The position numbers and the translations under genes were made by a program. Below the pieces are notes generated by a model that worked only from the letters and a program-made list of their open reading frames with translations, was not told the DNA's origin and searched no databases. DNA of 64,000 nucleotides from Deefgea piscis (GTDB lineage: Bacteria; Pseudomonadota; Gammaproteobacteria; Burkholderiales; Chitinibacteraceae). Shown piece after piece: positions 1 to 64,000 of this stretch. The stretch covers positions 1,240,001 to 1,304,000 of the forward strand of contig NZ_CP081149.1 of assembly GCF_019665785.1 (NCBI RefSeq), in the 5' to 3' direction. How positions within the stretch are numbered: position 1 is the first letter of the stretch; each line of letters begins with the position of its first letter.

Positions 1-550
1 GGTCTGGCGAGCCAAATAAAGTGGCTTGTCCAGCGCCAGGAACTCGTTTAATTGCATCCATAATATTGATGTTGGTGTAATTATCGAGCTGGGCTGAAGA
101 CATTTTCCCCGATTTATCATAAACAGCAATCACCATTAAAATACTCGATGATTGTTTTTCTACAGAGACTCCATTTTGAGAAACAATGGCTGGTAATTGC
201 GGTAATGCCCGATCTACTCGATTTTGTACTTGAACTTGAGCGATATCCGGGTCTGTTTCTAGATTAAAGTAAGCCGTAATGGTAATGGTGCCGCTCGAAG
301 AGCTGCTTGATTTCATATACAGTAAATTATCAACCCCAATAATTTGTTGCTCGATAGGAGCGGCGACAGTTTGTGCAACAGTTTGTGCATCTGCACCGGG
401 ATAATTGGCGGTGATTTGTATTTGAACTGGAGCAATAACCGGATATTGCTCGACTGGCAGGCTATATAGCGCCAACGCACCCACAATTGAAATGACAATG
501 GAAATGACTGCGGCAAAAATTGGCCGTTCAATAAAAAATCGAGAAAACAT
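1..550 (-). CDS. acrB: RND efflux pump inner-membrane transporter, N-terminal part (cut by window edge)
   Basis: This is the first 183 codons of an AcrB/MexB-type proton-driven multidrug transporter; the rest lies left of the window. The start MFSRFFIERPIFAAVISI is the classic cytoplasmic tail and first membrane helix of the HAE1 family. It is followed by the VEQYPVIAPVQIQI segment of the porter domain and by a Q-rich PGADAQTVAQTVAAPIEQ stretch. It begins 12 bases after the stop of the adaptor gene, so the two form one operon. The protein would form the inner-membrane trimer of a tripartite pump. Substrates cannot be read from this part. The ATG complement is at 548-550. Confidence 0.93.
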   Translation of the reverse strand, partial: MFSRFFIERPIFAAVISIVISIVGALALYSLPVEQYPVIAPVQIQITANYPGADAQTVAQTVAAPIEQQIIGVDNLLYMKSSSSSSGTITITAYFNLETDPDIAQVQVQNRVDRALPQLPAIVSQNGVSVEKQSSSILMVIAVYDKSGKMSSAQLDNYTNINIMDAIKRVPGAGQATLFGSPD

Positions 551-562
551 AGTCGGCCTCGT

Positions 563-1771
563 TTATTTTTTTGCCGCAGAAGGGGCGTCGTTAGTCTGAG
601 TTAGACCAAGGGATTTATTCATTTCTGCTGCACTTAACGGAGTCACTTTGAGTGGTGCTTCTGGGCGCAAGGTGGTCACGCCATCAACGATGACTTGTTC
701 GCCAGCATTTAAACCACTATTGACAAACCAGCCTAATCCTCGCCATTGTCCGGTTGTAACTGGGCGATATTCCGCTTGTGAATTTTTACCGACAACCCAA
801 ACATAATTGGTTCCTGCGCCTTGCTGTACTGCTCGTTGCGGTAACAAAATGGCGTTTGGACGCACTGCACCTTTTAAGACTACATTGACATATTGATTGG
901 GTAATAAGGCGCCATTTGGGTTGTCTACTGAGGCTCTGACCATGAAAGTACCAGTATTACTATTATAAAAAGGCGATGCAAAAGTGAGCTTGCCTCTTTG
1001 CGCATACACTTGATTGTTTCCAAGTAATATTTCTGCTTCATATATTCCGTTTGCAGGTGCACGTAGCAAACCTTTTTTAATCGCTTCTGTTTGGCTTTGG
1101 CGTTGATTCTCGGAAACGCTAAAATTAATCCACATTGGCGAGAGAGTGGCGACGGTGGTCATTTTGCTATTGCTAGCATCGATATAAGTGCCAACTGAAG
1201 GGATTGCCATGCCGCTGATGCCATCAACTGGCGAAGTAATCACGGTGTAGCTTAAATTTAATTCGGCTTGTGTCACATTGGCTTTTGCTTGGCTTACACT
1301 TGCTTTGGCTTGCTGAAAAGTGCCTATGGCGTTATCAAGATCCGCCTGGGAGGCTGCGCCGCGTGGGGTTAATTCGTTATATCGGTTTAAAGTTAGTTGT
1401 GCTGTATTTAGAGCGGCTTGATTATTGGCCAGCTGAGCTCGAGCTGCATCTAATGCCGCTTGAAATGGTCGTTGATCAAGTTTAAATAAAACTTGATTTT
1501 TGCTGACTTTGCCACCCTCGGTATAATTTTTACTATCAAGGTAACCAGAGACTCGAGCGTGAATGTCAACATTTTGCGAGCTTTCGACACGTGCCACAAA
1601 AGGAAAGTCAACCGGTATATCTTGAGGCGCAATCGTGATTGCAGTTACTGTGGTTACTGGGATATTTGGTTTCTCAGATTTGTTGTCACAGCCAGTTAAA
1701 GTAATGAGGGTTGCAATAAAAAAGCTGCTATACCATCTTGCATGAGTGTTGCGCTGAGTCATGCAGTTCAT
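563..1771 (-). CDS. acrA: RND efflux periplasmic adaptor (membrane fusion) lipoprotein
   Basis: The 402-residue protein is an AcrA/MexA-type adaptor linking the inner-membrane pump to an outer-membrane channel. It has a lipoprotein signal with lipobox LTGC (Cys28), a barrel-sandwich start near DIHARVSGYLDSKNYTEGG, a long alpha-hairpin rich in Ala and Gln (about residues 100-170), then lipoyl and beta-barrel segments ending with a membrane-proximal domain (VIVDGVTTLRPEAPLKV). The first ATG is preceded by GGAGAG at good spacing, which supports this start over the in-frame Met4. acrB follows after 12 bases. No outer-membrane channel gene or TetR repressor is visible in the window. The symbol is used by family analogy. 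Confidence 0.93.
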   Translation of the reverse strand: MNCMTQRNTHARWYSSFFIATLITLTGCDNKSEKPNIPVTTVTAITIAPQDIPVDFPFVARVESSQNVDIHARVSGYLDSKNYTEGGKVSKNQVLFKLDQRPFQAALDAARAQLANNQAALNTAQLTLNRYNELTPRGAASQADLDNAIGTFQQAKASVSQAKANVTQAELNLSYTVITSPVDGISGMAIPSVGTYIDASNSKMTTVATLSPMWINFSVSENQRQSQTEAIKKGLLRAPANGIYEAEILLGNNQVYAQRGKLTFASPFYNSNTGTFMVRASVDNPNGALLPNQYVNVVLKGAVRPNAILLPQRAVQQGAGTNYVWVVGKNSQAEYRPVTTGQWRGLGWFVNSGLNAGEQVIVDGVTTLRPEAPLKVTPLSAAEMNKSLGLTQTNDAPSAAKK

Positions 1772-1872
1772 ATTTCTCTCCGATATATATTGAGTGAAGC
1801 AGCTTTAATTAGACTGTTTATTGCACTCTTATCAAAACTTTAAAATTTCTCTGTATTACTAAATTGTTAGAC

Positions 1873-1897
1873 ATGACCTCTTTTTAAAAGAGGTCAT
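1873..1897 (-). terminator. Inverted repeat after glsA, possible terminator
   Basis: ATGACCTCTTTT and its complement AAAAGAGGTCAT form 12-base arms around one base. It lies 20 bases beyond the glsA stop and about 100 bases before the acrA start. No U-run follows on the minus strand, so it may be a processing or weak termination hairpin separating the acid-resistance group from the efflux operon. Confidence 0.4.
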
Positions 1898-1917
1898 TGC
1901 CTTTTTATTATTTGAAT

Positions 1918-2856
1918 TTAATTGACGGCATATAGGTTTAAACCTAATTCTTTTGCAATGTAAGCAACCATTAACTGACCACGAACACTATTGCCAATTG
2001 GATCAAGGGGAGGGGAGAATCCGGCGATGGCTAATTGCCCAGGAGCAACGGCTAAAATACCGCCGCCGACGCCACTTTTTCCGGGCAATCCAACGGTATA
2101 GGCCCAATCTCCAGAACTATCGTAAAGGCCTTCCATTGTCATTTCGGCTAAAATACGAGGAACATTTTCAGTTTTGAGTACCCTTTGATTATTTAAAGGG
2201 TTGATACCGCCTGCCGCCAATGTAGCGCCCATCACTGCCAAATCTTTCGCTGAGATTAAAGTCGAGCATTGTCGTGTGTAGACATCGCAGGCTTCCATTG
2301 GGTCTGAATACATGGCACCCGCCGAATAAAGCAGCCAAGCAATCGCGCGATTATGGAAGTTAGTCGTTTGTTCTGAACGATTAATTTCTTCGCTAAGTGC
2401 GATCTGCCGTCCTGCTAGTTGGCTTTGCATCCCCAAAATACGAGACCAACGCTCTTCAGGGTTACTTGCTTTGATCAAACTCACTGTCGCCATCGCACCA
2501 GCATTCACCAGTGGTGAAAGTGGTTTTCCACCATGTAACTCAAGCGCCATTATGGAGTTGAAAGGTAGACCTGTTGGATCTGCGCCAATTTTGTTATGTA
2601 CTTCCTCAGCACCAACGTCTTCAAGTGCGAGTGCCAATGAAAATACTTTGGAGATCGACTCTAAAGCAAATTCATAATTTGAATCGCCGCATTCAAAAAC
2701 CTTGCCATCTTTGGTAACAACCGTCACACCCGCTAGCGAAGAAGGTACTGATGCGAGGTAGGGAATGTAACTCGCATTTTCACCTCCCGCTGCTTGTGAA
2801 AATTTATCGTAAGCCTCTTTAACTACTGCGGCTATTTTTGCGTGATCCAAGCTCAT
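1918..2856 (-). CDS. glsA: Glutaminase (serine-dependent, GlsA family)
   Basis: Hydrolyses L-glutamine to L-glutamate and ammonia in the cytoplasm. The 312 residues match the usual length of bacterial glutaminase A. The catalytic Ser-x-x-Lys pair is visible as ESISKVF (Ser67, Lys70), and further family blocks include GDSNYEFALESISK, NPLVNAGA-like PLVNAGAMATVSLI and the glycine-rich GLPGKSGVGGGILAV. The ATG overlaps the stop of the gadC reading frame as ATGA, implying translational coupling. Next to gadB and gadC it would supply glutamate and ammonia for acid resistance, as known for the E. coli glutamine-dependent system. That role is inferred from context. Confidence 0.95.
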   Translation of the reverse strand: MSLDHAKIAAVVKEAYDKFSQAAGGENASYIPYLASVPSSLAGVTVVTKDGKVFECGDSNYEFALESISKVFSLALALEDVGAEEVHNKIGADPTGLPFNSIMALELHGGKPLSPLVNAGAMATVSLIKASNPEERWSRILGMQSQLAGRQIALSEEINRSEQTTNFHNRAIAWLLYSAGAMYSDPMEACDVYTRQCSTLISAKDLAVMGATLAAGGINPLNNQRVLKTENVPRILAEMTMEGLYDSSGDWAYTVGLPGKSGVGGGILAVAPGQLAIAGFSPPLDPIGNSVRGQLMVAYIAKELGLNLYAVN

Positions 2857-4396
2857 TGTGCCACTCCTTTATTTTCGTCTAAGACAACAACTTTGGTTTG
2901 AACTTCACTTGGATTACGGCCTTCTAATTCCCAACCAAATGCTTCAAAGTCACTCGCACCTTCGGTTGTTTTCCAATGTGGTTTACGGTTGGCATAAATT
3001 AACAGTGGTATTGCGACAAAAATGACATTGCCAGCGATCAGAATACCGATATAGGTACTTGGGCTACCTACTGAAATTTGTGATGGTGGTACGAATGACA
3101 AAATAAATGCGACCATTGCGCCCACTAAACCAGCGCCGGCAAAAATCCACATACCAGCACTGCCAAATGGCACAACATATGGACGTTTGGTGATTGGTTC
3201 GGTGTGGCGTAGATGGATTGCGGCAGCAAACATTAAGAAATACATAATCAAGTAAAGGGTTACAGTTAATTGGCTTAAGATTTGATACGCAGCTTGTACC
3301 GATGGCAAAATGACAAACATAACGGCCAAGAAAGTAACGACTAAGCCTTGGCAGATCAAAAGATTTGATGCCACGCCATTTTTATTGAGCTTTTGGAAAA
3401 ATGGAGGTAAATAACCAGCACGGCCAACAACAGCAATGGCAGCTGATGGACCTGACACCCAAACAGTTACGCCGCCGATAACACCGGCAAATAGTGCCAA
3501 CGCAACAATAGAACCTGCCCATGGGATGCCATAAAAGTGGAAAAAGTCGTTGTAAGCAACTAGCAGACTTTGCGTCAAATTAATTTCACTTTGTGGTACG
3601 ACGAGGCCAATGGCTAGTGTTCCGAGCACAAAAATAGCCACAGTCGCTAATGATGAAATTAAAATCGCTAATGGGTAGTTTCGACTTGGGTTATCAATTT
3701 CTTTAACGTGGATGGCATTCATTTCCATACCAGCATAAAAAAGAAAAATACCCGCAGCTAAAACCAAATTATCAAATTTAGAAAAATCTGGAATCAGCTT
3801 GTCCCAACCTAATTCAATATGAATTGGGCGGCCTTCAATTAAGTAAATGGCACCCAATAAAATCAAAATTGCCGCAGGAATGATGGTACCGATCAGCCCC
3901 CCCATTTGCTAATGGCTGAGGATGATTTTATGCCACGTAACGTGACTAATGTTGCGCCCCAATAAACAACCAAAACGGCAATGATGGTGTAAACCATATT
4001 CGCAGATAGGGCCACATCCCATTTCTGATTCGGCCCAACAAAAGCGAGTGAGACCCAAGCAAAGGTAAGGACGGTTGGGAACCAAATCGTTGATTCAACC
4101 CATAATAAAAAGATAGCAACAAAGCCCCAGCGAGGGCCGAATGCTTCGCCTACCCAGCGAAAAACACCGCCTTTTTGTGGCCAAGCAGTTGCTAATTCTG
4201 CTGCAACAATTGAAACTGGGATCAAAAAGAAAACTGCAGCAAAGATGTAATAAAAAATCGAAGTTAATCCATACTCTGCTTCAGCTGGAAGTCCGCGAAG
4301 ACTCACAACCGCCGTGATGTTCATAATTGCTAGTGTCATTACACCAAGCGTGGCTTTACGTAAGGTGCTACTTTTAGCAGGAGCTGCGGTAGTCAT
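2853..4396 (-). pseudogene. gadC: Glutamate:GABA antiporter of the APC family, split by a frameshift
   Basis: Two adjacent minus-strand frames together make one amino-acid antiporter. The N-terminal frame (4396 to 3893) starts after a good GGAGAAACCT ribosome site and ends in SKWGG followed by a stop. The C-terminal frame (from 3905 to 2853) continues with GGLIGTIIPAAIL. Aligned to the remembered E. coli GadC segment KVGFFAGILLPAFIL, the join is exact if one extra G is present in the G7 run at 3897-3903. The joined protein would be about 510 residues with roughly 12 membrane helices. It may be a sequencing error, a true mutation, phase variation, or a -1 recoding site. The 3' end overlaps the glsA start by ATGA. 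Confidence 0.85.
3897..3903 (-). other. Poly-G tract at the gadC frame break
   Basis: Seven consecutive C on the plus strand (seven G in the gadC mRNA) lie exactly where the two frames meet. Read in the upstream frame, the sequence TGG GGG GGC TGA contains G GGG GGC, which fits the X XXY YYZ form of a -1 slippery heptamer placed directly before the stop. Eight or five G would restore one open frame. Confidence 0.8.
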
Positions 4397-4465
4397 AGGT
4401 TTCTCCAATTATTGTTTCTATTTGAACTTAGAAAGCAAAATTTTTTTTGAATTACATTTGAAAAT

Positions 4466-5746
4466 TTAAAACATCAGTGTTGAACGTAATGAAAGTGTCC
4501 AAGCACTATTTCTAGTAGGGTCCGCACCAGGGTTATGAACATATTGCACATCGGGTGTAATGAGTAAACCCTTCGCAATAGTCCAATTCCAATACAATTC
4601 AATTAATTTTTCATTTCGTAATTGATTTTGGTTTGATGTATTTTTTGCTGGATCGCTATAGCCAAACGCTAGTCCTATTTGATCAGTAGGGCTGCGTTGA
4701 AGTGGATTGTTGAGTGCAGCACCTAATGCATAAGAGCTTTTGATCGCTGTGGTATAGCCAGTAGCCCGATTCGCCCTGCCAAATATCGCCCATGAATCAT
4801 TTAAGTTTTGCACCGCATTAAATGACCAACCATGACTCTTGGGTGATTGCAATTGAACGCTAGGCACTTGGTAATAAGTCATTGAGTATTGAGCGGAGCC
4901 AAGGCCTTCAAATTTCGGAGTCCATTGAGCATAGGCAAACCATGAATAGCCCCCATCCCCAAAGTGCTTGGTTGATAATGTAGATCCGCTGATGTTGTCC
5001 GCACTTTGAAAGCCAGTTGCAAATTGTAGGCTCTTGCTTGGATTAATTTGTAGATATGCGCCCAAACCAGCAACGGCATAGGTTGATGTGCCGTTTTGAC
5101 TTAAAATATCATTATTAAAGTTTTGCTGTTGGTTCCCTAAATACTGATTGCCATCAAAATTAGCAAAGGAATATTGCCCTACAGAAATCAAGGCTTGATT
5201 GCTAGGTAATGCTTGAGTGTAAGTCAATTGGGAAAATGTATTTTGTCGTCTACCAAAATCGTTATTGGGCGTTACTAATCCTAAATTGTTTTGGATGTCT
5301 GCACCATTTTGATTCGTGCTGTATCGAACCCAAGTGTAGGCAAATTGTAATGAGCCCGTACCAATAGAATCGTTTTGAAATAACGTCCAATCTAGAGATG
5401 GGGTAGCTAGCCATTGTCCTGCAGGACTGCCACCATTTGGGCGCCCCCATTGCTGTAAATAGCTTAGATCCATTGACCATGATATACCGTCGTCTTTTGC
5501 CGTTTTTATTTTAAATGCTGAATACTCGCCATAGAAATCACTTGCATCCTTATATAAATAATGCCTTGCTGTTGCACGATTAATATTATCTTGGATGCGA
5601 CTAATTTTTTGCACTTCGCTAACATCTGAAGACTCGTTGCTTAACGCATCATTTTGAGCCGATGCAATTTGAGCCGCACTAATTAAAGCAATTCCACCAA
5701 TTCCACTCGCAATTTTAATGGCATAATGATTACGATATGTTCGCAT
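4466..5746 (-). CDS. Outer-membrane porin, OprB-like
   Basis: The 426-residue protein has a signal peptide (cleavage probably after ISAAQIASA), then alternating aromatic and polar stretches typical of an outer-membrane beta-barrel, and ends in phenylalanine (SLRSTLMF), the usual barrel C-terminus. The C-terminal block LLITPDVQYVHNPGADP resembles carbohydrate-selective OprB porins. An AGGGGA ribosome site precedes the ATG. It sits between gadB and gadC on the same strand, so it may let glutamate, glutamine or GABA cross the outer membrane. This substrate is inference only, as the family is usually linked to sugars. Confidence 0.82.
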   Translation of the reverse strand: MRTYRNHYAIKIASGIGGIALISAAQIASAQNDALSNESSDVSEVQKISRIQDNINRATARHYLYKDASDFYGEYSAFKIKTAKDDGISWSMDLSYLQQWGRPNGGSPAGQWLATPSLDWTLFQNDSIGTGSLQFAYTWVRYSTNQNGADIQNNLGLVTPNNDFGRRQNTFSQLTYTQALPSNQALISVGQYSFANFDGNQYLGNQQQNFNNDILSQNGTSTYAVAGLGAYLQINPSKSLQFATGFQSADNISGSTLSTKHFGDGGYSWFAYAQWTPKFEGLGSAQYSMTYYQVPSVQLQSPKSHGWSFNAVQNLNDSWAIFGRANRATGYTTAIKSSYALGAALNNPLQRSPTDQIGLAFGYSDPAKNTSNQNQLRNEKLIELYWNWTIAKGLLITPDVQYVHNPGADPTRNSAWTLSLRSTLMF

Positions 5747-5805
5747 AATCTTCCCCTAATTGATAAGGATGCTGCAAAATCAATCGGCTAGATTTCAAAG
5801 TAATT

Positions 5806-5853
5806 CATCAGCAGTGCCAAGATGAATAAATTCATACTTAACAACTGCTGATG
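5806..5853 (-). other. Long hairpin between gadB and the porin gene
   Basis: CATCAGCAGT at 5806-5815 pairs with ACTGCTGATG at 5844-5853 (ten bases) around a 28-base loop that holds a further small inverted repeat (TGAAT/ATTCA). It lies about 25 bases beyond the gadB stop. With no U-run it may be a processing or partial termination element that sets the ratio of gadB to porin mRNA. Confidence 0.45.
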
Positions 5854-5876
5854 GTTCTTTAAATCATAATTTTCAT

Positions 5877-7271
5877 TTAATGTTTAAAACCACTTGCTTC
5901 TTCTTCTGATAGCGGCACGGTAACAGGATGTTTGCTTAGATGCGCAACGGCTTCTTTATAATCTTTCAGCAATAAGCTAGCGAGATCACGGCTAAAACCA
6001 TGACGAACTAAAATGCGTTGTACTGGGATGTTTTCTAAATGAGCCGGCAAGGTATAAGCGGGTACTAACCAGCCGCGCATGCGCAGACGATCTGCGAGAT
6101 CAAATAAACTAAAGCCATGATCAACACCATCTTTAAGTTTCCAAGTGAGCGCTGGAATCCCTTTTTTTGGGTCGCCGTTATAAATGATTTCAAATGGCCC
6201 CATTTTGCTAATTTCATCGGATAAGAACATTGCCGTGTCATAGCAAGCTTGGTGAATTTTGCGGTAGCCTTCTTTACCAAGACGCAATAACGTATAGTAT
6301 TGCGCAACAATTTGTCCGCCTGGACGAGAGAAATTCAAGGCAAATGTTGGCATTTGGCCGCCAAGATAATTCACATTGAAAATCAAATCTTGGGGTAAAT
6401 CGGTTTTGTCGCGCCAAACAACCCAACCTACACCGAGTGGTGCTAAACCAAATTTATGGCCAGATGCATTAATTGATTTCACTCGTGGTAAACGGAAATC
6501 CCAAACGAGCTCTGGATAAGTAAATGGGGCAAGGAAACCACCACTAGCACCGTCAATGTGCATTGAGATATTCAGGCCCTTATCTTTTTGTAACTGATCT
6601 AAAGCATCGCTGATTTCTTTTACAGGCTCATATTGGCCGGTAAAGGTAATTCCCAGTGTGGGAACCACACCGATGGTATTTTCATCACAACGCTTAAGTA
6701 CTTCTGCCGCATTCATCACAATACGGCCGTTATCCATTGGGATTTCACGGATTTCAATGTCCCAGTAGCGAACAAATTTATGCCAACAAATTTGTACTGG
6801 ACCAGTGATTAAATTAGGTTTGTCATAAGGTTTGCCTGCCGCTTTTTGTCTAGCACGCCATTGCCATAAAAGTGCTAGTCCACCAAGCATCGCCGCTTCG
6901 CTGGAGCCGGTTGTTGAGGTGCCCAGGGTATTGCTGGCATCGGGAGAGTTCCATAGATCCGCGATCATATGAACACAGCGAGCCTCTATTTCTGCGGTTT
7001 GTGGATATTCGTCTTTATCGATCATATTCTTATCGATCGTCATATCCATGATTTGATGGACTTCAGGCTCTGCCCATGTTTGGCAGAATGTAGCTAAATT
7101 TTGTCGTGAATTGCCATCAAGCATTAACTCATCGGTAACTACTTGAAGTACATGGCGAGCTTCGTGCTCTTGTGCGGGCATTTTATATTTTGGTAAAGCA
7201 ATCGATAAATCGTTAGAGGCAAATACCTCATCAAGTAAATCGCCTCGTACTGCGTTTTTTTCATGTAGCAT
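5877..7271 (-). CDS. gadB: Glutamate decarboxylase
   Basis: PLP-dependent decarboxylase converting glutamate to GABA and CO2 with uptake of one cytoplasmic proton. At 464 residues it matches E. coli GadB (466). The PLP lysine is Lys273 in [19 protein letters not shown], and upstream blocks [16 protein letters not shown] and [13 protein letters not shown] carry the expected cofactor contacts. The protein ends in SGFKH. This terminal His matches the E. coli GadB C-terminal His465 that blocks the active site at neutral pH, so pH control of activity is probably retained. An AGAGGA site precedes the ATG. It is first in the order gadB - porin - gadC - glsA. Confidence 0.97.
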
Positions 7272-7368
7272 TTTTTATCCTCTAGGTGATGAGTCGTAGC
7301 TTATGGCTAGCTAACTGTCAGTTAAAATGGATTTAGCGCTTATTTATAGATCAGAAATTCAAGTCTGT

Positions 7369-7437
7369 ATTCAATTCTACGTAGTGGAATTGAATGCTTA
7401 CATGGTTATTTTTGATGCTTTCATTGTACGTAGAATT
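7369..7437. promoter_or_regulatory. Interleaved inverted repeats upstream of gadB, candidate operator
   Basis: ATTCAATTC at 7369-7377 faces GAATTGAAT at 7387-7395 across TACGTAGTG. AATTCTACGTA at 7373-7383 also faces TACGTAGAATT at 7427-7437, an 11-base inverted repeat sharing the first arm. The group lies 98-166 bases upstream of the gadB start. Shared half-sites of this sort suggest binding of a dimeric regulator or alternative hairpins. No regulator gene is nearby to assign. Confidence 0.4.
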
Positions 7438-7509
7438 AAAAATTTTATATGTAAGTGGTATTGGTTATTTATTTTTCACTCAGTCAGTGGATGTGGTGGT
7501 TATTTTTTT

Positions 7510-7558
7510 GGGTATATCTATGTAAACATTGTTTTTAAAGGGTTTTGTATTGATACCC
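7510..7558. repeat. 49-bp GGTAT/ATACC element, copy 1
   Basis: GGGTATAT at the left end and TGATACCC at the right end, with 33 bases between the eight-base ends. The interior begins CTATGTAAAC; the TGTAA followed by a C two bases later recurs in copies at 8728 and 44968. Lies in the gadB-phzF gap. Confidence 0.8.
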
Positions 7559-7841
7559 TAAATAAATGACGATTAACTGCTTGTTGTTTTATTCAGAAAA
7601 AAATGGATATTTAGTAAGAAGCGCAGTGGTTGTGCTGGTGGTCGGTATAAGGGTGGGGTGTGTTTTTTTATTTTAAAAACAATTGCTTGATGTATCTTTT
7701 TTGGGTTTTTGGGAGTGATGAGACTGGGGTTGGTATTTTTTACATTGCGCTTATTTGTTTGTTTTTGTTTTGTAAGTTTTGGTGTATTTTTGTCAGCTTT
7801 GTGAGTGGTGGGTGTTGATTCAGCGAGTGCATCACGCTTTT

Positions 7842-7871
7842 TTGCGCTCAGCGAGGCCGGTCTGAGCGCAA
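7842..7871 (-). terminator. Hairpin after phzF-like gene
   Basis: TTGCGCTCAG (7842-7851) and CTGAGCGCAA (7862-7871) are perfect ten-base arms around a ten-base GC-rich loop, 20 bases beyond the phzF stop. There is no U-run on either strand. Together with the C-rich, G-poor RNA that would follow, this suits Rho-assisted termination or 3'-end protection. Confidence 0.5.
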
Positions 7872-7891
7872 TTGGGGAGAGCTAGGGCGAG

Positions 7892-8716
7892 TTAAATCCA
7901 AAACTCACCTTGGCCGATCGGGCTTACTTTGCCACTGACTTTAATCGTGGTATCTACATCCAGTTGCAAGCGCGCAATACGCTGGATACCGTGGCCTTGT
8001 TCCATGACAAGGCTAAATGGCGTTGGTTTATGTTGTGCGAGCAAATAGCCACCTAAGTTGGCGCAGGCTGAGCCGGTGCCAAAATCTTCAGCAGATACGC
8101 CATTTTGATTCCAAAAATAACGCGCGATGACTGTTTCTCCATCGTAAGCCCAGACCAATGCACCCGCACGTCCTACTAAATTGATAGCCACTTGCATGAA
8201 CTGTTCCGAGTTAGGTTGGCAAGCGGCGACGCTGTCAGCGCAATCTAATTGGATAATCAATTGTTCTGTGCCGCAATTAACAAATTGCGGCTGTTCAACA
8301 ATATGACTACAGCTAATACCAAGGGCACTAGCAAGTTCAGCCCGCTCGGGGCCATCGCGATAGCTGGGTGGGTTGGCGGTGAGTGTGACTTGATGGCCGT
8401 CGATTTGCACGGGGATTAATCCGGCTTTCATTTGCAGCGTGAGTTGTGGACGGCCTTGAGCGATCACAAAGGCAGTGCCAAGCGTGGGGTGGCCCGCAAA
8501 TGGCATTTCATAACTGGGCGTAAAAATACGCACCGCAGCGTCAGCTTGATCACTCGGTGTGACAAAGGTGATTTCAGAAAGGTTCATTTGCTGGCCTAGC
8601 GCGGCCATTTCTGCTGCTGTGATATCGCTCGCGTTGGGGAAAACCGCTAGCGGGTTACCCGAAAACAAGTGTTCGGTCGTAAAAACATTGACGAGCTGAT
8701 ATTGTATCTTTTTCAT
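7892..8716 (-). CDS. PhzF family isomerase-like protein
   Basis: 274 residues of the PhzF/YddE diaminopimelate-epimerase fold. The N-terminal half has the NLSEITFV motif with the presumed catalytic Glu48, and the FAGHPTLGTAFVIAQ glycine-rich block that follows is characteristic. The second half has EDFGTGSACANLGGYLLA, which mirrors the family's second-half glycine-rich loop. PhzF itself isomerises a phenazine precursor, but no other phenazine gene is present, and most members of this family have unknown substrates. So the role is an isomerase or epimerase of unknown substrate. An AGGAAAAAG site precedes the ATG; a copy of the 49-bp repeat ends 12 bases upstream of the start. Confidence 0.9.
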   Translation of the reverse strand: MKKIQYQLVNVFTTEHLFSGNPLAVFPNASDITAAEMAALGQQMNLSEITFVTPSDQADAAVRIFTPSYEMPFAGHPTLGTAFVIAQGRPQLTLQMKAGLIPVQIDGHQVTLTANPPSYRDGPERAELASALGISCSHIVEQPQFVNCGTEQLIIQLDCADSVAACQPNSEQFMQVAINLVGRAGALVWAYDGETVIARYFWNQNGVSAEDFGTGSACANLGGYLLAQHKPTPFSLVMEQGHGIQRIARLQLDVDTTIKVSGKVSPIGQGEFWI

Positions 8717-8727
8717 TCTTTTTCCTA

Positions 8728-8776
8728 AGGTATATTCTTGTAATCAATTAAATAAATAGCCTGCATAGCTATACCT
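8728..8776. repeat. 49-bp GGTAT/ATACC element, copy 2
   Basis: Left end AGGTATAT, right end CTATACCT, exact 42-base offset between GGTAT and ATACC. Interior starts TCTTGTAATC, sharing TGTAA and the following C with copies 1 and 6. It lies 12 bases upstream of the phzF-like start codon, in the divergent phzF/pcnB promoter region. Confidence 0.8.
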
Positions 8777-8885
8777 ACAAAATTTAAGTTTTTTTTAGAT
8801 TGATCAATGAGTGTGATTAGTCCACTTTTTTTCTGGAATCATCACGCAGCGTATAAATCATCCACTGTATGCAGCTCTGCGCTTG

Positions 8886-8891
8886 TATAAT
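8886..8891 (+). promoter_or_regulatory. Consensus -10 box upstream of pcnB
   Basis: A perfect TATAAT occurs 38 bases before the chosen pcnB ATG at 8929. No good -35 hexamer was found at 17 bases. Transcription starting from it would exclude the upstream in-frame ATG at 8869, which helps decide the pcnB start. Confidence 0.45.
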
Positions 8892-8928
8892 ATTGGGTTT
8901 CGCCTCTTTGCAGCTGCAAAATTACCCC

Positions 8929-10272
8929 ATGATTCGTAAATTTATCGGCAAGGTGCTACGGCGCCCAGGACGGCGTGTTGTGCACGCCAAGCACTATGGT
9001 ATTCGCCGTGATCAACTGCACTCTGGTGCGTTGAAAGTCTGTGATCGTCTGCAAGCGGCGGGATACGAGGCCTATATCGTGGGCGGCGCGGTGCGTGATT
9101 TATTGCTCGGCAAGTTACCCAAAGATTTTGACGTTGCAACTAGCGCTACGCCGGAGCAGGTGCGGCATATCTTTAACCGTTCGCGCATTATTGGCCGCCG
9201 TTTTCGGATTGTGCATGTGCCATTTTATGACCGCGGTGGTGAAGAAATCATTGAAGTTACGACCTTCCGTGGTAGTGCAGAATCACCCACCGATGCCAGC
9301 GGGCGAATTATTCGTGACAATGTGTACGGCACGATTGCTGAAGATGCTGATCGCCGCGACTTTACGGTTAATGCCTTGTATTACGATCCAAATACCGAAG
9401 AAATCATCGATTTTCATCACGGCATCGAGGATTTAGAAAAGCAGCAGCTGGTGATGATTGGTGATCCCGTTAAACGCTACCACGAAGATCCAGTGCGGAT
9501 GCTGCGTGCCGCACGCTTATCGGCCAAATTGGGTTTGGCGATTGCGCCTGATACTCGCAAGCCAATACGTGATCACGCCGCTTTACTGGAGAATATTCCG
9601 TCAGCGCGATTATTCGATGAAATGATGAAGTTATTGCTGTCGGGCAAGGCATGGGATTGTATGCAAGCGTTGCGTGCGCATGGTCTACATCAACCTTTGT
9701 TTCCATTATTGGACAAGCTACTGTCTCAGCCAGAAACCGCCAAGTTTTTACAAAAAGCACTTGAAAACACCGATCAGCGCTTAGCCGATGATAAGCCAGT
9801 CTCGGCTGGATTTTTGTTTGCCGCTTTACTCTGGCACGAAGTTGAAGCGCTTTGGCAAAAGCGCCTTGCTGCCGGTGAAACCAAAATCACCGCCTTGATC
9901 GACGCGATGAATGAGGTTGAAAGTAAAGTCAGTAAACGTTTAGCAGTTCCCAATCGCTACAGTGCGGCAATGAAAGAAATTTGGTTGTTGCAGCCGCGAT
10001 TTGAGCAACGGGTTGGTCTGCGCCCGTTCCGACTATTAGAGCAAGCGCGGTTTCGAGCGGCGTATGATTTCTTACTCTTGCGTGCCGATTGCGGCTTAGT
10101 GGAAAAATCTTTGGCCGATTGGTGGACGCAATTTCAAGTCAGTGATGAAACAGAGCGAACGGCGATGATTGATTTGGCGGCCAAAAATGGTCAATCAGGT
10201 GATGCACCTGCCAAGCGCCGTAAACGTAGTCGTCAGCGTAAGCCTGCGGCTCTAAAGCAATCTGGAAACTAA
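8929..10272 (+). CDS. pcnB: Poly(A) polymerase I
   Basis: Class II nucleotidyltransferase that adds poly(A) tails to RNA and so promotes decay. From the ATG at 8929 it is 447 residues. Visible motifs: the nucleotide-binding GGAVRDLLLG, the catalytic DFDVATSATPEQV with two Asp, RDFTVNALYYDP, and RYHEDPVRMLRAARLSAKLG of the neck domain. A basic C-terminus (AKRRKRSRQRKPAALK) fits RNA binding and is typical of PcnB as opposed to CCA transferase. A longer frame from 8869 exists, but a TATAAT at 8886 lies inside it and the family starts near MIRKFIGKVLRR. folK follows four bases later, the common pcnB-folK operon. Confidence 0.95.
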   Translation: MIRKFIGKVLRRPGRRVVHAKHYGIRRDQLHSGALKVCDRLQAAGYEAYIVGGAVRDLLLGKLPKDFDVATSATPEQVRHIFNRSRIIGRRFRIVHVPFYDRGGEEIIEVTTFRGSAESPTDASGRIIRDNVYGTIAEDADRRDFTVNALYYDPNTEEIIDFHHGIEDLEKQQLVMIGDPVKRYHEDPVRMLRAARLSAKLGLAIAPDTRKPIRDHAALLENIPSARLFDEMMKLLLSGKAWDCMQALRAHGLHQPLFPLLDKLLSQPETAKFLQKALENTDQRLADDKPVSAGFLFAALLWHEVEALWQKRLAAGETKITALIDAMNEVESKVSKRLAVPNRYSAAMKEIWLLQPRFEQRVGLRPFRLLEQARFRAAYDFLLLRADCGLVEKSLADWWTQFQVSDETERTAMIDLAAKNGQSGDAPAKRRKRSRQRKPAALKQSGN

Positions 10273-10276
10273 AGCG

Positions 10277-10774
10277 ATGAAAATTTTTGTCGCTTTAGGC
10301 GCTAATTTGGGCGATCCAATCGCTCAACTTAATACAGCATTGGCCAGCTTAGCCGCTTGGCCAAAAATGACACTGGTACGCAGCTCGTCTTTTTATCGCA
10401 GCGCTGCAGTGGGTTATACCCAGCAACCTGATTTTGTGAATGCGGTTTGCGAAATCGACACCGAGTTGACTGCGCTTGAGGTCTTGGCGGCTTTACTCTC
10501 AATTGAGACCCAAAATGGCCGTGCTCGTGAATTTAAAAACTCACCCCGCACTTTAGATTTGGATTTGATTTTGTATGGTCAAGCGCAATACGATTTAGCC
10601 AACTTACAAGTGCCACATCCACGGATGCACCAGCGTGCTTTTGTTTTGCAACCTTTGCTTGAAATCGCGCCAGAAATTGAAATTCCACAACTCGGTCCAG
10701 CAAAGCACTTTCTTGCTACTGTAGCCGAGCAAGTATTGACGCGCATTCCTCAGAAAGCCACGCTTGCGGCTTAA
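10277..10774 (+). CDS. folK: 2-amino-4-hydroxy-6-hydroxymethyldihydropteridine pyrophosphokinase
   Basis: Transfers pyrophosphate from ATP to 6-hydroxymethyl-dihydropterin in folate synthesis. The 165 residues are the normal length. Family features are the start FVALGANLGDP, the VGYTQQPDFVNAVCEIDT strand region, ENGR-like QNGRAREFKNSPRTLDLDL and the metal-binding RTLDLDLILYG, followed by VPHPRMHQRAFVLQPL. It begins four bases after pcnB. folB and folA lie elsewhere in the window (54329 and 17822), while folP is not seen. Confidence 0.97.
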   Translation: MKIFVALGANLGDPIAQLNTALASLAAWPKMTLVRSSSFYRSAAVGYTQQPDFVNAVCEIDTELTALEVLAALLSIETQNGRAREFKNSPRTLDLDLILYGQAQYDLANLQVPHPRMHQRAFVLQPLLEIAPEIEIPQLGPAKHFLATVAEQVLTRIPQKATLAA

Positions 10775-10885
10775 ATGTATCGATTTTCTGATCTATCTCC
10801 ATTAGGATTGGTGCACTTTGCGGGGACGGCTCCATTTGCCGTCATCGCAGCGCCAACAGCAGCACCAAAAGTGCTGATCTTTTAA
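10775..10885 (+). CDS. Possible 36-residue leader peptide between folK and panB
   Basis: An ATG directly abuts the folK stop (TAAATG) and opens 36 codons that end 19 bases before panB. The peptide [13 protein letters not shown] continues to a hydrophobic VLIF end. It has no known domain and no separate ribosome site, so it would depend on coupling to folK. It overlaps alternative pairings described at 10811-10885. It could be a chance frame. Confidence 0.25.
10811..10885 (+). promoter_or_regulatory. Mutually exclusive hairpins upstream of panB
   Basis: CAGCAC (10860-10865) pairs with GTGCTG (10871-10876) and is followed by ATCTTTT, resembling a weak terminator. GCACTTT near 10813 can instead pair with AAAGTGC at 10868-10874, which would break it. 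This has the shape of an attenuator but the stems are short. Confidence 0.3.
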
Positions 10886-10904
10886 ACTGCATGGATACCG
10901 AACC

Positions 10905-11696
10905 ATGAAGACGACTCTGACTACATTACAAAAAATGAAACAAGATGGCCAAAAAATAGCCATGTTGACTTGCTACGATGCCAGCTTTGCGACGCTATTG
11001 GATGCCGCAGGCGTGGATATTTTTTTGGTCGGCGATTCACTTGGCAATGTAATCCAAGGGCATCGCTCAACCTTGCCGGTGACCATGGATGATATGCATT
11101 ACCACACACAGGCGGTGGCTCGCGGCACGCAAACAGGTCTAGTTTTGGCTGATCTACCCTTTGGTAGTTATCAAATTTCACACGCCCAAGCCTATGAAAA
11201 CGCCGCACGATTGATGGCTGCTGGTGCTGAAATGGTAAAAATTGAAGGCGGTGCAGTCATGGTCGATACCGTTCAATTTTTGGTGCAACGCGGTATTCCA
11301 GTTTGCGCACACATTGGTTTGCAGCCGCAATCGGTGCATGTGTATGGTGGATATAAAGTACAAGGCAAAACGGAATTAGAAGCTGAAGTGCTGTTACGCG
11401 ATGCGTTGGCATTGCAAGCCGCAGGCGCCAGTATGGTGTTGATGGAAATGGTGCCAGCGTCGGTTGCCAAAACCATTACCGAATCATTGTCTGTCCCCAC
11501 GATTGGTATTGGTGCTGGCGTTGATGTCGACGGCCAGGTGCTGGTGCTGTACGACATGCTCGGCGTTTATCCCGGTAAGAAAGCTCGTTTCGTGAAAAAC
11601 TTTATGAGTGGCAGCCATAGTATTCAAGGCGCGGTTGAAGCGTATGTGAAAGCGGTGAAGGGCTTAACTTTCCCCGCCGAAGAGCATTCTTTTTAA
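10905..11696 (+). CDS. panB: 3-methyl-2-oxobutanoate hydroxymethyltransferase
   Basis: Makes ketopantoate from 2-oxoisovalerate and methylenetetrahydrofolate, the first step to pantothenate. The 263 residues match E. coli PanB (264). Diagnostic stretches are [18 protein letters not shown], the Mg-binding [22 protein letters not shown] [11 protein letters not shown], and [12 protein letters not shown] with the active-site Glu. It is followed by panC about 170 bases on, and its folate cofactor is chemically linked to the preceding folK pathway. The start ATG after an ACC context has no strong ribosome site. Confidence 0.97.
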
Positions 11697-11865
11697 TTAA
11701 GAACTGGATTACGAATAGGACGAAAACGACCGAATTAAAGCTTAAGTTGTCGTTTAATTGGTCAATTGCTCTGTCTCTCTAGTGTTTTTACTGTCGCGCT
11801 CGGGTTTCGTTGCTTTGGTATTCCAGCCGTTGTTATCTACCTTCAAATTTCAGTCATCACACACC

Positions 11866-12708
11866 ATGAAAATCATCCATACGATTGCAGAACTTCGCGC
11901 TTGGCGCAAAACAGTGGGCACGGTGGCTTTTGTGCCGACAATGGGCAGCTTGCATGCGGGGCATATGTCGCTCATCCATGCTGCAAAAGCTGCAGCGGAA
12001 CATACCGTCGTTAGTATTTTTGTGAATCGCTTGCAGTTCGGTCAAGGCGAAGACTTTGATCGCTATCCGCGCACGCTAGAAAACGACGCGGCGCTGATTG
12101 CCGAGCAAGGCGGCGTGGATGTGATTTTTGCGCCGGACGAGAAAGAGCTTTATCCGAATGTGATTCAGCAATATCAAGTCACACCACCGGCGATTGCTGA
12201 AGAGCTGTGCGGTGCATTCCGTCCGGGGCATTTCCGTGGCGTTGCCACGGTGGTGACTAAATTATTCAATATCGTTGAAGCCGATATTGCGTGTTTTGGT
12301 AAAAAAGATTTCCAGCAATTATTTGTCATTCAGAGCATGGTGAAAGATCTGAATATGAATATTCAAATCTTGCCCGTTGATACCGGCCGTGCTGAAGATG
12401 GTTTGGCTTTGTCATCACGCAATGCGTTTTTAAGCGCTGATCAGCGCAATGAGGCGCCGCGTTTATATCATCATTTATCGCGGATGAAAGCGGCAATTAA
12501 AGCGGGGGATCGGGATTATTCCAAACTCGCGGTGCAAGCGGTCACTGATTTGCGCGTGCGCGGTTGGCATGATATTGATTATGTCGATACACGCAATGCT
12601 GAAACGTTAAAACCCGCGTCAAGTACCGATCACAAGTTGGTGATATTAATTGCCGCTCGGATTGGCAATACACGACTGATTGATAATATCGAAGTCAATC
12701 TCGATTAA
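11866..12708 (+). CDS. panC: Pantothenate synthetase
   Basis: ATP-dependent ligation of pantoate and beta-alanine. From the ATG at 11866 it is 280 residues, the family length; a longer upstream frame begins at a non-ATG codon and has no homologous sequence. Motifs seen: the nucleotidyltransferase HxGH as HAGHMSLIH in [14 protein letters not shown], and the lysine-rich [14 protein letters not shown]. The usual SIFVNPLQF is here SIFVNRLQF, so a normally conserved proline is Arg. The ALSSRN block ([11 protein letters not shown]) is intact. A rho-independent terminator follows. Confidence 0.95.
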
Positions 12709-12722
12709 ATATTGATGTATTC

Positions 12723-12761
12723 AAAAAAAGTCATCCACACGAATATGTCGATGACTTTTTT
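12723..12761 (+). terminator. Terminator after panC
   Basis: AAAAAGTCATC pairs with GATGACTTTTTT around a 14-base loop; the U-run follows directly. Its A-rich left arm also allows action on the opposite strand. Confidence 0.8.
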
Positions 12762-12801
12762 ATTCAATTGATGGAACGATTGATTGTAATGTGTGCTGCG
12801 A

Positions 12802-13575
12802 TCAGGTTTTTGCGCTTTCTGGGTTTAGCTCCGTGCCTTTAATTCGCCGTAATAGGGCCCATAGCCGCCGCTGTTTTTTCTCAGAAAGTAATTCTATTTG
12901 TGTTAATAATGCAAACTCACTGCGTAATTGAATTCGATGGCTATTGGCAAATAAACTAGCTGCCTCACTGACATTACCGCGGTGCAAGATCAAACCTTCA
13001 GTCGCTCTCTCGTGCACCATAACACCAAGAAAATGGCGAATTTCGACGAGGTCAATTATCGGTAGTGTGCTGCAATGAATCACTTTACTAATTACTTCAT
13101 TTTTCCAAATTAAGATATCAAGACTATTATTGATACCCATAGTAAATAATGAATATTTTATGCCTTTAACTTGGTAGTAGGCAATGCATAATTGCTTAAA
13201 TTGTTGTTCATTTAGATTTTGAATTATGCCAATTTTCCACGTTGGGCGTTCAAGAAATTGGCTGATTGCAGAGCGGGTTATTTTTTTAAATTGTGTAGTG
13301 GTATCTTTGATTTGAGTGCGATGTCGAGATAAATGATTGGGTTTATCTTCTTTGTTAAGAAAAAGAAATAACAAGATTGAAAAGTAGCATAAGCTAATAA
13401 TAAGAAAAATAGCCAGATGAAGCTGTGGCAATAGGGTCTTAAAATAGAATGCATCTTCTAGAAATAAGCGAATAAAAAAATAGCCGACGATAAACATCGT
13501 AGGAATGAATATAAAAAATATTGCAGTATATCGAATTTGGATTAACTGACGAATGAAGGCGTTCAGTGATGACAT
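12802..13575 (-). CDS. Membrane-anchored Mrr-like restriction-endonuclease-fold protein, probably inactive
   Basis: The 257-residue protein has two membrane helices (about residues 18-38 and 50-72), a basic linker, and a C-terminal domain of the Mrr/DUF2034 restriction-endonuclease-like fold. The domain runs from WKIGIIQNLNEQQFKQLC through VEIRHFLGVMVHERATEG and SEAASLFANSHRIQL. The family's first acidic residue is present in SLDILIW, but the usual QxK pair (VQCK) reads IHCS, so the metal-binding lysine and glutamine are lost. The zinc-ribbon tail seen in many relatives is absent. It stands alone, between convergent panC and minus-strand yitT. It may act as a DNA-tethering or scaffold protein. 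Its function is unknown. Confidence 0.75.
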   Translation of the reverse strand: MSSLNAFIRQLIQIRYTAIFFIFIPTMFIVGYFFIRLFLEDAFYFKTLLPQLHLAIFLIISLCYFSILLFLFLNKEDKPNHLSRHRTQIKDTTTQFKKITRSAISQFLERPTWKIGIIQNLNEQQFKQLCIAYYQVKGIKYSLFTMGINNSLDILIWKNEVISKVIHCSTLPIIDLVEIRHFLGVMVHERATEGLILHRGNVSEAASLFANSHRIQLRSEFALLTQIELLSEKKQRRLWALLRRIKGTELNPESAKT

Positions 13576-13761
13576 AGCGAATGGGGGTGGGCGGTGGTTT
13601 TTGGTATATTACTTCAGGTGTTTTTATCTATCAATATTTGCTTGTTTTTTGTAAGTTTTTGTTGGCTTTATGTGCTGACTTGTTGGAGAGTGGGCGAGTC
13701 GAATACAAAATTGCATTCGACTCATACTGTTTAAACCGTATTTGAATATTCAGTTATTGGC

Positions 13762-14367
13762 TTACATTCCCATATAACGCCCAGTTTTATGATTGCTGGT
13801 AATGACTAAATTAAGTGCAAAAGCGCCAATGATTGAAATAATCAATTGTTGCCAACTTACAATGGCTGCACCTACGGCTAAAATAGCTAAATCGATAACT
13901 AATTGAATATTGCCAGCGCGCCAGCCTTTGGTTTTTTGCAGATATAACGCTAATACCGTTACCCCAGCTAAGCTGGCTTTATGCCGAATTAACATTAATA
14001 TCCCCACGCCCGCCATGAGTCCTCCCATTAAGCCCGCAAAAATAGGGTTTAGATTGCCAAAACTAACCCAGTGCGGCATCCATTCGGTAATTAAAGCCAG
14101 GCTTGCCACACAGGCAAAAGTCTTTAGGGTGAATTCTTTGCCGAATACTTTGTAAGCAAAAATATAAAACGGCACATTCAGCACAAATAAGATGAGGCCA
14201 TAGGGTATATCGCTCAAATAAAATAAAATAAAGGTAAGCCCAGTAGTACCCCCTGTAATCAGTCCGGCATGCTTAAAAAGCTGGATGGCTAGCGCGACAA
14301 AGACAACGCCAGTGAGCATGCCTTGTAAGTCGTCAATTAAGGTGTGTGATAGGTGTTTTTGTGGCAT
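13762..14367 (-). CDS. YitT family membrane protein
   Basis: 201 residues with five to six membrane helices. The N-terminal block LITGGTTGLTFILFYLS and the following GLILFVLNVPFYIFAYKVFGKEF are hallmark sequences of the YitT/YczE-like (DUF161) family. The C-terminal DUF2179 domain of the longer Bacillus proteins is missing, as is usual in proteobacterial short forms. The substrate is not known for the family. It is monocistronic with no clear terminator visible and ends in TGRYMGM. Confidence 0.88.
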   Translation of the reverse strand: MPQKHLSHTLIDDLQGMLTGVVFVALAIQLFKHAGLITGGTTGLTFILFYLSDIPYGLILFVLNVPFYIFAYKVFGKEFTLKTFACVASLALITEWMPHWVSFGNLNPIFAGLMGGLMAGVGILMLIRHKASLAGVTVLALYLQKTKGWRAGNIQLVIDLAILAVGAAIVSWQQLIISIIGAFALNLVITSNHKTGRYMGM

Positions 14368-14601
14368 AGCGAGTCAAGAAATAAAGGTGGCTTGCAGCAT
14401 AGCGGCTTTTTGTGTGGTTGGCTGTAATGAAATCCCATCATGAGGTGTTAAGAAATAATAAAGAAAATTACTTTCATCATTTTATTCGAGGCAATTCAAT
14501 TGAATTGCAAGTTGTTGCGAACTAAGGTTATGAGCTGAAAGCATGCGGTTTTTGAGCTTTCAAAGTGAAAATTTTTTTTATTCAAATAAGGATACTGATT
14601 G

Positions 14602-15300
14602 ATGAAAATCGCTCAAGGTATTTCTATTATTGCTTTACAACTGTCTTTGTTTGTACCTGTGATGGCTAGCACAGATAAAGTCGATAAAAAACCACATTAT
14701 CTGCCCATCGTTCAGCTTAATCTGTCTTCTTCTGGTATTAAGAATGGCATTATTGATGCTCAATATGGTGCAGCATCGAAAGATAAGCTTGGTGCAATGC
14801 CTTTAGAGTCGATTCCATTGCAGTGGTCCAAAGGGCCAAAATCAACTGCAGCCTATGCAATCACGATTGTTGATTATGATACGTCCCCCATTATTGGCTT
14901 TCCGTGGATTCATTGGTTGACGGTTGTTCCTGCCACCATGACCTCGTTACCAGCCAATGCTAGTCGTTCTCACGCCAATAATATGGTGCAGGGCGTGAAT
15001 AGTTATTCTGATGGTGTGATGCTCAATATGCCGTCAATGAAAGGCTTTGATGTGCCCGCTGCGCAAGCTGCAGCGTATGGCGGGATGGTGCCAGTGGGTT
15101 TTGCGCATAAGTACACCATTAAAGTATTTGCTTTGAATCGCCCTTTAAATTTAAAACCTGGGTATTTTTATAATGAGTTACTCACAGCCATGGAAGGTAA
15201 GGTGATTGGGGAGGGGACTTTATATGGCGTTTATGATGCCTATATTGTGCATCCGCCGAAAGCCGATCAATCCGAGAGTTATATCAAGGCGCATCAATAG
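14602..15300 (+). CDS. Secreted PEBP-like (YbhB/YbcL family) protein
   Basis: The 232-residue protein starts with a signal peptide (cleavage near FVPVMAS) and carries the phosphatidylethanolamine-binding protein fold. Features are SIPLQWSKGPKSTAAYAITIVDYD, the conserved PWIHWLTVVP and a KYTIKVFALN strand near the C-terminus. Bacterial members are mostly of unknown function and are usually 150-180 residues, so this one has an added segment in the middle (about residues 110-150, VQGVNSYSDG onward). The ATG at 14602 lies 12 bases after AAGGATAC. It is single and has no operon partner. Confidence 0.88.
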   Translation: MKIAQGISIIALQLSLFVPVMASTDKVDKKPHYLPIVQLNLSSSGIKNGIIDAQYGAASKDKLGAMPLESIPLQWSKGPKSTAAYAITIVDYDTSPIIGFPWIHWLTVVPATMTSLPANASRSHANNMVQGVNSYSDGVMLNMPSMKGFDVPAAQAAAYGGMVPVGFAHKYTIKVFALNRPLNLKPGYFYNELLTAMEGKVIGEGTLYGVYDAYIVHPPKADQSESYIKAHQ

Positions 15301-15325
15301 TCTTTGAATGAGCGCTTTTTTTAAG

Positions 15326-15343
15326 CTGGCGGCATGCCGCCAG
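15326..15343 (+). terminator. Perfect 18-base palindrome between the PEBP gene and flagellin
   Basis: CTGGCGGCATGCCGCCAG is self-complementary along its length, 26 bases after the PEBP stop. It has a T-run before it and none after. It may be a Rho-assisted terminator hairpin or an operator for the flagellin gene 74 bases downstream. Confidence 0.4.
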
Positions 15344-15416
15344 TCATATTAGAGTTTGCCTATATTTGTAATGAGCATAGTCTTAAAGTATCCAGATTGA
15401 ATGGCGGGAGAAGATC

Positions 15417-16232
15417 ATGATGATCAATTCGAATGTAATGGCCTTAGGGATGCAAAGTCGAGATGCGGTATCTCAATCGTCTTCAACAAAGGCCATGCAA
15501 AGTTTATCGAGTGGCTCGCGAATCAATAGCGCTAAAGATGATGCGGCGGGTAGTGCTTTAATTGCGCAATTTGCGGCACAAATTGCCGGTAGTAATCAGG
15601 CGGTGAGAAACCTGAACGATGGTATTTCTTTGGCGCAAACCGCCGATGGGGCCTTGAGTTCGATTTCGGACAATACGGATCGACTACGTGTGTTAACTGT
15701 GGCCGCGGGCAACGGTACTTTATCGGTGAGTGATCGGCAGGCGATGCAGGCTGAGGCCGATGCATTGTCGCAAAGTAATGCGGATATTGTTAAAAACGCG
15801 CAATTTAATGGTCAGGCGCTGTTGCAAGGTGGCGCATTTAACTTTCAAGCCGGGCCCAATGCCAATGATTTACTTAGCTTGAATAATCCAACCTTAAATG
15901 GCACGAATGGCTTGGCAAGTGCCGCCGGATTGCTCGATTTATCAAGCGCTAGTGCAGCCAATAGCAGCCTCTCTTTGCTGGATCGTGATGCTGAGCTGAT
16001 TTCTGGGCAGCGGGGGCAACTTGGCGCTTTTCAAAATCGAATTGATAGTGGTATTCAAAATTTGCAAACCAGTGCTTTAAATTTATCTGCTGCCAAAAGT
16101 CGTGTTGCGGATACCGATTACGCAGCAACAACATCGCAATGGACACAAGATAAGGTGCGTAATAACGCGAATTTGGCGATGCAAGTTCAGGCGCGGGCGA
16201 GTGCGGGGCAAGTGCTGAGTTTGTTGCGATAA
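15417..16232 (+). CDS. Flagellin-like protein (short)
   Basis: A 271-residue flagellin with conserved N-terminal D0/D1 (MINSNVMALGMQ, SLSSGSRINSAKDDAAG, NLNDGISLAQTADGALS) and C-terminal D1/D0 (RVADTDYAATTSQWTQ, ending GQVLSLLR). The variable middle domain is almost absent, so this would be a compact filament protein. Two adjacent ATG codons (15417, 15420) follow GGGAGAAG; either may start. It stands alone, 6.5 kb from the flg cluster, with no fliD or fliS beside it. No convincing sigma-28 promoter was seen in the preceding 115 bases. A 49-bp repeat copy starts four bases after the stop. Confidence 0.92.
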   Translation: MMINSNVMALGMQSRDAVSQSSSTKAMQSLSSGSRINSAKDDAAGSALIAQFAAQIAGSNQAVRNLNDGISLAQTADGALSSISDNTDRLRVLTVAAGNGTLSVSDRQAMQAEADALSQSNADIVKNAQFNGQALLQGGAFNFQAGPNANDLLSLNNPTLNGTNGLASAAGLLDLSSASAANSSLSLLDRDAELISGQRGQLGAFQNRIDSGIQNLQTSALNLSAAKSRVADTDYAATTSQWTQDKVRNNANLAMQVQARASAGQVLSLLR

Positions 16233-16235
16233 CTG

Positions 16236-16284
16236 GGGTATTTGAATGCGGGTAATAGATTTTAATAGTCGTGGGTCTATACCT
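16236..16284. repeat. 49-bp GGTAT/ATACC element, copy 3
   Basis: Left end GGGTATTT, right end CTATACCT, with the exact 42-base offset. The right end is identical to that of the copy at 8728. It begins four bases after the flagellin stop codon. Confidence 0.8.
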
Positions 16285-16379
16285 TAATATTTGTATATCA
16301 AGTTTGCAGCGTTGAGTGTGCCACTACAGAGTATGAGATTGCAAGATTTAGTCATAATGAGTTTGTTATCGCTTACGAC

Positions 16380-16410
16380 AAAAAGGGCCGATCTGAATCG
16401 GCCCTTTTTA
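16380..16410 (+). terminator. Terminator between flagellin and DUF1415 gene
   Basis: AAAAAGGGCCGAT pairs with ATCGGCCCTTTTT around a short CTGA loop. Strong stem with a U-run on both strands; 147 bases past the flagellin stop. Confidence 0.9.
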
Positions 16411-16493
16411 ATGGCTTAAATCATCAATGGTGTTTGTAACAAGCCAAAATGAGCGCAGACAGGTAAAATTGCCGCTTCATTTGAGGAAACATC

Positions 16494-17045
16494 ATGTCCC
16501 ACGCCGAAATCATTCAAACAACACAGCATTGGCTCGAGCAAGCGGTGATTGGTTTGAATTTGTGCCCTTTTGCAAAATCGGTCTATGTCAAAAATCAAAT
16601 TCGCTACGTGGTGAGCGATGCAAAGCATTTAGATGGTTTTTTGGATGATTTGGATCGTGAGCTGGATTTTTTGCAACACACACTGGCCGATGAGGTGGAC
16701 ACCACTTTATTGATTCATCCGAGTTTATTTCCAGATTTTGCGATTTTTAATGACGTGCAAGCTCTGGCAGAAGACATCGTCGTCGAGCACGAACTCGACG
16801 GGATCTTGCAGGTAGCGAGTTTTCACCCCGATTTTCAGTTTGCCGATACTGAGCCTAGCGATATCAGTAACTACACCAACCGTGCGCCGTATCCTATTTT
16901 GCATTTGATTCGTGAGGATAGTATTGCGAAAGCGGTGGCCGCGTTCCCAAATCCCGATGTCATTTTTGAACGTAATATCGCCACCTTGGAAAAAATCGGT
17001 CTTGCCGGCTGGTTGGCCTTGGGCTTAAAAGCCAGCGGTCAATAA
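16494..17045 (+). CDS. DUF1415 family protein
   Basis: 183 residues recognised as DUF1415 by LEQAVIGLNLCPFAKSVYV near the N-terminus and by SFHPDFQFADTEPSDISNY and the RAPYPILHLIREDSI block. No signal peptide or membrane segment; probably cytoplasmic. A cysteine in NLCPF is conserved in the family as far as remembered. The function is not known. It starts after GAGGAAACATC and its stop overlaps the next ATG (TAATG), so it is translationally coupled to the NlpD-like lipoprotein. Confidence 0.92.
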   Translation: MSHAEIIQTTQHWLEQAVIGLNLCPFAKSVYVKNQIRYVVSDAKHLDGFLDDLDRELDFLQHTLADEVDTTLLIHPSLFPDFAIFNDVQALAEDIVVEHELDGILQVASFHPDFQFADTEPSDISNYTNRAPYPILHLIREDSIAKAVAAFPNPDVIFERNIATLEKIGLAGWLALGLKASGQ

Positions 17046-17722
17046 TGCGGATTTGGATTGTTATTTTTAGTCTTTGCTTGGCCGCCTGCGGCAGTAATCC
17101 GGCTTCGGTTTCTGGGCCGACACCTGCTGGTTTTTATCGGGTGAAATCAGGCGATACCTTGTATCGAATTGCCAAAAATAATGATCAAAGCGTTGCTGAG
17201 CTGCAGCGTTGGAATCGCTTATCAAAAAGCGATGATATTCAGGTGGGGCAATTATTGCGACTAACGCCGCCAGCGGGGAGTGCGGCGACGGCTAAGCCAA
17301 GACCGACGCAGTCAGCTCGACCGAGTTTACCGGTGGTTAATCCGCCGACTAATGTCGGCATTGAGATGATTTGGCCGGCTCAGGGGCCATTATTGTATAG
17401 CTATGCGCCGCCGCGCGTTAAAGGCATTGGCATTGGTGGCAATTTAGGCGCGTCGATTGTCGCGGTTGCCGATGGTAAAGTGCTGTATTCCGGCGATGGG
17501 ATTCGTGGTTATGGTTTGTTGCTGATTATTCAGCATGCGCAAGGGTATTTAACGGCTTATGCCCATACTCAAAAATTGCTGGTGAAAGAGGGCGCGCAAG
17601 TGAAGCAGGGGCAAGCCATTGCGACGATGGGCAAAACCGGAACGGATAGTGTGAAGTTGCACTTTGAAGTGCGGTATAAAGGCAAAACCATCAATCCGGT
17701 GAGTGCGCTGCCGAGTCGTTAA
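17045..17722 (+). CDS. NlpD-like LysM/M23 lipoprotein, probable amidase activator
   Basis: 225 residues: lipobox LAAC (Cys15), a LysM domain (YRVKSGDTLYRIAKNNDQS, about 31-75), a Pro-rich linker, and a C-terminal LytM/M23 domain. The LytM active site is degenerate. The first His-Asp motif is replaced in GIGIGGNLGASI, while HAQGYLTAYAH and LHFEVRYKGK remain. This pattern equals E. coli NlpD, which activates the amidase AmiC rather than cutting peptidoglycan. So a role in daughter-cell separation is inferred. It is shorter than typical NlpD and not next to rpoS or surE, so it may be an NlpD paralogue. Confidence 0.88.
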   Translation: MRIWIVIFSLCLAACGSNPASVSGPTPAGFYRVKSGDTLYRIAKNNDQSVAELQRWNRLSKSDDIQVGQLLRLTPPAGSAATAKPRPTQSARPSLPVVNPPTNVGIEMIWPAQGPLLYSYAPPRVKGIGIGGNLGASIVAVADGKVLYSGDGIRGYGLLLIIQHAQGYLTAYAHTQKLLVKEGAQVKQGQAIATMGKTGTDSVKLHFEVRYKGKTINPVSALPSR

Positions 17723-17821
17723 TGCCCAGTTTTCGCTCGTATAAAACGATAAAAAATTTCATTTAGATTAAAGATCGCTGGTCAATTTAAGGCAGCGTGT
17801 TTCTGAGTATTGGGGTACGAA

Positions 17822-18313
17822 ATGCAAGTAGCAGTGATTTCGGCGGTTGGCCTCAACCGTGTGATTGGCATTAATAATCAATTGCCTTGGCGCTTGCCAG
17901 AGGATTTAAAGCATTTTAAAGCGCTAACCATGGGGAGCGTGATGCTCATGGGGCGTAAAACATTTGAGTCTTTACCCGGCTTATTACCCGGCCGAGCGCA
18001 TTGGGTGATTAGCCGTAACCCACAATGGTCTGCTGAGGGGGCAACGGTATTTGCAGGGCTCAATGATGCCATTGATGCAGCAAAAGCGGCGGGGCATGAG
18101 CGGGTGTTTGTGATTGGTGGCGGTGAGATTTATCAACAAAGCTTGGCGCTAGCCGATACCCTTTATTTGACCGAAGTGGCATTAAGCCCGGCAGGAGACG
18201 CATTCTTTCCTGAGTTTTCTTTGCAACAGTGGCAAGAGCAAAGTCGGGAACCGGGGGTGTCGAGCAAGGGGATTGAATATGCTTTTGTGTGTTATAAAAA
18301 AGTAACTAATTAA
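17822..18313 (+). CDS. folA: Dihydrofolate reductase
   Basis: NADPH-dependent reduction of dihydrofolate to tetrahydrofolate. From the ATG at 17822 it has 163 residues, the normal size. Recognisable are VIGINNQLPWRLPEDLKHFK (substrate loop with the catalytic acidic residue), MGRKTFESLPG and VFVIGGGEIYQQSL. An upstream in-frame TTG at 17810 would add four residues but lies in the GGGG ribosome site. It is preceded by the NlpD-like gene and followed 12 bases on by a 49-bp repeat copy. Confidence 0.97.
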   Translation: MQVAVISAVGLNRVIGINNQLPWRLPEDLKHFKALTMGSVMLMGRKTFESLPGLLPGRAHWVISRNPQWSAEGATVFAGLNDAIDAAKAAGHERVFVIGGGEIYQQSLALADTLYLTEVALSPAGDAFFPEFSLQQWQEQSREPGVSSKGIEYAFVCYKKVTN

Positions 18314-18324
18314 GTTTTGCTTAT

Positions 18325-18373
18325 GGGTATATGGCGCTAGATTTTTATTTGCAAGATCTTGATGTATATACCC
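18325..18373. repeat. 49-bp GGTAT/ATACC element, copy 4
   Basis: Perfect eight-base ends GGGTATAT and ATATACCC with 33 bases between. It begins 12 bases after the folA stop and lies upstream of the shared folA/ppa terminator. Confidence 0.85.
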
Positions 18374-18430
18374 TTGTGTTAAGCTGAGAGGACATTGCTG
18401 GTAAGCCCAAACTATTGTCGTTGTTGATAT

Positions 18431-18461
18431 AAAAAAAGCCGATCAATGATCGGCTTTTTTC
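18431..18461. terminator. Bidirectional terminator between folA and ppa
   Basis: AAAAAAAGCCGATCA pairs with TGATCGGCTTTTTT; the genes converge on it, and U-runs are available on both strands. Confidence 0.9.
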
Positions 18462-18476
18462 ATGCTTGTGACGTGC

Positions 18477-19007
18477 TTATTTTTGTTGCGCGCGTTCAAA
18501 GCTAGTCATTATCTCAGCTTCAGCAGCGGCTTTGTCGCCCCAATCTTGAACCTTAACCCATTTGCCTTTTTCGAGATCTTTATAGTGCTCGAAATAGTGT
18601 TTTACTTGTGCCAAGAGCAATTCTGGCAAGTCAGCTAAAGTTTGGATATGGGCATACATGGCACATACTTTTTCAACTGGCAAAGCAATGATTTTCGCGT
18701 CAAAGCCGGACTCATCTTCCATGCCCAAAACACCGATGGCGCGGCATTTGATGACCATGCCAGGCGCGAGTGGGAATGGCGTGTGTACCAAAACGTCAAC
18801 AGGATCGCCATCGAGCGATAAAGTGTGTGGCACAAAACCGTAGTTCATTGGGTATGACATTGAGGTACCTACGAAACGGTCAACGATGATCGCGCCAGAT
18901 TCTTTGTCAAATTCATATTTAACAGGCGGTGCATTAGCAGGGATTTCGATGATAACGTTAAAGTCTTCTGGCAGGTTTTTGCCGGCTGGGATCTTGCTGA
19001 TGTCCAT
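18477..19007 (-). CDS. ppa: Inorganic pyrophosphatase (family I)
   Basis: Hydrolyses pyrophosphate to phosphate, pulling biosynthetic reactions forward in the cytoplasm. From the ATG at 19005-19007 it is 176 residues, equal to E. coli Ppa. Metal-binding blocks are [24 protein letters not shown] and [15 protein letters not shown]. An upstream frame adds 14 residues without homology; AGGACA precedes the chosen ATG. Single gene, converging on folA. Confidence 0.97.
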
Positions 19008-19263
19008 GGTGGATTGTCCTGAGTAGATAAAGCGAAAGAAAACCCCCAATTGGTCGCCAATATTACGCTAGCATAACCAGCGTTGACGGTGGGTTTTCAA
19101 GTTTGCATTGGATATAAACCCCTCGATTATATCTATCCCTTGTGGCTCTTGATAGTTTGCTGAACGGAAAATGTAGGGAAAGTACAAATATTGCACTGCA
19201 ATAAGGGCATGGCATACTGCTGCACAGTATACAATTAATCATTACTCCTTGAGGTTGCTCGCG

Positions 19264-21954
19264 ATGAAACCCCACTATCTTGCCCCTTTGTTTGATCCCT
19301 CTTCAATTGCGGTGGTGGGCGCATCGGATACGGTTGGCTCGGTTGGGTATTCAGTCACGAAAAACATTCTGGATGGTGGCTATGCTGGCGCGCTGTATGC
19401 GGTGAATCTAAAGCATAAAACGGTGCAGGGTTTACCGGCGGTAAAAACGCTCAGCAAGATCACCAATCCGGTCGATTTGGCGATTCTGACGACCCCCAGT
19501 CGTACGCTACTGAAGTTAATCGAAGCGTGTGCTCAGCAAAATATTCGCCACGTGATGATTATGTCTTGCGATTTTGTTGGCCAAGATAAAGCCAGCCAAA
19601 AACTGCTAAATAAAATTTTACAGCTGGCTAAATCGCTCAATATTCGTATTTTAGGGCCGTCGGTATTTGGCTATTGCCGCGTCTCGAGTAAATTATTGGC
19701 GGCCAATTTTAGTGGCAAAATAAAAAGTGGCAGCTTGGCTGTGGTCTCGCAATCGTCTTCAGTCACCACGGCGATTTTAGACTGGGCTGAGTTGCACGAC
19801 GTTGGTTTTTCTTCAGTGGTTTCTTTAGGTACCGCATCCGATATCGACGTGGGCGATGTGCTGGATTATTTGGTTGCTGACCCGAAAACCAAATCCATTT
19901 TGCTGTATATCGAAGAATTAAAAGACGCTCGCTTATTCATGTCGGCGCTACGCGCTGCATCACGCTCTAAAGCGGTTTTGGCGTTAAAAGTCGGGCGTTA
20001 TGAGCAAGAAATTAAAGTTGGCCGCACGCATTCCGAGCGCCTAATTAATCACAATGATGTGTTTGATGTGGCACTGAAACGCGCAGGGGTATTGCGTTTA
20101 CGCTCGATCAATCAATTGTTCACCGCGATTCGAGTGATGGACGGCTCTTATCGTACCAAAGGTCGTCGTCTGGCGATTATTACCAACGGTATTGGCGCAG
20201 GTTTAATGGCGGTCGATCGTGCCAACGATTTACATATTGCATTGCCGCAATTGACCGAGGCCACCATTACCCAGTTGCGCGGACTATTGCCGCTGCAAAG
20301 CAGTGTTCACAATCCGGTAGACGTTTTGGGTGATGCCAATGCCGAGCGCTTTAAACTCGCCACTGAGTTGGTGATTAAAGATCCAAATATCGATGGCGTG
20401 TTGGTGGTGTTTACCCCGCAAGTTGGCACTGACGATATGGCGACGGCCGAGGCGATGATTGCGCTGAAAAAAACCACCGATAAGCCTTTGCTATTGGCGT
20501 GGGTGGGTGGCAAGAAAATCGATGCCAGCCGAAAATTACTCGGCAAATCGCAAATGGCGTTTTTTAATGCGCCAGAAAGCGCGGTTGAAGTGTTTTATTC
20601 GCTGGCTGCATGGCAATACAATCAGCAATTGCTGCTACAAACGCCAAGTCCTTTGGGCGAAATGGAAGCGCCAGATCTCGAAACCGCGCAAATGATTATT
20701 AGCACCGTGTTGGCCAGTGGCCGCGAAGTACTGGATGAAGTGGAATCAAAAGCGATTTTGCGCGCGTTTCATATCCCCGTTACGCTCACCATTCGAGCGC
20801 AATCGGTCGACGAGGCCGTATCGGCGGCAATGGGTTTGGGTTTGCCGGTGGCGATGAAGATCGACGCCAAAGGTATATTGCATAAAACCGATATCGATGG
20901 CGTGGTGCTTAACCTTAATAGCTTGGTGCAGGTGGCAACCGAAGCCAGCAAAATGTTGTCGCGCGCGCAAGAGCGGCTTGGCGCCGAGAATGTGCGTGGC
21001 TTGGTGATTCAACCAATGCATGGCAAAAAATCCGGCCGCGAGCTGATGGTGGGGGTTGGCCGTGATCGCGCGTTTGGTCCGGTGATTACGTTTGGTTATG
21101 GTGGGGTTACTGTTGAGGTATTTAATGACATCGCAGTGTCGTTGCCGCCGCTCAATGAATACCTCGCTGAAAATCTAATTAGTCGCACGCGAGTCAAAAA
21201 AATGCTCGCGCCATTTCGCAATTTGCCCGGCGTGGATATGGCAGCGGTGAAGGCCGTGTTAATGCGGGTTTCGGAGATGGTGTGTGAGTTTCCACAAATT
21301 CAGCAGCTGGACATTAATCCGCTGATTGCCGATGAAAATGGCGTTATTGCTGTGGATGCGCGGATTGTGTTGGCGCCATTAGCCGAGCATGCACGTCGTT
21401 ATAGCCATATGGCGATTCACCCTTATCCGGCGCATTTGGCGCAAGTTACACATTTGAAAAATGGTCTGCCGCTGGTATTACGGCCAATTCGTCCTGAAGA
21501 TGCCGATTTGATTGCCTTGTTTGTGAGTAAGTTGTCCGATGAAAGTCGCTATAACCGCTTTATGAGCACTTTAAAATCATTGCCACAAGCAATGCTGGCG
21601 CGTTTTACCCAGCTCGATTACACCCGAGAAATGGCGATTGTGGCGACGGTTGAAACAGGGATCGGTACTGAAATCATTGGCGTTGCCCGTTTTAATGCCA
21701 ATCCAGATCGAGATAGTTGCGAGTTTGCAGTGGTGATTAGTGATCAATGGCAAGGGATGGGCTTGGGTGGGCGCTTGATGAATGCCTTGTTTATCGCCGC
21801 CCGCGATATGGGTTTGTCGGTGATTGAAGGCGAGGTGTTAAGTAGTAATAAAACCATGCTCACCTTTATGAAGCATATGGGCTTTAGTATTACCCGCCAT
21901 GCGGAGGACGATAGCTTGAAGTGGGTGGTGAAGCACTTGGAGGACGTGATTTAA
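19264..21954 (+). CDS. pat: Protein lysine acetyltransferase, ADP-forming acyl-CoA synthetase-like with GNAT domain
   Basis: A large 896-residue protein with the order CoA-binding domain (FDPSSIAVVGASDTVGSVGY, from residue 10), succinyl-CoA-ligase-like domain (VVSQSSSVTTAILDWAE), ATP-grasp domain (MKIDAKGILHKTDIDGVVLN, IDPL-like DINPLIADENG) and a C-terminal GNAT domain (from about residue 735; QGMGLGGRLMNALFIAA). This is the layout of E. coli YfiQ/PatZ, which acetylates and inhibits acetyl-CoA synthetase. Sensing of acyl-CoA by the first part is inferred. TGAGG nine bases before the ATG at 19264 sets the start; an upstream TTG in frame is rejected. Confidence 0.92.
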   Translation: MKPHYLAPLFDPSSIAVVGASDTVGSVGYSVTKNILDGGYAGALYAVNLKHKTVQGLPAVKTLSKITNPVDLAILTTPSRTLLKLIEACAQQNIRHVMIMSCDFVGQDKASQKLLNKILQLAKSLNIRILGPSVFGYCRVSSKLLAANFSGKIKSGSLAVVSQSSSVTTAILDWAELHDVGFSSVVSLGTASDIDVGDVLDYLVADPKTKSILLYIEELKDARLFMSALRAASRSKAVLALKVGRYEQEIKVGRTHSERLINHNDVFDVALKRAGVLRLRSINQLFTAIRVMDGSYRTKGRRLAIITNGIGAGLMAVDRANDLHIALPQLTEATITQLRGLLPLQSSVHNPVDVLGDANAERFKLATELVIKDPNIDGVLVVFTPQVGTDDMATAEAMIALKKTTDKPLLLAWVGGKKIDASRKLLGKSQMAFFNAPESAVEVFYSLAAWQYNQQLLLQTPSPLGEMEAPDLETAQMIISTVLASGREVLDEVESKAILRAFHIPVTLTIRAQSVDEAVSAAMGLGLPVAMKIDAKGILHKTDIDGVVLNLNSLVQVATEASKMLSRAQERLGAENVRGLVIQPMHGKKSGRELMVGVGRDRAFGPVITFGYGGVTVEVFNDIAVSLPPLNEYLAENLISRTRVKKMLAPFRNLPGVDMAAVKAVLMRVSEMVCEFPQIQQLDINPLIADENGVIAVDARIVLAPLAEHARRYSHMAIHPYPAHLAQVTHLKNGLPLVLRPIRPEDADLIALFVSKLSDESRYNRFMSTLKSLPQAMLARFTQLDYTREMAIVATVETGIGTEIIGVARFNANPDRDSCEFAVVISDQWQGMGLGGRLMNALFIAARDMGLSVIEGEVLSSNKTMLTFMKHMGFSITRHAEDDSLKWVVKHLEDVI

Positions 21955-22097
21955 CTGCCTTATGGCGGGATTTTTTGTTGAAAAAACTTGCAAATTCAAA
22001 AGCTTGTTGCTTTTTTTTGTCGTTTTCTTGACATTTGCTTTGACTTTTGATTTTGGGTGCCGTATATTTGAGGCACTAATTTGATTGAGCACATTGA

Positions 22098-22277
22098 ATG
22101 CGACTTCACCTCGAAGTGATGATCGCCAAGTGTTTAGTAGTTCCTCCCCAGCAAGCCTCCTCAGCTTATCTGCAAAGTTTCCTCGAAACGTGGTGCTCTT
22201 CTATTGGTGCTTTACCGTCCGGCTTTTGGGCGGAAATTGGCTTAGCAACCGTCAACAAGGTTAGCCGAGCCCCATAG
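22098..22277 (+). CDS. Possible small protein (59 residues)
   Basis: An ATG-initiated frame of 59 codons, MRLHLEVMIAKCLVVPP at the start and ending NKVSRAP. It contains amphipathic stretches (SAYLQSFLETW) and two Cys. No domain is recognised. A GAG eight bases before the ATG is a weak ribosome site. It ends 14 bases before the next small frame on the same strand, which makes a two-gene unit possible. It may equally be a chance frame. Confidence 0.3.
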   Translation: MRLHLEVMIAKCLVVPPQQASSAYLQSFLETWCSSIGALPSGFWAEIGLATVNKVSRAP

Positions 22278-22291
22278 TTTGGATTCCATAA

Positions 22292-22510
22292 ATGACTAAT
22301 CGTATGTTTGATTTTGATGTAGAAGCTCGTCCATCCACTCGTTCTGCCGAGATGGAAGGTTGGTTTCAAATTGTAATTTGCCATGGCAATGCGCGTAAAC
22401 CCGTTACCGATTGGCAGCCTGCGCCGTTAGCACAACGTGCCACCGTGCATTCGGTGTTGCAAGGTGCCGCAGCCCTCGCACGTCAGCAAATTCAATCTCA
22501 GTTTCATTAA
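22292..22510 (+). CDS. Hypothetical small protein (72 residues)
   Basis: A 72-residue soluble protein (MTNRMFDFDVEARPSTRS at the N-terminus; an Ala/Gln-rich helical C-terminus). No signal peptide, membrane segment or known domain. It contains one Cys and two Trp, with an even amino-acid mix like a real protein. The ribosome site is weak (TTGGATT). It lies upstream of the flgB terminator on the same strand as the flagellar genes. A flagellar link is only suggested by position. Confidence 0.45.
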   Translation: MTNRMFDFDVEARPSTRSAEMEGWFQIVICHGNARKPVTDWQPAPLAQRATVHSVLQGAAALARQQIQSQFH

Positions 22511-22648
22511 TTTGCGTTCGGCAACACTTGCCGATGCCGCTTACATTTTTTGCCGTGCCCATTGAGCTATTGTCTATGTTTGGGCGTCCGGCGTGCTTTA
22601 TCGCGGATGAGGTTAATTTTTAATTCAATCCGCAGTCTATTTTTAATT

Positions 22649-22675
22649 AAGCCAAGCGTTTGCTTGGCTTTTTTT
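22649..22675 (+). terminator. Terminator upstream of flgB promoter
   Basis: AAGCCAAGC and GCTTGGCTT with a GTTT loop, then a seven-T run. It insulates the flagellar operon from reading through of the genes before it. The sigma-54 promoter begins two bases later. Confidence 0.9.
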
Positions 22676-22676
22676 A

Positions 22677-22694
22677 TTGGCACACTTCCTGCTT
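22677..22694 (+). promoter_or_regulatory. Sigma-54 promoter for the flgB operon
   Basis: TTGGCACACTTCCTGCTT has the -24 GG (22679-22680) and -12 GC (22691-22692) with exactly ten bases between, and near-consensus TGGCAC and TGCTT. The predicted start near 22703 gives a 20-base leader to the flgB ATG with its GGAG site. Matches the second site at 29401. Confidence 0.75.
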
Positions 22695-22724
22695 ATGCTT
22701 ATTCCATCTTCATGGAGTTTGTAT

Positions 22725-23135
22725 ATGCTAGGCCGTCTCGACGATTATTTTCGCAATCAAGAAACCGCACTGAAATTACGCAGTTACCGCCAAGAAATTT
22801 TGGGCTCCAATATCGCCAATGCCGATACGCCCAATTACAAAGCGCGAGATATTAACTTTAAAGCGGCTTTTGAGGCGGCGCGAACCTCGTCAAATACGCA
22901 TACTGCCCCATTGAAAACCAGCGATAGTCGTCATTTGCAACCGAGCAAAACAATTGATTTATTTGCCCCCGAGCGACTGTATCGCAATGAGCAGCAACCA
23001 TCGATTGATGGCAATACCGTTGATATGAATACCGAAATGAAAGAATTTACCGATAACGCGATTCGCTATCAGGCTGCGGTGACGTTTCTAACGCGCCGGA
23101 TTGAATCGATGAAAACCGCGTTAACTGGCCAATAA
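22725..23135 (+). CDS. flgB: Flagellar basal-body rod protein FlgB
   Basis: Proximal rod subunit exported by the flagellar type III system. From the ATG at 22725 it is 136 residues, the family size; an upstream frame crosses the promoter and is rejected. The N-terminal rod motif [19 protein letters not shown] is diagnostic, and the C-terminal half ends in the coiled region [22 protein letters not shown] lies upstream at suitable spacing. It is first in flgBCDEFGHI, with flgC 11 bases downstream. Confidence 0.97.
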
Positions 23136-23146
23136 GGAATGCATTA

Positions 23147-23560
23147 ATGTCTCTGTTTCGTGTTTTTGATGTTGCATCATCGGCAATGAATGCGCAGTCG
23201 GCGCGCTTGAATGTGGTGGCGAGTAATTTGGCTAATGTCAATTCGGCGACCAGCTCTGATGGGCAGCCGTATCGGGCTAAGCAGGTTGTATTTCAAGCCG
23301 TGCAGAGCAATACCCATAATGCTGCGTCGGTAGGGGTGAAGGTTGCTGGGGTGATCGAAGATCAATCACCACCGCGTTTGGTTTACGATCCAAAGAGTCC
23401 TTTTGCCGATGCCAATGGCTACATCGCGATGCCTAATGTCAGTGTGATTGAAGAGATGACCAATATGATTTCAGCGTCACGTTCGTACCAAACCAATGTT
23501 GATGTAATGAATACAGCAAAAACCTTGCTGATGCGCACTTTGTCGATCGGTCAAGCTTAA
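23147..23560 (+). CDS. flgC: Flagellar basal-body rod protein FlgC
   Basis: 137-residue proximal rod protein. It has the N-terminal rod motif ([19 protein letters not shown]), the FlgC-type [20 protein letters not shown] near the C-terminus and the terminal [17 protein letters not shown]. It polymerises with FlgB, FlgF and FlgG in the periplasmic rod. AAGGAATGC precedes the ATG. Second gene of the operon, eight bases before flgD. Confidence 0.97.
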
Positions 23561-23568
23561 GGAGAATC

Positions 23569-24264
23569 ATGATGGCAACGGCACCTATTAATAATAATTT
23601 TGATTACACCTCTTTAAATACCAAAAACAATAAAGTCAAAACCGCGGCTGAAGAGCAGCAAGATAGCTTTATGAAATTGCTGGTGAAGCAATTGCAAACG
23701 CAAGATCCGATGAATCCAATGGATAACGCGCAAACTACCAGTCAAATGGCGCAGATTAATACGGTCACCGGGATTGGCAAGCTCAATGAAACCATGATGC
23801 AAATGCAATCGCTGTATGCCGGTACGCAAGTGATGCAAGCGGCAAATTTGATCGGCAAAGAAGTCCTTAGCCCCGGCAAAGGCTTCCATTTTGACGGTAC
23901 CAACAAGGCTGACTTGCGGATGAATATCCCAGAAGGCACCACGGGCGCTGTACTCAGTGTGTTTAATAAAGACGGGGTTGAGGTCGCAAAAATCCCTTCA
24001 AGTAGCACCACGCCGGGCTTGGCAAAGGTGGAGTGGGATGGCAAAAAGGCCGATGGCACCTTATTGCCAGCCGGTGAATACACCGTCGCCGCTAAAGGGC
24101 AAAGAGATGGCAAGGAAATTGCTTTAGACACGGTAACTTGGCAAGTCGCTAAATCAGTTGAATTCGGTAGTGCTGGCGTTGGTGTGTATTTGGCCAATGG
24201 CAATAAAACAGGTTTTGGTGATGTGATTCAAATTCGCGCCGCTGGCAGCAGCACTAACGCATAA
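23569..24264 (+). CDS. flgD: Flagellar hook-capping protein FlgD
   Basis: Scaffold that caps the growing hook and is then shed. 231 residues with the N-terminal block DSFMKLLVKQLQTQDPMNPM and AQINTVTGIGKLNETM, followed by a FlgD Ig/tudor-type C-terminal region including the WDGKKADGTLLPAGEYTV stretch. Two ATG codons lie in tandem (23569, 23572); AAGGAG is four and seven bases away respectively, so the second is the likelier start. Between flgC and flgE. Confidence 0.96.
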   Translation: MMATAPINNNFDYTSLNTKNNKVKTAAEEQQDSFMKLLVKQLQTQDPMNPMDNAQTTSQMAQINTVTGIGKLNETMMQMQSLYAGTQVMQAANLIGKEVLSPGKGFHFDGTNKADLRMNIPEGTTGAVLSVFNKDGVEVAKIPSSSTTPGLAKVEWDGKKADGTLLPAGEYTVAAKGQRDGKEIALDTVTWQVAKSVEFGSAGVGVYLANGNKTGFGDVIQIRAAGSSTNA

Positions 24265-24280
24265 AAGTAGGGGAATTATC

Positions 24281-25798
24281 ATGGGTTTTCAACAAGGTTT
24301 AAGTGGTTTGGGCGCATCGGCAAAAAGCTTGGATGTGATCGGCAATAACGTGGCCAATGCCAATACCGTTGGTTTTAAAGGCGCCCGCGCTGAATTTGCA
24401 GACATTTATGCCAGCACCTTTGGTTCCTCGTCCAATATTGCCGGTATTGGTGCTAAGAATCAGACCATTGCACAGCAATTTGGGCAAGGTAACACCACTT
24501 CAACCAATAACCCTCTGGATATTGCGATTACGGGCAATGGTTTTTTCCGGATGCAAGATCCAACTGGCACGATTAGTTATGCCCGTAATGGTCAGTTTCA
24601 ATTGGATAAAAATGGCTTTATTGTCAATAACGCGCAGTTATTAACCGGTTGGCCGGTGGATCGTGGAACGGGTCAAGTATTGGCGGGCTCGACTCCGCAA
24701 CCGATTCAGTTGCAGTTTTCGAATATCGGCGCGCGCCAAACCGGCGGCTCTGGCGTGACCGGTGCTGGTTTGAATTTGGGTTTAAATCTCAACGCCAACG
24801 ATAAAGTAATACCAGCGACAACTGCTTTTTCATCGACTGATCCCACCACTTACAATTACTCAACGTCAGCAACGGTTTACGACTCTTTGGGCGGCACCCA
24901 CACGCAAACGTTTTATTTCCGTAAAAATGTACCGCCAGCTACGCCGACCGTACCACCAACGAGTACTTGGCAAGTGCATTACGCATTAGATGGCAAAGAC
25001 GTCAATGTGGATGGCACTTTGGGTGCGCAAGCGGCAGCGACCATGAAAGCTGCAACTACAGCTGCGGCGGTGACCGTACCTCCCGCAACGGCAGCGTCGG
25101 TGCTTACAGCAATTCAAGCTGCTGTGGCAACAGACAATACTGCCGGTGCGACCGCCGTGGCGACCGCAGCAGCAACGGCAGCCGCTGCGGCAGGGGCAAC
25201 GCCAGCTTCGGTATTGGCGGCGGCACAAGCTGCAAATTCTGCGCTGTATTCATCGAGCTCAATTACCTTTGATGCCAATGGCCGCCCAATAGGTATGCCG
25301 GTTGGCGGCACGAATTTTACCGTGACTGCTGCGGGGCTCAATAACGGTTCAAACGGCTTGAATTTTCAAATGTACTTTGATAAATCCACTCAGTTTGGTA
25401 GCCCATATTCGGTGAGTACGCTGACGCAAGATGGCTATACCGATGGTATTTTAACTGGTATTTCAGTTAATAAAGACGGGATGGTGCAAGGTCGTTATTC
25501 CAATGGCCAAACGCGTAATGTGGCGCAGATTGTGCTGTCTTCATTTACCAATGTGCAGGGTATGCAGCCCTTGGGTGATAACCGCTGGGCGGAATCGTCG
25601 GCCTCAGGTCAGCCACTCACTAATGCGCCGGGTTCAGGTAGTACTGGCTTGCTGCAATCGGCATCTGTTGAGGATTCGAATGTCGATTTAACCAGTGAAT
25701 TGGTGAATCTAATTACTGCGCAGCGCAATTATCAAGCCAACTCACAAACGATTAAAGCGCAAGATACCATTTTGCAAACCATCGTTAACTTGCGTTAA
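24281..25798 (+). CDS. flgE: Flagellar hook protein FlgE with an Ala-rich insertion
   Basis: Main hook subunit, 505 residues against about 400 in enterics. It has the N-terminal D0 motif (LDVIGNNVANANTVGFKGAR), the D1 FRMQDPTGTISYARNGQFQ region, and the C-terminal D0 (DLTSELVNLITAQRNYQANS). Between HYALDGKDVNVDGT and SSSITFDANGRP lies a run of about 70 residues (roughly 248-320), half of them alanine, that appears to be an extra insert. It contains two similar segments, ASVLTAIQAA and ASVLAAAQAA, 37-38 residues apart. The insert stays in frame and would project from the hook surface. Its effect is unknown. Confidence 0.95.
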   Translation: MGFQQGLSGLGASAKSLDVIGNNVANANTVGFKGARAEFADIYASTFGSSSNIAGIGAKNQTIAQQFGQGNTTSTNNPLDIAITGNGFFRMQDPTGTISYARNGQFQLDKNGFIVNNAQLLTGWPVDRGTGQVLAGSTPQPIQLQFSNIGARQTGGSGVTGAGLNLGLNLNANDKVIPATTAFSSTDPTTYNYSTSATVYDSLGGTHTQTFYFRKNVPPATPTVPPTSTWQVHYALDGKDVNVDGTLGAQAAATMKAATTAAAVTVPPATAASVLTAIQAAVATDNTAGATAVATAAATAAAAAGATPASVLAAAQAANSALYSSSSITFDANGRPIGMPVGGTNFTVTAAGLNNGSNGLNFQMYFDKSTQFGSPYSVSTLTQDGYTDGILTGISVNKDGMVQGRYSNGQTRNVAQIVLSSFTNVQGMQPLGDNRWAESSASGQPLTNAPGSGSTGLLQSASVEDSNVDLTSELVNLITAQRNYQANSQTIKAQDTILQTIVNLR

Positions 25799-25807
25799 TA
25801 GAGAAAT

Positions 25808-26548
25808 ATGGATCGTTTAATTTATGTGGCAATGACGGGCGCCAAGCAGACTGAATATCGCCAATCGACCGTTGCGAATAATTTGGCCAATGCCAATACC
25901 ACCGGTTTTCGGGCGGATTTAGCGGCGTTTCGCGCGGTTCCGGTGATTGGCGGTCCCGGTTTGGCCACTCGCGCATTTGCTGTTGAGCAAGGCGCGGGCT
26001 CTGATTTAAGCCAAGGATCGTTTCAACAAACCGGCCGCGAGCTGGATGTGGCAATTAACGGCGATGGCTGGTTTGCAGTACAAAGTGCTTCTGGCGAAGC
26101 GTATACCCGCAATGGCAATTTTGTGGTTGATGCCAGTGGTATGCTCAAAACCTATACCGGTTTGATCGTTGAGGGGGATAGTGGCCCGTTAACCATTCCA
26201 GAAAACACCCAAGCATCAATTGCAGCCGATGGCACCGTATCGGCAATTGATTTGGCCAATCCGGCGCAAGCGGTGGAAATTGGCCGCTTAAAGTTAGTCA
26301 ATCCCGCCGCAGCAGAAATGGAAAAAGGCCTTGATGGTTTATTTCGCCGCCGTAATGGCGAGGCAGGACAGCCCGATCCCAACGTGCGCTTGGCTGTGGG
26401 CGGTATCGAGGGGAGTAATGTGAATGCGGTCGATCAATTGGTGACCATGATTGCCACGCAGCGCCATTACGATATGCAAATTAAATTATTACAAACCGCC
26501 GAGCAGAACTCACGTTCTGCCGCTTCGATTTTATCGTTGAACGGTTAA
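25808..26548 (+). CDS. flgF: Flagellar basal-body rod protein FlgF
   Basis: Proximal rod subunit of 246 residues. Family features: MDRLIYVAMTGAKQTEYRQS N-terminus, the rod motif NNLANANTTGFRADL, VAINGDGWFAVQSASGEAY and the terminal QLVTMIATQRHYDMQIKLLQ. It lies nine bases after flgE and 24 bases before flgG, which it resembles as a paralogue. Confidence 0.96.
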   Translation: MDRLIYVAMTGAKQTEYRQSTVANNLANANTTGFRADLAAFRAVPVIGGPGLATRAFAVEQGAGSDLSQGSFQQTGRELDVAINGDGWFAVQSASGEAYTRNGNFVVDASGMLKTYTGLIVEGDSGPLTIPENTQASIAADGTVSAIDLANPAQAVEIGRLKLVNPAAAEMEKGLDGLFRRRNGEAGQPDPNVRLAVGGIEGSNVNAVDQLVTMIATQRHYDMQIKLLQTAEQNSRSAASILSLNG

Positions 26549-26572
26549 GTATTCGATAAGGAATAAAGCCTC

Positions 26573-27358
26573 ATGTTTCGCTCATTATTGACCGCAAAAA
26601 CCGGCATGGATGCCATGCAGTTTAATGTGGATGTGATCTCGAATAACTTAGCCAATGTGAGTACCACGGGCTTTAAGCGAGAGCGTCCGGTTTTTCAAGA
26701 TTTACTTTATCAAAATTTACGTCAGCCCGGTTCTGCCACCAGCCAATCAACTCAATTGCCAACCGGTTTAGATGTGGGTACAGGGGTGAGTCCAGTCGCC
26801 ACTGCGCGTATTTTTATGCAAGGTAATCTGCAGTTGACCGATGGGCCATTGGATATGGCGATTAATGGCGCTGGTTTTTTTCAAATTGCGATGCCCGATG
26901 GTAAAACGGCATATACCCGCGACGGTAGTTTTCAAGTCGATAACCAAGGTACGGTGGTGACCTCCAATGGTTATCCTTTAGAACCGGCGCTGCAAGTTCC
27001 GCTAGGGACGACCAAGGTGACGATTGCCAAAGATGGTACAGTAACGGCAATCATTAATAATGATGCTGCTGCGCCAGCTCAATTGGGCAATATTCAGCTA
27101 GCCACTTTTATTAATCCGCCGGGTTTGCAGGCGGTTGGCGGTAATTTATATCTAGAAACGGCGGCCAGTGGCGCGCCAACGGTAGGCACCCCCGGTACCA
27201 ATAGCCTCGGTGCGCTCAATCAAGGTTATGTTGAAGCATCGAATGTGAATGTGACTGAAGAATTAATTAATATGATTCAAGCTCAGCGGGCGTATGAAAT
27301 GAATTCTCGTTCGGTGCGAACGTCGGATGAAATGCTGCAAAAACTAGGTACTTTGTAA
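26573..27358 (+). CDS. flgG: Flagellar distal rod protein FlgG
   Basis: Distal rod subunit, 261 residues like enteric FlgG (260). N-terminal block FRSLLTAKTGMDAMQFNVDV with SNNLANVSTTGFKRERPVFQ; it includes the FlgG-specific QDLLYQNLRQPGS segment that makes the rod stiff, and ends NVTEELINMIQAQRAYEMNS. AAGGAATAA lies before the ATG. Confidence 0.97.
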   Translation: MFRSLLTAKTGMDAMQFNVDVISNNLANVSTTGFKRERPVFQDLLYQNLRQPGSATSQSTQLPTGLDVGTGVSPVATARIFMQGNLQLTDGPLDMAINGAGFFQIAMPDGKTAYTRDGSFQVDNQGTVVTSNGYPLEPALQVPLGTTKVTIAKDGTVTAIINNDAAAPAQLGNIQLATFINPPGLQAVGGNLYLETAASGAPTVGTPGTNSLGALNQGYVEASNVNVTEELINMIQAQRAYEMNSRSVRTSDEMLQKLGTL

Positions 27359-27362
27359 CGTG

Positions 27363-28052
27363 ATGACATTGTTTAAGTTGATTCAGCTTCGCAGTTTATT
27401 TGCTGGATTTCTGTTATTAAATTTAGCGGCTTGTGTGGCGCCCCAATCGATTGTGACGCAACCGATCAGCGCTCGTCCGCAGCAAAATGTACTCACACAA
27501 AGCAATAATGGCGCAATTTTTCAGTCGGGCACGGCCAAATTGCTGTTTGAAGAGCCGGTGGCGCGGCGTATTGGTGATATTTTAATTATTACCATCGAAG
27601 AAAATCTATCCGCAGTGAACTCCGCTAATAGTGGCGCCAATCGCTCAGGAACTTTGTCATTGGGTGGGTCGACGAGTTTGCCGTATATGCCTGGGGCGAT
27701 TGAAAAACTATTGTCCGGTACGGCCGATATTACCTCTGAAAACACCTTTGCTGGCAAAGGCCAAACCAATAGTAGTAACACTTTTAAAGGTACGATCGCA
27801 GTCACCGTGGTTGATGTATTGGCCAATGGTAATTTAGTCTTGGGCGGTGAAAAACAGATTGCTGTGAATGGGCAAACCAGCTTGATTCGTTTTTCAGGCG
27901 TGGTTAATCCAAACGATATACGAGCAGGGAATACAATTTCATCGACTCGAGTCGCTGATGCGCGTATTGAGCAAGTTGGGCAGGGCGCGATTGCTGATGC
28001 CAACACCATGGGTTGGATGCAACGTGCTTTTATGTCGATTTGGCCATTTTAA
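27363..28052 (+). CDS. flgH: Flagellar L-ring lipoprotein FlgH
   Basis: Forms the L-ring around the rod in the outer membrane. Lipobox LAAC gives an acylated Cys. The FlgH core is visible as IFQSGTAKLLFEEPVARRIGD, ITIEENLSAVNS, NGNLVLGGEKQIAVNGQ and IRFSGVVNPNDIRAGNTISS. 229 residues from the ATG at 27363; a GTG directly before it (27360) is an alternative. Only four bases separate it from the flgG stop. Followed by flgI after 19 bases with AAGGAAA. Confidence 0.96.
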   Translation: MTLFKLIQLRSLFAGFLLLNLAACVAPQSIVTQPISARPQQNVLTQSNNGAIFQSGTAKLLFEEPVARRIGDILIITIEENLSAVNSANSGANRSGTLSLGGSTSLPYMPGAIEKLLSGTADITSENTFAGKGQTNSSNTFKGTIAVTVVDVLANGNLVLGGEKQIAVNGQTSLIRFSGVVNPNDIRAGNTISSTRVADARIEQVGQGAIADANTMGWMQRAFMSIWPF

Positions 28053-28071
28053 GCCGGTTTAAAGGAAAATA

Positions 28072-29160
28072 ATGCGCCACTTATTACTGGTTTTGCTGTG
28101 TTGTACGTCGATGTTGAGTATGGCTGAGCCTTTAAAACAGCTCGCTAGCTTTGCCGGCGTACGAAACAATCAATTGGTGGGGTATGGCCTTGTCGTTGGC
28201 TTGGACGGTACAGGCGATCAAACCACGCAAACGCCGTTTACAGTGCAATCGATCCTAAACATGCTCACCAATCTTGGCGTGCAAGTGCCCACGGGCGGTA
28301 ATTTACAGTTAAAGAACGTCGCCACCGTGATGGTGACCGCCACTTTGCCGCCGTTTGCGCGGCCAGGTCAGCCTTTGGATGTGGTGGTTTCTTCGATTGG
28401 TAATGCCAAAAGTTTGCGCGGCGGCACTTTATTAATGGCACCGCTCAAAGGTGCTGACGGGCAAATTTATGCCATGGCGCAGGGCAATTTAATTGTCGCT
28501 GGTGCTGGTGCTGCCGCTGCAGGGACCAGTGTGCAAGTAAATCAATTGGCAACAGGCTTGGTGCCAGCAGGTGCAACGGTTGAGCGAGCCGTACCGACGA
28601 CGTTAGGTAATGGTGAATTTGTTCAATTAGAGCTATTGCAAACTGATTTTTCAACAGCAAGTCGTGTGGTGAACGCCATTAATGGCCAAATCGGCGCGGT
28701 GGCGACTGCGCTCGATGGCCGAGTGATTCAAGTGCGCGCGCCGCAAGACCCCAATCAGCGCGTGGCTTTTTTGGCACGGCTAGAAACGCTCGATGTTACG
28801 CCAGCGCCAAGCAACCCTAAAGTCATTATTAATGCCAGGACCGGCTCGATTGTGATGAATCAAGCTGTAACCGTCGATGCGTGTGCGATTGCCCATGGCA
28901 ATTTAACGGTGACGATTTTGGCGGAAAATGCCGTGGCGCAACCCAATGCGCTGGCGGGGGGCGCGACCAAACGAGTTGAAAACGCCGAGATTCAAATTGA
29001 AACCGGCAAAGGTCCAATGGTGCGAGTGCCAAAGTCGACTTCACTCAATCAAGTGGTTAGGGCGCTAAATGCCGTTGGCGCAACGCCGCAAGATTTGTTG
29101 GCTATTTTGCAGGCAATGAAAGCGGCAGGTGCACTAAAAGCAGTCATTGAAGTGATTTAG
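28072..29160 (+). CDS. flgI: Flagellar P-ring protein FlgI
   Basis: Periplasmic P-ring subunit around the rod, 362 residues. A signal peptide (MRHLLLVLLCCTSMLSMA) precedes EPLKQLASFAGVRNNQLVGY. Family blocks: VGLDGTGDQTTQTPFTVQSI, LPPFARPGQPLDVVVSSIG and LDVTPAPSNPKVIINARTGS. The last gene of the flgBCDEFGHI group; a 277-base gap with a repeat element and a new promoter separates it from flgJ. Confidence 0.97.
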   Translation: MRHLLLVLLCCTSMLSMAEPLKQLASFAGVRNNQLVGYGLVVGLDGTGDQTTQTPFTVQSILNMLTNLGVQVPTGGNLQLKNVATVMVTATLPPFARPGQPLDVVVSSIGNAKSLRGGTLLMAPLKGADGQIYAMAQGNLIVAGAGAAAAGTSVQVNQLATGLVPAGATVERAVPTTLGNGEFVQLELLQTDFSTASRVVNAINGQIGAVATALDGRVIQVRAPQDPNQRVAFLARLETLDVTPAPSNPKVIINARTGSIVMNQAVTVDACAIAHGNLTVTILAENAVAQPNALAGGATKRVENAEIQIETGKGPMVRVPKSTSLNQVVRALNAVGATPQDLLAILQAMKAAGALKAVIEVI

Positions 29161-29187
29161 TCTATCGCGGTATGAATCTGTGATTTG

Positions 29188-29213
29188 TATCTGGGTATAT
29201 TATCTGGGTATAT
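29188..29213 (+). repeat. Perfect 13-base tandem duplication next to a 49-bp element
   Basis: TATCTGGGTATAT occurs twice back to back (29188-29200 and 29201-29213). The second unit supplies the left GGGTATAT end of the 49-bp element at 29206, so that end is duplicated here. Confidence 0.85.
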
Positions 29214-29254
29214 GTGTACTGGCATTTATATGTAAAGCTTGTGCACATATACCC
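29206..29254. repeat. 49-bp GGTAT/ATACC element, copy 5
   Basis: The best-paired copy: GGGTATATGTG at the left faces CACATATACCC at the right, 11-base arms, exact 42-base offset. It is 46 bases after the flgI stop, in the gap before flgJ. Confidence 0.85.
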
Positions 29255-29400
29255 AATTTTATTTTAAGCGTTGCTATTAAAATCACCTCCCCAGTGATAA
29301 AAGTCTAATTCTGAAAAGCACGAAAAATGAAGGCAACGTGATCTCGTCGTTTTTGATGCTTTATTTCTTTTTCCCTACAAAATCAGTCCTCAATACAACT

Positions 29401-29417
29401 CGGCATACTCTTTGCTT
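29401..29417 (+). promoter_or_regulatory. Sigma-54 promoter for flgJ(KL)
   Basis: CGGCATACTCTTTGCTT has GG (29402-29403) and GC (29414-29415) with ten bases between, and shares GGCA-ACT with TGCTTAT seen at the flgB promoter. The predicted start is near 29426, before the GTG start of flgJ with its GGAG site. Confidence 0.7.
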
Positions 29418-29458
29418 ATAGCTTAACAATTAAGCTATTGATGTGTTCGGAGCCGACT

Positions 29459-30400
29459 GTGAATTCAGCCAGTAATGCCATTCAAAACACCCTCGCCATT
29501 GATCCTAAAGCCATGAATCAATTGCGGGTGACTAATCGCGCCGACACCGCAGCAGGGGCCAAAGCGATCGCCCAGCAATTTGAGGCGCTCTTGATGCAGC
29601 AAATGCTGTCATCGATGCGAACAGCTGCACCGACCGATAGCATGAATGAAAGCAGCAGCGTTGAGATGTTTCGCGGTATGCACGATCAGCAACTCACGCA
29701 AATGTGGGCCAATCAAGGCGGCTTAGGTTTGGCGGATGTGATTATGCGCCAGATTCAAGTGCAACAAAATCCTGCTCTATTGCAGCAGCCACTGCATCGT
29801 GGCGTCAATCCATTGATTGATCAGGGCTTGGATTACCGTAATGTGAAAACGGTTTCTGCCCCCATCGTTGCGGCAAAAACTGCCGTTGTACCGACTGATC
29901 TTGCCGATGGCGCAAGGTCTGGCGCAGCTGACTTTATTAATAAAATCAGCGCAGCGGCGCAAAGTACCGCCAGTGTATTGGGCGTGGCGCCGCATTTATT
30001 GCTGGCGCATGCCGCACTAGAAACCGGTTGGGGTAAAAAAACGCTCAACGACGCAGCCGGTAATGATTCGTTCAATTTATTTGGCATTAAGGCGGGAAGT
30101 AGCTGGAAAGGAAAAACCGTTGATGTATTGACGACAGAGTTTGTCGATGGTGCGGCACAAAAGCGGGTGGAAAAATTTCGGGCTTACGATTCATATCAAG
30201 ACGCATTTGCTGACTATGCCAGTGTAATGAAGCGGCGCTTTGGCGATGCTTTAGAGCAAGGCAGCAATGCGCTGGGTTTTGGTAAGGCATTGGCCAAAGA
30301 GGGCTATGCGACCGATCCGCAATATGCACAAAAATTCGCTCGTGTTGCCGACAGCGTGGTGGCGCGCTTAGGTGCTCAAAATTCAAGATTGGGCGCTTAA
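29459..30400 (+). CDS. flgJ: Peptidoglycan hydrolase / rod-capping protein FlgJ
   Basis: Two-domain FlgJ. The N-terminal rod-capping region is AKAIAQQFEALLMQQMLSSM and SVEMFRGMHDQQLTQMWANQ, and the C-terminal glucosaminidase/muramidase domain (from about residue 160) has LLLAHAALETGWGKK with the catalytic Glu and SFNLFGIKAGSSWKGKTV. The preferred start is GTG at 29459, six bases after GGAG (313 residues). An in-frame ATG at 29441 has no ribosome site and would leave a leader of only about 15 bases after the predicted transcript start. The hydrolase opens the cell wall for rod passage. Confidence 0.93.
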   Translation: MNSASNAIQNTLAIDPKAMNQLRVTNRADTAAGAKAIAQQFEALLMQQMLSSMRTAAPTDSMNESSSVEMFRGMHDQQLTQMWANQGGLGLADVIMRQIQVQQNPALLQQPLHRGVNPLIDQGLDYRNVKTVSAPIVAAKTAVVPTDLADGARSGAADFINKISAAAQSTASVLGVAPHLLLAHAALETGWGKKTLNDAAGNDSFNLFGIKAGSSWKGKTVDVLTTEFVDGAAQKRVEKFRAYDSYQDAFADYASVMKRRFGDALEQGSNALGFGKALAKEGYATDPQYAQKFARVADSVVARLGAQNSRLGA

Positions 30401-30409
30401 CGCCGATAG
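30383..30409 (+). promoter_or_regulatory. Sigma-28 (FliA) promoter candidate for flgKL
   Basis: TCAAGATT, 11 bases, then GCCGATAG; the FliA consensus is TAAAGTTT, 11 bases, GCCGATAA. Six of eight and seven of eight positions match at the exact spacing. It overlaps the flgJ end and precedes flgK by 21 bases, which fits flgK and flgL as late flagellar genes. Confidence 0.6.
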
Positions 30410-30430
30410 AATAAGTATAGGAGTTTCATC

Positions 30431-32449
30431 ATGGCCTCATCGGTATTTGGTATTGGCGTCTCGGGCTTAAATGCCGCTAATTTAGGTTTAACGACCACTG
30501 GGCATAATATTGCCAACGTCAACACCGATGGCTATTCTCGGCAAACGATTAAGCAAAGCGCGCCTTATCCTTTGCTGACCGGCAATGGTTTTAATGGTTT
30601 GGGCGTGCAGGTCGACTCGATTAAGCGTGTTTATGATCAGTTTTTGACGCGTGCCGTCGATATTGCGCAAACCCAGTCGAGCTACCAGCAAACTCGTTTG
30701 GCTCATTTGGCAGAAGTTAATAATATTGTTGCCGATCCAACTGCAGGCGTGTCTCCGGCACTGCAAGAATTTTTTGCCTCAGTACAAAATGTGGCGACCA
30801 ATCCAAGTAATCCACCGTCGCGTCAATCGATGCTGTCAAGCGCACAAACTTTACTGAATCGCTTTCAGGTTTTTTCTCAGCGCTTAAATGAGCAGCGTGC
30901 TTCGCTCAATGGTGAGATCTCTAATACGGTGGGAACGATTAATGCCTATGCCGCACAAGTTGCTGATTTGAACAGTAAAATTGTCGTCGCGCAAAGTAGT
31001 GGTCAGCCGCCCAATGATTTGCTGGATCAGCGCGATTTGCTGGTGAAAGATTTAAATAAAATGATTAAAACCACGTCGCTGCCGTTAAGCGATGGTTCGA
31101 TTAATTTATTTGTTGGTAATGGCCAAGGCTTAGTGGTGGGCTCACAAACCTATACTTTAGGTGCCGTCCCCAATCCTGGTAATCCAGAAAGTCTGTCAAT
31201 TAGTTATGAGCAAAATGGCAATTCAATTTTACTACCTGATAGTTTAGTGACGGGTGGGCAGTTGGGCGCTTTATTGGATTACCGCAATCAATCGCTGGAT
31301 TTGGCACAAAATAGTTTAGAGCGCACCGCATTGGGTTTGTTAAGTACGTTCAATCAGCAGCATCAGGCTGGCCAAGATTTAAACGGCAATATGGGCAAAG
31401 CATTTTGGTCTTTTTCAACGACCAATTTAGGGCCTGGCATTGACGCCCCGAAGATCGGCTTGATTCGACCCAACACCAATAATAGCGTGCCTGCGACAGC
31501 GGCATTAACGGGGTATATTCAAGATATCTCGAAGCTAACGACCAGCAATTATGAGCTCAGTTATGACGGCACGAATTACGCTTTGGGCAATATGAGTGAT
31601 GGTACTAAATACACATTGACTGCCGCCGAGGCTGCCGCGTTAACTACCCCTGCGGGATTTACGAGCTCTACAGGTTTGTCTTTGTCACTCAGTGCGACTC
31701 CCGCTGCCGGGGATCGCTTTACCATCATGCCGTTAAAAGGCTTTATTGATCAGGCGAAGGTCAATGTGAGCGATCCACGGGAAATTGCCGCGGCTGGTCC
31801 TATTGCCGCCGTTGAGCCCAAAGCGCCTGCTGCAGTGAATACGGGGACTTTAAAGGTGTATCAGCCTGACGTGAAGCCCCAGACTGCGGTAACGACCGAT
31901 ACCTCGATAGACCCGAATTTATTTACACCCGTGACCTTGACGTTTGTACCTGATGCGTCGTTCCCCTCGGGGATGGCTTATACCGTGACTGGGGCAGTGC
32001 CAGTAGTGGTTGGCAATCAGGAGTACAAAGCCGGTAACGAGGTGAGTTACAACGGTTGGACGATGAAACTCGATGGCAAACCGGCCAGTGGCGATAGTGT
32101 CACGGTGCAAAAAAATGCGGTAACAGCTAGCTCAGATAACCGCAATGCTTTGGCGCTAGGGAAATTACAAACCACCCGAGTATTGGATGGCAATACGGCG
32201 ACGTATCAAGAGTCGTATGGCCGTATGGTGGCAACAGTGGGGACGCAAACCAGTGAGGCGACCATTATGGGCAAGGCGCAAGGTAAGTTGTTAATTAGTG
32301 CCGAAAATAATCGCAATTCAGTTTCAGCAGTCAATTTAGATGAAGAGGCGGCTAATTTATTGCGCTATCAGCAGGCTTATCAGGCCTCAAGTAAAGTCAT
32401 TCAAATCGCTCAAAAAGCCTTTGATGAAATCGTTAATTTAGGCCGATAA
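30431..32449 (+). CDS. flgK: Hook-associated protein 1 FlgK
   Basis: First junction protein between hook and filament. 672 residues, longer than enteric FlgK (547), the extra length lying in the variable middle domain. N-terminal signature: FGIGVSGLNAANLGLTTTGH with NIANVNTDGYSRQ. C-terminal: VNLDEEAANLLRYQQAYQAS and KVIQIAQKAFDEIVNLGR. AGGAG lies eight bases before the ATG. flgL follows after 24 bases. Confidence 0.96.
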   Translation: MASSVFGIGVSGLNAANLGLTTTGHNIANVNTDGYSRQTIKQSAPYPLLTGNGFNGLGVQVDSIKRVYDQFLTRAVDIAQTQSSYQQTRLAHLAEVNNIVADPTAGVSPALQEFFASVQNVATNPSNPPSRQSMLSSAQTLLNRFQVFSQRLNEQRASLNGEISNTVGTINAYAAQVADLNSKIVVAQSSGQPPNDLLDQRDLLVKDLNKMIKTTSLPLSDGSINLFVGNGQGLVVGSQTYTLGAVPNPGNPESLSISYEQNGNSILLPDSLVTGGQLGALLDYRNQSLDLAQNSLERTALGLLSTFNQQHQAGQDLNGNMGKAFWSFSTTNLGPGIDAPKIGLIRPNTNNSVPATAALTGYIQDISKLTTSNYELSYDGTNYALGNMSDGTKYTLTAAEAAALTTPAGFTSSTGLSLSLSATPAAGDRFTIMPLKGFIDQAKVNVSDPREIAAAGPIAAVEPKAPAAVNTGTLKVYQPDVKPQTAVTTDTSIDPNLFTPVTLTFVPDASFPSGMAYTVTGAVPVVVGNQEYKAGNEVSYNGWTMKLDGKPASGDSVTVQKNAVTASSDNRNALALGKLQTTRVLDGNTATYQESYGRMVATVGTQTSEATIMGKAQGKLLISAENNRNSVSAVNLDEEAANLLRYQQAYQASSKVIQIAQKAFDEIVNLGR

Positions 32450-32473
32450 AATCGCTTAAGAGGAGTCCACACT

Positions 32474-33817
32474 ATGCGCATCGCAACAACGACCATATTT
32501 AGCCTTGGCAGCAATGCATTGCAAATGCATCAAAGTGATCAAGCTAAATTACAGGCGCAGCTGTCAGCCAATCGGCGTGTCTTAACCCCTGCGGATGATC
32601 CGATTGCGTCGGCGCGGATTTTGGATTTGGCGCAAGCGCAGTCCATTAATGGCCAATATGGCACCAATAGTGCAACCGCGGATTCATTTATGCGTTTGAG
32701 TGAGTCGACGTTGCAGCAAGTGACGTCAACGATACAAAACGTTCAAGAGCTTGCTGTGCGAGCTGGTAATCCAGCGTTAACGGCTAGCGAAAAGAAAACA
32801 CTGGATGCTGAGTTGCAAGGTCGATATCAAGAGTTATTGGGCTTGGCCAATACCACGGATGGGCAGGGAAATTATCTATTTTCGGGCTTTAAGGGTGACA
32901 TTAAACCATTTACTGAAACATCTTTTGGACAAGTCACTTACCAAGGGGATGATGGGAAACGCTTGGTGCAAATTTCGGATGGTCGACAATTACCGATTTC
33001 TGAAGCCGGTAGCGATATTTTTCAAAAAATTAAAAATGGCAATGGGACGTTTGTAACAGCTTATAACGCGAGTAATACCGGTTCTGGGATTGTGGGGCCC
33101 GGTGAAGTGACTGATCCTAATAAATGGGCGTTGGCGCCTGCGCCACGTGATTTTAGTATTCGCTTTCAAGTTTTACCTGATCCTGTTAATACCTCTAAAA
33201 ATATAACCACGTATGATTTGGTCAATAACACCACAGGCGTGTCTTTGATTGACGGTGCCACTGTACCACGTGCTGCGGGCACGGCATTTCCGCGAGCTTA
33301 TGCTGAAGGTGGAGATATTGAGTTCAAACAATTAGCCACCGATCCGGTTGCCATCCCTGTCGTGCCAGCATGGGATTATGGAATTAAAACCAATGTGAAA
33401 GGTGTGCCAGCCGCGACGGCCACCACGAACGATAGCTTTAGCGTTAAAACCAGCACCAATGTGGATTTGTTTGCTACCTTGGGCGCCTTATCAAGTGCTT
33501 TAAATACCTATCAATCCGGTCCAACAGGGCAGGCTGCATTTCAAAATCAATTGAATACCGCCTTATCGAATTTATCGAATTCACTGGGTAGTGTGGTGAC
33601 GAGTCAGGCCTATCTTGGCGCTCGAATGAATGAAACTGATTCAGTAAAAGACACCACTGAAGACATGAAATTGCAATACACTAAGACGCGTACGGCGCTC
33701 GAGGGGCTCGATTATGCCGCGGCCATCAGTGATTTTGCCGAGAATCAGATGGTGCTTGATGCCACGCGTAAAAGTTTTGCTCAGGTGCAAGACTTAAGCT
33801 TGTTTAAATATATTTAG
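32474..33817 (+). CDS. flgL: Hook-associated protein 3 FlgL
   Basis: Second junction protein, 447 residues and flagellin-like. The N-terminus MRIATTTIFSLGSNALQMHQ with NRRVLTPADDPIASARILDL is characteristic; the C-terminus SDFAENQMVLDATRKSFAQV and QDLSLFKYI is the usual D0 helix. The middle domain is larger than in enterics (317). AGGAG precedes the ATG. Ends the flagellar block; a terminator follows. Confidence 0.96.
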   Translation: MRIATTTIFSLGSNALQMHQSDQAKLQAQLSANRRVLTPADDPIASARILDLAQAQSINGQYGTNSATADSFMRLSESTLQQVTSTIQNVQELAVRAGNPALTASEKKTLDAELQGRYQELLGLANTTDGQGNYLFSGFKGDIKPFTETSFGQVTYQGDDGKRLVQISDGRQLPISEAGSDIFQKIKNGNGTFVTAYNASNTGSGIVGPGEVTDPNKWALAPAPRDFSIRFQVLPDPVNTSKNITTYDLVNNTTGVSLIDGATVPRAAGTAFPRAYAEGGDIEFKQLATDPVAIPVVPAWDYGIKTNVKGVPAATATTNDSFSVKTSTNVDLFATLGALSSALNTYQSGPTGQAAFQNQLNTALSNLSNSLGSVVTSQAYLGARMNETDSVKDTTEDMKLQYTKTRTALEGLDYAAAISDFAENQMVLDATRKSFAQVQDLSLFKYI

Positions 33818-33837
33818 TAATTTTTTTGTGGGTTTTT

Positions 33838-33864
33838 AAACGGCTCGCAGTGCGAGCCGTTTTG
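33838..33864 (+). terminator. Terminator after flgL
   Basis: ACGGCTCGC pairs with GCGAGCCGT around AGT and is followed by TTTTGATTT. It lies 20 bases after flgL and 12 before the radA start. Confidence 0.8.
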
Positions 33865-33875
33865 ATTTGGATTGT

Positions 33876-35231
33876 ATGAGTAAAGTAAAAACGACTTTTG
33901 TTTGCCGTGTGTGTGGCGGTACATCGCCAAAGTGGCAAGGGCAATGCCCGCAATGTGGCGACTGGAATACGCTGGAAGAAAGTGTGGTTGAAAACAAAGC
34001 GGCAACAGGGCGTTTTCAATCATTAGCTGCCGATGGCGCGATTAAAAATCTTTCGGAAGTGAACGCCGAAGAAGTGCCGCGAATTCCAACCCAAATGGAA
34101 GAGCTCGATCGGGTTTTGGGTGGCGGTTTAGTGCCCGGCGGTGTGGTGTTAATTGGTGGTGATCCAGGTATTGGTAAATCAACGCTGTTATTGCAAGCTT
34201 TAGCCAAACTCTCTGAAACTCAGGCTGTCTTGTATGTTAGTGGTGAGGAATCAGCACAGCAAATTGCATTGAGGGCACGTCGTTTGGGGGTGCCAACGGC
34301 GAAGGTGCGGCTTTATCCTGAGATCAGTTTGGAAAAAATATTATTAGCCCTGACTGCCGAAGTGCCTAAAGTCGTGGTGATAGATTCGATTCAAACCATG
34401 TTTACTGAAGCACTAAGCAGTGCACCGGGTAGTGTGGCACAAGTTAGAGAATGTTCATCGCAGCTGACTCGTTTTGCCAAGCGGCATGGCACTTCAGTAC
34501 TCCTCGTTGGCCATGTGACCAAAGACGGTGCCATTGCTGGGCCACGCGTGCTTGAGCATATTGTCGATGCGGTTTTGTATTTTGAAGGCGATACGCATTC
34601 GAGTTTTCGTTTGATTCGAGCGATTAAAAATCGATTTGGCGCAGTGAATGAGTTGGGCGTTTTTGCCATGACTGATAAAGGTTTGCGCGAAGTTTCCAAC
34701 CCATCTGCGATGTTTTTAAGTCAGCACGCGGAGCCCGTGGCTGGATCTTGTGTTATGGTCACGCAAGAAGGAACTCGGCCGATGTTGGTAGAGGTGCAGG
34801 CTTTGGTGGATGATGCCCATTCTCCGCAGGTAAAGCGTTTGGCGGTTGGCGTTGAGCAAAATCGATTGGCTTTATTGTTGGCTGTATTGCATCGCCATGC
34901 TGGTATTGTCGCCTTTGATCAAGACGTGTTTATTAATGCCGTTGGTGGGGTGCGAATTTCAGAGCCTGCAGCCGATTTAGCAATGCTGCTCGCCATTGTT
35001 TCGTCATTAAAAAATAAGCCCTTGCCTGCAAAAATGGTCGTTTTTGGTGAGGTTGGCTTGGCAGGTGAAGTGCGTCCTGTGCAGCGTGGTCAAGAACGCC
35101 TGAAAGAGGCAGCTAAATTGGGTTTTACGCATGCGATTGTGCCTAAAGCCAATCGACCTCGGCAGCCCATTGACGGAATGACGGTGATTTCTGTCGAGCG
35201 CTTGGATGAGGCGGTTGCTGCTGCTTTTTGA
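33876..35231 (+). CDS. radA: DNA repair protein RadA
   Basis: RecA-like branch-migration ATPase in recombination repair. 451 residues from ATG 33876. A four-Cys zinc finger at the N-terminus (FVCRVCGG, GQCPQCGDWNTLEE), Walker A GGDPGIGKSTLLLQ, the RadA-specific KNRFG motif (AIKNRFGAVNELGVF) and a Lon-like C-terminal domain (FINAVGGVRISEPAADLAML). The frame opens nine bases earlier at a TTG, which is rejected. It begins soon after the flgL terminator. Confidence 0.96.
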   Translation: MSKVKTTFVCRVCGGTSPKWQGQCPQCGDWNTLEESVVENKAATGRFQSLAADGAIKNLSEVNAEEVPRIPTQMEELDRVLGGGLVPGGVVLIGGDPGIGKSTLLLQALAKLSETQAVLYVSGEESAQQIALRARRLGVPTAKVRLYPEISLEKILLALTAEVPKVVVIDSIQTMFTEALSSAPGSVAQVRECSSQLTRFAKRHGTSVLLVGHVTKDGAIAGPRVLEHIVDAVLYFEGDTHSSFRLIRAIKNRFGAVNELGVFAMTDKGLREVSNPSAMFLSQHAEPVAGSCVMVTQEGTRPMLVEVQALVDDAHSPQVKRLAVGVEQNRLALLLAVLHRHAGIVAFDQDVFINAVGGVRISEPAADLAMLLAIVSSLKNKPLPAKMVVFGEVGLAGEVRPVQRGQERLKEAAKLGFTHAIVPKANRPRQPIDGMTVISVERLDEAVAAAF

Positions 35232-35341
35232 TAAAAATGCTTGAAATAATGACTTTTGACCGCATTAACTAAAGAATCAATTGCTGTTATTTGTTACTAT
35301 TTTGCTTAGCTTAATTGCTTTTATGAGATTGGAGAATCCTA

Positions 35342-35668
35342 ATGAGTGAAAATATCCTACACGTTACTGATGCAAGTTTTGATGTTGAAGTGCTGCAAGC
35401 TCAAGAGCCGGTACTGGTTGATTACTGGGCAGAATGGTGTGGTCCGTGCAAAATGATTGCGCCAATTTTGGATGACATCGCGCTTGAGTACGCTGGGAAG
35501 TTGAAAGTGGCAAAATTAAATATCGATGAAAATCAAGCAACACCACCTAAGTTTGGTATTCGCGGTATTCCAACGTTGATGCTTTTTGTTGGCGGGGAAG
35601 TGAAATCGACGAAGGTTGGCGCGTTGTCGAAATCGCAGTTGACTGCATTTATTGATAGTAATATTTGA
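35342..35668 (+). CDS. trxA: Thioredoxin
   Basis: Cytoplasmic disulfide reductase of 108 residues with the redox motif WCGPCK in [19 protein letters not shown], cis-Pro loop [14 protein letters not shown] and [20 protein letters not shown] lies before the ATG. The trxA-rho gene order is common in proteobacteria; here 130 bases separate them, with a hairpin between. Confidence 0.97.
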
Positions 35669-35705
35669 CACTGCAGTTAAATACATATACGCTTCAAAAA
35701 AGTAG

Positions 35706-35740
35706 CAGTGATGTGTTAAATGTGATCACATCACTGTTTA
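35706..35740 (+). terminator. Hairpin between trxA and rho
   Basis: CAGTGATGTG (35706-35715) and CACATCACTG (35727-35736) form a ten-base stem followed by TTTACCCC. Likely a trxA terminator, or part of a rho leader that is often subject to Rho autoregulation. Confidence 0.5.
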
Positions 35741-35798
35741 CCCCTTCTAGAACTTCCGTAATACCTCCCCTTTTATATTATTTTAAGCGTAATTATTT

Positions 35799-37055
35799 AT
35801 GCATTTGTCTGACCTAAAACATCTGCACGTCACTGAATTAGTCGAAATGGCGATTAGTTTTGAAATTGACGGTGCCAACCGCATGCGTAAGCAAGATTTG
35901 ATTTTTGCTTTACTTAAAAATCGTGCAAAAAAAGGGGAGAGTATCTTCGGTGAAGGTACGCTCGAAGTGCTGCCGGATGGGTTTGGCTTCTTGCGCAGTC
36001 CAGATACGTCTTACTTGGCGGGTCCTGATGATATTTATGTCAGCCCAAGCCAGATTCGTCGCTTTAATTTGCATACTGGTGATTCGATTGAAGGCGAAAT
36101 TCGAATTCCTAAAGACGGCGAACGTTATTTTGCTTTGGTTAAGGTTGATCGCGTCAATAGCGATGCACCAGAAGCCTCTAAGCATAAAATTCTGTTTGAA
36201 AATCTAACCCCTTTATTTCCGACTGAACGTTTGAAATTAGAACGCGATATTAAAGCGGAAGAAAATATCACTGGTCGTGTTATCGATTTGATGGCTCCGA
36301 TTGGTAAAGGACAGCGCGCCTTACTGGTGGCGCCGCCTAAAACCGGTAAAACAGTCATGCTGCAACATATTGCACATGCAATTACTGCCAATCACCCCGA
36401 AGTCGTGATGATTGTATTGCTGATTGACGAGCGTCCTGAAGAAGTGACCGAGATGTTGCGCTCAGTGAAAGGCGAAGTAGTTTCGTCGACGTTTGATGAG
36501 CCAGCGACACGCCATGTGCAAGTCGCTGAGATGGTGATTGAAAAAGCGAAACGTTTGGTAGAGCACAAAAAAGACGTGGTGATTTTGCTTGATTCGATTA
36601 CCCGGTTAGCGCGTGCGTATAATACGGTCGTTCCGTCATCAGGCAAGGTGTTAACCGGCGGGGTTGATGCCAATGCTTTACAGCGACCAAAACGTTTCTT
36701 TGGTGCCGCTCGAAATATTGAAGAAGGTGGTAGTTTAACCATTATCGCGACGGCTTTGGTAGATACCGGTAGTCGTATGGACGATGTGATCTACGAAGAA
36801 TTTAAAGGTACGGGTAATAACGAGATTCAACTTGATCGCCGAATGGCAGAAAAGCGAATTTTCCCTTCGATTAATATCAATAAATCAAGCACGCGCCGTG
36901 AAGAACTCCTGATCAAGCCAGAGCAGTTGCAGCGTATTTGGGTGTTACGTAAATTACTTTACCCGATGGACGATCTGGAAGCGATGGAGTTTTTGATGGA
37001 TAAACTCAAGTCGACAAAAACGAATTTAGATTTTTTTGACTCGATGCGTCGTTAA
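35799..37055 (+). CDS. rho: Transcription termination factor Rho
   Basis: Hexameric RNA helicase for factor-dependent termination; 418 residues, the E. coli length (419). RNA-binding cold-shock-like domain ([19 protein letters not shown]), Walker [15 protein letters not shown], Walker [17 protein letters not shown] and the secondary-site loop [19 protein letters not shown]. Its presence supports the reading of C-rich, G-poor stretches such as that beyond the phzF-like gene as possible Rho sites. It is followed by rpmE. Confidence 0.98.
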
Positions 37056-37058
37056 TTC

Positions 37059-37087
37059 TTGCAGATTGGGGATTGTTTTGCGATAAT
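37059..37087 (+). promoter_or_regulatory. Promoter candidate for rpmE
   Basis: TTGCAG, 17 bases, GATAAT, followed by a GC-rich leader with CGGCAAAACCCCGGCG. The ATG of rpmE is 57 bases downstream. Confidence 0.45.
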
Positions 37088-37143
37088 CCCATGCTTTGCA
37101 GCGTCGGCAAAACCCCGGCGCCCGATAACCTAAGGAAAAAATC

Positions 37144-37353
37144 ATGAAAGCTGGTATCCACCCTAATTACGAAGAAATCAACGTGACTTGCTCTTGCGGC
37201 AATGCATTTAAAACTGAGTCTACTTTATGCAAAGACTTGCACGTTGAGGTTTGTGCTGAATGCCATCCATTCTACACTGGCAAGCAAAAAATCGTTGATA
37301 CGGCAGGCCGTATTGAGAAATTCAATTCTAAATTTGCTCGTTTCACGCGCTAA
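37144..37353 (+). CDS. rpmE: 50S ribosomal protein L31 (zinc-binding form)
   Basis: 69-residue ribosomal protein of the C-plus type. CSCGNAF and [12 protein letters not shown] show the zinc-binding cysteines. Ends with [23 protein letters not shown] precedes the ATG. Followed by a strong terminator. Confidence 0.97.
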
Positions 37354-37368
37354 TTTAGATTTAGAAAT

Positions 37369-37400
37369 AAAAAAAGGCAGCTTTTCAGCTGCCTTTTTTT
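37369..37400 (+). terminator. Terminator after rpmE
   Basis: GGCAGCT pairs with AGCTGCC around TTTC, flanked by A-run and a seven-T run. Confidence 0.92.
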
Positions 37401-37446
37401 ATTGGTTTATGCCAAAATTATTTCGAATAAATTGATTGAATATGAC

Positions 37447-39072
37447 ATGCTGACCTATCAAGCGAATCTAAAATCGGCACCCCAAGCAGGGCAAACTCAA
37501 GATAAACCTTGGCTTTTGTTGTTACTTTGTTTGTTCTGGCTTATCCCCGGGCTCGTTGGGCATGACCCTTGGAAGCCTGATGAAAATACCAGTATGGCCA
37601 TTGTGGCCTATTTTATGCGCCATTCCAATTGGACTATTGCGTCGATTGCTGAGATTCCACAATTTAGCCAAGCGCCACTTTATTATTGGGTGGCCACGCT
37701 ATTGGCCAATGCTTTGTCTTGGTTTGGTATTGCCGCCCACGATGCTGCTCGATTAAGTACTGGCTTATGGATGGGGCTGGGTATGTGGGGAACGGGCTTG
37801 GCTGCTCGTGACTTGTTTGGTCGACGCTTTGGCCGTATGGCCGTTATTATTTTATTGGGTTGCTTGGGCTTACCTTTGTGGGGGCATCATGTGTCACCTG
37901 CGGTCGTGGTGTTGGCTGCATTTGCTTGGCTGGCCTATGCCTTGACCTTGGCGATGAAGCGCCCATTGCGCGCTGGTGTGATCTTGGCGTTGGTGTTTTT
38001 AGTGTTGTTGACTGGCGCTAGTTGGGCCGATGCATTATTAGCAGTCTGCATCTCATCGCTTTTATTGCTGTTTTCGCAGTGGCGAAAAATGAGTTATCTG
38101 GTAACGCTGGTTACTGCGCTCATTATTGCATTGCCTTTTGCTGCGTTGTGGGGCTATTCGCTGCAAAATATCTCCGGTGAATTATTTCAAACTTGGTGGC
38201 GTTATTATGCGTGGGGTGTTTTTGGTGGCGCGCGCTCATTTGCAATTGGACATGAATTTGGTTTTTTACCTGCAGTTTTAGTGTGGTTTGCTTGGCCTGC
38301 ATTGCCACTTGCGGCATGGTCGATTTACTTATTTCGACATGAAATGCTGCAGCCGCGCTGGCAATTATTATTAACCATGTTGATTGCCCAGCTTGGATTT
38401 ATTGTTTTGTCGGGTAAGACTAGTGAAGCATTGATCTTGCCGCTTTTGGTGACCTTGGCTTTGATTGCAAGTGCTGGTGTTGATGAGCTAAGGCGAGGGG
38501 CAGCAGCAGCATTAAATTGGTTTAGCTTGCTCACTTTGGGTCTGGCGGCAATCTTCGTGTGGATGGCTTGGCTGGCTTTAGCGACTGGATTTCCTGTGGG
38601 CTTGGGCGACTACTTGCAAAAATACAGCTCGGCGCCAATGCCTGCATTAGGCTTGGGTTTGGTATTTGCTATCGTTGTCACCCTGCTATGGGGGCGCATG
38701 TTGTTTCGTAAGCGGCCAATTGGTCGGCGTGCCTTAGTCAATTGGACTTGTGGCTTAACGCTGGTAATTGGTTTGATGGTTGGCTTGTTTCAGACGTGGA
38801 TCGATGCTGGTAAGTCGTATCGTCCAGTTGCTGCAGGTTTGGTTAAAGCTATGAAGCCTTATCCACAGGCTTGCATTGATGTTTCTCAGCTATCAAAAGA
38901 TCCGATCGCGGCGATGGTTTATTTTACTGATCTTCAGTTTGATGCGAGGGCGGGGAATCATTGTTCATTTACATTGCTACAAAATGAAGCCAAACAGAAT
39001 GCTAAAGATTTTATTTGGACCGGACATCGCTTGGGTGAACATCGCGAGGTTTTTTCGCTTTACTCGCGCTGA
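37447..39072 (+). CDS. GT39/ArnT-type membrane glycosyltransferase
   Basis: 541 residues from ATG 37447 with about 12 membrane helices. The first periplasmic loop carries HDPWKPDENTSMAIVAYFM, matching the Asp-Glu motif of the PMT/ArnT family (dolichyl- or undecaprenyl-phosphate-sugar transferases), followed by PQFSQAPLYYWV. The acceptor and donor sugar are not known. No arn or lipid-A genes lie alongside, so a colistin-type role cannot be claimed. An in-frame TTG at 37402 is rejected because it overlaps the rpmE terminator. The C-terminal soluble domain is short (last 70 residues). Confidence 0.85.
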   Translation: MLTYQANLKSAPQAGQTQDKPWLLLLLCLFWLIPGLVGHDPWKPDENTSMAIVAYFMRHSNWTIASIAEIPQFSQAPLYYWVATLLANALSWFGIAAHDAARLSTGLWMGLGMWGTGLAARDLFGRRFGRMAVIILLGCLGLPLWGHHVSPAVVVLAAFAWLAYALTLAMKRPLRAGVILALVFLVLLTGASWADALLAVCISSLLLLFSQWRKMSYLVTLVTALIIALPFAALWGYSLQNISGELFQTWWRYYAWGVFGGARSFAIGHEFGFLPAVLVWFAWPALPLAAWSIYLFRHEMLQPRWQLLLTMLIAQLGFIVLSGKTSEALILPLLVTLALIASAGVDELRRGAAAALNWFSLLTLGLAAIFVWMAWLALATGFPVGLGDYLQKYSSAPMPALGLGLVFAIVVTLLWGRMLFRKRPIGRRALVNWTCGLTLVIGLMVGLFQTWIDAGKSYRPVAAGLVKAMKPYPQACIDVSQLSKDPIAAMVYFTDLQFDARAGNHCSFTLLQNEAKQNAKDFIWTGHRLGEHREVFSLYSR

Positions 39073-39097
39073 TTTGTCTTTGCATTCTGCAGAATAA

Positions 39098-39132
39098 AAT
39101 AATGCCGAGTTCTAATTTAACTCGGCATTATT
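39098..39132. terminator. Bidirectional terminator
   Basis: AATAATGCCGAGTT and AACTCGGCATTATT, 14-base arms, loop CTAATTT, between the convergent glycosyltransferase and DUF3149 genes. Confidence 0.82.
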
Positions 39133-39158
39133 GATTGGGGTGACAAAAATCGAGCAAT

Positions 39159-39323
39159 TTAAACTTGATCTTGTTTGGAATTTTGTTCGGCAATTTCAGC
39201 ATTGATATGGCGCTGCACATAAATATAGAGATAAATCGCCATGGCAATGATAAAGCCGATAGTAAAAAGGCTCAATATACCGATGGTTGAAGTTAGGATA
39301 TTGGCAAGCGGGGTATTTTCCAT
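39159..39323 (-). CDS. DUF3149-like small membrane protein (54 residues)
   Basis: A short gene with a clear GGAG ribosome site eight bases before the ATG. The product starts MENTPLANILTSTIGILSLF, has a single membrane helix (about 13-36) and a charged C-terminal tail (RHINAEIAEQNSKQDQV). Pattern and length fit the DUF3149 family of small betaproteobacterial membrane proteins. No function is known. It lies between yajQ and the convergent glycosyltransferase, separated from yajQ by a hairpin. Confidence 0.75.
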   Translation of the reverse strand: MENTPLANILTSTIGILSLFTIGFIIAMAIYLYIYVQRHINAEIAEQNSKQDQV

Positions 39324-39390
39324 AGTGTTCTCCTAGTGATGAACACTATCTAATCTTATTGTCTTGTCATTGATGTTGATAAGGGTCAAA

Positions 39391-39433
39391 TGTGGCTTGT
39401 TTTGATTGGATTTTCTCGACAAGCCACAATTTT
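39391..39433. terminator. Hairpin between yajQ and DUF3149 gene
   Basis: TGTGGCTTGT (39391-39400) and ACAAGCCACA (39419-39428), with ATTTTT following on the plus strand and TTTGA on the minus strand. Probable yajQ terminator. Confidence 0.55.
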
Positions 39434-39454
39434 TACCACAACTTACTTGGCAAA

Positions 39455-39949
39455 TTAGTCACGGAAATTTTGGTATTGCAAAGGAAAATCGCTGATCGAT
39501 TGGCGCATTAAAGCAATAACACCTTGCAGGGCATCGCGATCTTTACCGGTGATGCGGACTTCATCGCCTTGAATCGCCGCTTGCACTTTCAGTTTTGAAT
39601 CTTTAATGATGCGAATGATTTTTTTGGCTAATTCTTGGTCAATACCATCTTTGATGGTTAGCGTTTGTTTGACTTTATTACCCGATACTTTTTGCACATC
39701 GCCTTGTTCTAGGCGTTTGCTGCTATCGGCTTCTTTTTTCTCTAGGGCTGGGAAAACAATATCTTTAATTTGATCGAGTTGAAAATCTGAATCACCGTGT
39801 AAAGTGATGAGTTTATCTTTCTCGTTCAGTTCAACTTTGGCACTGGTGCCTTTAAAGTCGTAACGATTAATAATGGTTTTTGCCGCCACATCAATCGCAT
39901 TTTTTAGCGCGACCATATCGGTGGCAGAGGTAATGTCGAAAGAAGGCAT
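39455..39949 (-). CDS. yajQ: YajQ family nucleotide-binding protein
   Basis: 164 residues from the ATG at 39947-39949. Start MPSFDITSATDMVALKNAID and the repeated ferredoxin-like folds with INRYDFKGTSAKVELNEKD and VRITGKDRDALQGVIALMR are diagnostic. Members bind nucleotides, and in Xanthomonas one binds c-di-GMP. Which ligand applies here is unknown; an HD-GYP protein lies at 62332. An upstream extension of 34 residues crosses the long hairpin and is rejected. Confidence 0.95.
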   Translation of the reverse strand: MPSFDITSATDMVALKNAIDVAAKTIINRYDFKGTSAKVELNEKDKLITLHGDSDFQLDQIKDIVFPALEKKEADSSKRLEQGDVQKVSGNKVKQTLTIKDGIDQELAKKIIRIIKDSKLKVQAAIQGDEVRITGKDRDALQGVIALMRQSISDFPLQYQNFRD

Positions 39950-39992
39950 ATTAAGGCTCGCAGGATGATGAATAAATAAAATAGGTTTTAAA

Positions 39993-40023
39993 TTCAAGTG
40001 AATCAAGTCTTGATTCACTTGAA
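39993..40023 (-). other. Long perfect inverted repeat between ppnP and yajQ
   Basis: TTCAAGTGAATCAAG and its complement CTTGATTCACTTGAA, 15-base arms with one central base. It starts 13 bases beyond the ppnP stop. It may be a ppnP terminator hairpin (AT-rich sequence follows) or a symmetrical operator for yajQ. Confidence 0.6.
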
Positions 40024-40035
40024 ACATGCAATGAA

Positions 40036-40347
40036 TTAGGCGAAATGACAAACGTAATGCAGCGTTTCGATGGTTTCAATATCAAAGCTTGAGTTCGCTG
40101 GAACGCTGAAAGATTGACCAGCAGAGTATGTTGTTGCAGTGCTTTCGTTCGCTAGTTTAACTGAGCATACCCCAGCAACAATTTCCATGATTTCAGCTGC
40201 GCCGGTATTAAAAGTCAGTGCGGACGGTTGAATAACACCGATGGTTTTTTTGCTGCCATCGGCAAACAAAACAGTATGGCTGACACATTTGCCATCAAAA
40301 TAGACATTGCCTTGCTTTAAAACAGAAACTTGATCAAATTGGCTCAT
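40036..40347 (-). CDS. ppnP: Pyrimidine/purine nucleoside phosphorylase
   Basis: 103 residues of the YaiE/PpnP cupin family (DUF1255). Start [20 protein letters not shown]; cupin strands [33 protein letters not shown] and [20 protein letters not shown]. The family phosphorolyses several nucleosides. AGGAAGTCACT precedes the ATG; a frame extension of 46 residues upstream overlaps the DUF2788 gene and is rejected. Confidence 0.93.
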
Positions 40348-40369
40348 AGTGACTTCCTTGGTAAGCAGT

Positions 40370-40591
40370 TTATTTGAGTAATACTTTCGATAGAATTTCT
40401 TTGGCAATAAAACCGAGCATGCCAAAGCCAAGCACAAAGAACAGCACAATGGTGCCGTATTTGCCTGCTTTTGATTCTTTGGCAAGATTGTAAATGATAA
40501 AACCCATATAGATGATTAAAGCACTGCATAAAATGGTCACCGAAAGCGTGGTGAATTGTTCTTCATCCATTGCTAAGAAGGCATCTAGCAT
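40370..40591 (-). CDS. DUF2788 small membrane protein
   Basis: 73 residues with two membrane helices. [40 protein letters not shown] and [19 protein letters not shown] match DUF2788, a conserved small inner-membrane protein of unknown role in proteobacteria. It precedes ppnP by 22 bases on the same strand. Confidence 0.88.
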
Positions 40592-40614
40592 TTGTTATCT
40601 CGATTAGGGGAATG

Positions 40615-40643
40615 CAAACGGCTCAGAATTTTCCGAGCCGTTA
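40615..40643 (-). terminator. Hairpin after argG
   Basis: AACGGCTC and GAGCCGTT with a ten-base loop; only three T follow. A second hairpin, CTACGCCG with CGGCGTAG (40688-40723), lies closer to the argG stop. Both together probably end argG transcription. Confidence 0.5.
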
Positions 40644-40733
40644 AGTCGATAAGTAATTGTGTTACCTTGTTGTACTACTTATTGCATCTACGCCGTACTC
40701 CGTTTGAAGAAAGATCGGCGTAGTCGACAACCA

Positions 40734-41957
40734 TTATTTTTGATTTAAACGGCCGGCAATTCGCATCCGTAAGGCGTTCAATTTAATAAAGCCACCGGCA
40801 TCGACTTGATTGTAAGCGCCGCCGTCATCATCAAAAGTGGCGATATTCATATCAAATAGTGAGTTGGTTTTTGAGTCGCGACTCACCACAATCACATTGC
40901 CTTTATACAATTTCACACGCACCCAGCCATTAACGGTTGCTTGCGTTGCGTCGATCAATGTTTGCAGTACTTTGCGCTCAGGGGCCCACCAGAAACCGTT
41001 GTAAATCATGCTGGCGTAACGCGGCATGAGATCGTCTTTCAAATGTGCCACTTCGCGATCGAGCGTGATCGACTCAATCGCGCGATGTGCTTTCAGAATG
41101 ATGGTGCCGCCAGGTGTTTCGTAGCAACCGCGTGATTTCATACCGACGTATCGGTTTTCAACCAAGTCCAAACGGCCAATACCGTGTTTGCCGCCCAGTT
41201 CATTCAGTTTGGTTAACACCGTCGCTGGTGACATGCGAACGCCATTGAGTGCCACGATATCACCTTTTTCAAATTCAATATCGAGGTATTCAGCCGCATC
41301 TGGTGCGGCTTCTGGGCTCACGCTCCAACGCCACATGGTTTCTTCAGCTTCTGCTGATGGATTTTCGAGGTGACGGCCTTCAAAGCTGATGTGTAGCAAG
41401 TTAGCGTCCATCGAGTACGGCGCGCCGCCATTTTTGTGTTTCATATCTACTGGGATATTGTTTTTTTCTGCGTAGGCCAGCAGTTTTTCGCGTGACAACA
41501 AATCCCATTCACGCCAAGGCGCAATCACTTTAACGTCGGGTTTTAGGCCGTAGTAACCCAATTCGAAACGAACTTGATCGTTGCCTTTGCCTGTTGCGCC
41601 ATGCGATACCGCATCGGCATTGGTTTGATTGGCGATTTCAATTTGGCGTTTGGCAATCAATGGACGGGCAATCGATGTGCCAAGTAGGTATTCACCTTCG
41701 TACACGGTGTTGGCACGGAACATTGGGAAAACAAAGTCACGAACAAATTCTTCGCGTAAGTCATCGATAAAAATATTTTCTGGCTTAATCCCAAATTGCA
41801 GCGCTTTTTGGCGGGCAGGTTCTAGCTCTTCACCTTGGCCGAGATCGGCAGTAAAGGTAACGACTTCACATTGATAAGTGTCTTGCAGCCATTTCAAAAT
41901 CACAGAAGTATCAAGGCCGCCGGAATAAGCGAGAACTACTTTATTAATATCGGACAT
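40734..41957 (-). CDS. argG: Argininosuccinate synthase
   Basis: Joins citrulline and aspartate using ATP in arginine synthesis. 407 residues, the type I length. P-loop-like [20 protein letters not shown] at the N-terminus, then [19 protein letters not shown] and [17 protein letters not shown]. It lies close to argF (42625) but with the exporter gene between, all on the minus strand; argF and argG are thus possibly co-regulated. No argR or ARG box was recognised. Confidence 0.98.
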
Positions 41958-42000
41958 ACATATTGCCTTAGTCTTTAGTTCAAGAAAGATAATTGCTCAA

Positions 42001-42624
42001 TCAGTTCAGTGCGAGGCGCAAGCCAAAGCTGACAAACAAAGTGCCTACTAATTTATTTAACAAGGTTTTCAGCCAGATTTTAGCTGAAAGTCGGCGTGCT
42101 AGGCTGCTACCGACCAAGATTAAAGTGGTCAAATAGCTGATGCTGACCAATTGCACGATGAGCCCGAGCGCGGCAAAAGTATGCCAAACGTGTGGGTAAT
42201 TCGGGTTCACAAACTGCGGAAAAAACGCCATAAAAAATAAAATGGCTTTTACATTCACGAGTGAAATACCCAGCGCAGAGCGAAAGGCTTTTTTTGCCGA
42301 GTGTTCAGGGTGGCTAGCCTCAGGGGTATCTTTCTGAGACTTAGCAAATAAAGCGCGTATACCGATATACGTCAGATAGGCAGCGCCTAAATAACGCACG
42401 ATATCAAAGGCAATGGGGTTGGCTTTCATTAAAGAAGCCACCCCTAAACTCGCCGCCAGCATCAAAATTAAATCGCCCACCACAATGCCCGCAGCAGCCG
42501 CAAAGCCAGCTTTGCGACCACGGGTACTGGCCATGGTGAGCGCAAATAATGAATTAGGGCCTGGTACTAAAATAATCAGTACCGTTCCCAATACATACGC
42601 CCAAAGATCGGTGATGCCTAACAT
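42001..42624 (-). CDS. LysE/RhtB family amino-acid exporter
   Basis: 207 residues, six membrane helices. The family motif appears as GTVLIILVPGPNSLFALTMA followed by RGRKAGFAAAAGIVVGD. The ATG directly follows the argF stop (no spacer), and argG follows 43 bases later, so it is embedded in an arginine-related group. Export of arginine or a related amino acid is a reasonable inference but the substrate is not readable from sequence. Confidence 0.93.
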   Translation of the reverse strand: MLGITDLWAYVLGTVLIILVPGPNSLFALTMASTRGRKAGFAAAAGIVVGDLILMLAASLGVASLMKANPIAFDIVRYLGAAYLTYIGIRALFAKSQKDTPEASHPEHSAKKAFRSALGISLVNVKAILFFMAFFPQFVNPNYPHVWHTFAALGLIVQLVSISYLTTLILVGSSLARRLSAKIWLKTLLNKLVGTLFVSFGLRLALN

Positions 42625-43539
42625 TTAGTCGTTCACGCGGCCAAGTAGTAAAAATTCAATCACGGCTTTTTGGGTATGCATGCGATTTTCTGCTTCTTGC
42701 CAAACCACCGATTGCGGGCCGTCAATCACTTCGGGGTCGACTTCCTCGCCGCGATGCGCAGGTAAACAATGCATAAATAGCGCATTGGGCTTGGCTTGCT
42801 GCATTAAGCTTTCGGAAACTTTGTAATTAATAAAATCTTTTTTACGCTGCAGGGTTTCGCGCTCATAGCCCATCGATGTACACACGTCGGTGGTCACAAT
42901 ATCAGCACCAATGGCAGCTAAATAAGGGTCATTAAAGGTTTCGAAGTTGTCAGTACTGTAGCTTTCACCATCAAGGACGGTCATTTCATAGCCGCGTGGA
43001 CAGGCCAAATTGAGTTTGAAGTTAAAGATTTTTGCCGCTTGTAGCCAAGTGCGGCTGATATTATTACTGTCACCAATCCAGCAAACGGTTTTCCCTTCAA
43101 TCGAGCCATGATGTTCGATATAAGTGAAAATATCCGCCATGATTTGGCAAGGATGGTATTCATTGGTTAAGCCGTTGATAACTGGTACTAATGAGTTTTC
43201 GGCAAAGCGATCAATAATGCTTTGCTCAAAAGTTCGGACCATGACGATATCGACCATTCGGCTCATGACTTTAGCGACATCTTCGATCGGTTCGCCGCGC
43301 CCGAGTTGCGTGTCTTTAGATTGCAAGAACATCGCATGGCCGCCCAGTTGATACATACCTGCTTCAAAAGAAACGCGTGTTCGAGTGGATGATTTCTCAA
43401 AAATCATTCCCAAGACTTTGCCAGGTAGTGGCTGGTAAAGCGCACCTGATTTGAGACGAGCTTTTAATTTGGCCGTGCGTTCAAAGAGGTATTGATATTC
43501 TTCTAGAGTAAAGTCGCTGAACTTGAGGTAGTGGCGCAT
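42625..43539 (-). CDS. argF: Ornithine carbamoyltransferase
   Basis: Forms citrulline from ornithine and carbamoyl phosphate. From ATG at 43539 it is 304 residues. Carbamoyl-phosphate site FEKSSTRTRVSFEAGMYQL, HPCQIMADIFTYIEHHG and the ornithine loop LFMHCLPAHRGEEV are present. The frame extends 11 codons further upstream; the family starts at MRHYLKFSDF. Divergent from the DUF3579 gene. Confidence 0.97.
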   Translation of the reverse strand: MRHYLKFSDFTLEEYQYLFERTAKLKARLKSGALYQPLPGKVLGMIFEKSSTRTRVSFEAGMYQLGGHAMFLQSKDTQLGRGEPIEDVAKVMSRMVDIVMVRTFEQSIIDRFAENSLVPVINGLTNEYHPCQIMADIFTYIEHHGSIEGKTVCWIGDSNNISRTWLQAAKIFNFKLNLACPRGYEMTVLDGESYSTDNFETFNDPYLAAIGADIVTTDVCTSMGYERETLQRKKDFINYKVSESLMQQAKPNALFMHCLPAHRGEEVDPEVIDGPQSVVWQEAENRMHTQKAVIEFLLLGRVND

Positions 43540-43714
43540 CAGATTTTGTCCTGGTCGATTAGCACTTAGCATGTGACCAAATGGCTGAAAAAACGAACAT
43601 TATTCAATGTTTTTCCCCATAAAGGCAAGTCATTTGCGGGATCTGTTGGCTGTGTACTTATTCAGCATGGCGCTACATTTTCATGAGCTGGAGTCTAAGT
43701 GGAGTGTTATACTG

Positions 43715-44050
43715 ATGTCAGTTCTCGAATTAAATAAAGCATTCGCCCACATGATCTGCAATCCCTACGAAATCATTATTCAAGGCATTACCAGTAACGG
43801 GCGCGAATTTCGCCCTAGCGATTGGGCTGAGCGCCTCTCAGGTATCCTGTCTACTTTTGGTGTCGACCAAAAGTTGTCTTACGCGCCATTTGTTCGGCCG
43901 ATGGTGCATAACAACGTGCGTTGTGTTGCCGTTGATAAACAATTAGAAAAAATCGATCCGCGCGTTTTTGAATTTATTATGACTTTCGCCCGCGACAATG
44001 ATTTGCGAGTGGTCGATTGTCGTTCCCTGATCCAAGAGAGTGATCTCTGA
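43715..44050 (+). CDS. DUF3579 family protein
   Basis: 111 residues from the ATG at 43715. NPYEIIIQGITSNGREFRPS, DWAERLSG and YAPFVRPMVHNNVRCVAVD are the DUF3579 core of betaproteobacteria; function unknown. A longer frame from 43607 is rejected because its 36 extra residues are not of protein-like composition and the family begins near here. In other betaproteobacteria DUF3579 genes often lie beside argF; here they are divergent neighbours. Confidence 0.9.
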   Translation: MSVLELNKAFAHMICNPYEIIIQGITSNGREFRPSDWAERLSGILSTFGVDQKLSYAPFVRPMVHNNVRCVAVDKQLEKIDPRVFEFIMTFARDNDLRVVDCRSLIQESDL

Positions 44051-44176
44051 CGCGAATGCGTGCGATCGCTACATGTTTACAATCAATTGACGTAAATCCT
44101 GTTGTTGCGACGCAGCATTTGTTCTATGCTGCATAAGTAACCCGTATGGGTATCTGACAGCGTGTAGGGGTATGTT

Positions 44177-44917
44177 ATGAGATTGAAAGATAAAGTAGCG
44201 ATCATTACGGGCTCTGCGAGCGGTATCGGCGAAGCCACGGCGATTAAATTCGCCGCCGAAGGTGCAAAAGTCGTGGTATGTGATGTTAATCCAGCGGGCG
44301 TTGCTGCGGTCGTTGCCGCATTAACAGCCGGTGGTGCTGATGCGGTGGGTTATGTGGTTGATGTCACGAAGACTGACACCATTGCTGCGATGGTGGCCGC
44401 CGTGAAGGACAAATATCAGCGAATTGACGTCTTAGTGAACAATGCGGGCATCGTCATGGATGCGCAGTTATTTAAAATGACTGAAGACCAGTTTGATCGC
44501 GTGATTGATATTAATTTAAAAGGTGTTTACAACTGCACTAAAGCGGTTGTTGATACCATGATTGAGCAAAAATCAGGCGTGATTCTAAACGCATCCTCAG
44601 TGGTGGGGATTTACGGTAATTTTGGCCAAACCAATTATGCCGCATCTAAATTTGGCGTCATTGGTTTTGTAAAAACATGGGCGAAAGAACTCGGTAAAAA
44701 AGGCATTCGTGCCAATGCGATTTGTCCGGGTTTTGTTGCTACGCCAATTTTGAATGACATGCCAGAAAAAGTCATTCAAGCGATGGAAGAAAAAGTGCCA
44801 ATGCGCCGTCTTGCACAGCCTGCTGAAATTGCCAATGTATACGCATTTTTAGCATCGGATGAAGCTAGCTATATCAATGGCGCGGTAATTGAAGTTACCG
44901 GTGGTTTGACCTTGTAA
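44177..44917 (+). CDS. fabG: SDR family 3-oxoacyl-ACP reductase-like oxidoreductase
   Basis: 246-residue NAD(P)H-dependent short-chain dehydrogenase. Rossmann motif [20 protein letters not shown] motif ([15 protein letters not shown]), catalytic Ser-Tyr-Lys ([21 protein letters not shown]) and [14 protein letters not shown]. It lies outside any fab cluster, so it could serve fatty-acid synthesis, acetoacetyl-CoA reduction (PhaB-type) or another substrate. The symbol marks the family. Followed by a terminator. Confidence 0.9.
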
Positions 44918-44935
44918 ATATTGCTTTTTCCAATA

Positions 44936-44966
44936 AAAATCCCGCTATCAATGGCGGGTTTTTTAT
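44936..44966 (+). terminator. Terminator after fabG-like gene
   Basis: CCCGCTAT and ATGGCGGG around CA, with A-run before and TTTTTT after. The 49-bp element begins two bases beyond. Confidence 0.88.
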
Positions 44967-44967
44967 T

Positions 44968-45016
44968 GGGTATATATCTGTAAGCTATTGTTGATGTTCG
45001 CTTTGGTTCAATACCT
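44968..45016. repeat. 49-bp GGTAT/ATACC element, copy 6
   Basis: Left end GGGTATAT, right end CAATACCT, exact offset. Interior begins ATCTGTAAGC, sharing TGTAA and C with copies 1 and 2. It lies between two converging genes, 18 bases from the L,D-transpeptidase stop. Confidence 0.8.
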
Positions 45017-45033
45017 TCAATCAGCACTTCATA

Positions 45034-46308
45034 TTAATTGAGTGCATTGCCTTCCCAAACGATTTTCCAGCCTGCGTTATCTTGCTGCCAATACAAGCGC
45101 TTTTTCATCTGATTATTCAAATTGTTACTGCGGTAGTTTTGATTAAAGGTTGCCACCATTTGGCTGGCTTGAGGACCTGCCGCAAAAATGGATAGATCAT
45201 TTAGCTGAACTTTACTCCAAGTTTTTCCAGCGTTGACGCTCGCTTTTTGCTCGCGCCAAGTGCTGATATTTTGTCCCTCACCACTGCGAAAATCAGCCGA
45301 ATAAAAGTTCAAGTATTGCTGGGTATCGAGCGCTTCCCAGCTACTTTTCCATTGCTCAAGTAGGGCTAGTCCGGCGTTGTGTTGTTGTTGCCATTGCTCG
45401 GCATTGACCCATTTGATGGCCGGCACTGAGATCACCGGCGTGTTGCCCGGTTGTAGGTATTGGGCGACATCCAGCATTTCTTCATTGGTGAGTACAACAC
45501 AGCCATTGGATGCTTGTGGCGCTCGAGCATACGTGGCCGCAGGGCTGCCATGCAGCCAGATGCCGTGTCCGGTGCGGCTTTGACTACGATCGAGTTCATT
45601 CGGATAAGAAATCGGCCAAGCCCCAACACCATATAAATCAGCCAGTGAACCATAGGTTTTATCCAGCTGTTCGCGAGGAAGGTGGCTGGTGACGAAGTAA
45701 ACGCCAAGCGGTGAGCGTTGGTCGCCCTCCACTTTTTTATCAACGCCCAATAAACCCACGGTGACGTAATGATCTTTTATACGTTTGGGGCGTCCGTTGT
45801 CATTGGCAAAGACATACAGTCGCGATGTTGCGGCATCGATCAAAATGGCGAATTTTTGCTGCGGTGCAAAAGCCACAATATTGGCCGGCAAGCGATCGGC
45901 ATTAATCTTGTCGTTGCGGTGCGCAATTCGCACTAAGGCTTCTTTGCGTAAATCATCGAGTACATTGCTGGGTGCGCTGGCGACGCCGCCGCCGATCGTC
46001 GATAGCGGCATTACACGCATAGCGTAAAGGTCCGCACGTAATAATTGGGCGAGACGATAATTGGGTTGCTCGGCAATCAGCGCGTCGACCGTGGCGCGAG
46101 CGTCGGCCATATTGCCACTACGAATCGCATCTAGTGCGGCGATGATTCGTTCTTCATGACTGCCGGTATGCGCCACGCCTTTCGCTTCGCTGCTCAGCTC
46201 GAACGAAGCGTCGCTAAATTCAAAAAAGCGCGGCGTGGCGGCAGGCGCCAAGCAAAGTAACGCAGCCAAGCAAAGTAGACGCTTGGTCCAAGGGGATAAA
46301 CGTAGCAT
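45034..46308 (-). CDS. L,D-transpeptidase with C-terminal NTF2-like domain
   Basis: 424 residues: signal peptide, N-terminal TPR-like helices (AALDAIRSGNMADARATVDA), a YkuD catalytic domain in the middle (about 165-300) with HG in GHGIWLHGSP and the Cys motif SNGCVVLTNEEM, and a C-terminal NTF2/SnoaL-like domain (from about 315; WKSSWEALDTQQYLNFYSAD). The Cys enzyme would cross-link peptidoglycan or attach proteins in the periplasm. In the usual SxGCxR motif the Arg is replaced by Leu two residues on (GCVVL). The preceding TPR gene has the same type of C-terminal domain. Confidence 0.9.
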   Translation of the reverse strand: MLRLSPWTKRLLCLAALLCLAPAATPRFFEFSDASFELSSEAKGVAHTGSHEERIIAALDAIRSGNMADARATVDALIAEQPNYRLAQLLRADLYAMRVMPLSTIGGGVASAPSNVLDDLRKEALVRIAHRNDKINADRLPANIVAFAPQQKFAILIDAATSRLYVFANDNGRPKRIKDHYVTVGLLGVDKKVEGDQRSPLGVYFVTSHLPREQLDKTYGSLADLYGVGAWPISYPNELDRSQSRTGHGIWLHGSPAATYARAPQASNGCVVLTNEEMLDVAQYLQPGNTPVISVPAIKWVNAEQWQQQHNAGLALLEQWKSSWEALDTQQYLNFYSADFRSGEGQNISTWREQKASVNAGKTWSKVQLNDLSIFAAGPQASQMVATFNQNYRSNNLNNQMKKRLYWQQDNAGWKIVWEGNALN

Positions 46309-46316
46309 ACTGATTT

Positions 46317-47450
46317 TTAGCCGCCGATCCGTTCTTCAAGTATCAACCAGCGATTGCCACTTTTTTGCATGATGAGTGTTTTGGTGGTGTTGCTGGATAA
46401 GCGATCTGATTTGTACGATTGACGTAGTGTGACCTTGGCATTGTTATCGTCAATCATACTGACTTTAAATTTACTGACTTTGACGTCAATGGATTTAGGG
46501 CCGGCAATTTTGCTTTGACGGTCTTTTTCCCACGCGGCACGTCCGCCAGGGGCTTTGAATGATTTGGCGTAGCTATTAACGTAAGCGCCGACATTTTGCT
46601 TGCTCCACGCATTGGCCCAATCTTCTACGCTGGCAATGACTTGCTGTTGCTGTTCTTTGTCTGCGTTAGGCGTGCTTGTTGCCTTGGGTGTTGTCGTTGG
46701 TGTGCTCTTTGGCGTTGCAGTTGGGGTGCTCTTTGGCGCTACTGTTGGGCTGATGCTGGCCAGTACCGTGGCTGTTGCTTTTGGCGCCGTAGTTTTACTC
46801 GGCACAATCGCAGGTAGCGTTGGTTGTGGCGTAATAATGCCAATATTGGCCGACGCACTCACTTGAGTTTTGTTGGCTGCAGGGAGTACTTTTGCGGCTA
46901 ATGGTATGGTTGTCGTTTGCGCCGCAGCGATTCGTGTTGCCGGGGCTTGATTTGGATTGAATAGGGTGCCAACTAATTTGAGTTTGGTTTGTAGCTGCGA
47001 ATTGCTGTTCTCGATTTGCAATGCTTTGTCATATGCCTGCGAGGCGAGGCGGGCATACAAATCACCCATGTTTTCATGAGCGATGGCATAACTTGGATTA
47101 GTTTGAATCGCCATTTGCAATGCGGTACGGGCTTTGTCAAATTGCTTGGTATTGGCATAAAGCACTGCGAGATTATTGTAAGGCTCAGGGAGATGCGGAT
47201 AGTCTTCAGAGAGTTTATTAAACGCCTTGATGGCATCTTCGTTGCGACCCATTTCGGTTAATGCAATGGCGCGTAAAAATCGAACTTGCGCGTCTTTCGG
47301 AGTTTTGGCGAGAAACTTATCCGCACGTTCTACCGCTTGCGCAAATTGTCGTGCACGTAAGAGTTGCTGCAGATCTTCTGCTTCACCGGCATAGGCCATG
47401 CAGGTCATTACAGAAAAAACAGCGGCGAAAGTAATACGAGCTACAGACAT
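46317..47450 (-). CDS. TPR protein with Thr/Pro-rich linker and NTF2-like domain
   Basis: 377 residues from ATG 47450: signal peptide (SVMTCMAYAGEA), three to four TPR units (residues 25-140, such as PEPYNNLAVLYANTKQFDKA), a long Ala/Thr/Pro linker with repeated TPKST/TPKAT units (about 190-270), and an NTF2-like C-terminal domain (VEDWANAWSKQNVGAYVNSY). It lies eight bases upstream of the L,D-transpeptidase in one operon. The shared C-terminal fold suggests they act together at the cell wall. A frame extension of 17 residues upstream is rejected. Confidence 0.85.
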   Translation of the reverse strand: MSVARITFAAVFSVMTCMAYAGEAEDLQQLLRARQFAQAVERADKFLAKTPKDAQVRFLRAIALTEMGRNEDAIKAFNKLSEDYPHLPEPYNNLAVLYANTKQFDKARTALQMAIQTNPSYAIAHENMGDLYARLASQAYDKALQIENSNSQLQTKLKLVGTLFNPNQAPATRIAAAQTTTIPLAAKVLPAANKTQVSASANIGIITPQPTLPAIVPSKTTAPKATATVLASISPTVAPKSTPTATPKSTPTTTPKATSTPNADKEQQQQVIASVEDWANAWSKQNVGAYVNSYAKSFKAPGGRAAWEKDRQSKIAGPKSIDVKVSKFKVSMIDDNNAKVTLRQSYKSDRLSSNTTKTLIMQKSGNRWLILEERIGG

Positions 47451-47714
47451 TTTGATTCCAAGCGGTGAGGACCAACGATAAATTTGGCGCAATTCTACCA
47501 AATATTTAGTGATTTGGCCTTGCTGAACTGAGCTACAACGACGTTACAGGTTTTATTTCACAATACTGCGAAATTTGAGCGGCCTTTGTCATTGTGTATG
47601 GACGTTTTAAAGCTGCGAGCTGTCGCTTGCTCGGGTGTTTTCCTTCTCTGTGATGCAGCAAGATACTGATGTCGCGATTTATTGTGTGATTGTCATCATC
47701 ACGTTTTTCACTAT
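47451..47714. other. Intergenic region between TPR gene and nuclease gene
   Basis: Apart from the 49-bp element that ends at the nuclease stop, nothing recognisable; no long frame and no strong hairpin. It should carry the promoter for the TPR/L,D-transpeptidase operon. Confidence 0.5.
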
Positions 47715-47763
47715 GGGTATTGCTCTAAAATCGATATTTAATATTGGCTAGGTGGCAATACCT
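47715..47763. repeat. 49-bp GGTAT/ATACC element, copy 7
   Basis: Left end GGGTATTG, right end CAATACCT (identical right end to copy 6), seven-base inverted match, exact 42-base offset. Its last base is the final base of the nuclease stop codon. Confidence 0.78.
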
Positions 47764-48347
47764 CATTCACTACGCTTGGCTTTACGCCAGTCCCATGGCG
47801 GCATTGCTTGTGGGTCTTGCCATAAACCGAGTCGTGCGGATTTTGCTGCGTGCTGAGCATTGGCGTAGTCAGCAAAGTCGGCTGCTGGCTGAGCTTTTTT
47901 GGCGTAGGTCGTGTAGTGCCAAGCAAAGCCTGAGTTCACTTGTGCCAAATTAATATCTTGTTGATTTTTACTAATTCTGGCAACACCTCGTCCATAGCGA
48001 TCAACATCATCAATGTGTGCACTGACATTTTGCTTAAATACCAAGTCAGATAAGTGTGTTTTAGCGGCTTGGCCAAAAGGCATCGCCTTTTCGGGCGCAT
48101 CGATATAGGCCAAGCGTAATTTATATTGCTGCTTATTGGCATCCAGTAGTGTGATGGTATCGCCATCGGCAACGGCAACTACTTGGCCTTCGATGCTGCT
48201 GCCTTTTGCGAGCTGCCCAGGCGAGACGCTGCGTTCACTCCACCAAGTGAAGGCGGCAATGCTCAGAATGATGATGGCTGAAATGCGTGCGGGCCATGAG
48301 CGAGCAGTCAATAAATTGATTAAGGCGCGTTGATTTTTTTGTTTCAT
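47763..48347 (-). CDS. Membrane-anchored thermonuclease (SNase family)
   Basis: 194 residues from ATG 48347: an N-terminal membrane anchor (about 23-38, ISAIIILSIAAFTWW) and a staphylococcal-nuclease-like domain. Catalytic features are complete: VADGDTITLL, LRLAYIDAPEKAMPFGQAA (Arg, Asp, Glu) and DRYGRGVARI (second Arg). It would cut DNA or RNA in the periplasm. The ATG overlaps the hpnC stop as ATGA, so the two are translationally coupled, an unusual pairing. A longer frame with 19 extra residues lies inside hpnC and is rejected. Confidence 0.9.
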   Translation of the reverse strand: MKQKNQRALINLLTARSWPARISAIIILSIAAFTWWSERSVSPGQLAKGSSIEGQVVAVADGDTITLLDANKQQYKLRLAYIDAPEKAMPFGQAAKTHLSDLVFKQNVSAHIDDVDRYGRGVARISKNQQDINLAQVNSGFAWHYTTYAKKAQPAADFADYANAQHAAKSARLGLWQDPQAMPPWDWRKAKRSE

Positions 48348-49198
48348 TTGGCGGTTTTTTTCGTAACTCCTGTTTTCAGCGCCTGCCATAAAATAGCCGG
48401 CCAATCGCCTCGACTGAGGGTGGGTCTGGCATTAAAAACATCGTACTGTGCTGCGTGTATTTTACTTAAAACGCGATCTGCGGCGAGGACGATAGTGCGA
48501 ATTTCTAAACCGACTCGACCTGGCAATTGTACGCCCAAGGGTGATCCGGCGCGCAGCATACGGCGAGTCCTATCGCATTGAAAGTGCATTAATTGTTTGA
48601 AAGCCGGTGTTGCAATGCCATTGGCTAAATCTTGTTCAGTCACGACAAAGCGAAGTAAGTCATCTTGTGGTAAATAAACGCGATCTTTTTGCCAATCAAT
48701 GGCTACATCTTGCCAAAAATTGACCAGTTGCAGTGCCGAACAAATGCCATCGGATAAGGCCAATTGGCGTGCATCAGTTTGATCAAAAATATGCAGCAAG
48801 ATGCGCCCCACTGGATTGGCAGAGCGGCGGCAGTAATCGATGACTTCTCCAAAATTTTGGTAGCGATTTTTAACCACATCTTGGCGAAAAGCAGAAAATA
48901 AATCTTCAAACAGTTGTAGTGGAATTTGGTAGCGTTGCGCGACTGGCGCGAGCGCTTGAAATCGCGCCGTCAGCGGCATCTCGCCACGTTCAATTCTCTG
49001 TAATTCTGCACTGCATTCGTCAAGCGCAGCAAGGCGCTCACTGGCACTGGCATGGCCTTCGTCGGCGAGATCATCAGCATAACGAGCAACGTGATAAACC
49101 ACCGCAACCGCAGGGCGGTATTGCTTTGGCAGCAAAAAAGAACCCACAGGGAAATTCTCATAATGCTCAACTGTGTGCTGCGATGTGATGCCTTTCAT
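48344..49198 (-). CDS. hpnC: Squalene/hydroxysqualene synthase-type protein HpnC
   Basis: Trans-isoprenyl diphosphate synthase family, 284 residues. First Asp-rich motif in ARYADDLADEG, RRSANPVGRILLHIF, and the second motif in LVNFWQDVAIDWQKDRVYLP. HpnC with HpnD and HpnE makes squalene for hopanoids in many proteobacteria. Here hpnD and hpnE are not in the window. It could alternatively be a CrtB-like phytoene synthase, but NFWQDV suits HpnC. Coupled to the nuclease gene downstream, divergent from the comEA-like gene. Confidence 0.85.
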   Translation of the reverse strand: MKGITSQHTVEHYENFPVGSFLLPKQYRPAVAVVYHVARYADDLADEGHASASERLAALDECSAELQRIERGEMPLTARFQALAPVAQRYQIPLQLFEDLFSAFRQDVVKNRYQNFGEVIDYCRRSANPVGRILLHIFDQTDARQLALSDGICSALQLVNFWQDVAIDWQKDRVYLPQDDLLRFVVTEQDLANGIATPAFKQLMHFQCDRTRRMLRAGSPLGVQLPGRVGLEIRTIVLAADRVLSKIHAAQYDVFNARPTLSRGDWPAILWQALKTGVTKKTAK

Positions 49199-49317
49199 AC
49201 GTTTTCCTTGTTGCTGCCTGACAAAATATGGAATTATTGAGATGGCCTGCTATAGTTGCCACACGTATCCAATGATACGCAATGATGCTATTTTTCAAAC
49301 TTGATTGGGATTAGATT

Positions 49318-49662
49318 ATGCTGAAAAAACTTTTTCTTGCGGTATTTGCCAGTTTTGCCTTGATGAGTATGGCTTTTGCGGCGGTTGACTTAAATACGGC
49401 AAACCAAGCGCAATTGGAGGCATTAACGGGTATTGGTCCGAGTAAAGCCAAAGACATTATTGATTTCCGTACTAAAAATGGTCCCTTCAAAACTACGGAA
49501 GACATCATGAAAGTACCGGGTATTAAAGAAGGTACTTATACTAAAATCAAAGGTGAGATTTCAGTAGGTGGCAAAATGGCAGCGCCTGCGGCCCCCGCTA
49601 AAATGGATAAATCCATGAAAGCCAGTACGCCAATGAAAGCCAGTGCGCCAGTTAAAAAATAA
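49318..49662 (+). CDS. ComEA-like helix-hairpin-helix protein
   Basis: 114 residues: signal peptide (MSMAFAA), then a helix-hairpin-helix DNA-binding domain (VDLNTANQAQLEALTGIGPS, KAKDIIDFRTKNGPFKTTED) and an Ala/Lys/Pro/Met-rich tail with KASTPMKAS and KASAPVKK. In Neisseria-type ComE proteins this domain binds DNA in the periplasm for natural uptake; here it has no other com gene beside it. Upstream CGTATC-CAAT-GATACG (49264-49279) is a small palindrome. A terminator follows. Confidence 0.88.
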   Translation: MLKKLFLAVFASFALMSMAFAAVDLNTANQAQLEALTGIGPSKAKDIIDFRTKNGPFKTTEDIMKVPGIKEGTYTKIKGEISVGGKMAAPAAPAKMDKSMKASTPMKASAPVKK

Positions 49663-49675
49663 CTTCGCAATAAAT

Positions 49676-49707
49676 AAAAAAACCGGATCATTGATCCGGT
49701 TTTTTTA
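49676..49707. terminator. Bidirectional terminator between comEA-like and ppiC genes
   Basis: AAACCGGATCA and TGATCCGGTTT around one base, with A- and T-runs on both sides; genes converge. Confidence 0.9.
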
Positions 49708-49721
49708 TTGCCTATCAATGC

Positions 49722-50510
49722 TTAATCGATTTTGGCTTTTTTAACCAATTCGTTCACATAGTTTTGCACTTCTTGCGCTTGCATTTGTTGCATTAATTCG
49801 CCTTTGGCTTCTTCAAAGCTTGGGCCTTTGGCTTCACGTACATCATCAAGCTTGATGATGTGGAAACCAAACTGGGTTTTAACTGGTTTATCAGTCATTT
49901 TGCCTTTTGGCAAAGCAGCTAAAGCAGTGCCAAATTCTTTAACGAAGTTATTTGGGTTCGCCCAGCCTAAATCGCCGCCATTGGTTGCGCTGCCTTTATC
50001 AATTGATTTGGCTTTAGCCAATTCATCGAATTTTTTGCCTTTTTTCAGGTCAGCAATGATGGCGTTGGCTTCAGCTTCAGTTGGAACCAAAATGTGGCGT
50101 GCTTTGAATTCTTTGCTGGCAAAGTTGACTTTGATTTTGTCGTATTCTTTGCGTAATTCAGAGTCGGTAATTGGATTAGCTTTTACAAATGCGTTGATAT
50201 CAGCGCCGATCAAAATCCGTTGTTTCATCATATCCATTTGCATTTGAACTTCTGGGTTTTTAGCCAGATCTTTTTTCAATGCATTTTGATAGATTACTTC
50301 ATTTTTAATGAGTTCATCTTTCACTTGAGCACGCAATTCAGGCGTATCTTTTTGGCCACGCGCGGTTAATTCTTTGATGAATAGGTCCGCTTTGCTACTT
50401 GGAATGGCAACGCCATTCACTGTGGCTAAAGTGCCGGCAGGTGCGGCGAAAACGCTTGTGGTTAGAGTGGCTGCGGCAATTGCCAAAACCAAACGGTTTG
50501 CTTTAAACAT
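49722..50510 (-). CDS. Parvulin-type peptidyl-prolyl isomerase, periplasmic
   Basis: 262 residues with signal peptide (TTSVFA), an N-terminal SurA/PrsA-like helical chaperone region and a rotamase domain (FKARHILVPTEAEANAII, GSATNGGDLGWANPNNFVKE, GFHIIKLDDVREA). It would fold outer-membrane or periplasmic proteins. It is the last gene of yciB - yciI - bolA - ppiC on the minus strand, an arrangement common in beta- and gammaproteobacteria. Confidence 0.92.
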   Translation of the reverse strand: MFKANRLVLAIAAATLTTSVFAAPAGTLATVNGVAIPSSKADLFIKELTARGQKDTPELRAQVKDELIKNEVIYQNALKKDLAKNPEVQMQMDMMKQRILIGADINAFVKANPITDSELRKEYDKIKVNFASKEFKARHILVPTEAEANAIIADLKKGKKFDELAKAKSIDKGSATNGGDLGWANPNNFVKEFGTALAALPKGKMTDKPVKTQFGFHIIKLDDVREAKGPSFEEAKGELMQQMQAQEVQNYVNELVKKAKID

Positions 50511-50546
50511 GTGCAGTGTTTCCTCTATGAATCGGCTAATTCTATT

Positions 50547-50813
50547 TTAAAATTCATCCGGCGTTAACGCTCGAATACTGAGTGCATGTATTTGTGTTGG
50601 AATTAAGTCAGCTAAATACTGGTACACCATACGGTGTCTCTGTAGCGATTTCTTACCCGCAAATACAGGTGAAACGATGGTCACTTCAAAATGACCGCCG
50701 CCATTGGCGGCTCCGGCATGTCCTGCGTGCGCTGAGCTATCGTCGAAAATATCAATGTTTTCGGGCTCTAGCACAGCTAAACGCAGGCGGATTTCTTCGG
50801 TAATGCTTATCAT
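50547..50813 (-). CDS. bolA: BolA family protein
   Basis: 88 residues; small alpha/beta protein of the BolA family that pairs with monothiol glutaredoxins in iron-sulfur cluster control. Motifs: DDSSAHAGHAGAANGGGHFEV with the conserved His and FAGKKSLQRHRMVYQYL. It lies ten bases after yciI and before ppiC. Which BolA subtype is uncertain. Confidence 0.93.
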   Translation of the reverse strand: MISITEEIRLRLAVLEPENIDIFDDSSAHAGHAGAANGGGHFEVTIVSPVFAGKKSLQRHRMVYQYLADLIPTQIHALSIRALTPDEF

Positions 50814-50822
50814 ACCAGACTC

Positions 50823-51125
50823 TTAGGGTAGTACATGTCGGAAGGGTTTCACTGACACGTCGGTAAAAATTCCACTTGTTACATAGGGGTCAGCTGACAC
50901 CCATGCTTTTGCAGCTGTCAGGGAATCAAATTCGGCAACAATCAAGCTACCACTAAAACCTGCAGGTCCCGGATCCACACTGTCAATAGCGGGGAATGGA
51001 CCGGCAAGGACTAAACGTCCTTCAGCTTTCAGTACTTCCATGCGCGCTAAATGTGCTGGTCGAACTGCAAGTCGATCGGCGAGTGAATCTGCTTTGTCAG
51101 TACCGATGATGGCGTATAAAGGCAT
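50823..51125 (-). CDS. yciI: YciI family protein
   Basis: 100 residues, ferredoxin-like YciI fold. [20 protein letters not shown], the conserved [20 protein letters not shown] (with His and Asp site partly kept) and [20 protein letters not shown]. The function is unresolved. Follows yciB by 26 bases. Confidence 0.92.
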
Positions 51126-51150
51126 TTAAACAACCCTTGCGATGGTTTAA

Positions 51151-51693
51151 TTAATCTTTTTCTTCGGGCTGAATATGTTTGGACAAATAAACACTTTGTG
51201 CCACGACAAAAACGAGCGTGAGTACCAAGGTGCCAAACACTTTAAAATTGACCCAAATGGCTTCGTCAAAGCTATGAAATACGAAGATATTAAGTGCGCC
51301 CATCGCCAAAAAAAACAAGGCCCAAGCGTACATTAATCGAGTCCAAATCGGGCGCGGTAAATTCATTTGTGCACCCATGAGTTTTTCAATTAAATTATTT
51401 TGCTTCAGATGCCAAGCGCCAACGAGTACCAGAGTAAATAGCCAATATAAAACGGTTGGCTTCCACATAATAAATTGTTTGTTGTGAAAGACGATTGTGA
51501 GTCCGCCCATGACGGTAATCAATACCAAACTCATCCACAGCATTTTGTCGACATGTCGATGACGAATCCAGCTGTAGGCGACTTGTGCAAAAGTGGCCAC
51601 AATGGTGACGCCTGTAGCGAGGAAAATATCGTTGGTATAGCTATAAGCGCCGAAAAACAACAGGATAGGAAATAGATCAAAAAGAAATTTCAT
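51151..51693 (-). CDS. yciB: Septation protein A / YciB inner-membrane protein
   Basis: 180 residues with five membrane helices. MKFLFDLFPILLFFGAYSYT at the N-terminus and FHNKQFIMWKPTVLYWLFTL are diagnostic of the YciB/IspZ family, linked to envelope and division integrity. First gene of the yciB-yciI-bolA-ppiC group. Confidence 0.95.
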   Translation of the reverse strand: MKFLFDLFPILLFFGAYSYTNDIFLATGVTIVATFAQVAYSWIRHRHVDKMLWMSLVLITVMGGLTIVFHNKQFIMWKPTVLYWLFTLVLVGAWHLKQNNLIEKLMGAQMNLPRPIWTRLMYAWALFFLAMGALNIFVFHSFDEAIWVNFKVFGTLVLTLVFVVAQSVYLSKHIQPEEKD

Positions 51694-51753
51694 GCTGTGC
51701 GCCCAAAATGGATTTGCGCGATTATGCAGGGGAGTTGGCAGGGATTCAAGGTG

Positions 51754-51792
51754 AAAAAAACGCCATTCAACCGATTTTGGTGAATGGCGCTA
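51754..51792 (-). terminator. Terminator beyond the 4.5S RNA
   Basis: GCGCCATTCA and TGAATGGCGT with a TTTTTTT run on the minus strand. It ends transcripts coming from the ffs gene before yciB. The stem pairs around an 11-base loop. Confidence 0.75.
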
Positions 51793-51871
51793 AAATACCA
51801 CTGGAGATACACGAAGCATCAGCTTGCGAAACCCATTATGTTTTTTTTCGTAAAGACGTGCGTTGATGTCG

Positions 51872-51894
51872 ATCAAAGTCTCGAGGACTTTGAT
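51872..51894 (-). other. Inverted repeat shortly after the 4.5S RNA
   Basis: ATCAAAGTC and GACTTTGAT around TCGAG, about 30 bases beyond the RNA 3' end. It may help 3'-end formation; no U-run follows. Confidence 0.45.
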
Positions 51895-51925
51895 TGTTAA
51901 TTTGGCATAAGCGTATGGGTGAGGT

Positions 51926-52020
51926 GGCGAGCCCAACCCCCGGCACTAGCATCAAAAGCTGTGGCTGCTTCCTTCCGGACCTGACCAAGTTCACCTTCTA
52001 GCTATGCGGGGAGGCCCGCC
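51926..52020 (-). ncRNA. ffs: 4.5S signal recognition particle RNA
   Basis: The minus strand carries the invariant apical core GGTCAGGTCCGGAAGGAAGC of small bacterial SRP RNA. The ends GGCGGGCC and GGCTCGCC pair with each other to close a long hairpin, giving about 95 bases. It works with Ffh to target membrane proteins co-translationally. The ends are estimated from the pairing. Confidence 0.93.
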
Positions 52021-52059
52021 GTCGAGTATTTTGGCATGCAAAATAACGATAGGGCGCAA

Positions 52060-53037
52060 CTATACCATATGCGCCACAGTTTGCCATGCCTTACGCAATG
52101 AATCCTGATCAGTTTTTTTAGCGAGTGCCGTATAGAGCCACGTTGTTGCTGCTTCTATAGTTAAGCGCCCGGCTGCTAATGCATTGATTTCTTGTAAAAA
52201 ACTACCTGCCGCGTAATGTCCTTGGCGCACTTGACCTCGAATGCACTGGCTACAATTTATTATTAAACTTTTAGCGTTTACTGCGTTTTTTAGGGCGCTT
52301 TTTAATAAAAAATGGTCGGGTATATTGCCACTACCATAGGTTTCTATAGCGATTGCAGCAAATACCTGCGAATTAATACTGGATGCTAGCCAAGTCTCAC
52401 TGCCCGGATAAAGTTTAATACTGAGAATGTTTAGGCTTGGGTTGAGTGGGTAAAACTGATAGTTCCCTGGCTGAGTACTTGGCCATTCTCCTTGCCAATT
52501 TGGGGCTGCAAATGCAGCGTCGGCATCAGCGTCGAGTTTTTTTACGGCATAACCCGGCAATAACAGGCCATTAAATGCCACCATCACAGCGTGGCGTTGA
52601 CTTTGTACTGCATCAAGTGCTAGTTGAAAATTTGCCGGCGCATCGCTACCCAATTCAAGCCATGGACGCTGGGAACCTGTGATGACGACGGGTTTATCGA
52701 TTTGATTGAGTTGCCAGTGTAGTGCGGCCGCGGTCCAGGCTAAGGTGTCTGTGCCGTGTAAAATAATGAATCCATCAAATTGATGATAGGCCGCGTCAAT
52801 ATCTTGAGCGATTCTTAGCCAATCTGAGGGTTGCATGCTCGATGAATCGAGTGCCTCAGGGTATTCGCGTAAAGTAAGTGCAATGCCGAGGTTATGCTCT
52901 TGTGCGAGTAAATTGGTAATCACTGGGCTTAAAATCCCTGCTTTAGGTGCTAAACCTAAGGGGCTTGGTGCGCAGCCTATGGTGCCACCGGTATAGAGGC
53001 AAAGAATGCGTTGAGGTGCTTTGTACTGCGCTGGCAT
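52060..53037 (-). CDS. ansA: L-asparaginase
   Basis: 325 residues. First Thr site in LYTGGTIGCAPSPLGLAP, second in IILHGTDTLAWTAAALHWQL with the HGTDT signature, and VVITGSQRPWLELGSDAP. No signal peptide is seen, so it fits the cytoplasmic type I enzyme that hydrolyses asparagine to aspartate and ammonia. Divergent from smpB. Confidence 0.92.
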   Translation of the reverse strand: MPAQYKAPQRILCLYTGGTIGCAPSPLGLAPKAGILSPVITNLLAQEHNLGIALTLREYPEALDSSSMQPSDWLRIAQDIDAAYHQFDGFIILHGTDTLAWTAAALHWQLNQIDKPVVITGSQRPWLELGSDAPANFQLALDAVQSQRHAVMVAFNGLLLPGYAVKKLDADADAAFAAPNWQGEWPSTQPGNYQFYPLNPSLNILSIKLYPGSETWLASSINSQVFAAIAIETYGSGNIPDHFLLKSALKNAVNAKSLIINCSQCIRGQVRQGHYAAGSFLQEINALAAGRLTIEAATTWLYTALAKKTDQDSLRKAWQTVAHMV

Positions 53038-53075
53038 GCTAGAATCCTTTCTTTTTTCCGTACAGGAGACGCATC

Positions 53076-53531
53076 ATGGTTATCGTCGATAATCGTAAAG
53101 CGTTTCACGACTTCTTTATTGAAGAAAAGCTAGAAGCGGGCATTATGCTCGAGGGGTGGGAAGTTAAATCCATCCGAGCTGGCCGCGTGCAAATCAAAGA
53201 AGCTTATGTGATCCATAAAAATGGTGACTTTTATTTATTTGGTTGCCATATTTCACCGCTGCTTAATGCATCATCGCATGTCGTTCCCGATGTGGTTCGT
53301 ACGCGTAAATTATTGCTCAAACAACGTGAAATCGATAAGTTGGCGATGAAAGTGGATCGCTCGGGTTATACCGTGGTGCCGATCAATATGCATCTTAAAA
53401 ATGGTTTTATCAAAGTTGAGATTGGTTTGGCTAAAGGTAAAAAACAACATGATAAACGCCAAGCAGAAAAAGATCGTGAATGGGTACGTGAAAAAGCCAG
53501 AATCGTTCGTGATGCGACCAAACAAGGTTGA
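53076..53531 (+). CDS. smpB: SsrA-binding protein SmpB
   Basis: 151-residue partner of tmRNA in ribosome rescue. [40 protein letters not shown] and the basic C-terminal tail ([20 protein letters not shown]) are characteristic. ACAGGAGACGC precedes the ATG. The tmRNA gene is not in the window. Confidence 0.98.
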
Positions 53532-53545
53532 TTGATTTTGAGCGA

Positions 53546-53577
53546 CAAAAAAGCCGAATTATTATTCGGCTTTTTTG
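53546..53577. terminator. Terminator between smpB and plsY
   Basis: AAAAGCCGAAT pairs with ATTCGGCTTTT around TATT; runs of A and T on both sides serve converging genes. Confidence 0.9.
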
Positions 53578-53597
53578 TTTTTTTGTTCCCTGAAAAC

Positions 53598-54236
53598 TTA
53601 AGATTTACTGTTATCACCGATTTTGCTTTCTTTGCCTTTCATTAGGCCGATGATGTTTTGTTTGTGCCGTTGAATGAGTAACACCGCAATCACTGTGACC
53701 GCGCCAAGATAAACGGTTTGATTGGGCAGTAATAAAGCGGTTAGCAACGGCGTTGCGGCAGCGGCGATTAAGGCCGACAGCGATGAAATCTTGAGCACTT
53801 TAGCCACAAAGACCCAAATTGCGAGTGTGGCCAAGCCAAGCCATAGGTTGAGTGCCAATAAAATGCCTGCCGCAGTGGCAACACCTTTGCCCCCTTTAAA
53901 TTTAAAGAAAATCGGCCACATATGACCAATGGTTACTGCAATCATGACCGCGGCAATGGCGAGGGTGTAGCTGGGCGAGCCGGCCTCTCCAAGGCCGATG
54001 AGCGGGGCAATCCATTGGGCGGCAAAGACGGCGATCCAACCTTTTAATGCATCACCAAGTAAGGTGAGCGCGGCCGCTTTTTTATTGCCTGAACGTAAAA
54101 CATTGGTAGCACCGGGATTGTTTGAGCCATAGGTGCGTGGATCAGCTAAGCCCATGGTTTTAGATACAATCACGGCAAAAGACAGCGATCCGAGTAAATA
54201 GGCGGCGATAATCAGCAATGACATTGGCAGCGACAT
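53598..54236 (-). CDS. plsY: Glycerol-3-phosphate acyltransferase PlsY
   Basis: Membrane acyltransferase using acyl phosphate for the first step of phospholipid synthesis. 212 residues with six or so helices. Three loops match the family: YGSNNPGATNVLRSGNKKAA, WPIFFKFKGGKGVATAAGIL and the late hydrophobic segment. Divergent from folB. An internal Met5 is an alternative start. Confidence 0.96.
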   Translation of the reverse strand: MSLPMSLLIIAAYLLGSLSFAVIVSKTMGLADPRTYGSNNPGATNVLRSGNKKAAALTLLGDALKGWIAVFAAQWIAPLIGLGEAGSPSYTLAIAAVMIAVTIGHMWPIFFKFKGGKGVATAAGILLALNLWLGLATLAIWVFVAKVLKISSLSALIAAAATPLLTALLLPNQTVYLGAVTVIAVLLIQRHKQNIIGLMKGKESKIGDNSKS

Positions 54237-54328
54237 CTAAATTTCCACTACAATTGGGGGGGTTTGATTCTAAGCTAAACCGGCTTCATCCTCAAACCGG
54301 TTACGTACACCGACGGTAAACAGATTAC

Positions 54329-54685
54329 ATGGATATTATTTATTTGCAGCAAGTGCGTGCCAGCACGGTATTGGGTTGGTACGACTGGGAACGCACACAG
54401 TCACAAGTCGTCGAATTGGATTTAGAAATCGGCCTACCTTCGGCGCGCGCCTGTGTTTCTGATCATTTGAACGACACGATTGATTATGACAAAGTGGTCA
54501 CGCAGATTCGGCAAGATTTAACCGAAAAGCACTTCCTTTTACTCGAAGCTTTGGCCGAGCATATTGCCAATATTGTACTGAATGATTTTGGTGCACCTTG
54601 GATTAAAGTTTCGGTCACTAAGTTAGGGATTTTGCAAGAAGTCGCTCGTGTTGGGGTGACGATTGAGCGTGGGCAGCGTGCTTAA
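54329..54685 (+). CDS. folB: Dihydroneopterin aldolase
   Basis: 118 residues forming the octameric aldolase of folate synthesis. MDIIYLQQVRASTVLGWYDW, DTIDYDKVVTQI and the FLLLEALAEHIANIVL helix are present; a Lys in WIKVSVTKLG fits the catalytic Lys. Neighbouring plsY diverges from it, the common plsY-folB pairing. Confidence 0.95.
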   Translation: MDIIYLQQVRASTVLGWYDWERTQSQVVELDLEIGLPSARACVSDHLNDTIDYDKVVTQIRQDLTEKHFLLLEALAEHIANIVLNDFGAPWIKVSVTKLGILQEVARVGVTIERGQRA

Positions 54686-54840
54686 GTGGAGCAGTTGAAA
54701 GTAACTAGCATTGAAGATAACACTTTGATTTTGTGGCAATAGACTTTGTTTTTTTTAGTTAATATTTTTAAATTGATTGAACTTATTACACTTTGCCCCA
54801 ACTAACTGATCAAAGTTACTAATTAACCAAGGATTTTAAA

Positions 54841-55770
54841 ATGGCGCGTTTTGCGAACACTTTAATGGTCGTCATGATGAGTACGGCTTTGTTTACTGCC
54901 AATATGGCCGAAGCAAAACGGGTTGGCGGCGGCCGCTCTGGTGGTATGCAGCGTCAAGCCGCACCAGCGCCACAGCGTAATAATATGCAACAGCAACAAG
55001 CGCCAAGACAGCAGCAGGCCGCACCCGCCCAACAAAAATCAGGCGGTATGGGCATGATGGGTGGTGTGTTGGGTGGATTGGCTGCGGGCTCATTATTGGG
55101 TTATATGTTTGGCAATAGCGGCAATGCATCGGGTTCTGCTCAAGGTGATGGCGGTATTCCGTGGGGTACTTTGTTATTACTCGGCGCTTTAACTGCGGGT
55201 GGTGTGATGTGGATGCGTCGTCGTCAACAGGCTCAAGCGCAAGCTGTACGTCCGAACGCGATGAATTATGCCGGCATGTCACCAATGCCAGCCGCACCCG
55301 CTGCGCCTGTTGAGCAAGATCGTGTGTTTCGGATTGGCGAAGGCGCTGCAGCACCAACCTCAGCATGGGGTGGGGCAGCACCATTAAGCGCAGCACCAAT
55401 CACACGCTTGCCTGATGGCACTGAAGTGGCAGCATTTTTGCGCCAAGCGCGTGCAAGTTTTATGCACATGCAATCGCTGAACTCACCGTCCCAAGCAGAA
55501 GAAATGCGCCGCTATATGACGCCTGAATTGTTTGCTGACTTGAAAGATGAGATTGGCAGCAATGCAGATGTTGCAGAATTCCCAGAATTAAATCTGCAAG
55601 TACTTGAAGCAGTCAACGAAGGCGGCCGTATGATCGCCAGCGTTGAGTTCTCTGGCACAGTGAGCGAAAGTTTGCATGCAGCACCAGTGGCATTCCGTGA
55701 AATCTGGCACTTTGTTCGCCCGATTGATGGTGATCCACGGTGGATGCTGGCTGGAATTCAGCAGGCGTAA
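54841..55770 (+). CDS. Tim44-like domain membrane protein
   Basis: 309 residues: a signal or N-terminal helix (LFTANMAEAK), a Gly/Gln/Pro-rich low-complexity part (residues 27-75), two membrane helices (MMGGVLGGLAAGSLLGYMFG and WGTLLLLGALTAGGVMWMRR), then a C-terminal Tim44-like domain (FLRQARASFMHMQSLNSPSQ to the end). Bacterial Tim44-like proteins are of uncertain role. The ribosome site AAGGATTTTAAA precedes the ATG. A terminator and a lipoprotein follow. Confidence 0.88.
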   Translation: MARFANTLMVVMMSTALFTANMAEAKRVGGGRSGGMQRQAAPAPQRNNMQQQQAPRQQQAAPAQQKSGGMGMMGGVLGGLAAGSLLGYMFGNSGNASGSAQGDGGIPWGTLLLLGALTAGGVMWMRRRQQAQAQAVRPNAMNYAGMSPMPAAPAAPVEQDRVFRIGEGAAAPTSAWGGAAPLSAAPITRLPDGTEVAAFLRQARASFMHMQSLNSPSQAEEMRRYMTPELFADLKDEIGSNADVAEFPELNLQVLEAVNEGGRMIASVEFSGTVSESLHAAPVAFREIWHFVRPIDGDPRWMLAGIQQA

Positions 55771-55808
55771 GCACCCAAATTATCGTAAAATGCTCAATTA
55801 TGTAGGTC

Positions 55809-55845
55809 AGCCCGTTATGTCTTTGCGACATGATGGGCTTTTTCA
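55809..55845 (+). terminator. Terminator after Tim44-like gene
   Basis: AGCCC-TTATGTC pairs with GACATGAT-GGGCT around a short loop, followed by TTTTT. Confidence 0.8.
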
Positions 55846-55885
55846 CATACAATTTGGCTTGACTGAAAATTACGAGTCCTTGCTT

Positions 55886-56248
55886 ATGAAGTCAGTAAAA
55901 ACCCTAGCGCTGGTTTTGCCATTGATGATGATGCTCAGTGGCTGTGATCAGATGCTAGAAATGTTGAATAAACAAAAAGCCAACGGTAAAGCGATTGGTG
56001 CATCATGTCGGCATAGTGGTCGTTCTTTAGAGGATTGTTTTCGGCGTAATAGCAAAGTGGCTAAAGCTGATATTTTTGCTGGCTGGAAGGAAATGAATGA
56101 ATACATGCAGGCAAAAAAAATTAACGAGGTCGCACCACCTCCGGATGTAAAAACTGGCTCATTGTCGCCCATTGCCGACCTTGATCCATCAATATCCGCC
56201 TCACAGGCCGCTGAAGCATCAGCAACTGAAAAAGCTGCAAAACATTAA
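55886..56248 (+). CDS. Hypothetical lipoprotein
   Basis: 120 residues from ATG 55886 with lipobox LSGC (Cys20). The mature part has two more Cys (SCRHSGRSLEDCFRRN), which could form a disulfide, and a low-complexity Ala/Ser C-terminus. No known domain. A longer frame is rejected because it begins in the preceding gene. It lies ten bases before the first CRP-like gene. Confidence 0.75.
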   Translation: MKSVKTLALVLPLMMMLSGCDQMLEMLNKQKANGKAIGASCRHSGRSLEDCFRRNSKVAKADIFAGWKEMNEYMQAKKINEVAPPPDVKTGSLSPIADLDPSISASQAAEASATEKAAKH

Positions 56249-56258
56249 TGGATGATGA

Positions 56259-56912
56259 ATGCGTTCAATATTGGCACAAACACAATTATTTAGTTCTTTA
56301 ACTGATGAAGAACTTGCACAGGTTGAATCCTTAGGTATTTTGCGTAATATTGCAAAAGGCACGATTTTATTTTATGAAAACGACGTGGTCGAATGCATGT
56401 ATGTTTTATTGGAAGGGCGTTTAAAGCTTTACTCTAGTAATGACAGTGGGCGAGAGTTTGTTTATCACGTTGCTGAGCCCGGTATTTCTTTTGGTGAGTT
56501 GGCTTTGTTTTGTGATGAGCGTCGTTCAATTTGTGCTGAAGCCGAAACCGATTGCGTGGTGATGAGTATTCATAAAACAGACTTTATGAGTTTGTTGGTA
56601 ATGACCCCAGAACTGAAAGATCAGATGCTTAATAGTGCAATGAAGGTTATCTTTTCTTTAACCAATATGGTGAGAGATTTTGCACTCAAAGATGTTTATG
56701 GACGAATTCGAGTTTTGTTCGAGCGTTTAGCACAACCTACAGCAGAAGGTTTGTTGATTGATGAGCAGATGAGTCAACAAGATATCGCTGATCGTGTTGG
56801 CGCTTCGCGTGAAATGATTGCTAAAATTATGCGAGAACTGGTAGCGGGCGGTTACGTAGAGACCGGACGTAAGCGATTGGTGATTTTGAAAAAATTACCA
56901 GAGCAATTTTAA
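56259..56912 (+). CDS. CRP/FNR family transcriptional regulator (first of two)
   Basis: 217 residues: cyclic-nucleotide-binding-like domain (TILFYENDVVECMYVLLEGR, GELALFCDERRSICAEAE) and a C-terminal winged helix (SQQDIADRVGASREMIAKIM). It keeps the Arg-Ser pair of the CRP phosphate-binding cassette in ERRSICAEAE, which suits nucleotide binding. It has no N-terminal FNR cysteines, so it is not an oxygen-sensing FNR. The recognition helix SREMIAKI resembles that of CRP. A lipoprotein gene precedes and a paralogue follows. Confidence 0.9.
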   Translation: MRSILAQTQLFSSLTDEELAQVESLGILRNIAKGTILFYENDVVECMYVLLEGRLKLYSSNDSGREFVYHVAEPGISFGELALFCDERRSICAEAETDCVVMSIHKTDFMSLLVMTPELKDQMLNSAMKVIFSLTNMVRDFALKDVYGRIRVLFERLAQPTAEGLLIDEQMSQQDIADRVGASREMIAKIMRELVAGGYVETGRKRLVILKKLPEQF

Positions 56913-57064
56913 TTTATAAAAATTGAAGTATTTGTAGCTAAACAGATTTAACCCGTTTTAACTGTATTATTTTTTGCCATTGAGTAAAAAAAGTAACTGG
57001 CTGAAATTCTTTTACACTGATGCTGATTTGATAAGGCGCGATACGCGTCATTTACAAGGCTTTT

Positions 57065-57718
57065 ATGCTATCTATTTTACAAAATGTACCGTTGTTACAA
57101 GGTTTTTCTGAGGAACAACTTGAATATATGGTTCAAGTTGGCGTGAAACGTAGCATGCCCAAAGGGGCTTTTGTTTTCCGCGAAGGTGATCCTGCAGAAG
57201 GCATGTATGTGTTACTTGAAGGCCAGACTCGCTATTTTAGTAGCGATAATCAAGGCAAGGAGTTTGTCTTTTTGATTGCTGAGCCGGGTGATGCGATGGG
57301 TGAAATTTCTTTACTTGATGATGAGCCACGCGGCTGGTCGGTACAGTGTGAAGAAAACTGCACGTTTTTAATGTTTTCTAAGCAAGAGTTTCGCGATGCA
57401 CTCAATCGTGAGCCGCAAGTCAAAGATGTTGTGATCCTTAATTTGGCACGCATGGTGCGCATTTTATCGACGACGATGAAAAATTTAGCATTGCTTGATG
57501 TGTATGGCCGAGTGCGGGCATTATTTGAATCCATGCTAGAAACCGTTGATGGACAGGAAATGATTTCTCAGCCATTAACCCAGCAAGCGATTGCTGATCG
57601 CGTTGGCTCATCACGTGAAATGATTGCACGGATTTTAAAAGAGTTGGTTTTTGGTGGTTATATTCGCTTAGAAAACAAAAAAATCATTATTATTCAAAAG
57701 CTACCTGAGCGTTTTTAA
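57065..57718 (+). CDS. CRP/FNR family transcriptional regulator (second of two)
   Basis: Also 217 residues and clearly a paralogue of the previous gene, sharing YVLLEGQ, the GEI block and the HTH (QQAIADRVGSSREMIARIL). In the nucleotide pocket it reads EPRGWSVQCE instead of Arg-Ser, so ligand binding may differ or be absent. No FNR-type Cys cluster. A 152-base gap with its own likely promoter separates the pair. Strong terminator follows. Confidence 0.9.
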   Translation: MLSILQNVPLLQGFSEEQLEYMVQVGVKRSMPKGAFVFREGDPAEGMYVLLEGQTRYFSSDNQGKEFVFLIAEPGDAMGEISLLDDEPRGWSVQCEENCTFLMFSKQEFRDALNREPQVKDVVILNLARMVRILSTTMKNLALLDVYGRVRALFESMLETVDGQEMISQPLTQQAIADRVGSSREMIARILKELVFGGYIRLENKKIIIIQKLPERF

Positions 57719-57728
57719 CGCAAGATGC

Positions 57729-57770
57729 AGGCATAAAAAAGGCGATCTTCTGATCGCTTTTTTTATGCCT
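57729..57770 (+). terminator. Terminator after second CRP-like gene
   Basis: GCGATC and GATCGC around TTCT, with long flanking AAAAAA/TTTTTTT and outer pairing GGCATA/TATGCC. Confidence 0.92.
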
Positions 57771-57874
57771 GAAATACATTGAGTCAGCATTAAGATCGCC
57801 ATGGCTTGAATCAAAGCATTGATTTTTCTGGTTTGAGCCGCATCAATATGCACGATGTTTTAAATAAGGAGCGA

Positions 57875-58048
57875 TTATTTTTGCAGCGCAGTTGCACTGG
57901 CTGCCGACGCCGTTGGACTGCTGGCAATCAACGTCTGGCTATTGCTGGTTGACGTTGCTTCCGTTGGTTTAGGCAAATAAAGCGGACCTTTAAAGCCACA
58001 AGCGGTGAGGAATAAAGCAGTCAATAAAAAGGCAATGAGGGCGCGCAT
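57875..58048 (-). CDS. lptM: LPS translocon maturation lipoprotein LptM
   Basis: A 57-residue lipoprotein. The signal MRALIAFLLTALFLTACGFK leads to GPLYLPKP, the invariant CGxKGPLYLP motif of LptM (YifL). In E. coli it helps oxidative maturation of LptD. The tail is low-complexity Ser/Thr/Ala. It is divergent from cyaY, as in many proteobacteria, but lysA, which usually follows lptM, is missing here; the terminator of the CRP-like gene follows instead. Confidence 0.9.
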   Translation of the reverse strand: MRALIAFLLTALFLTACGFKGPLYLPKPTEATSTSNSQTLIASSPTASAASATALQK

Positions 58049-58141
58049 AGTAGCTTGGTTGTCGGTGGTAGAATGCTTATTTTAGCACGCTCAACCGCAA
58101 TCAAGGGTTGTCTGCGACATGAATGGTGGAAGGAATAAGTA

Positions 58142-58453
58142 ATGACTGAATCAGAATTTTTAACGGTAAGTGATGCCATTTTTCGTCAAATTGAAATCGC
58201 TCTCGATGCAGTGGATTTTGATGTTGATACGCTATGCACTGGCAATGTATTAGAAATTGAATTTGAAAACGCCAGCAAGGTCATCGTTAATCGCCATGCG
58301 GCCAATCAAGAAATCTGGCTTGCAGCGCGCTCTGGTGGCTATCACTATCGTTTAGTCGATGGGCAATGGCGCAATACGCGTGGTGAAGGTGAATTATTCA
58401 GTGATGTTGCTGCTGCAATTAGTGCGCATGCGGGTGAGGCATTTCATTTTTGA
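58142..58453 (+). CDS. cyaY: Frataxin-like iron-sulfur protein CyaY
   Basis: 103-residue bacterial frataxin involved in iron-sulfur cluster assembly. MTESEFLTVSDAIFRQIEIA, LEIEFENASKVIVNRH and QEIWLAARSGGYHYRLVDGQ show the family. AAGGAATAAGT precedes the ATG. Its stop overlaps the next gene's TTG start by TTGA. Confidence 0.95.
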   Translation: MTESEFLTVSDAIFRQIEIALDAVDFDVDTLCTGNVLEIEFENASKVIVNRHAANQEIWLAARSGGYHYRLVDGQWRNTRGEGELFSDVAAAISAHAGEAFHF

Positions 58454-58863
58454 TTGAGTTGTCTTTATGGTTGGCCGGATTATTTGCAACGGCTTTTTTG
58501 TCGGCAACGATATTACCGGGTAATTCTGAGGCGGCATTAGTGGCCGCTTTGCATTTTAGACCCGACTTAGGTTGGCTAGCGGTTGCAGTAGCCTCGTTGG
58601 GAAATGTGCTGGGTGGCTTGCTGACGGTGTATTTGGGGCGCCGCTTGCCTAAAGCACCCGAAGCGAAGTGGTTACCGCGCTTACAGCGTTTAGGGCCAGT
58701 CAGCTTGTTATTGTCTTGGGTGCCCTTGATGGGCGACGTGTTGTGTGGTGTTGCCGGTTGGTTGCGTTGGCCTTGGCGTCCAGTCATGCTTTACCTAATT
58801 TTGGGTAAAGTGCTGCGCTATTTAGTCATTTATGCATTGATGCTGCAGTGGTTTTCAGTTTAA
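58450..58863 (+). CDS. YqaA family inner-membrane protein
   Basis: 137 residues with about four membrane helices, closely matching E. coli YqaA (DedA/SNARE-associated relative) through FLSATILPGNSEAALVAALH, GNVLGGLLTVYLGRRLP and the DVLCGVAGWLRW loop. There is no ATG before the core. The only reasonable starts are TTG at 58450, which overlaps the cyaY stop, or TTG at 58459. So translation is probably coupled to cyaY. Function of the family is unknown. Confidence 0.85.
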   Translation: MIELSLWLAGLFATAFLSATILPGNSEAALVAALHFRPDLGWLAVAVASLGNVLGGLLTVYLGRRLPKAPEAKWLPRLQRLGPVSLLLSWVPLMGDVLCGVAGWLRWPWRPVMLYLILGKVLRYLVIYALMLQWFSV

Positions 58864-58900
58864 ATCGTTGACTCTGGCAGTCATTAAGAAGTAGGGCGTA

Positions 58901-60343
58901 GTGAAACAAAAAATAATTGCTTTGTTGATCGCTGCTTGCGGCATAACACCACTTCAAGCCGGCGAGATGCCAGATTTTGGCGATATTTCGCAGCAAGGTT
59001 TGAGTACGCAACAAGAGCGTGAAATCGGTGAAAATGCGATGCGGCAAATTCGCCGTAGCGGTGCAATGCTCGAAGATCCTGAAATCGTCGCCTATCTAAA
59101 TCAAGTCGGCTACCGCTTGACTGACGCAGCAGAAATTAGCCAACCCCAATTTACTTTTTTCCCCTTACTCGATGCCAGCGTGAATGCGTTTGCCATGCCC
59201 GGTGGTTTTGTTGGCGTACATACTGGTTTATTGGTGCAAGCACAGCATGAGTCTGAAGTCGCCAGCGTGTTGGCGCATGAAATTGCCCACGTGAGTCAGC
59301 GACATATTGCGCGTTTAATTGATGGTACAAAATCTAGTCCGTGGATTTCATTGGCCTCGATTGCAGTGGCTTTATTGGCGTCGCAAGCGGGACGAGGCGA
59401 TGCCGCTGTGGCAGCAATTGCTGCGGGCACGGGCGTTGCCGTGCAAAGACAGCTTGATTTTACCTACTCGTTTGAACAAGAAGCCGATCGAATCGGCATG
59501 CAAACCCTAAAAAAATCGGGTTATGATCCGAGTGCGATGGTGGTGTTTTTTGAGCGGCTGCAAAAACATAATCGGCTGTATGAAAACAATGCGCCTGATT
59601 TTTTGCGCACTCACCCCGTTACATTCAAGCGAATTTCTGATGCCCAAGCACGCTTAGGTGAAATTAAATTTAAAGCGGTTCCCGATAGCCTCGAATTTTT
59701 ATTCATTCGCGAAAAATCACGGGCAATGCAAATGGGCGGGCGTGATGGGGTGCCTTATTACCAAGGCATTATTCAAGAAAAACGTTACGCCAATGAAACT
59801 GCCCAGCACTATGGTTTGGCGTATTCGTATTATTTATTACAGCAATACGATTTGGCATGGCAGTCACTGCAAACGGCCAAAGACAGTTTGTCTAAAGCTA
59901 AAAATCACCCAATGTTGGCCTTTTTGGCCGGCAATATTAAATTGGGCCAAGGCAAAAATGCTCAAGCAGTACAAATCATGAGTGATGCGGTGCAGGCATT
60001 TCCGGCCAACCGCGCATTACTCTATGGTTTGATTGATGCTTATATTGCCAGCGGTCAATTTGCTGAAGCAAAATCGAGTTTGAATGATGCTTTGGAATTT
60101 TATCCTTCAGATGCTTGGCTGTACCAAAGGCAGGCGAAGATGTATGCCAAGCAAGGTGATCTAATGCGGCAGTATCAGTCGCAAGGCGAATACTACGTTA
60201 GGCTACAAGAATATACTGCGGCATTTGAACAGTTTGAATTGGCACTAAAGCAGCCCGGCAATGATTTTTACCTGCTCTCTGGTATTGAAGCAAGGCTCAA
60301 TCAATTGCGCCAAGAGCAGCAAGATGCACGCAAGAAAAAATAA
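58901..60343 (+). CDS. bepA: Periplasmic M48 metalloprotease with TPR, BepA-like
   Basis: 480 residues from a GTG start. A signal peptide (GITPLQAG) and an M48 zinc protease domain with HEIAHVSQRH and the second ligand Glu in QEADRIGM, then TPR units to the C-terminus (such as NAQAVQIMSDAVQAFPANRA). E. coli BepA assembles or degrades LptD at the outer membrane, which fits the presence of lptM less than 1 kb away. A weak ribosome site lies before the start. Confidence 0.92.
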   Translation: MKQKIIALLIAACGITPLQAGEMPDFGDISQQGLSTQQEREIGENAMRQIRRSGAMLEDPEIVAYLNQVGYRLTDAAEISQPQFTFFPLLDASVNAFAMPGGFVGVHTGLLVQAQHESEVASVLAHEIAHVSQRHIARLIDGTKSSPWISLASIAVALLASQAGRGDAAVAAIAAGTGVAVQRQLDFTYSFEQEADRIGMQTLKKSGYDPSAMVVFFERLQKHNRLYENNAPDFLRTHPVTFKRISDAQARLGEIKFKAVPDSLEFLFIREKSRAMQMGGRDGVPYYQGIIQEKRYANETAQHYGLAYSYYLLQQYDLAWQSLQTAKDSLSKAKNHPMLAFLAGNIKLGQGKNAQAVQIMSDAVQAFPANRALLYGLIDAYIASGQFAEAKSSLNDALEFYPSDAWLYQRQAKMYAKQGDLMRQYQSQGEYYVRLQEYTAAFEQFELALKQPGNDFYLLSGIEARLNQLRQEQQDARKKK

Positions 60344-60521
60344 TCGGTTTGTCGTCACCATGCGATTTAAGGTCATCGTCGTCAAGCGCAGGGCTTGTTG
60401 ATTTTGATCGAGCAAGAGAATTTACTGCAATGCCTATAAAAAGAGTACCAAGGTACACAACTGCTATGATGCGCATCGGGCTTTGCTTGATGTGCTCAAT
60501 TTCAATTAAAAAGGATTTAGT

Positions 60522-60929
60522 ATGAAACATTTACTCGCTGCGATGGTCTTACTTGGCAGTGCTATAAGCGTTAATGCGGCCACGGCGCCAGCCAGTGTTG
60601 AAACCACCCCAAGTGGGATTAAAATTACCACTTTAAAAGTGGGTACTGGGCCAGCACCTAAAGCCAGTGACACCGTGAGCGTGCATTATCGAGGCACTTT
60701 AGAAAACGGCACTGAATTTGATAGCTCGTATAAACGCGGCAAACCAGCGACGTTTCCTTTAAGTGGTGTCGTTCCTTGCTGGACTGAAGGCGTACAAAAA
60801 ATCAAAATGGGTGGCAAAGCTAAATTAGTTTGTCCGCCACAATTGGCCTACGGTAGCCGTGGCATTCCCGGCGTGATTCCAGCCAATGCCACCTTGATTT
60901 TTGAAGTTGAAGTTTTAGAAATTAAATAA
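60522..60929 (+). CDS. FKBP-type peptidyl-prolyl isomerase, secreted
   Basis: 135 residues with a signal peptide (SAISVNAA) and one FKBP domain: VSVHYRGTLENGTEFDSSYK, PATFPLSGVVPCWTEGVQKI, GGKAKLVCPPQLAYGSRGIP and ANATLIFEVEVLEI. A typical minimal FkpA/FklB-like enzyme in the periplasm. AAAAGGATTTAGT precedes the ATG. Followed by a lipoprotein gene. Confidence 0.95.
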   Translation: MKHLLAAMVLLGSAISVNAATAPASVETTPSGIKITTLKVGTGPAPKASDTVSVHYRGTLENGTEFDSSYKRGKPATFPLSGVVPCWTEGVQKIKMGGKAKLVCPPQLAYGSRGIPGVIPANATLIFEVEVLEIK

Positions 60930-60973
60930 TCAGTGTCGGCGACGTGTCGACATTTGAAATCATTGGAGTTGCT

Positions 60974-61576
60974 ATGTTCAAATTTGTTCTTCCCGTCGCT
61001 TTGGTATTAGGTTTAGGTGCTTGTGATCAAGGCGCGCAATTGGCGCAGCAAGCCGCTTCATCCGTAGGCGCTATCGTCGGTCAAGAAATTAAAAATCAAG
61101 CCAATGCAGTGATTGACCAAACCGTGGGTGAAGCCAGTGAAGCATTGGCGCCATTTGGTATCAATGCCAGCCAAGTGAGTGGCGCGATTAAAGATAAAGC
61201 CGGTAGCTTAATTAGCCAAGCCATGCCGTCGAATGTGAATTGGACCGGATTAAATGCATTAGCCGGTAAAACGCCCAATGAAATCGGCTTATTTACCGCC
61301 GTAAGTCCGATTGATGCCCAGTTAAATACCTTGCTCGGTGAACAAGCGACAGCGTTTAAAGCGGCGTTAGCCGGTGCCGTGCTCAAAGAAGACAAAGTAT
61401 TGTATTTACTCAGTGATAAGCCAGATCAAGCCACTTGGTTGCTGATTGACACCACCAATCGCAAGCTAGCGGCAGGGCAAATTGTGAATGGACAATTGAA
61501 AAATCATGCTTCTGCAGGCGAAGCGATTCAATTACCGAGTGAAATTACTGCCCTACAAAGTAAATTGCTGAAATAA
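60974..61576 (+). CDS. Hypothetical lipoprotein
   Basis: 200 residues from ATG 60974 with a GGAG site; lipobox LGAC (Cys18). The mature protein is rich in Ala and Gln at first and contains NWTGLNALAGKTPNEIGLFT in the middle. It resembles no family I can name. The in-frame upstream ATG (60944) adds ten residues that do not fit a signal peptide. Ends before a bidirectional terminator. Confidence 0.75.
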   Translation: MFKFVLPVALVLGLGACDQGAQLAQQAASSVGAIVGQEIKNQANAVIDQTVGEASEALAPFGINASQVSGAIKDKAGSLISQAMPSNVNWTGLNALAGKTPNEIGLFTAVSPIDAQLNTLLGEQATAFKAALAGAVLKEDKVLYLLSDKPDQATWLLIDTTNRKLAAGQIVNGQLKNHASAGEAIQLPSEITALQSKLLK

Positions 61577-61596
61577 ACAGCAATCCATAAAAGCCT

Positions 61597-61633
61597 AAAA
61601 AACTGCCGAGTTAAGCCTCGGCAGTTTGTTTTT
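61597..61633. terminator. Bidirectional terminator overlapping the end of the YkgJ gene
   Basis: AAACTGCCGAG and CTCGGCAGTTT around TTAAGC; followed by GTTTTT. The loop holds the stop codon of the minus-strand YkgJ gene. Confidence 0.85.
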
Positions 61634-62057
61634 GTGCGACTGGCAACGTAGGTAATGGCATTAATTGATGCGCTGCTCTGGCGGTTTGGCAGGCTGGATT
61701 AGGTTGACCGGCTTCGTCATACACATAAAATTCACGACAAGTACTAGAGCGCTGGCTGTAAATACTGCAATGACTGCTTTTTCCAACCTCACCTTTAAAG
61801 CTGATGCACGTTACTTGTTGCTGATTGGTGCCTTTCATTGCTGCGTACACTGGCGAGATCATAATGATTTTATCGCTGGGGACGGCAAATTCACTGTCAG
61901 TAAAACTTCCTGCGACTTCTCCGGCGTAAAACGAAACCCGAAAATGATTGCAACACGCACCGCAACTGGCGCAAACATGGGTATTGTTATCGGGCATATC
62001 GATAAAAACTCGGCCGTCTTCTTGCCGTATTTTAATTTGTTGGTCTTGGCTATTCAT
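61611..62057 (-). CDS. YkgJ family cysteine-cluster protein
   Basis: 148 residues of the metal-chelating YkgJ/UPF0153 family. CASCGACCNHFRVSFYAGEV gives the N-terminal cysteine pair, CISFKGEVGKSSHCSIYSQ and STCREFYVY the later cysteines. It probably binds zinc or an iron-sulfur unit. The function is not known. Monocistronic. Confidence 0.88.
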   Translation of the reverse strand: MNSQDQQIKIRQEDGRVFIDMPDNNTHVCASCGACCNHFRVSFYAGEVAGSFTDSEFAVPSDKIIMISPVYAAMKGTNQQQVTCISFKGEVGKSSHCSIYSQRSSTCREFYVYDEAGQPNPACQTARAAHQLMPLPTLPVAQKQTAEA

Positions 62058-62331
62058 GGTGGCTTTATAAGGGTATGACCATCCAGCGCATAATGGCTGT
62101 GGTGTTGCTGATTATACTGTTGTCATGCGTATTCAGGTTGGGTGCTTGAGTTACTAATTGCACGAAATTAGGCAAGCAAAAAAACGCCGCTAATCGCCAT
62201 TGCGCAGTGCAATATCGCTTGCTGATTGGTAAAGGTTTTTTTTTCGACTACAGTTCTATTTAACTTGCTGAGTCAGTTTTTTGGAAGGTTTTGTTGGTTT
62301 ACCACTTAAGCATTGGGAGCACAGCGCCATC

Positions 62332-63504
62332 ATGCCTCAAGTCAATCATCATTATCATAACCCAGTGCTTGAGCACAGCGAAAAGCTCAATCAAAAATTA
62401 GTGCAGCTGCATGATCAAATTTTAGTTCGTATTCCCAATATCGATCGAATTGCCTGCGCTATTTATGAAGAAAAAGAAGACCTACTAAAAACATTTATCA
62501 ATAGTACCCGCAATGGCAAAGCCATTAATAATTATCAATGTAAATTATCCACCAGCTATGAATTAAATTTACTCGCTAAAAATTCAGAATATCGGGCATT
62601 AAGTGAAATATCCGAAACAATTGGTACCGGTACCGCGCATTCTGATTGGCTATTAAAGCAGGGTTATCGTTCATCATTTACCGTACCAATGTATGACGAA
62701 GGGGTTTTTTTAGGGTTTATCTTTTTTGATTCATTACAGCCATCGGCATTTACGACGGCAGTACAGCGCGATTTAATCTTGTATTGTAATTTGATCAATA
62801 TGTTGATTTCAAATGAGCTGGCTATTGTGCGTATTACACTGGCATCGGCGCGTATGGCGCGCGATTTTGCTAATCTACGTGATTTTGAAACTGGTGCACA
62901 TTTAGAAAGAATGGCGCGTTTCTCGCGAATGATAGCCAAAAAAATTGCCGAAAAACATCAATTAAGCGATGAAACCATCGAGCATATTTTTATATTTGCA
63001 CCGCTGCACGATATTGGCAAAATTGGTATTCCTGATCAGGTTTTACTTAAGCCTGGAAAATTGACTAGCGAAGAAAAGCTGATTATGCAAAGCCATGTGC
63101 AAAAAGGCGTTGCCGTGGTGCAAAAAATTATTGGTGATTTTGGTCTGCAGAAACTATCTGATTCGCAAGTACTATTAAATATCGTGCAATGTCATCATGA
63201 ATTTTTAGATGGTAGTGGCTATCCCCAGCAATTAACTGCAAGTGATATTCCAATTGAAGCGCGTATTGTCACGGTAGCGGATATTTTTGACGCTTTAATT
63301 AGCCCGCGCCCTTATAAAGTGGCATGGTCAATGGAAAAAGCATGTGATGAATTAAATCGGATGGTACAAGCAGGGCAACTCGATGCCGATTGCGTTGCGG
63401 CCTTAGTTGAATTAAGCCATGAGTTCAGCGAGATTGCGCTCAATTTTCAAGATGATGTGTTGGCCGATGCGGCGCCAACAATACCGCAATATTCAATGTT
63501 ATGA
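62332..63504 (+). CDS. HD-GYP domain phosphodiesterase with GAF-like sensor
   Basis: 390 residues from ATG 62332. The N-terminal half (about 10-165) looks like a GAF-type sensor domain (FTVPMYDEGVFLGFIFFDSL), and the C-terminal half is HD-GYP: FETGAHLERMARFSRMIA, the HD pair in APLHDIGKIGIPD, QCHHEFLDGSGYP with an intact GYP, and VTVADIFDALISPRPYK. It should hydrolyse cyclic di-GMP, affecting motility or biofilm. A TTG-initiated longer frame from 62281 is less likely. No receiver domain is present. Confidence 0.93.
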   Translation: MPQVNHHYHNPVLEHSEKLNQKLVQLHDQILVRIPNIDRIACAIYEEKEDLLKTFINSTRNGKAINNYQCKLSTSYELNLLAKNSEYRALSEISETIGTGTAHSDWLLKQGYRSSFTVPMYDEGVFLGFIFFDSLQPSAFTTAVQRDLILYCNLINMLISNELAIVRITLASARMARDFANLRDFETGAHLERMARFSRMIAKKIAEKHQLSDETIEHIFIFAPLHDIGKIGIPDQVLLKPGKLTSEEKLIMQSHVQKGVAVVQKIIGDFGLQKLSDSQVLLNIVQCHHEFLDGSGYPQQLTASDIPIEARIVTVADIFDALISPRPYKVAWSMEKACDELNRMVQAGQLDADCVAALVELSHEFSEIALNFQDDVLADAAPTIPQYSML

Positions 63505-63556
63505 TTTTATGCTGAGCCAGCCGGTTGCAGGGCCTGCAACAGGCTGGCGCTGCTAC

Positions 63557-64000
63557 TTAAACTGCGAGCGCTGCGTTTTGTTTTTCGATTAATTGCTGGA
63601 TGCCCAGTTCAGCCAAATCCAGTAATGCATTCATTTCTGCACGACTAAATGCCTCACCTTCGGCTGTGCCTTGGATTTCGATAAACTGGCCTGCTGCCGT
63701 CATCACCACATTCATGTCGGTCTCGCAGCCCGAATCTTCGATGTAATCCAAATCCAGTACTGGCGTCGTACCGACGATCCCCACTGAAATTGCTGCTACC
63801 GATTCACGGATCGGGCTTGAGGCCAGTTTACCCTCGGCTATTAAGCCATTGATCGCATCAGTTAGCGCGACAAATGCACCGGTAATACTCGCCGTGCGTG
63901 TGCCGCCATCGGCTTGAATTACATCGCAATCAATCGTAATTTGGCGCTCGCCCAAAGCTTTTAAGTCGACCACAGCGCGTAATGAACGGCCGATCAGGCG
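63557..64000 (-). CDS. rph: Ribonuclease PH, C-terminal part (cut by window edge)
   Basis: The last 148 codons of the 3'-to-5' phosphorolytic exoribonuclease that trims tRNA 3' ends. [20 protein letters not shown] at the edge, [20 protein letters not shown] (phosphate and active-site region) and [20 protein letters not shown] identify it. The gene continues to the right beyond the window. Confidence 0.96.

What the first reader, a model, noticed from the sequence alone, without database searches (positions are those of the whole stretch)
7510..47763. A family of seven 49-bp intergenic elements with fixed geometry: GGTAT and ATACC 42 bases apart
At 7510-7558, 8728-8776, 16236-16284, 18325-18373, 29206-29254, 44968-45016 and 47715-47763, GGTAT is followed by its reverse complement ATACC at exactly 42 bases, start to start. 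The outer eight bases are near GGGTATAT and ATATACCC; the 33-base interior is mostly free. Under equal base use I would expect about 0.06 such exact pairs in the window by chance, and all seven lie between genes. Copies at 7510, 8728 and 44968 also share TGTAA then C two bases later. Right ends come in shared variants (CTATACCT twice, CAATACCT twice). Several begin or end at 0, 4, 12, 12, 18 or 46 bases from a coding end. Fixed spacing with a variable middle suggests two binding half-sites on the same DNA face, or a structured RNA, rather than a recent mobile element. A weaker eighth candidate is at 62071 (ATACT instead of ATACC).
Basis: partly seen in the sequence, partly recalled or inferred. 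Interest (0 to 1): 0.82.

Follow-up and report, generated by a model that had tools for sequence, protein, structure and literature searches.

The report
Genome-wide paired DNA-binding motif in Deefgea
Roughly eight hundred copies of two tiny DNA words, GTAT and ATAC, held exactly 41 bases apart, are spread over this bacterium's chromosome and kept by evolution, which points to an unknown DNA-binding protein that reads the whole genome.

Summary
The genome (Deefgea, Chitinibacteraceae) has 382 GGTAT-N37-ATACC against 3 for the reversed control. Fourteen genomes of three genera have 259-542; the other 47 relatives searched have 0-8. The near-invariant core is GTAT-N37-ATAC, about 800 copies per genome, extrapolated from 25% of it. 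One-mismatch forms of the core are at background in G000 and g6. Other spacings are not enriched, except one base longer inside genes. Copies favour convergent junctions, avoid divergent ones, and about 40% are coding. Across seven Deefgea species, six intergenic copies keep core and spacing while interior and flanks diverge; coding copies are retained well above unpaired controls. A third half-site (ATAC, 8-9 bases outside one end) compensates for a missing outer G in G036 and g11, not significantly in G011 or G000. This indicates an oligomeric protein gripping both ends, under selection at each site. Mobile-element, RNA-hairpin, RAYT-REP and replacement-terminator readings are not supported. 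The binding protein was not found; a chromosome-architecture role is inference.

The parts
7510..7558 (.). intergenic copy
   Evidence: exact core; present in G002 and G001, lost in G005, no alignable counterpart in G003, G004, G006
8728..8776 (.). intergenic copy, between divergent genes
   Evidence: core present in all 7 Deefgea genomes compared
16236..16284 (.). intergenic copy just after a flagellin gene
   Evidence: core present in all 7 Deefgea genomes; Pfam Flagellin
18325..18373 (.). intergenic copy just after a dihydrofolate reductase gene
   Evidence: core present in all 7 Deefgea genomes; a copy also follows the g6 orthologue in L083
   Evidence: kept in all 7 Deefgea genomes and in three g6 genomes, same length without the site in G016, G062, G012, G014, G018
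23267..23315 (.). coding copy
   Evidence: core kept in all 7, one alignment gap inside the G006 row
29206..29254 (.). intergenic copy after flgI
   Evidence: core present in all 7 Deefgea genomes
31856..31904 (.). coding pair, may be chance
   Evidence: kept in G001, G002, G005, not in G003, G004, G006; weak-position score -21.9
40124..40172 (.). coding copy
   Evidence: core kept in all 7, one alignment gap inside the G006 row
42324..42372 (.). coding copy
   Evidence: core kept in all 7
44968..45016 (.). intergenic copy between convergent genes, after a terminator-like hairpin and T run
   Evidence: core present in all 7 Deefgea genomes
47715..47763 (.). intergenic copy at the end of a nuclease-domain gene
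   Evidence: core present in all 7 Deefgea genomes
50586..50634 (.). coding copy with a third half-site (ATAC at 50575-50578)
   Evidence: core kept in all 7; outer ATAC also in the six congeners
60170..60218 (.). coding pair
   Evidence: kept in G001, G002, G005, G004; right half changed in G006 and G003
   Evidence: its conservation was counted only pooled with the other intergenic copies

Best explanation
Each copy is the binding site of one oligomeric, two-fold symmetric DNA-binding protein (not identified) used chromosome-wide in Deefgea and two sister genera. Shown from sequence: two required half-sites, GTAT and its reverse complement, 41 bp apart (about four helical turns, hence one face); weaker symmetric preferences about 10-20 bp inward and at the base outside each half-site; an optional third half-site, ATAC 12-13 bp outside one end, that in G036 and g11 goes with a missing outer G; and retention of the core at individual sites. 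Inferred: one protein assembly holds both ends at once, covering about 50-75 bp. Inferred with less certainty: because about 800 sites are spread evenly along the chromosome, follow genes rather than sit in divergent promoter regions, and also occur inside genes, its main job is chromosome architecture (an abundant nucleoid protein or loop anchor) rather than control of particular genes.
For: Spacing is unique: 211 GTAT-N37-ATAC in 904 kb against 9.0 at control spacings. One-mismatch forms are at background in G000 (242 against 235.6, sd 21) and g6 (66 against 73.7, sd 9.1). Six intergenic copies kept in all 7 Deefgea genomes with diverged interiors. Coding half-sites retained 14/14 in three near congeners and 12/14, 11/14, 11/14 in three far ones against 63-72% and 34-41% for unpaired ones. 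Third half-site at 28 of 58 sites in G036, 8 of 35 in G011, 8 of 16 in g11, 9 of 205 in G000, other offsets averaging 0.35, 0.21, 0.09, 1.15; it goes with a missing outer G in G036 (17 of 27 against 11 of 89) and g11 (8 of 13 against 1 of 21). Counts per 20 kb have variance/mean 1.04 over 43 stretches. Divergent junctions avoided, 5 of 63.
Against: No binding protein was identified, and no binding, ChIP or structural data exist. The compensation is not significant in G011 (3 of 19 against 5 of 51) and G000 (5 of 127 against 4 of 291). Decayed copies do exist when weak positions are used to find them: 4 one-mismatch against 108 perfect in G000, 5 against 36 in g6, 1 against 7 in g11. Some copies are present in only part of the genus, and between genera few are shared: 2 of 8 gene ends with a site in either, from only 19 gene pairs. 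The arm-pairing excess of intergenic copies and the 43-spaced coding copies are not explained. The architecture role is not tested.
Confidence: 0.5

Rival explanations
1. Target of a DNA-acting enzyme (site-specific recombinase, topoisomerase, nickase, or a modification-and-repair system as proposed for HIP1) that tolerates only intact sites.
For: The strict core and rarity of one-mismatch forms suit an enzyme target. In HIP1 too the 1-nt deviations fall on the first and last bases (PMC4390886, passages seen), as here (46 of 49 intergenic one-mismatch copies).
Against: Gene order on both sides is kept at the six conserved copies; no extra tyrosine recombinase stands out among 12 genomes; compensation by a third half-site fits plain binding at least as well. 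Methylation, nicking and breaks were not testable.
Confidence: 0.15
2. A DNA uptake sequence for natural transformation, accumulated by biased uptake and recombination.
For: Clade-specific, hundreds of copies, uniform, in genes and between them; slightly even spacing (fraction of gaps under 1.5 kb 0.17 against 0.25 simulated, p 0.014; CV 0.77 against 0.86, p 0.08). The order Neisseriales includes species with such sequences (PMC3630211, passages).
Against: Mismatched uptake sequences are over-represented in H. influenzae and N. gonorrhoeae (PMC1939737 Table 1, section read); my arithmetic from that table gives one-mismatch excess over perfect excess of 0.30 and 0.37, against 0.03 in G000, -0.09 in g6 and 0.27 in the small g11 sample. 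The same paper calls those sequences non-palindromic (passage). A pair at fixed distance is needed here.
Confidence: 0.12
3. A transcription device at gene ends: roadblock, bidirectional terminator or 3'-end hairpin.
For: Copies favour convergent junctions (19 of 63) and lie close behind stop codons; intergenic copies pair more than permuted arms (542 against 453, sd 15), at co-directional and convergent but not at 14 divergent junctions. Terminator-like hairpins are a little rarer where a copy is present (11 of 48 against 71 of 243; 15 of 42 against 49 of 103).
Against: About 40% of copies are coding and have no pairing excess; no G-U bias (28 against 24); the terminator difference is small and was not tested for significance; a copy can follow a terminator-like hairpin (44968).
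Confidence: 0.12
4. Copies of a small mobile element (MITE, REP/REPIN) that spread by transposition.
For: Fixed length, inverted ends, hundreds of copies, mostly extragenic; the tetranucleotide recalls GTAG of REPs (recall).
Against: Interiors differ between copies and between orthologous copies; the coding copy at 21116 has the same length in five orthologues without the site; Y1 transposase domain not found in 5 of 15 site-bearing genomes; no set of unpaired ends pointing to a full-length element.
Confidence: 0.02

Closest known systems
DNA uptake sequences (DUS/USS) of Neisseriaceae and Pasteurellaceae
   Same: Clade-specific, hundreds to thousands of copies, genes and intergenic regions, small strict core
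   Different: Two inverted half-sites at a fixed 41 bp; one-mismatch forms at background in G000 and g6 where uptake sequences show an excess (PMC1939737)
REP/BIME/REPIN elements with RAYT transposase
   Same: Inverted ends, many copies, often after genes
   Different: Interior not conserved, about 40% coding, Y1 transposase domain not found in 5 of 15 site-bearing genomes
HIP1 of cyanobacteria
   Same: Highly iterated palindrome, deviations at the outer bases (PMC4390886, passages)
   Different: HIP1 is a contiguous octamer tied to methyltransferases; here two words 41 bp apart; methyltransferases were not examined
Chromosome-organising sites (parS/NBS, matS, SlmA sites); recalled
   Same: Palindromic, scattered, bound by a dimeric protein
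   Different: Those are contiguous and fewer, and regional (recall); here uniform along the chromosome and about 800; no second strong ParB homologue shared by the site-bearing genomes
LysR-type regulator sites (ATAC-N7-GTAT and similar); recalled
   Same: ATAC/GTAT inverted half-sites, tetramer footprints of 50-60 bp (recall)
   Different: Here ATAC-N8/9-GTAT is optional and GTAT-N37-ATAC is required; divergent promoter regions are avoided; no LysR protein was tested

Membership tests
DNA uptake sequence | Mismatched forms over-represented as expected from uptake drive | tested here: not met
   (G000 and g6 at background; g11 too small to tell) against PMC1939737 Table 1; with a weak-position filter a few decayed copies appear
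DNA uptake sequence | Promotes uptake of DNA | not testable with these tools
   needs transformation assays
REP/REPIN | RAYT (Y1) transposase in the genome or lineage | tested here: not met
   no match at E 0.001 in G002, G003, G011, G016, G061; present in the other 10 site-bearing genomes
REP/REPIN | Extragenic | tested here: not met
   41 of 105 exact copies coding
MITE | Presence by insertion, with an empty site | tested here: not met
   one coding copy examined: equal length in five orthologues without the site; two further rows unusable; target duplications not systematically tested
Intrinsic terminator | G+C-rich hairpin plus T run, taking the place of other terminators | tested here: not met
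   no T run in the flank logos; terminator-like hairpins nearly as frequent with as without a copy
ParB/Noc-type site | A ParB-family reader specific to site-bearing genomes | tested here: not met
   one strong ParB_N match in each of 43 genomes, extra matches scattered over site-bearing and site-less genera
Nucleoid-protein site | Bound by an abundant protein that shapes the chromosome | not testable with these tools
   needs pull-down, ChIP-seq, Hi-C
Known structured RNA | Match to an Rfam family | tested here: not met
   only the SRP RNA in the window reaches its gathering score
Integron attC site | Core boxes and integrase | not tested
   considered because copies follow stop codons; no test was run

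The most novel reading that the evidence does not exclude
A new class of chromosome-wide DNA code: a rigid protein assembly with at least three DNA-reading heads that measures 41 bp between two GTAT words, is loaded at about 800 individually selected sites in the genomes of three sister genera, and is the main sequence-specific organiser of their chromosomes, belonging to no described family of nucleoid proteins.
Probability: 0.3. Interest if true: 0.95.

Novelty: new variant of a known kind. Interest (0 to 1): 0.85.

Why it matters
Few bacterial motifs are known to be so numerous, so strict and kept site by site, and those that were understood (uptake sequences, KOPS, matS, parS; recalled) each revealed a basic process. 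Here the geometry, a measured 41-bp distance between two four-base words with compensation by a third, was not found described in my searches of open-access papers (listings only, three of them empty). The genus includes culturable species, so a pull-down with a 75-bp probe should name the binding protein and make its function testable.

Tried and rejected
Mobile-element, REP/RAYT, ParB/Noc, terminator and RNA readings were tested and set aside. Phage-integrase family in 12 genomes (8 site-bearing, 4 not): two strong matches in nearly every genome plus scattered others; I saw no extra one shared by the site-bearing genomes, by eye. Unpaired high-scoring half-sites are few (18 at score 8 or more against 4.1 expected, 199 paired); several of the best listed are visibly 43-spaced or decayed copies. 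The 1-2 copies in each of nine g8 genomes were followed as a possible ancestral locus of the binding protein: six of ten loci fetched hold or match type I restriction-modification genes, and in one (L111) the HsdM-like protein is 94% identical over 534 residues to one in G000, so that one looks transferred. Two g8 genomes share three copies; two of these have diverged interiors and kept cores, which remains open. Orientation of the third half-site with GC skew: 21 of 54, none. Paired with the leading-strand question, the six congener rows (6 of 6) are one conserved site and were not counted.

Limits: gene models come from a codon-usage script of my own, not from a published annotation; it missed for instance the open frame 47763-48404. 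In one search the rows G009 and G017 took a wrong, longer frame and were not used. In one search only 19 gene pairs between genera could be compared.

Full report
WHAT IS THERE. The seven reported copies exist as described; an eighth exact copy, 21116-21164, lies inside a gene. The window is G000:C1:1240001-1304000 of a 3,575,158-bp genome with 382 GGTAT-N37-ATACC against 3 for the reversed pattern. Contigs of two congeners match, by length and position, an uncultured Deefgea record and Deefgea chitinilytica, so genus g1 is Deefgea (Chitinibacteraceae, Neisseriales). The other genera are unnamed in the tools and keep their labels.

DISTRIBUTION. Among 61 genomes, the seven of g1 have 259-453, the five of g6 376-542 and the two of g11 276-298; the other 47 have 0-8, with controls 0-6. 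A stricter pattern over 43 genomes of the family finds a sixth g6 genome (238), 1-2 copies in each of nine g8 genomes, and none in the other seven genera. Among 398 genomes drawn across the phylum only G000 has it in number (196); the others have 0-2, controls 0-1.

ANATOMY. I worked on 904 kb of G000 (window plus 42 stretches) and on 320 kb of g6 and 80 kb of g11, with gene models from a script. Of 105 exact copies in G000, 54 are intergenic, 10 overlap a gene edge and 41 are coding. Spacing 42 has 62 intergenic pairs against 0.21 on average elsewhere and 42 coding pairs against 1.01; spacing 43 is raised in coding DNA only (11). One-mismatch copies at spacing 42 fall on the outermost base in 46 of 49 intergenic and 38 of 62 coding cases, so the core is GTAT-N37-ATAC: 120 intergenic against 2.3 and 91 coding against 7.2. 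For this core, perfect pairs are 211 against 9.0, one-mismatch pairs 242 against 235.6 (sd 21); in g6 93 against 2.4 and 66 against 73.7 (sd 9.1); in g11 17 against 0.4 and 16 against 11.6 (sd 4.1), too few to tell. When only copies with good weak positions are counted, some decayed ones appear: 4 one-mismatch to 108 perfect in G000, 5 to 36 in g6, 1 to 7 in g11. The excess of 202 in 904 kb extrapolates to about 800 per genome. Weak symmetric preferences read roughly RGGTATWKSnnYSYARnCnWT, partly seen in coding copies.

THIRD HALF-SITE. ATAC stands 13 or 12 bp outside GTAT at 28 of 58 sites in G036, 8 of 35 in G011, 8 of 16 in g11 and 9 of 205 in G000, other offsets averaging 0.35, 0.21, 0.09 and 1.15; no site has it on both sides. 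Ends lacking the G next to GTAT carry it in 17 of 27 cases in G036 and ends with the G in 11 of 89 (p 5.6e-7); in g11 8 of 13 against 1 of 21 (p 5e-4); in G011 3 of 19 against 5 of 51 and in G000 5 of 127 against 4 of 291, neither significant. Such compensation outside the palindrome is what additive protein contacts would give.

SELECTION. Six intergenic window copies are present in all seven Deefgea genomes compared, core and spacing intact, interior and flanks diverged; the copy at 7510 is lost in G005, with changes in both halves, and not alignable in three genomes. Copies present only in the G003/G004/G006 group also exist. Coding half-sites in pairs are retained 14/14 in the three near congeners against 63-72% for unpaired ones, and 12/14, 11/14, 11/14 in the far ones against 41%, 34%, 36%; both halves 6/7, 5/7, 5/7. 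Intergenic paired halves are retained 16/16, 15/16, 14/16, 7/7, 6/6, 5/5 where alignable. At 21116 the codons GAG GTA TTT and GAA TAC C are identical in G000 and three g6 genomes while other synonymous positions vary; G016 (g11), G062, G012, G014 and G018 have equal length and no site; two more rows were unusable. So this copy did not arise by insertion. Between genera sharing of gene-end copies is low: both 2, one only 6, neither 11 of 19 pairs.

CONTEXT. Of 63 intergenic or edge copies 39 lie between co-directional, 19 between convergent and 5 between divergent genes; eligible gaps are 330, 85 and 100. Many start close behind a stop codon. Counts per 20 kb have variance/mean 1.04 over 43 stretches; GC skew changes sign near 0.35 and 2.1 Mb. 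The three stretches poorest in G+C (0.400, 0.405, 0.447) hold 1, 1 and 0 copies against a mean of 3.3. Of 80 dhfr loci the two Deefgea ones have a copy downstream of the gene, at 2 and about 310 bp; other pairs in these loci lie elsewhere.

PALINDROMY. Intergenic copies pair left with right arms more than permuted arms do (542 against 453, sd 15, in G000; 243 against 212.6, sd 11, in g6), coding copies do not (215 against 215; 108 against 107). The excess is seen at co-directional (737 against 621) and convergent (449 against 371) but not at 14 divergent junctions (109 against 103.5). Helix mismatches show no strand bias (28 G-T, 24 A-C), so I read it as symmetry of the DNA; templated repair of quasi-palindromes (recalled) is one possible cause. 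It stays unexplained.

MECHANISM. Shown by sequence: a strict two-part site with a measured distance, additive side contacts and retention at individual sites. Inferred: an oligomeric protein gripping both ends on one face. Inferred with less confidence: chromosome architecture, since copies are uniform, numerous, outside divergent promoter regions and tolerated in genes. Enzyme target, uptake sequence and transcription block are the live rivals.

LITERATURE. I saw search listings, three empty searches, one section and passages of PMC1939737, and passages of PMC4390886 and PMC3630211. None of what I saw described this motif; subscription papers were not searched.

Noticed in passing
L104-L106, L109-L111 (genus g8): Type I restriction-modification operons with variable cargo (DUF1016/YhcG nuclease, Fic, Schlafen-like) carry the few motif copies of this genus; L111 HsdM-like and HsdR-like parts are 94% identical to L071 of G000.
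   Followed up: partly
L107 and L108 (genus g8): Three copies in a conserved metabolic gene cluster of two genomes; cores kept while two interiors diverge, though this genus has almost no other copies.
   Followed up: partly
L058 (G000:400001-420000): Densest stretch of the sample, 10 copies in 20 kb with three close pairs, about 55 kb from the skew-inferred origin.
   Followed up: no
window 52319-52366 and ten other coding places: Copies with spacing 43 instead of 42 are enriched in coding DNA only (11 against about 1); the one in the window is not kept in G003, G004, G006.
   Followed up: partly
window 51923-52020, minus strand: Bacterial small signal recognition particle RNA (Rfam RF00169).
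   Followed up: no
intergenic copies in G000, G036, G011: Excess arm-to-arm complementarity at intergenic but not coding copies, without G-U bias; cause unknown.
   Followed up: partly
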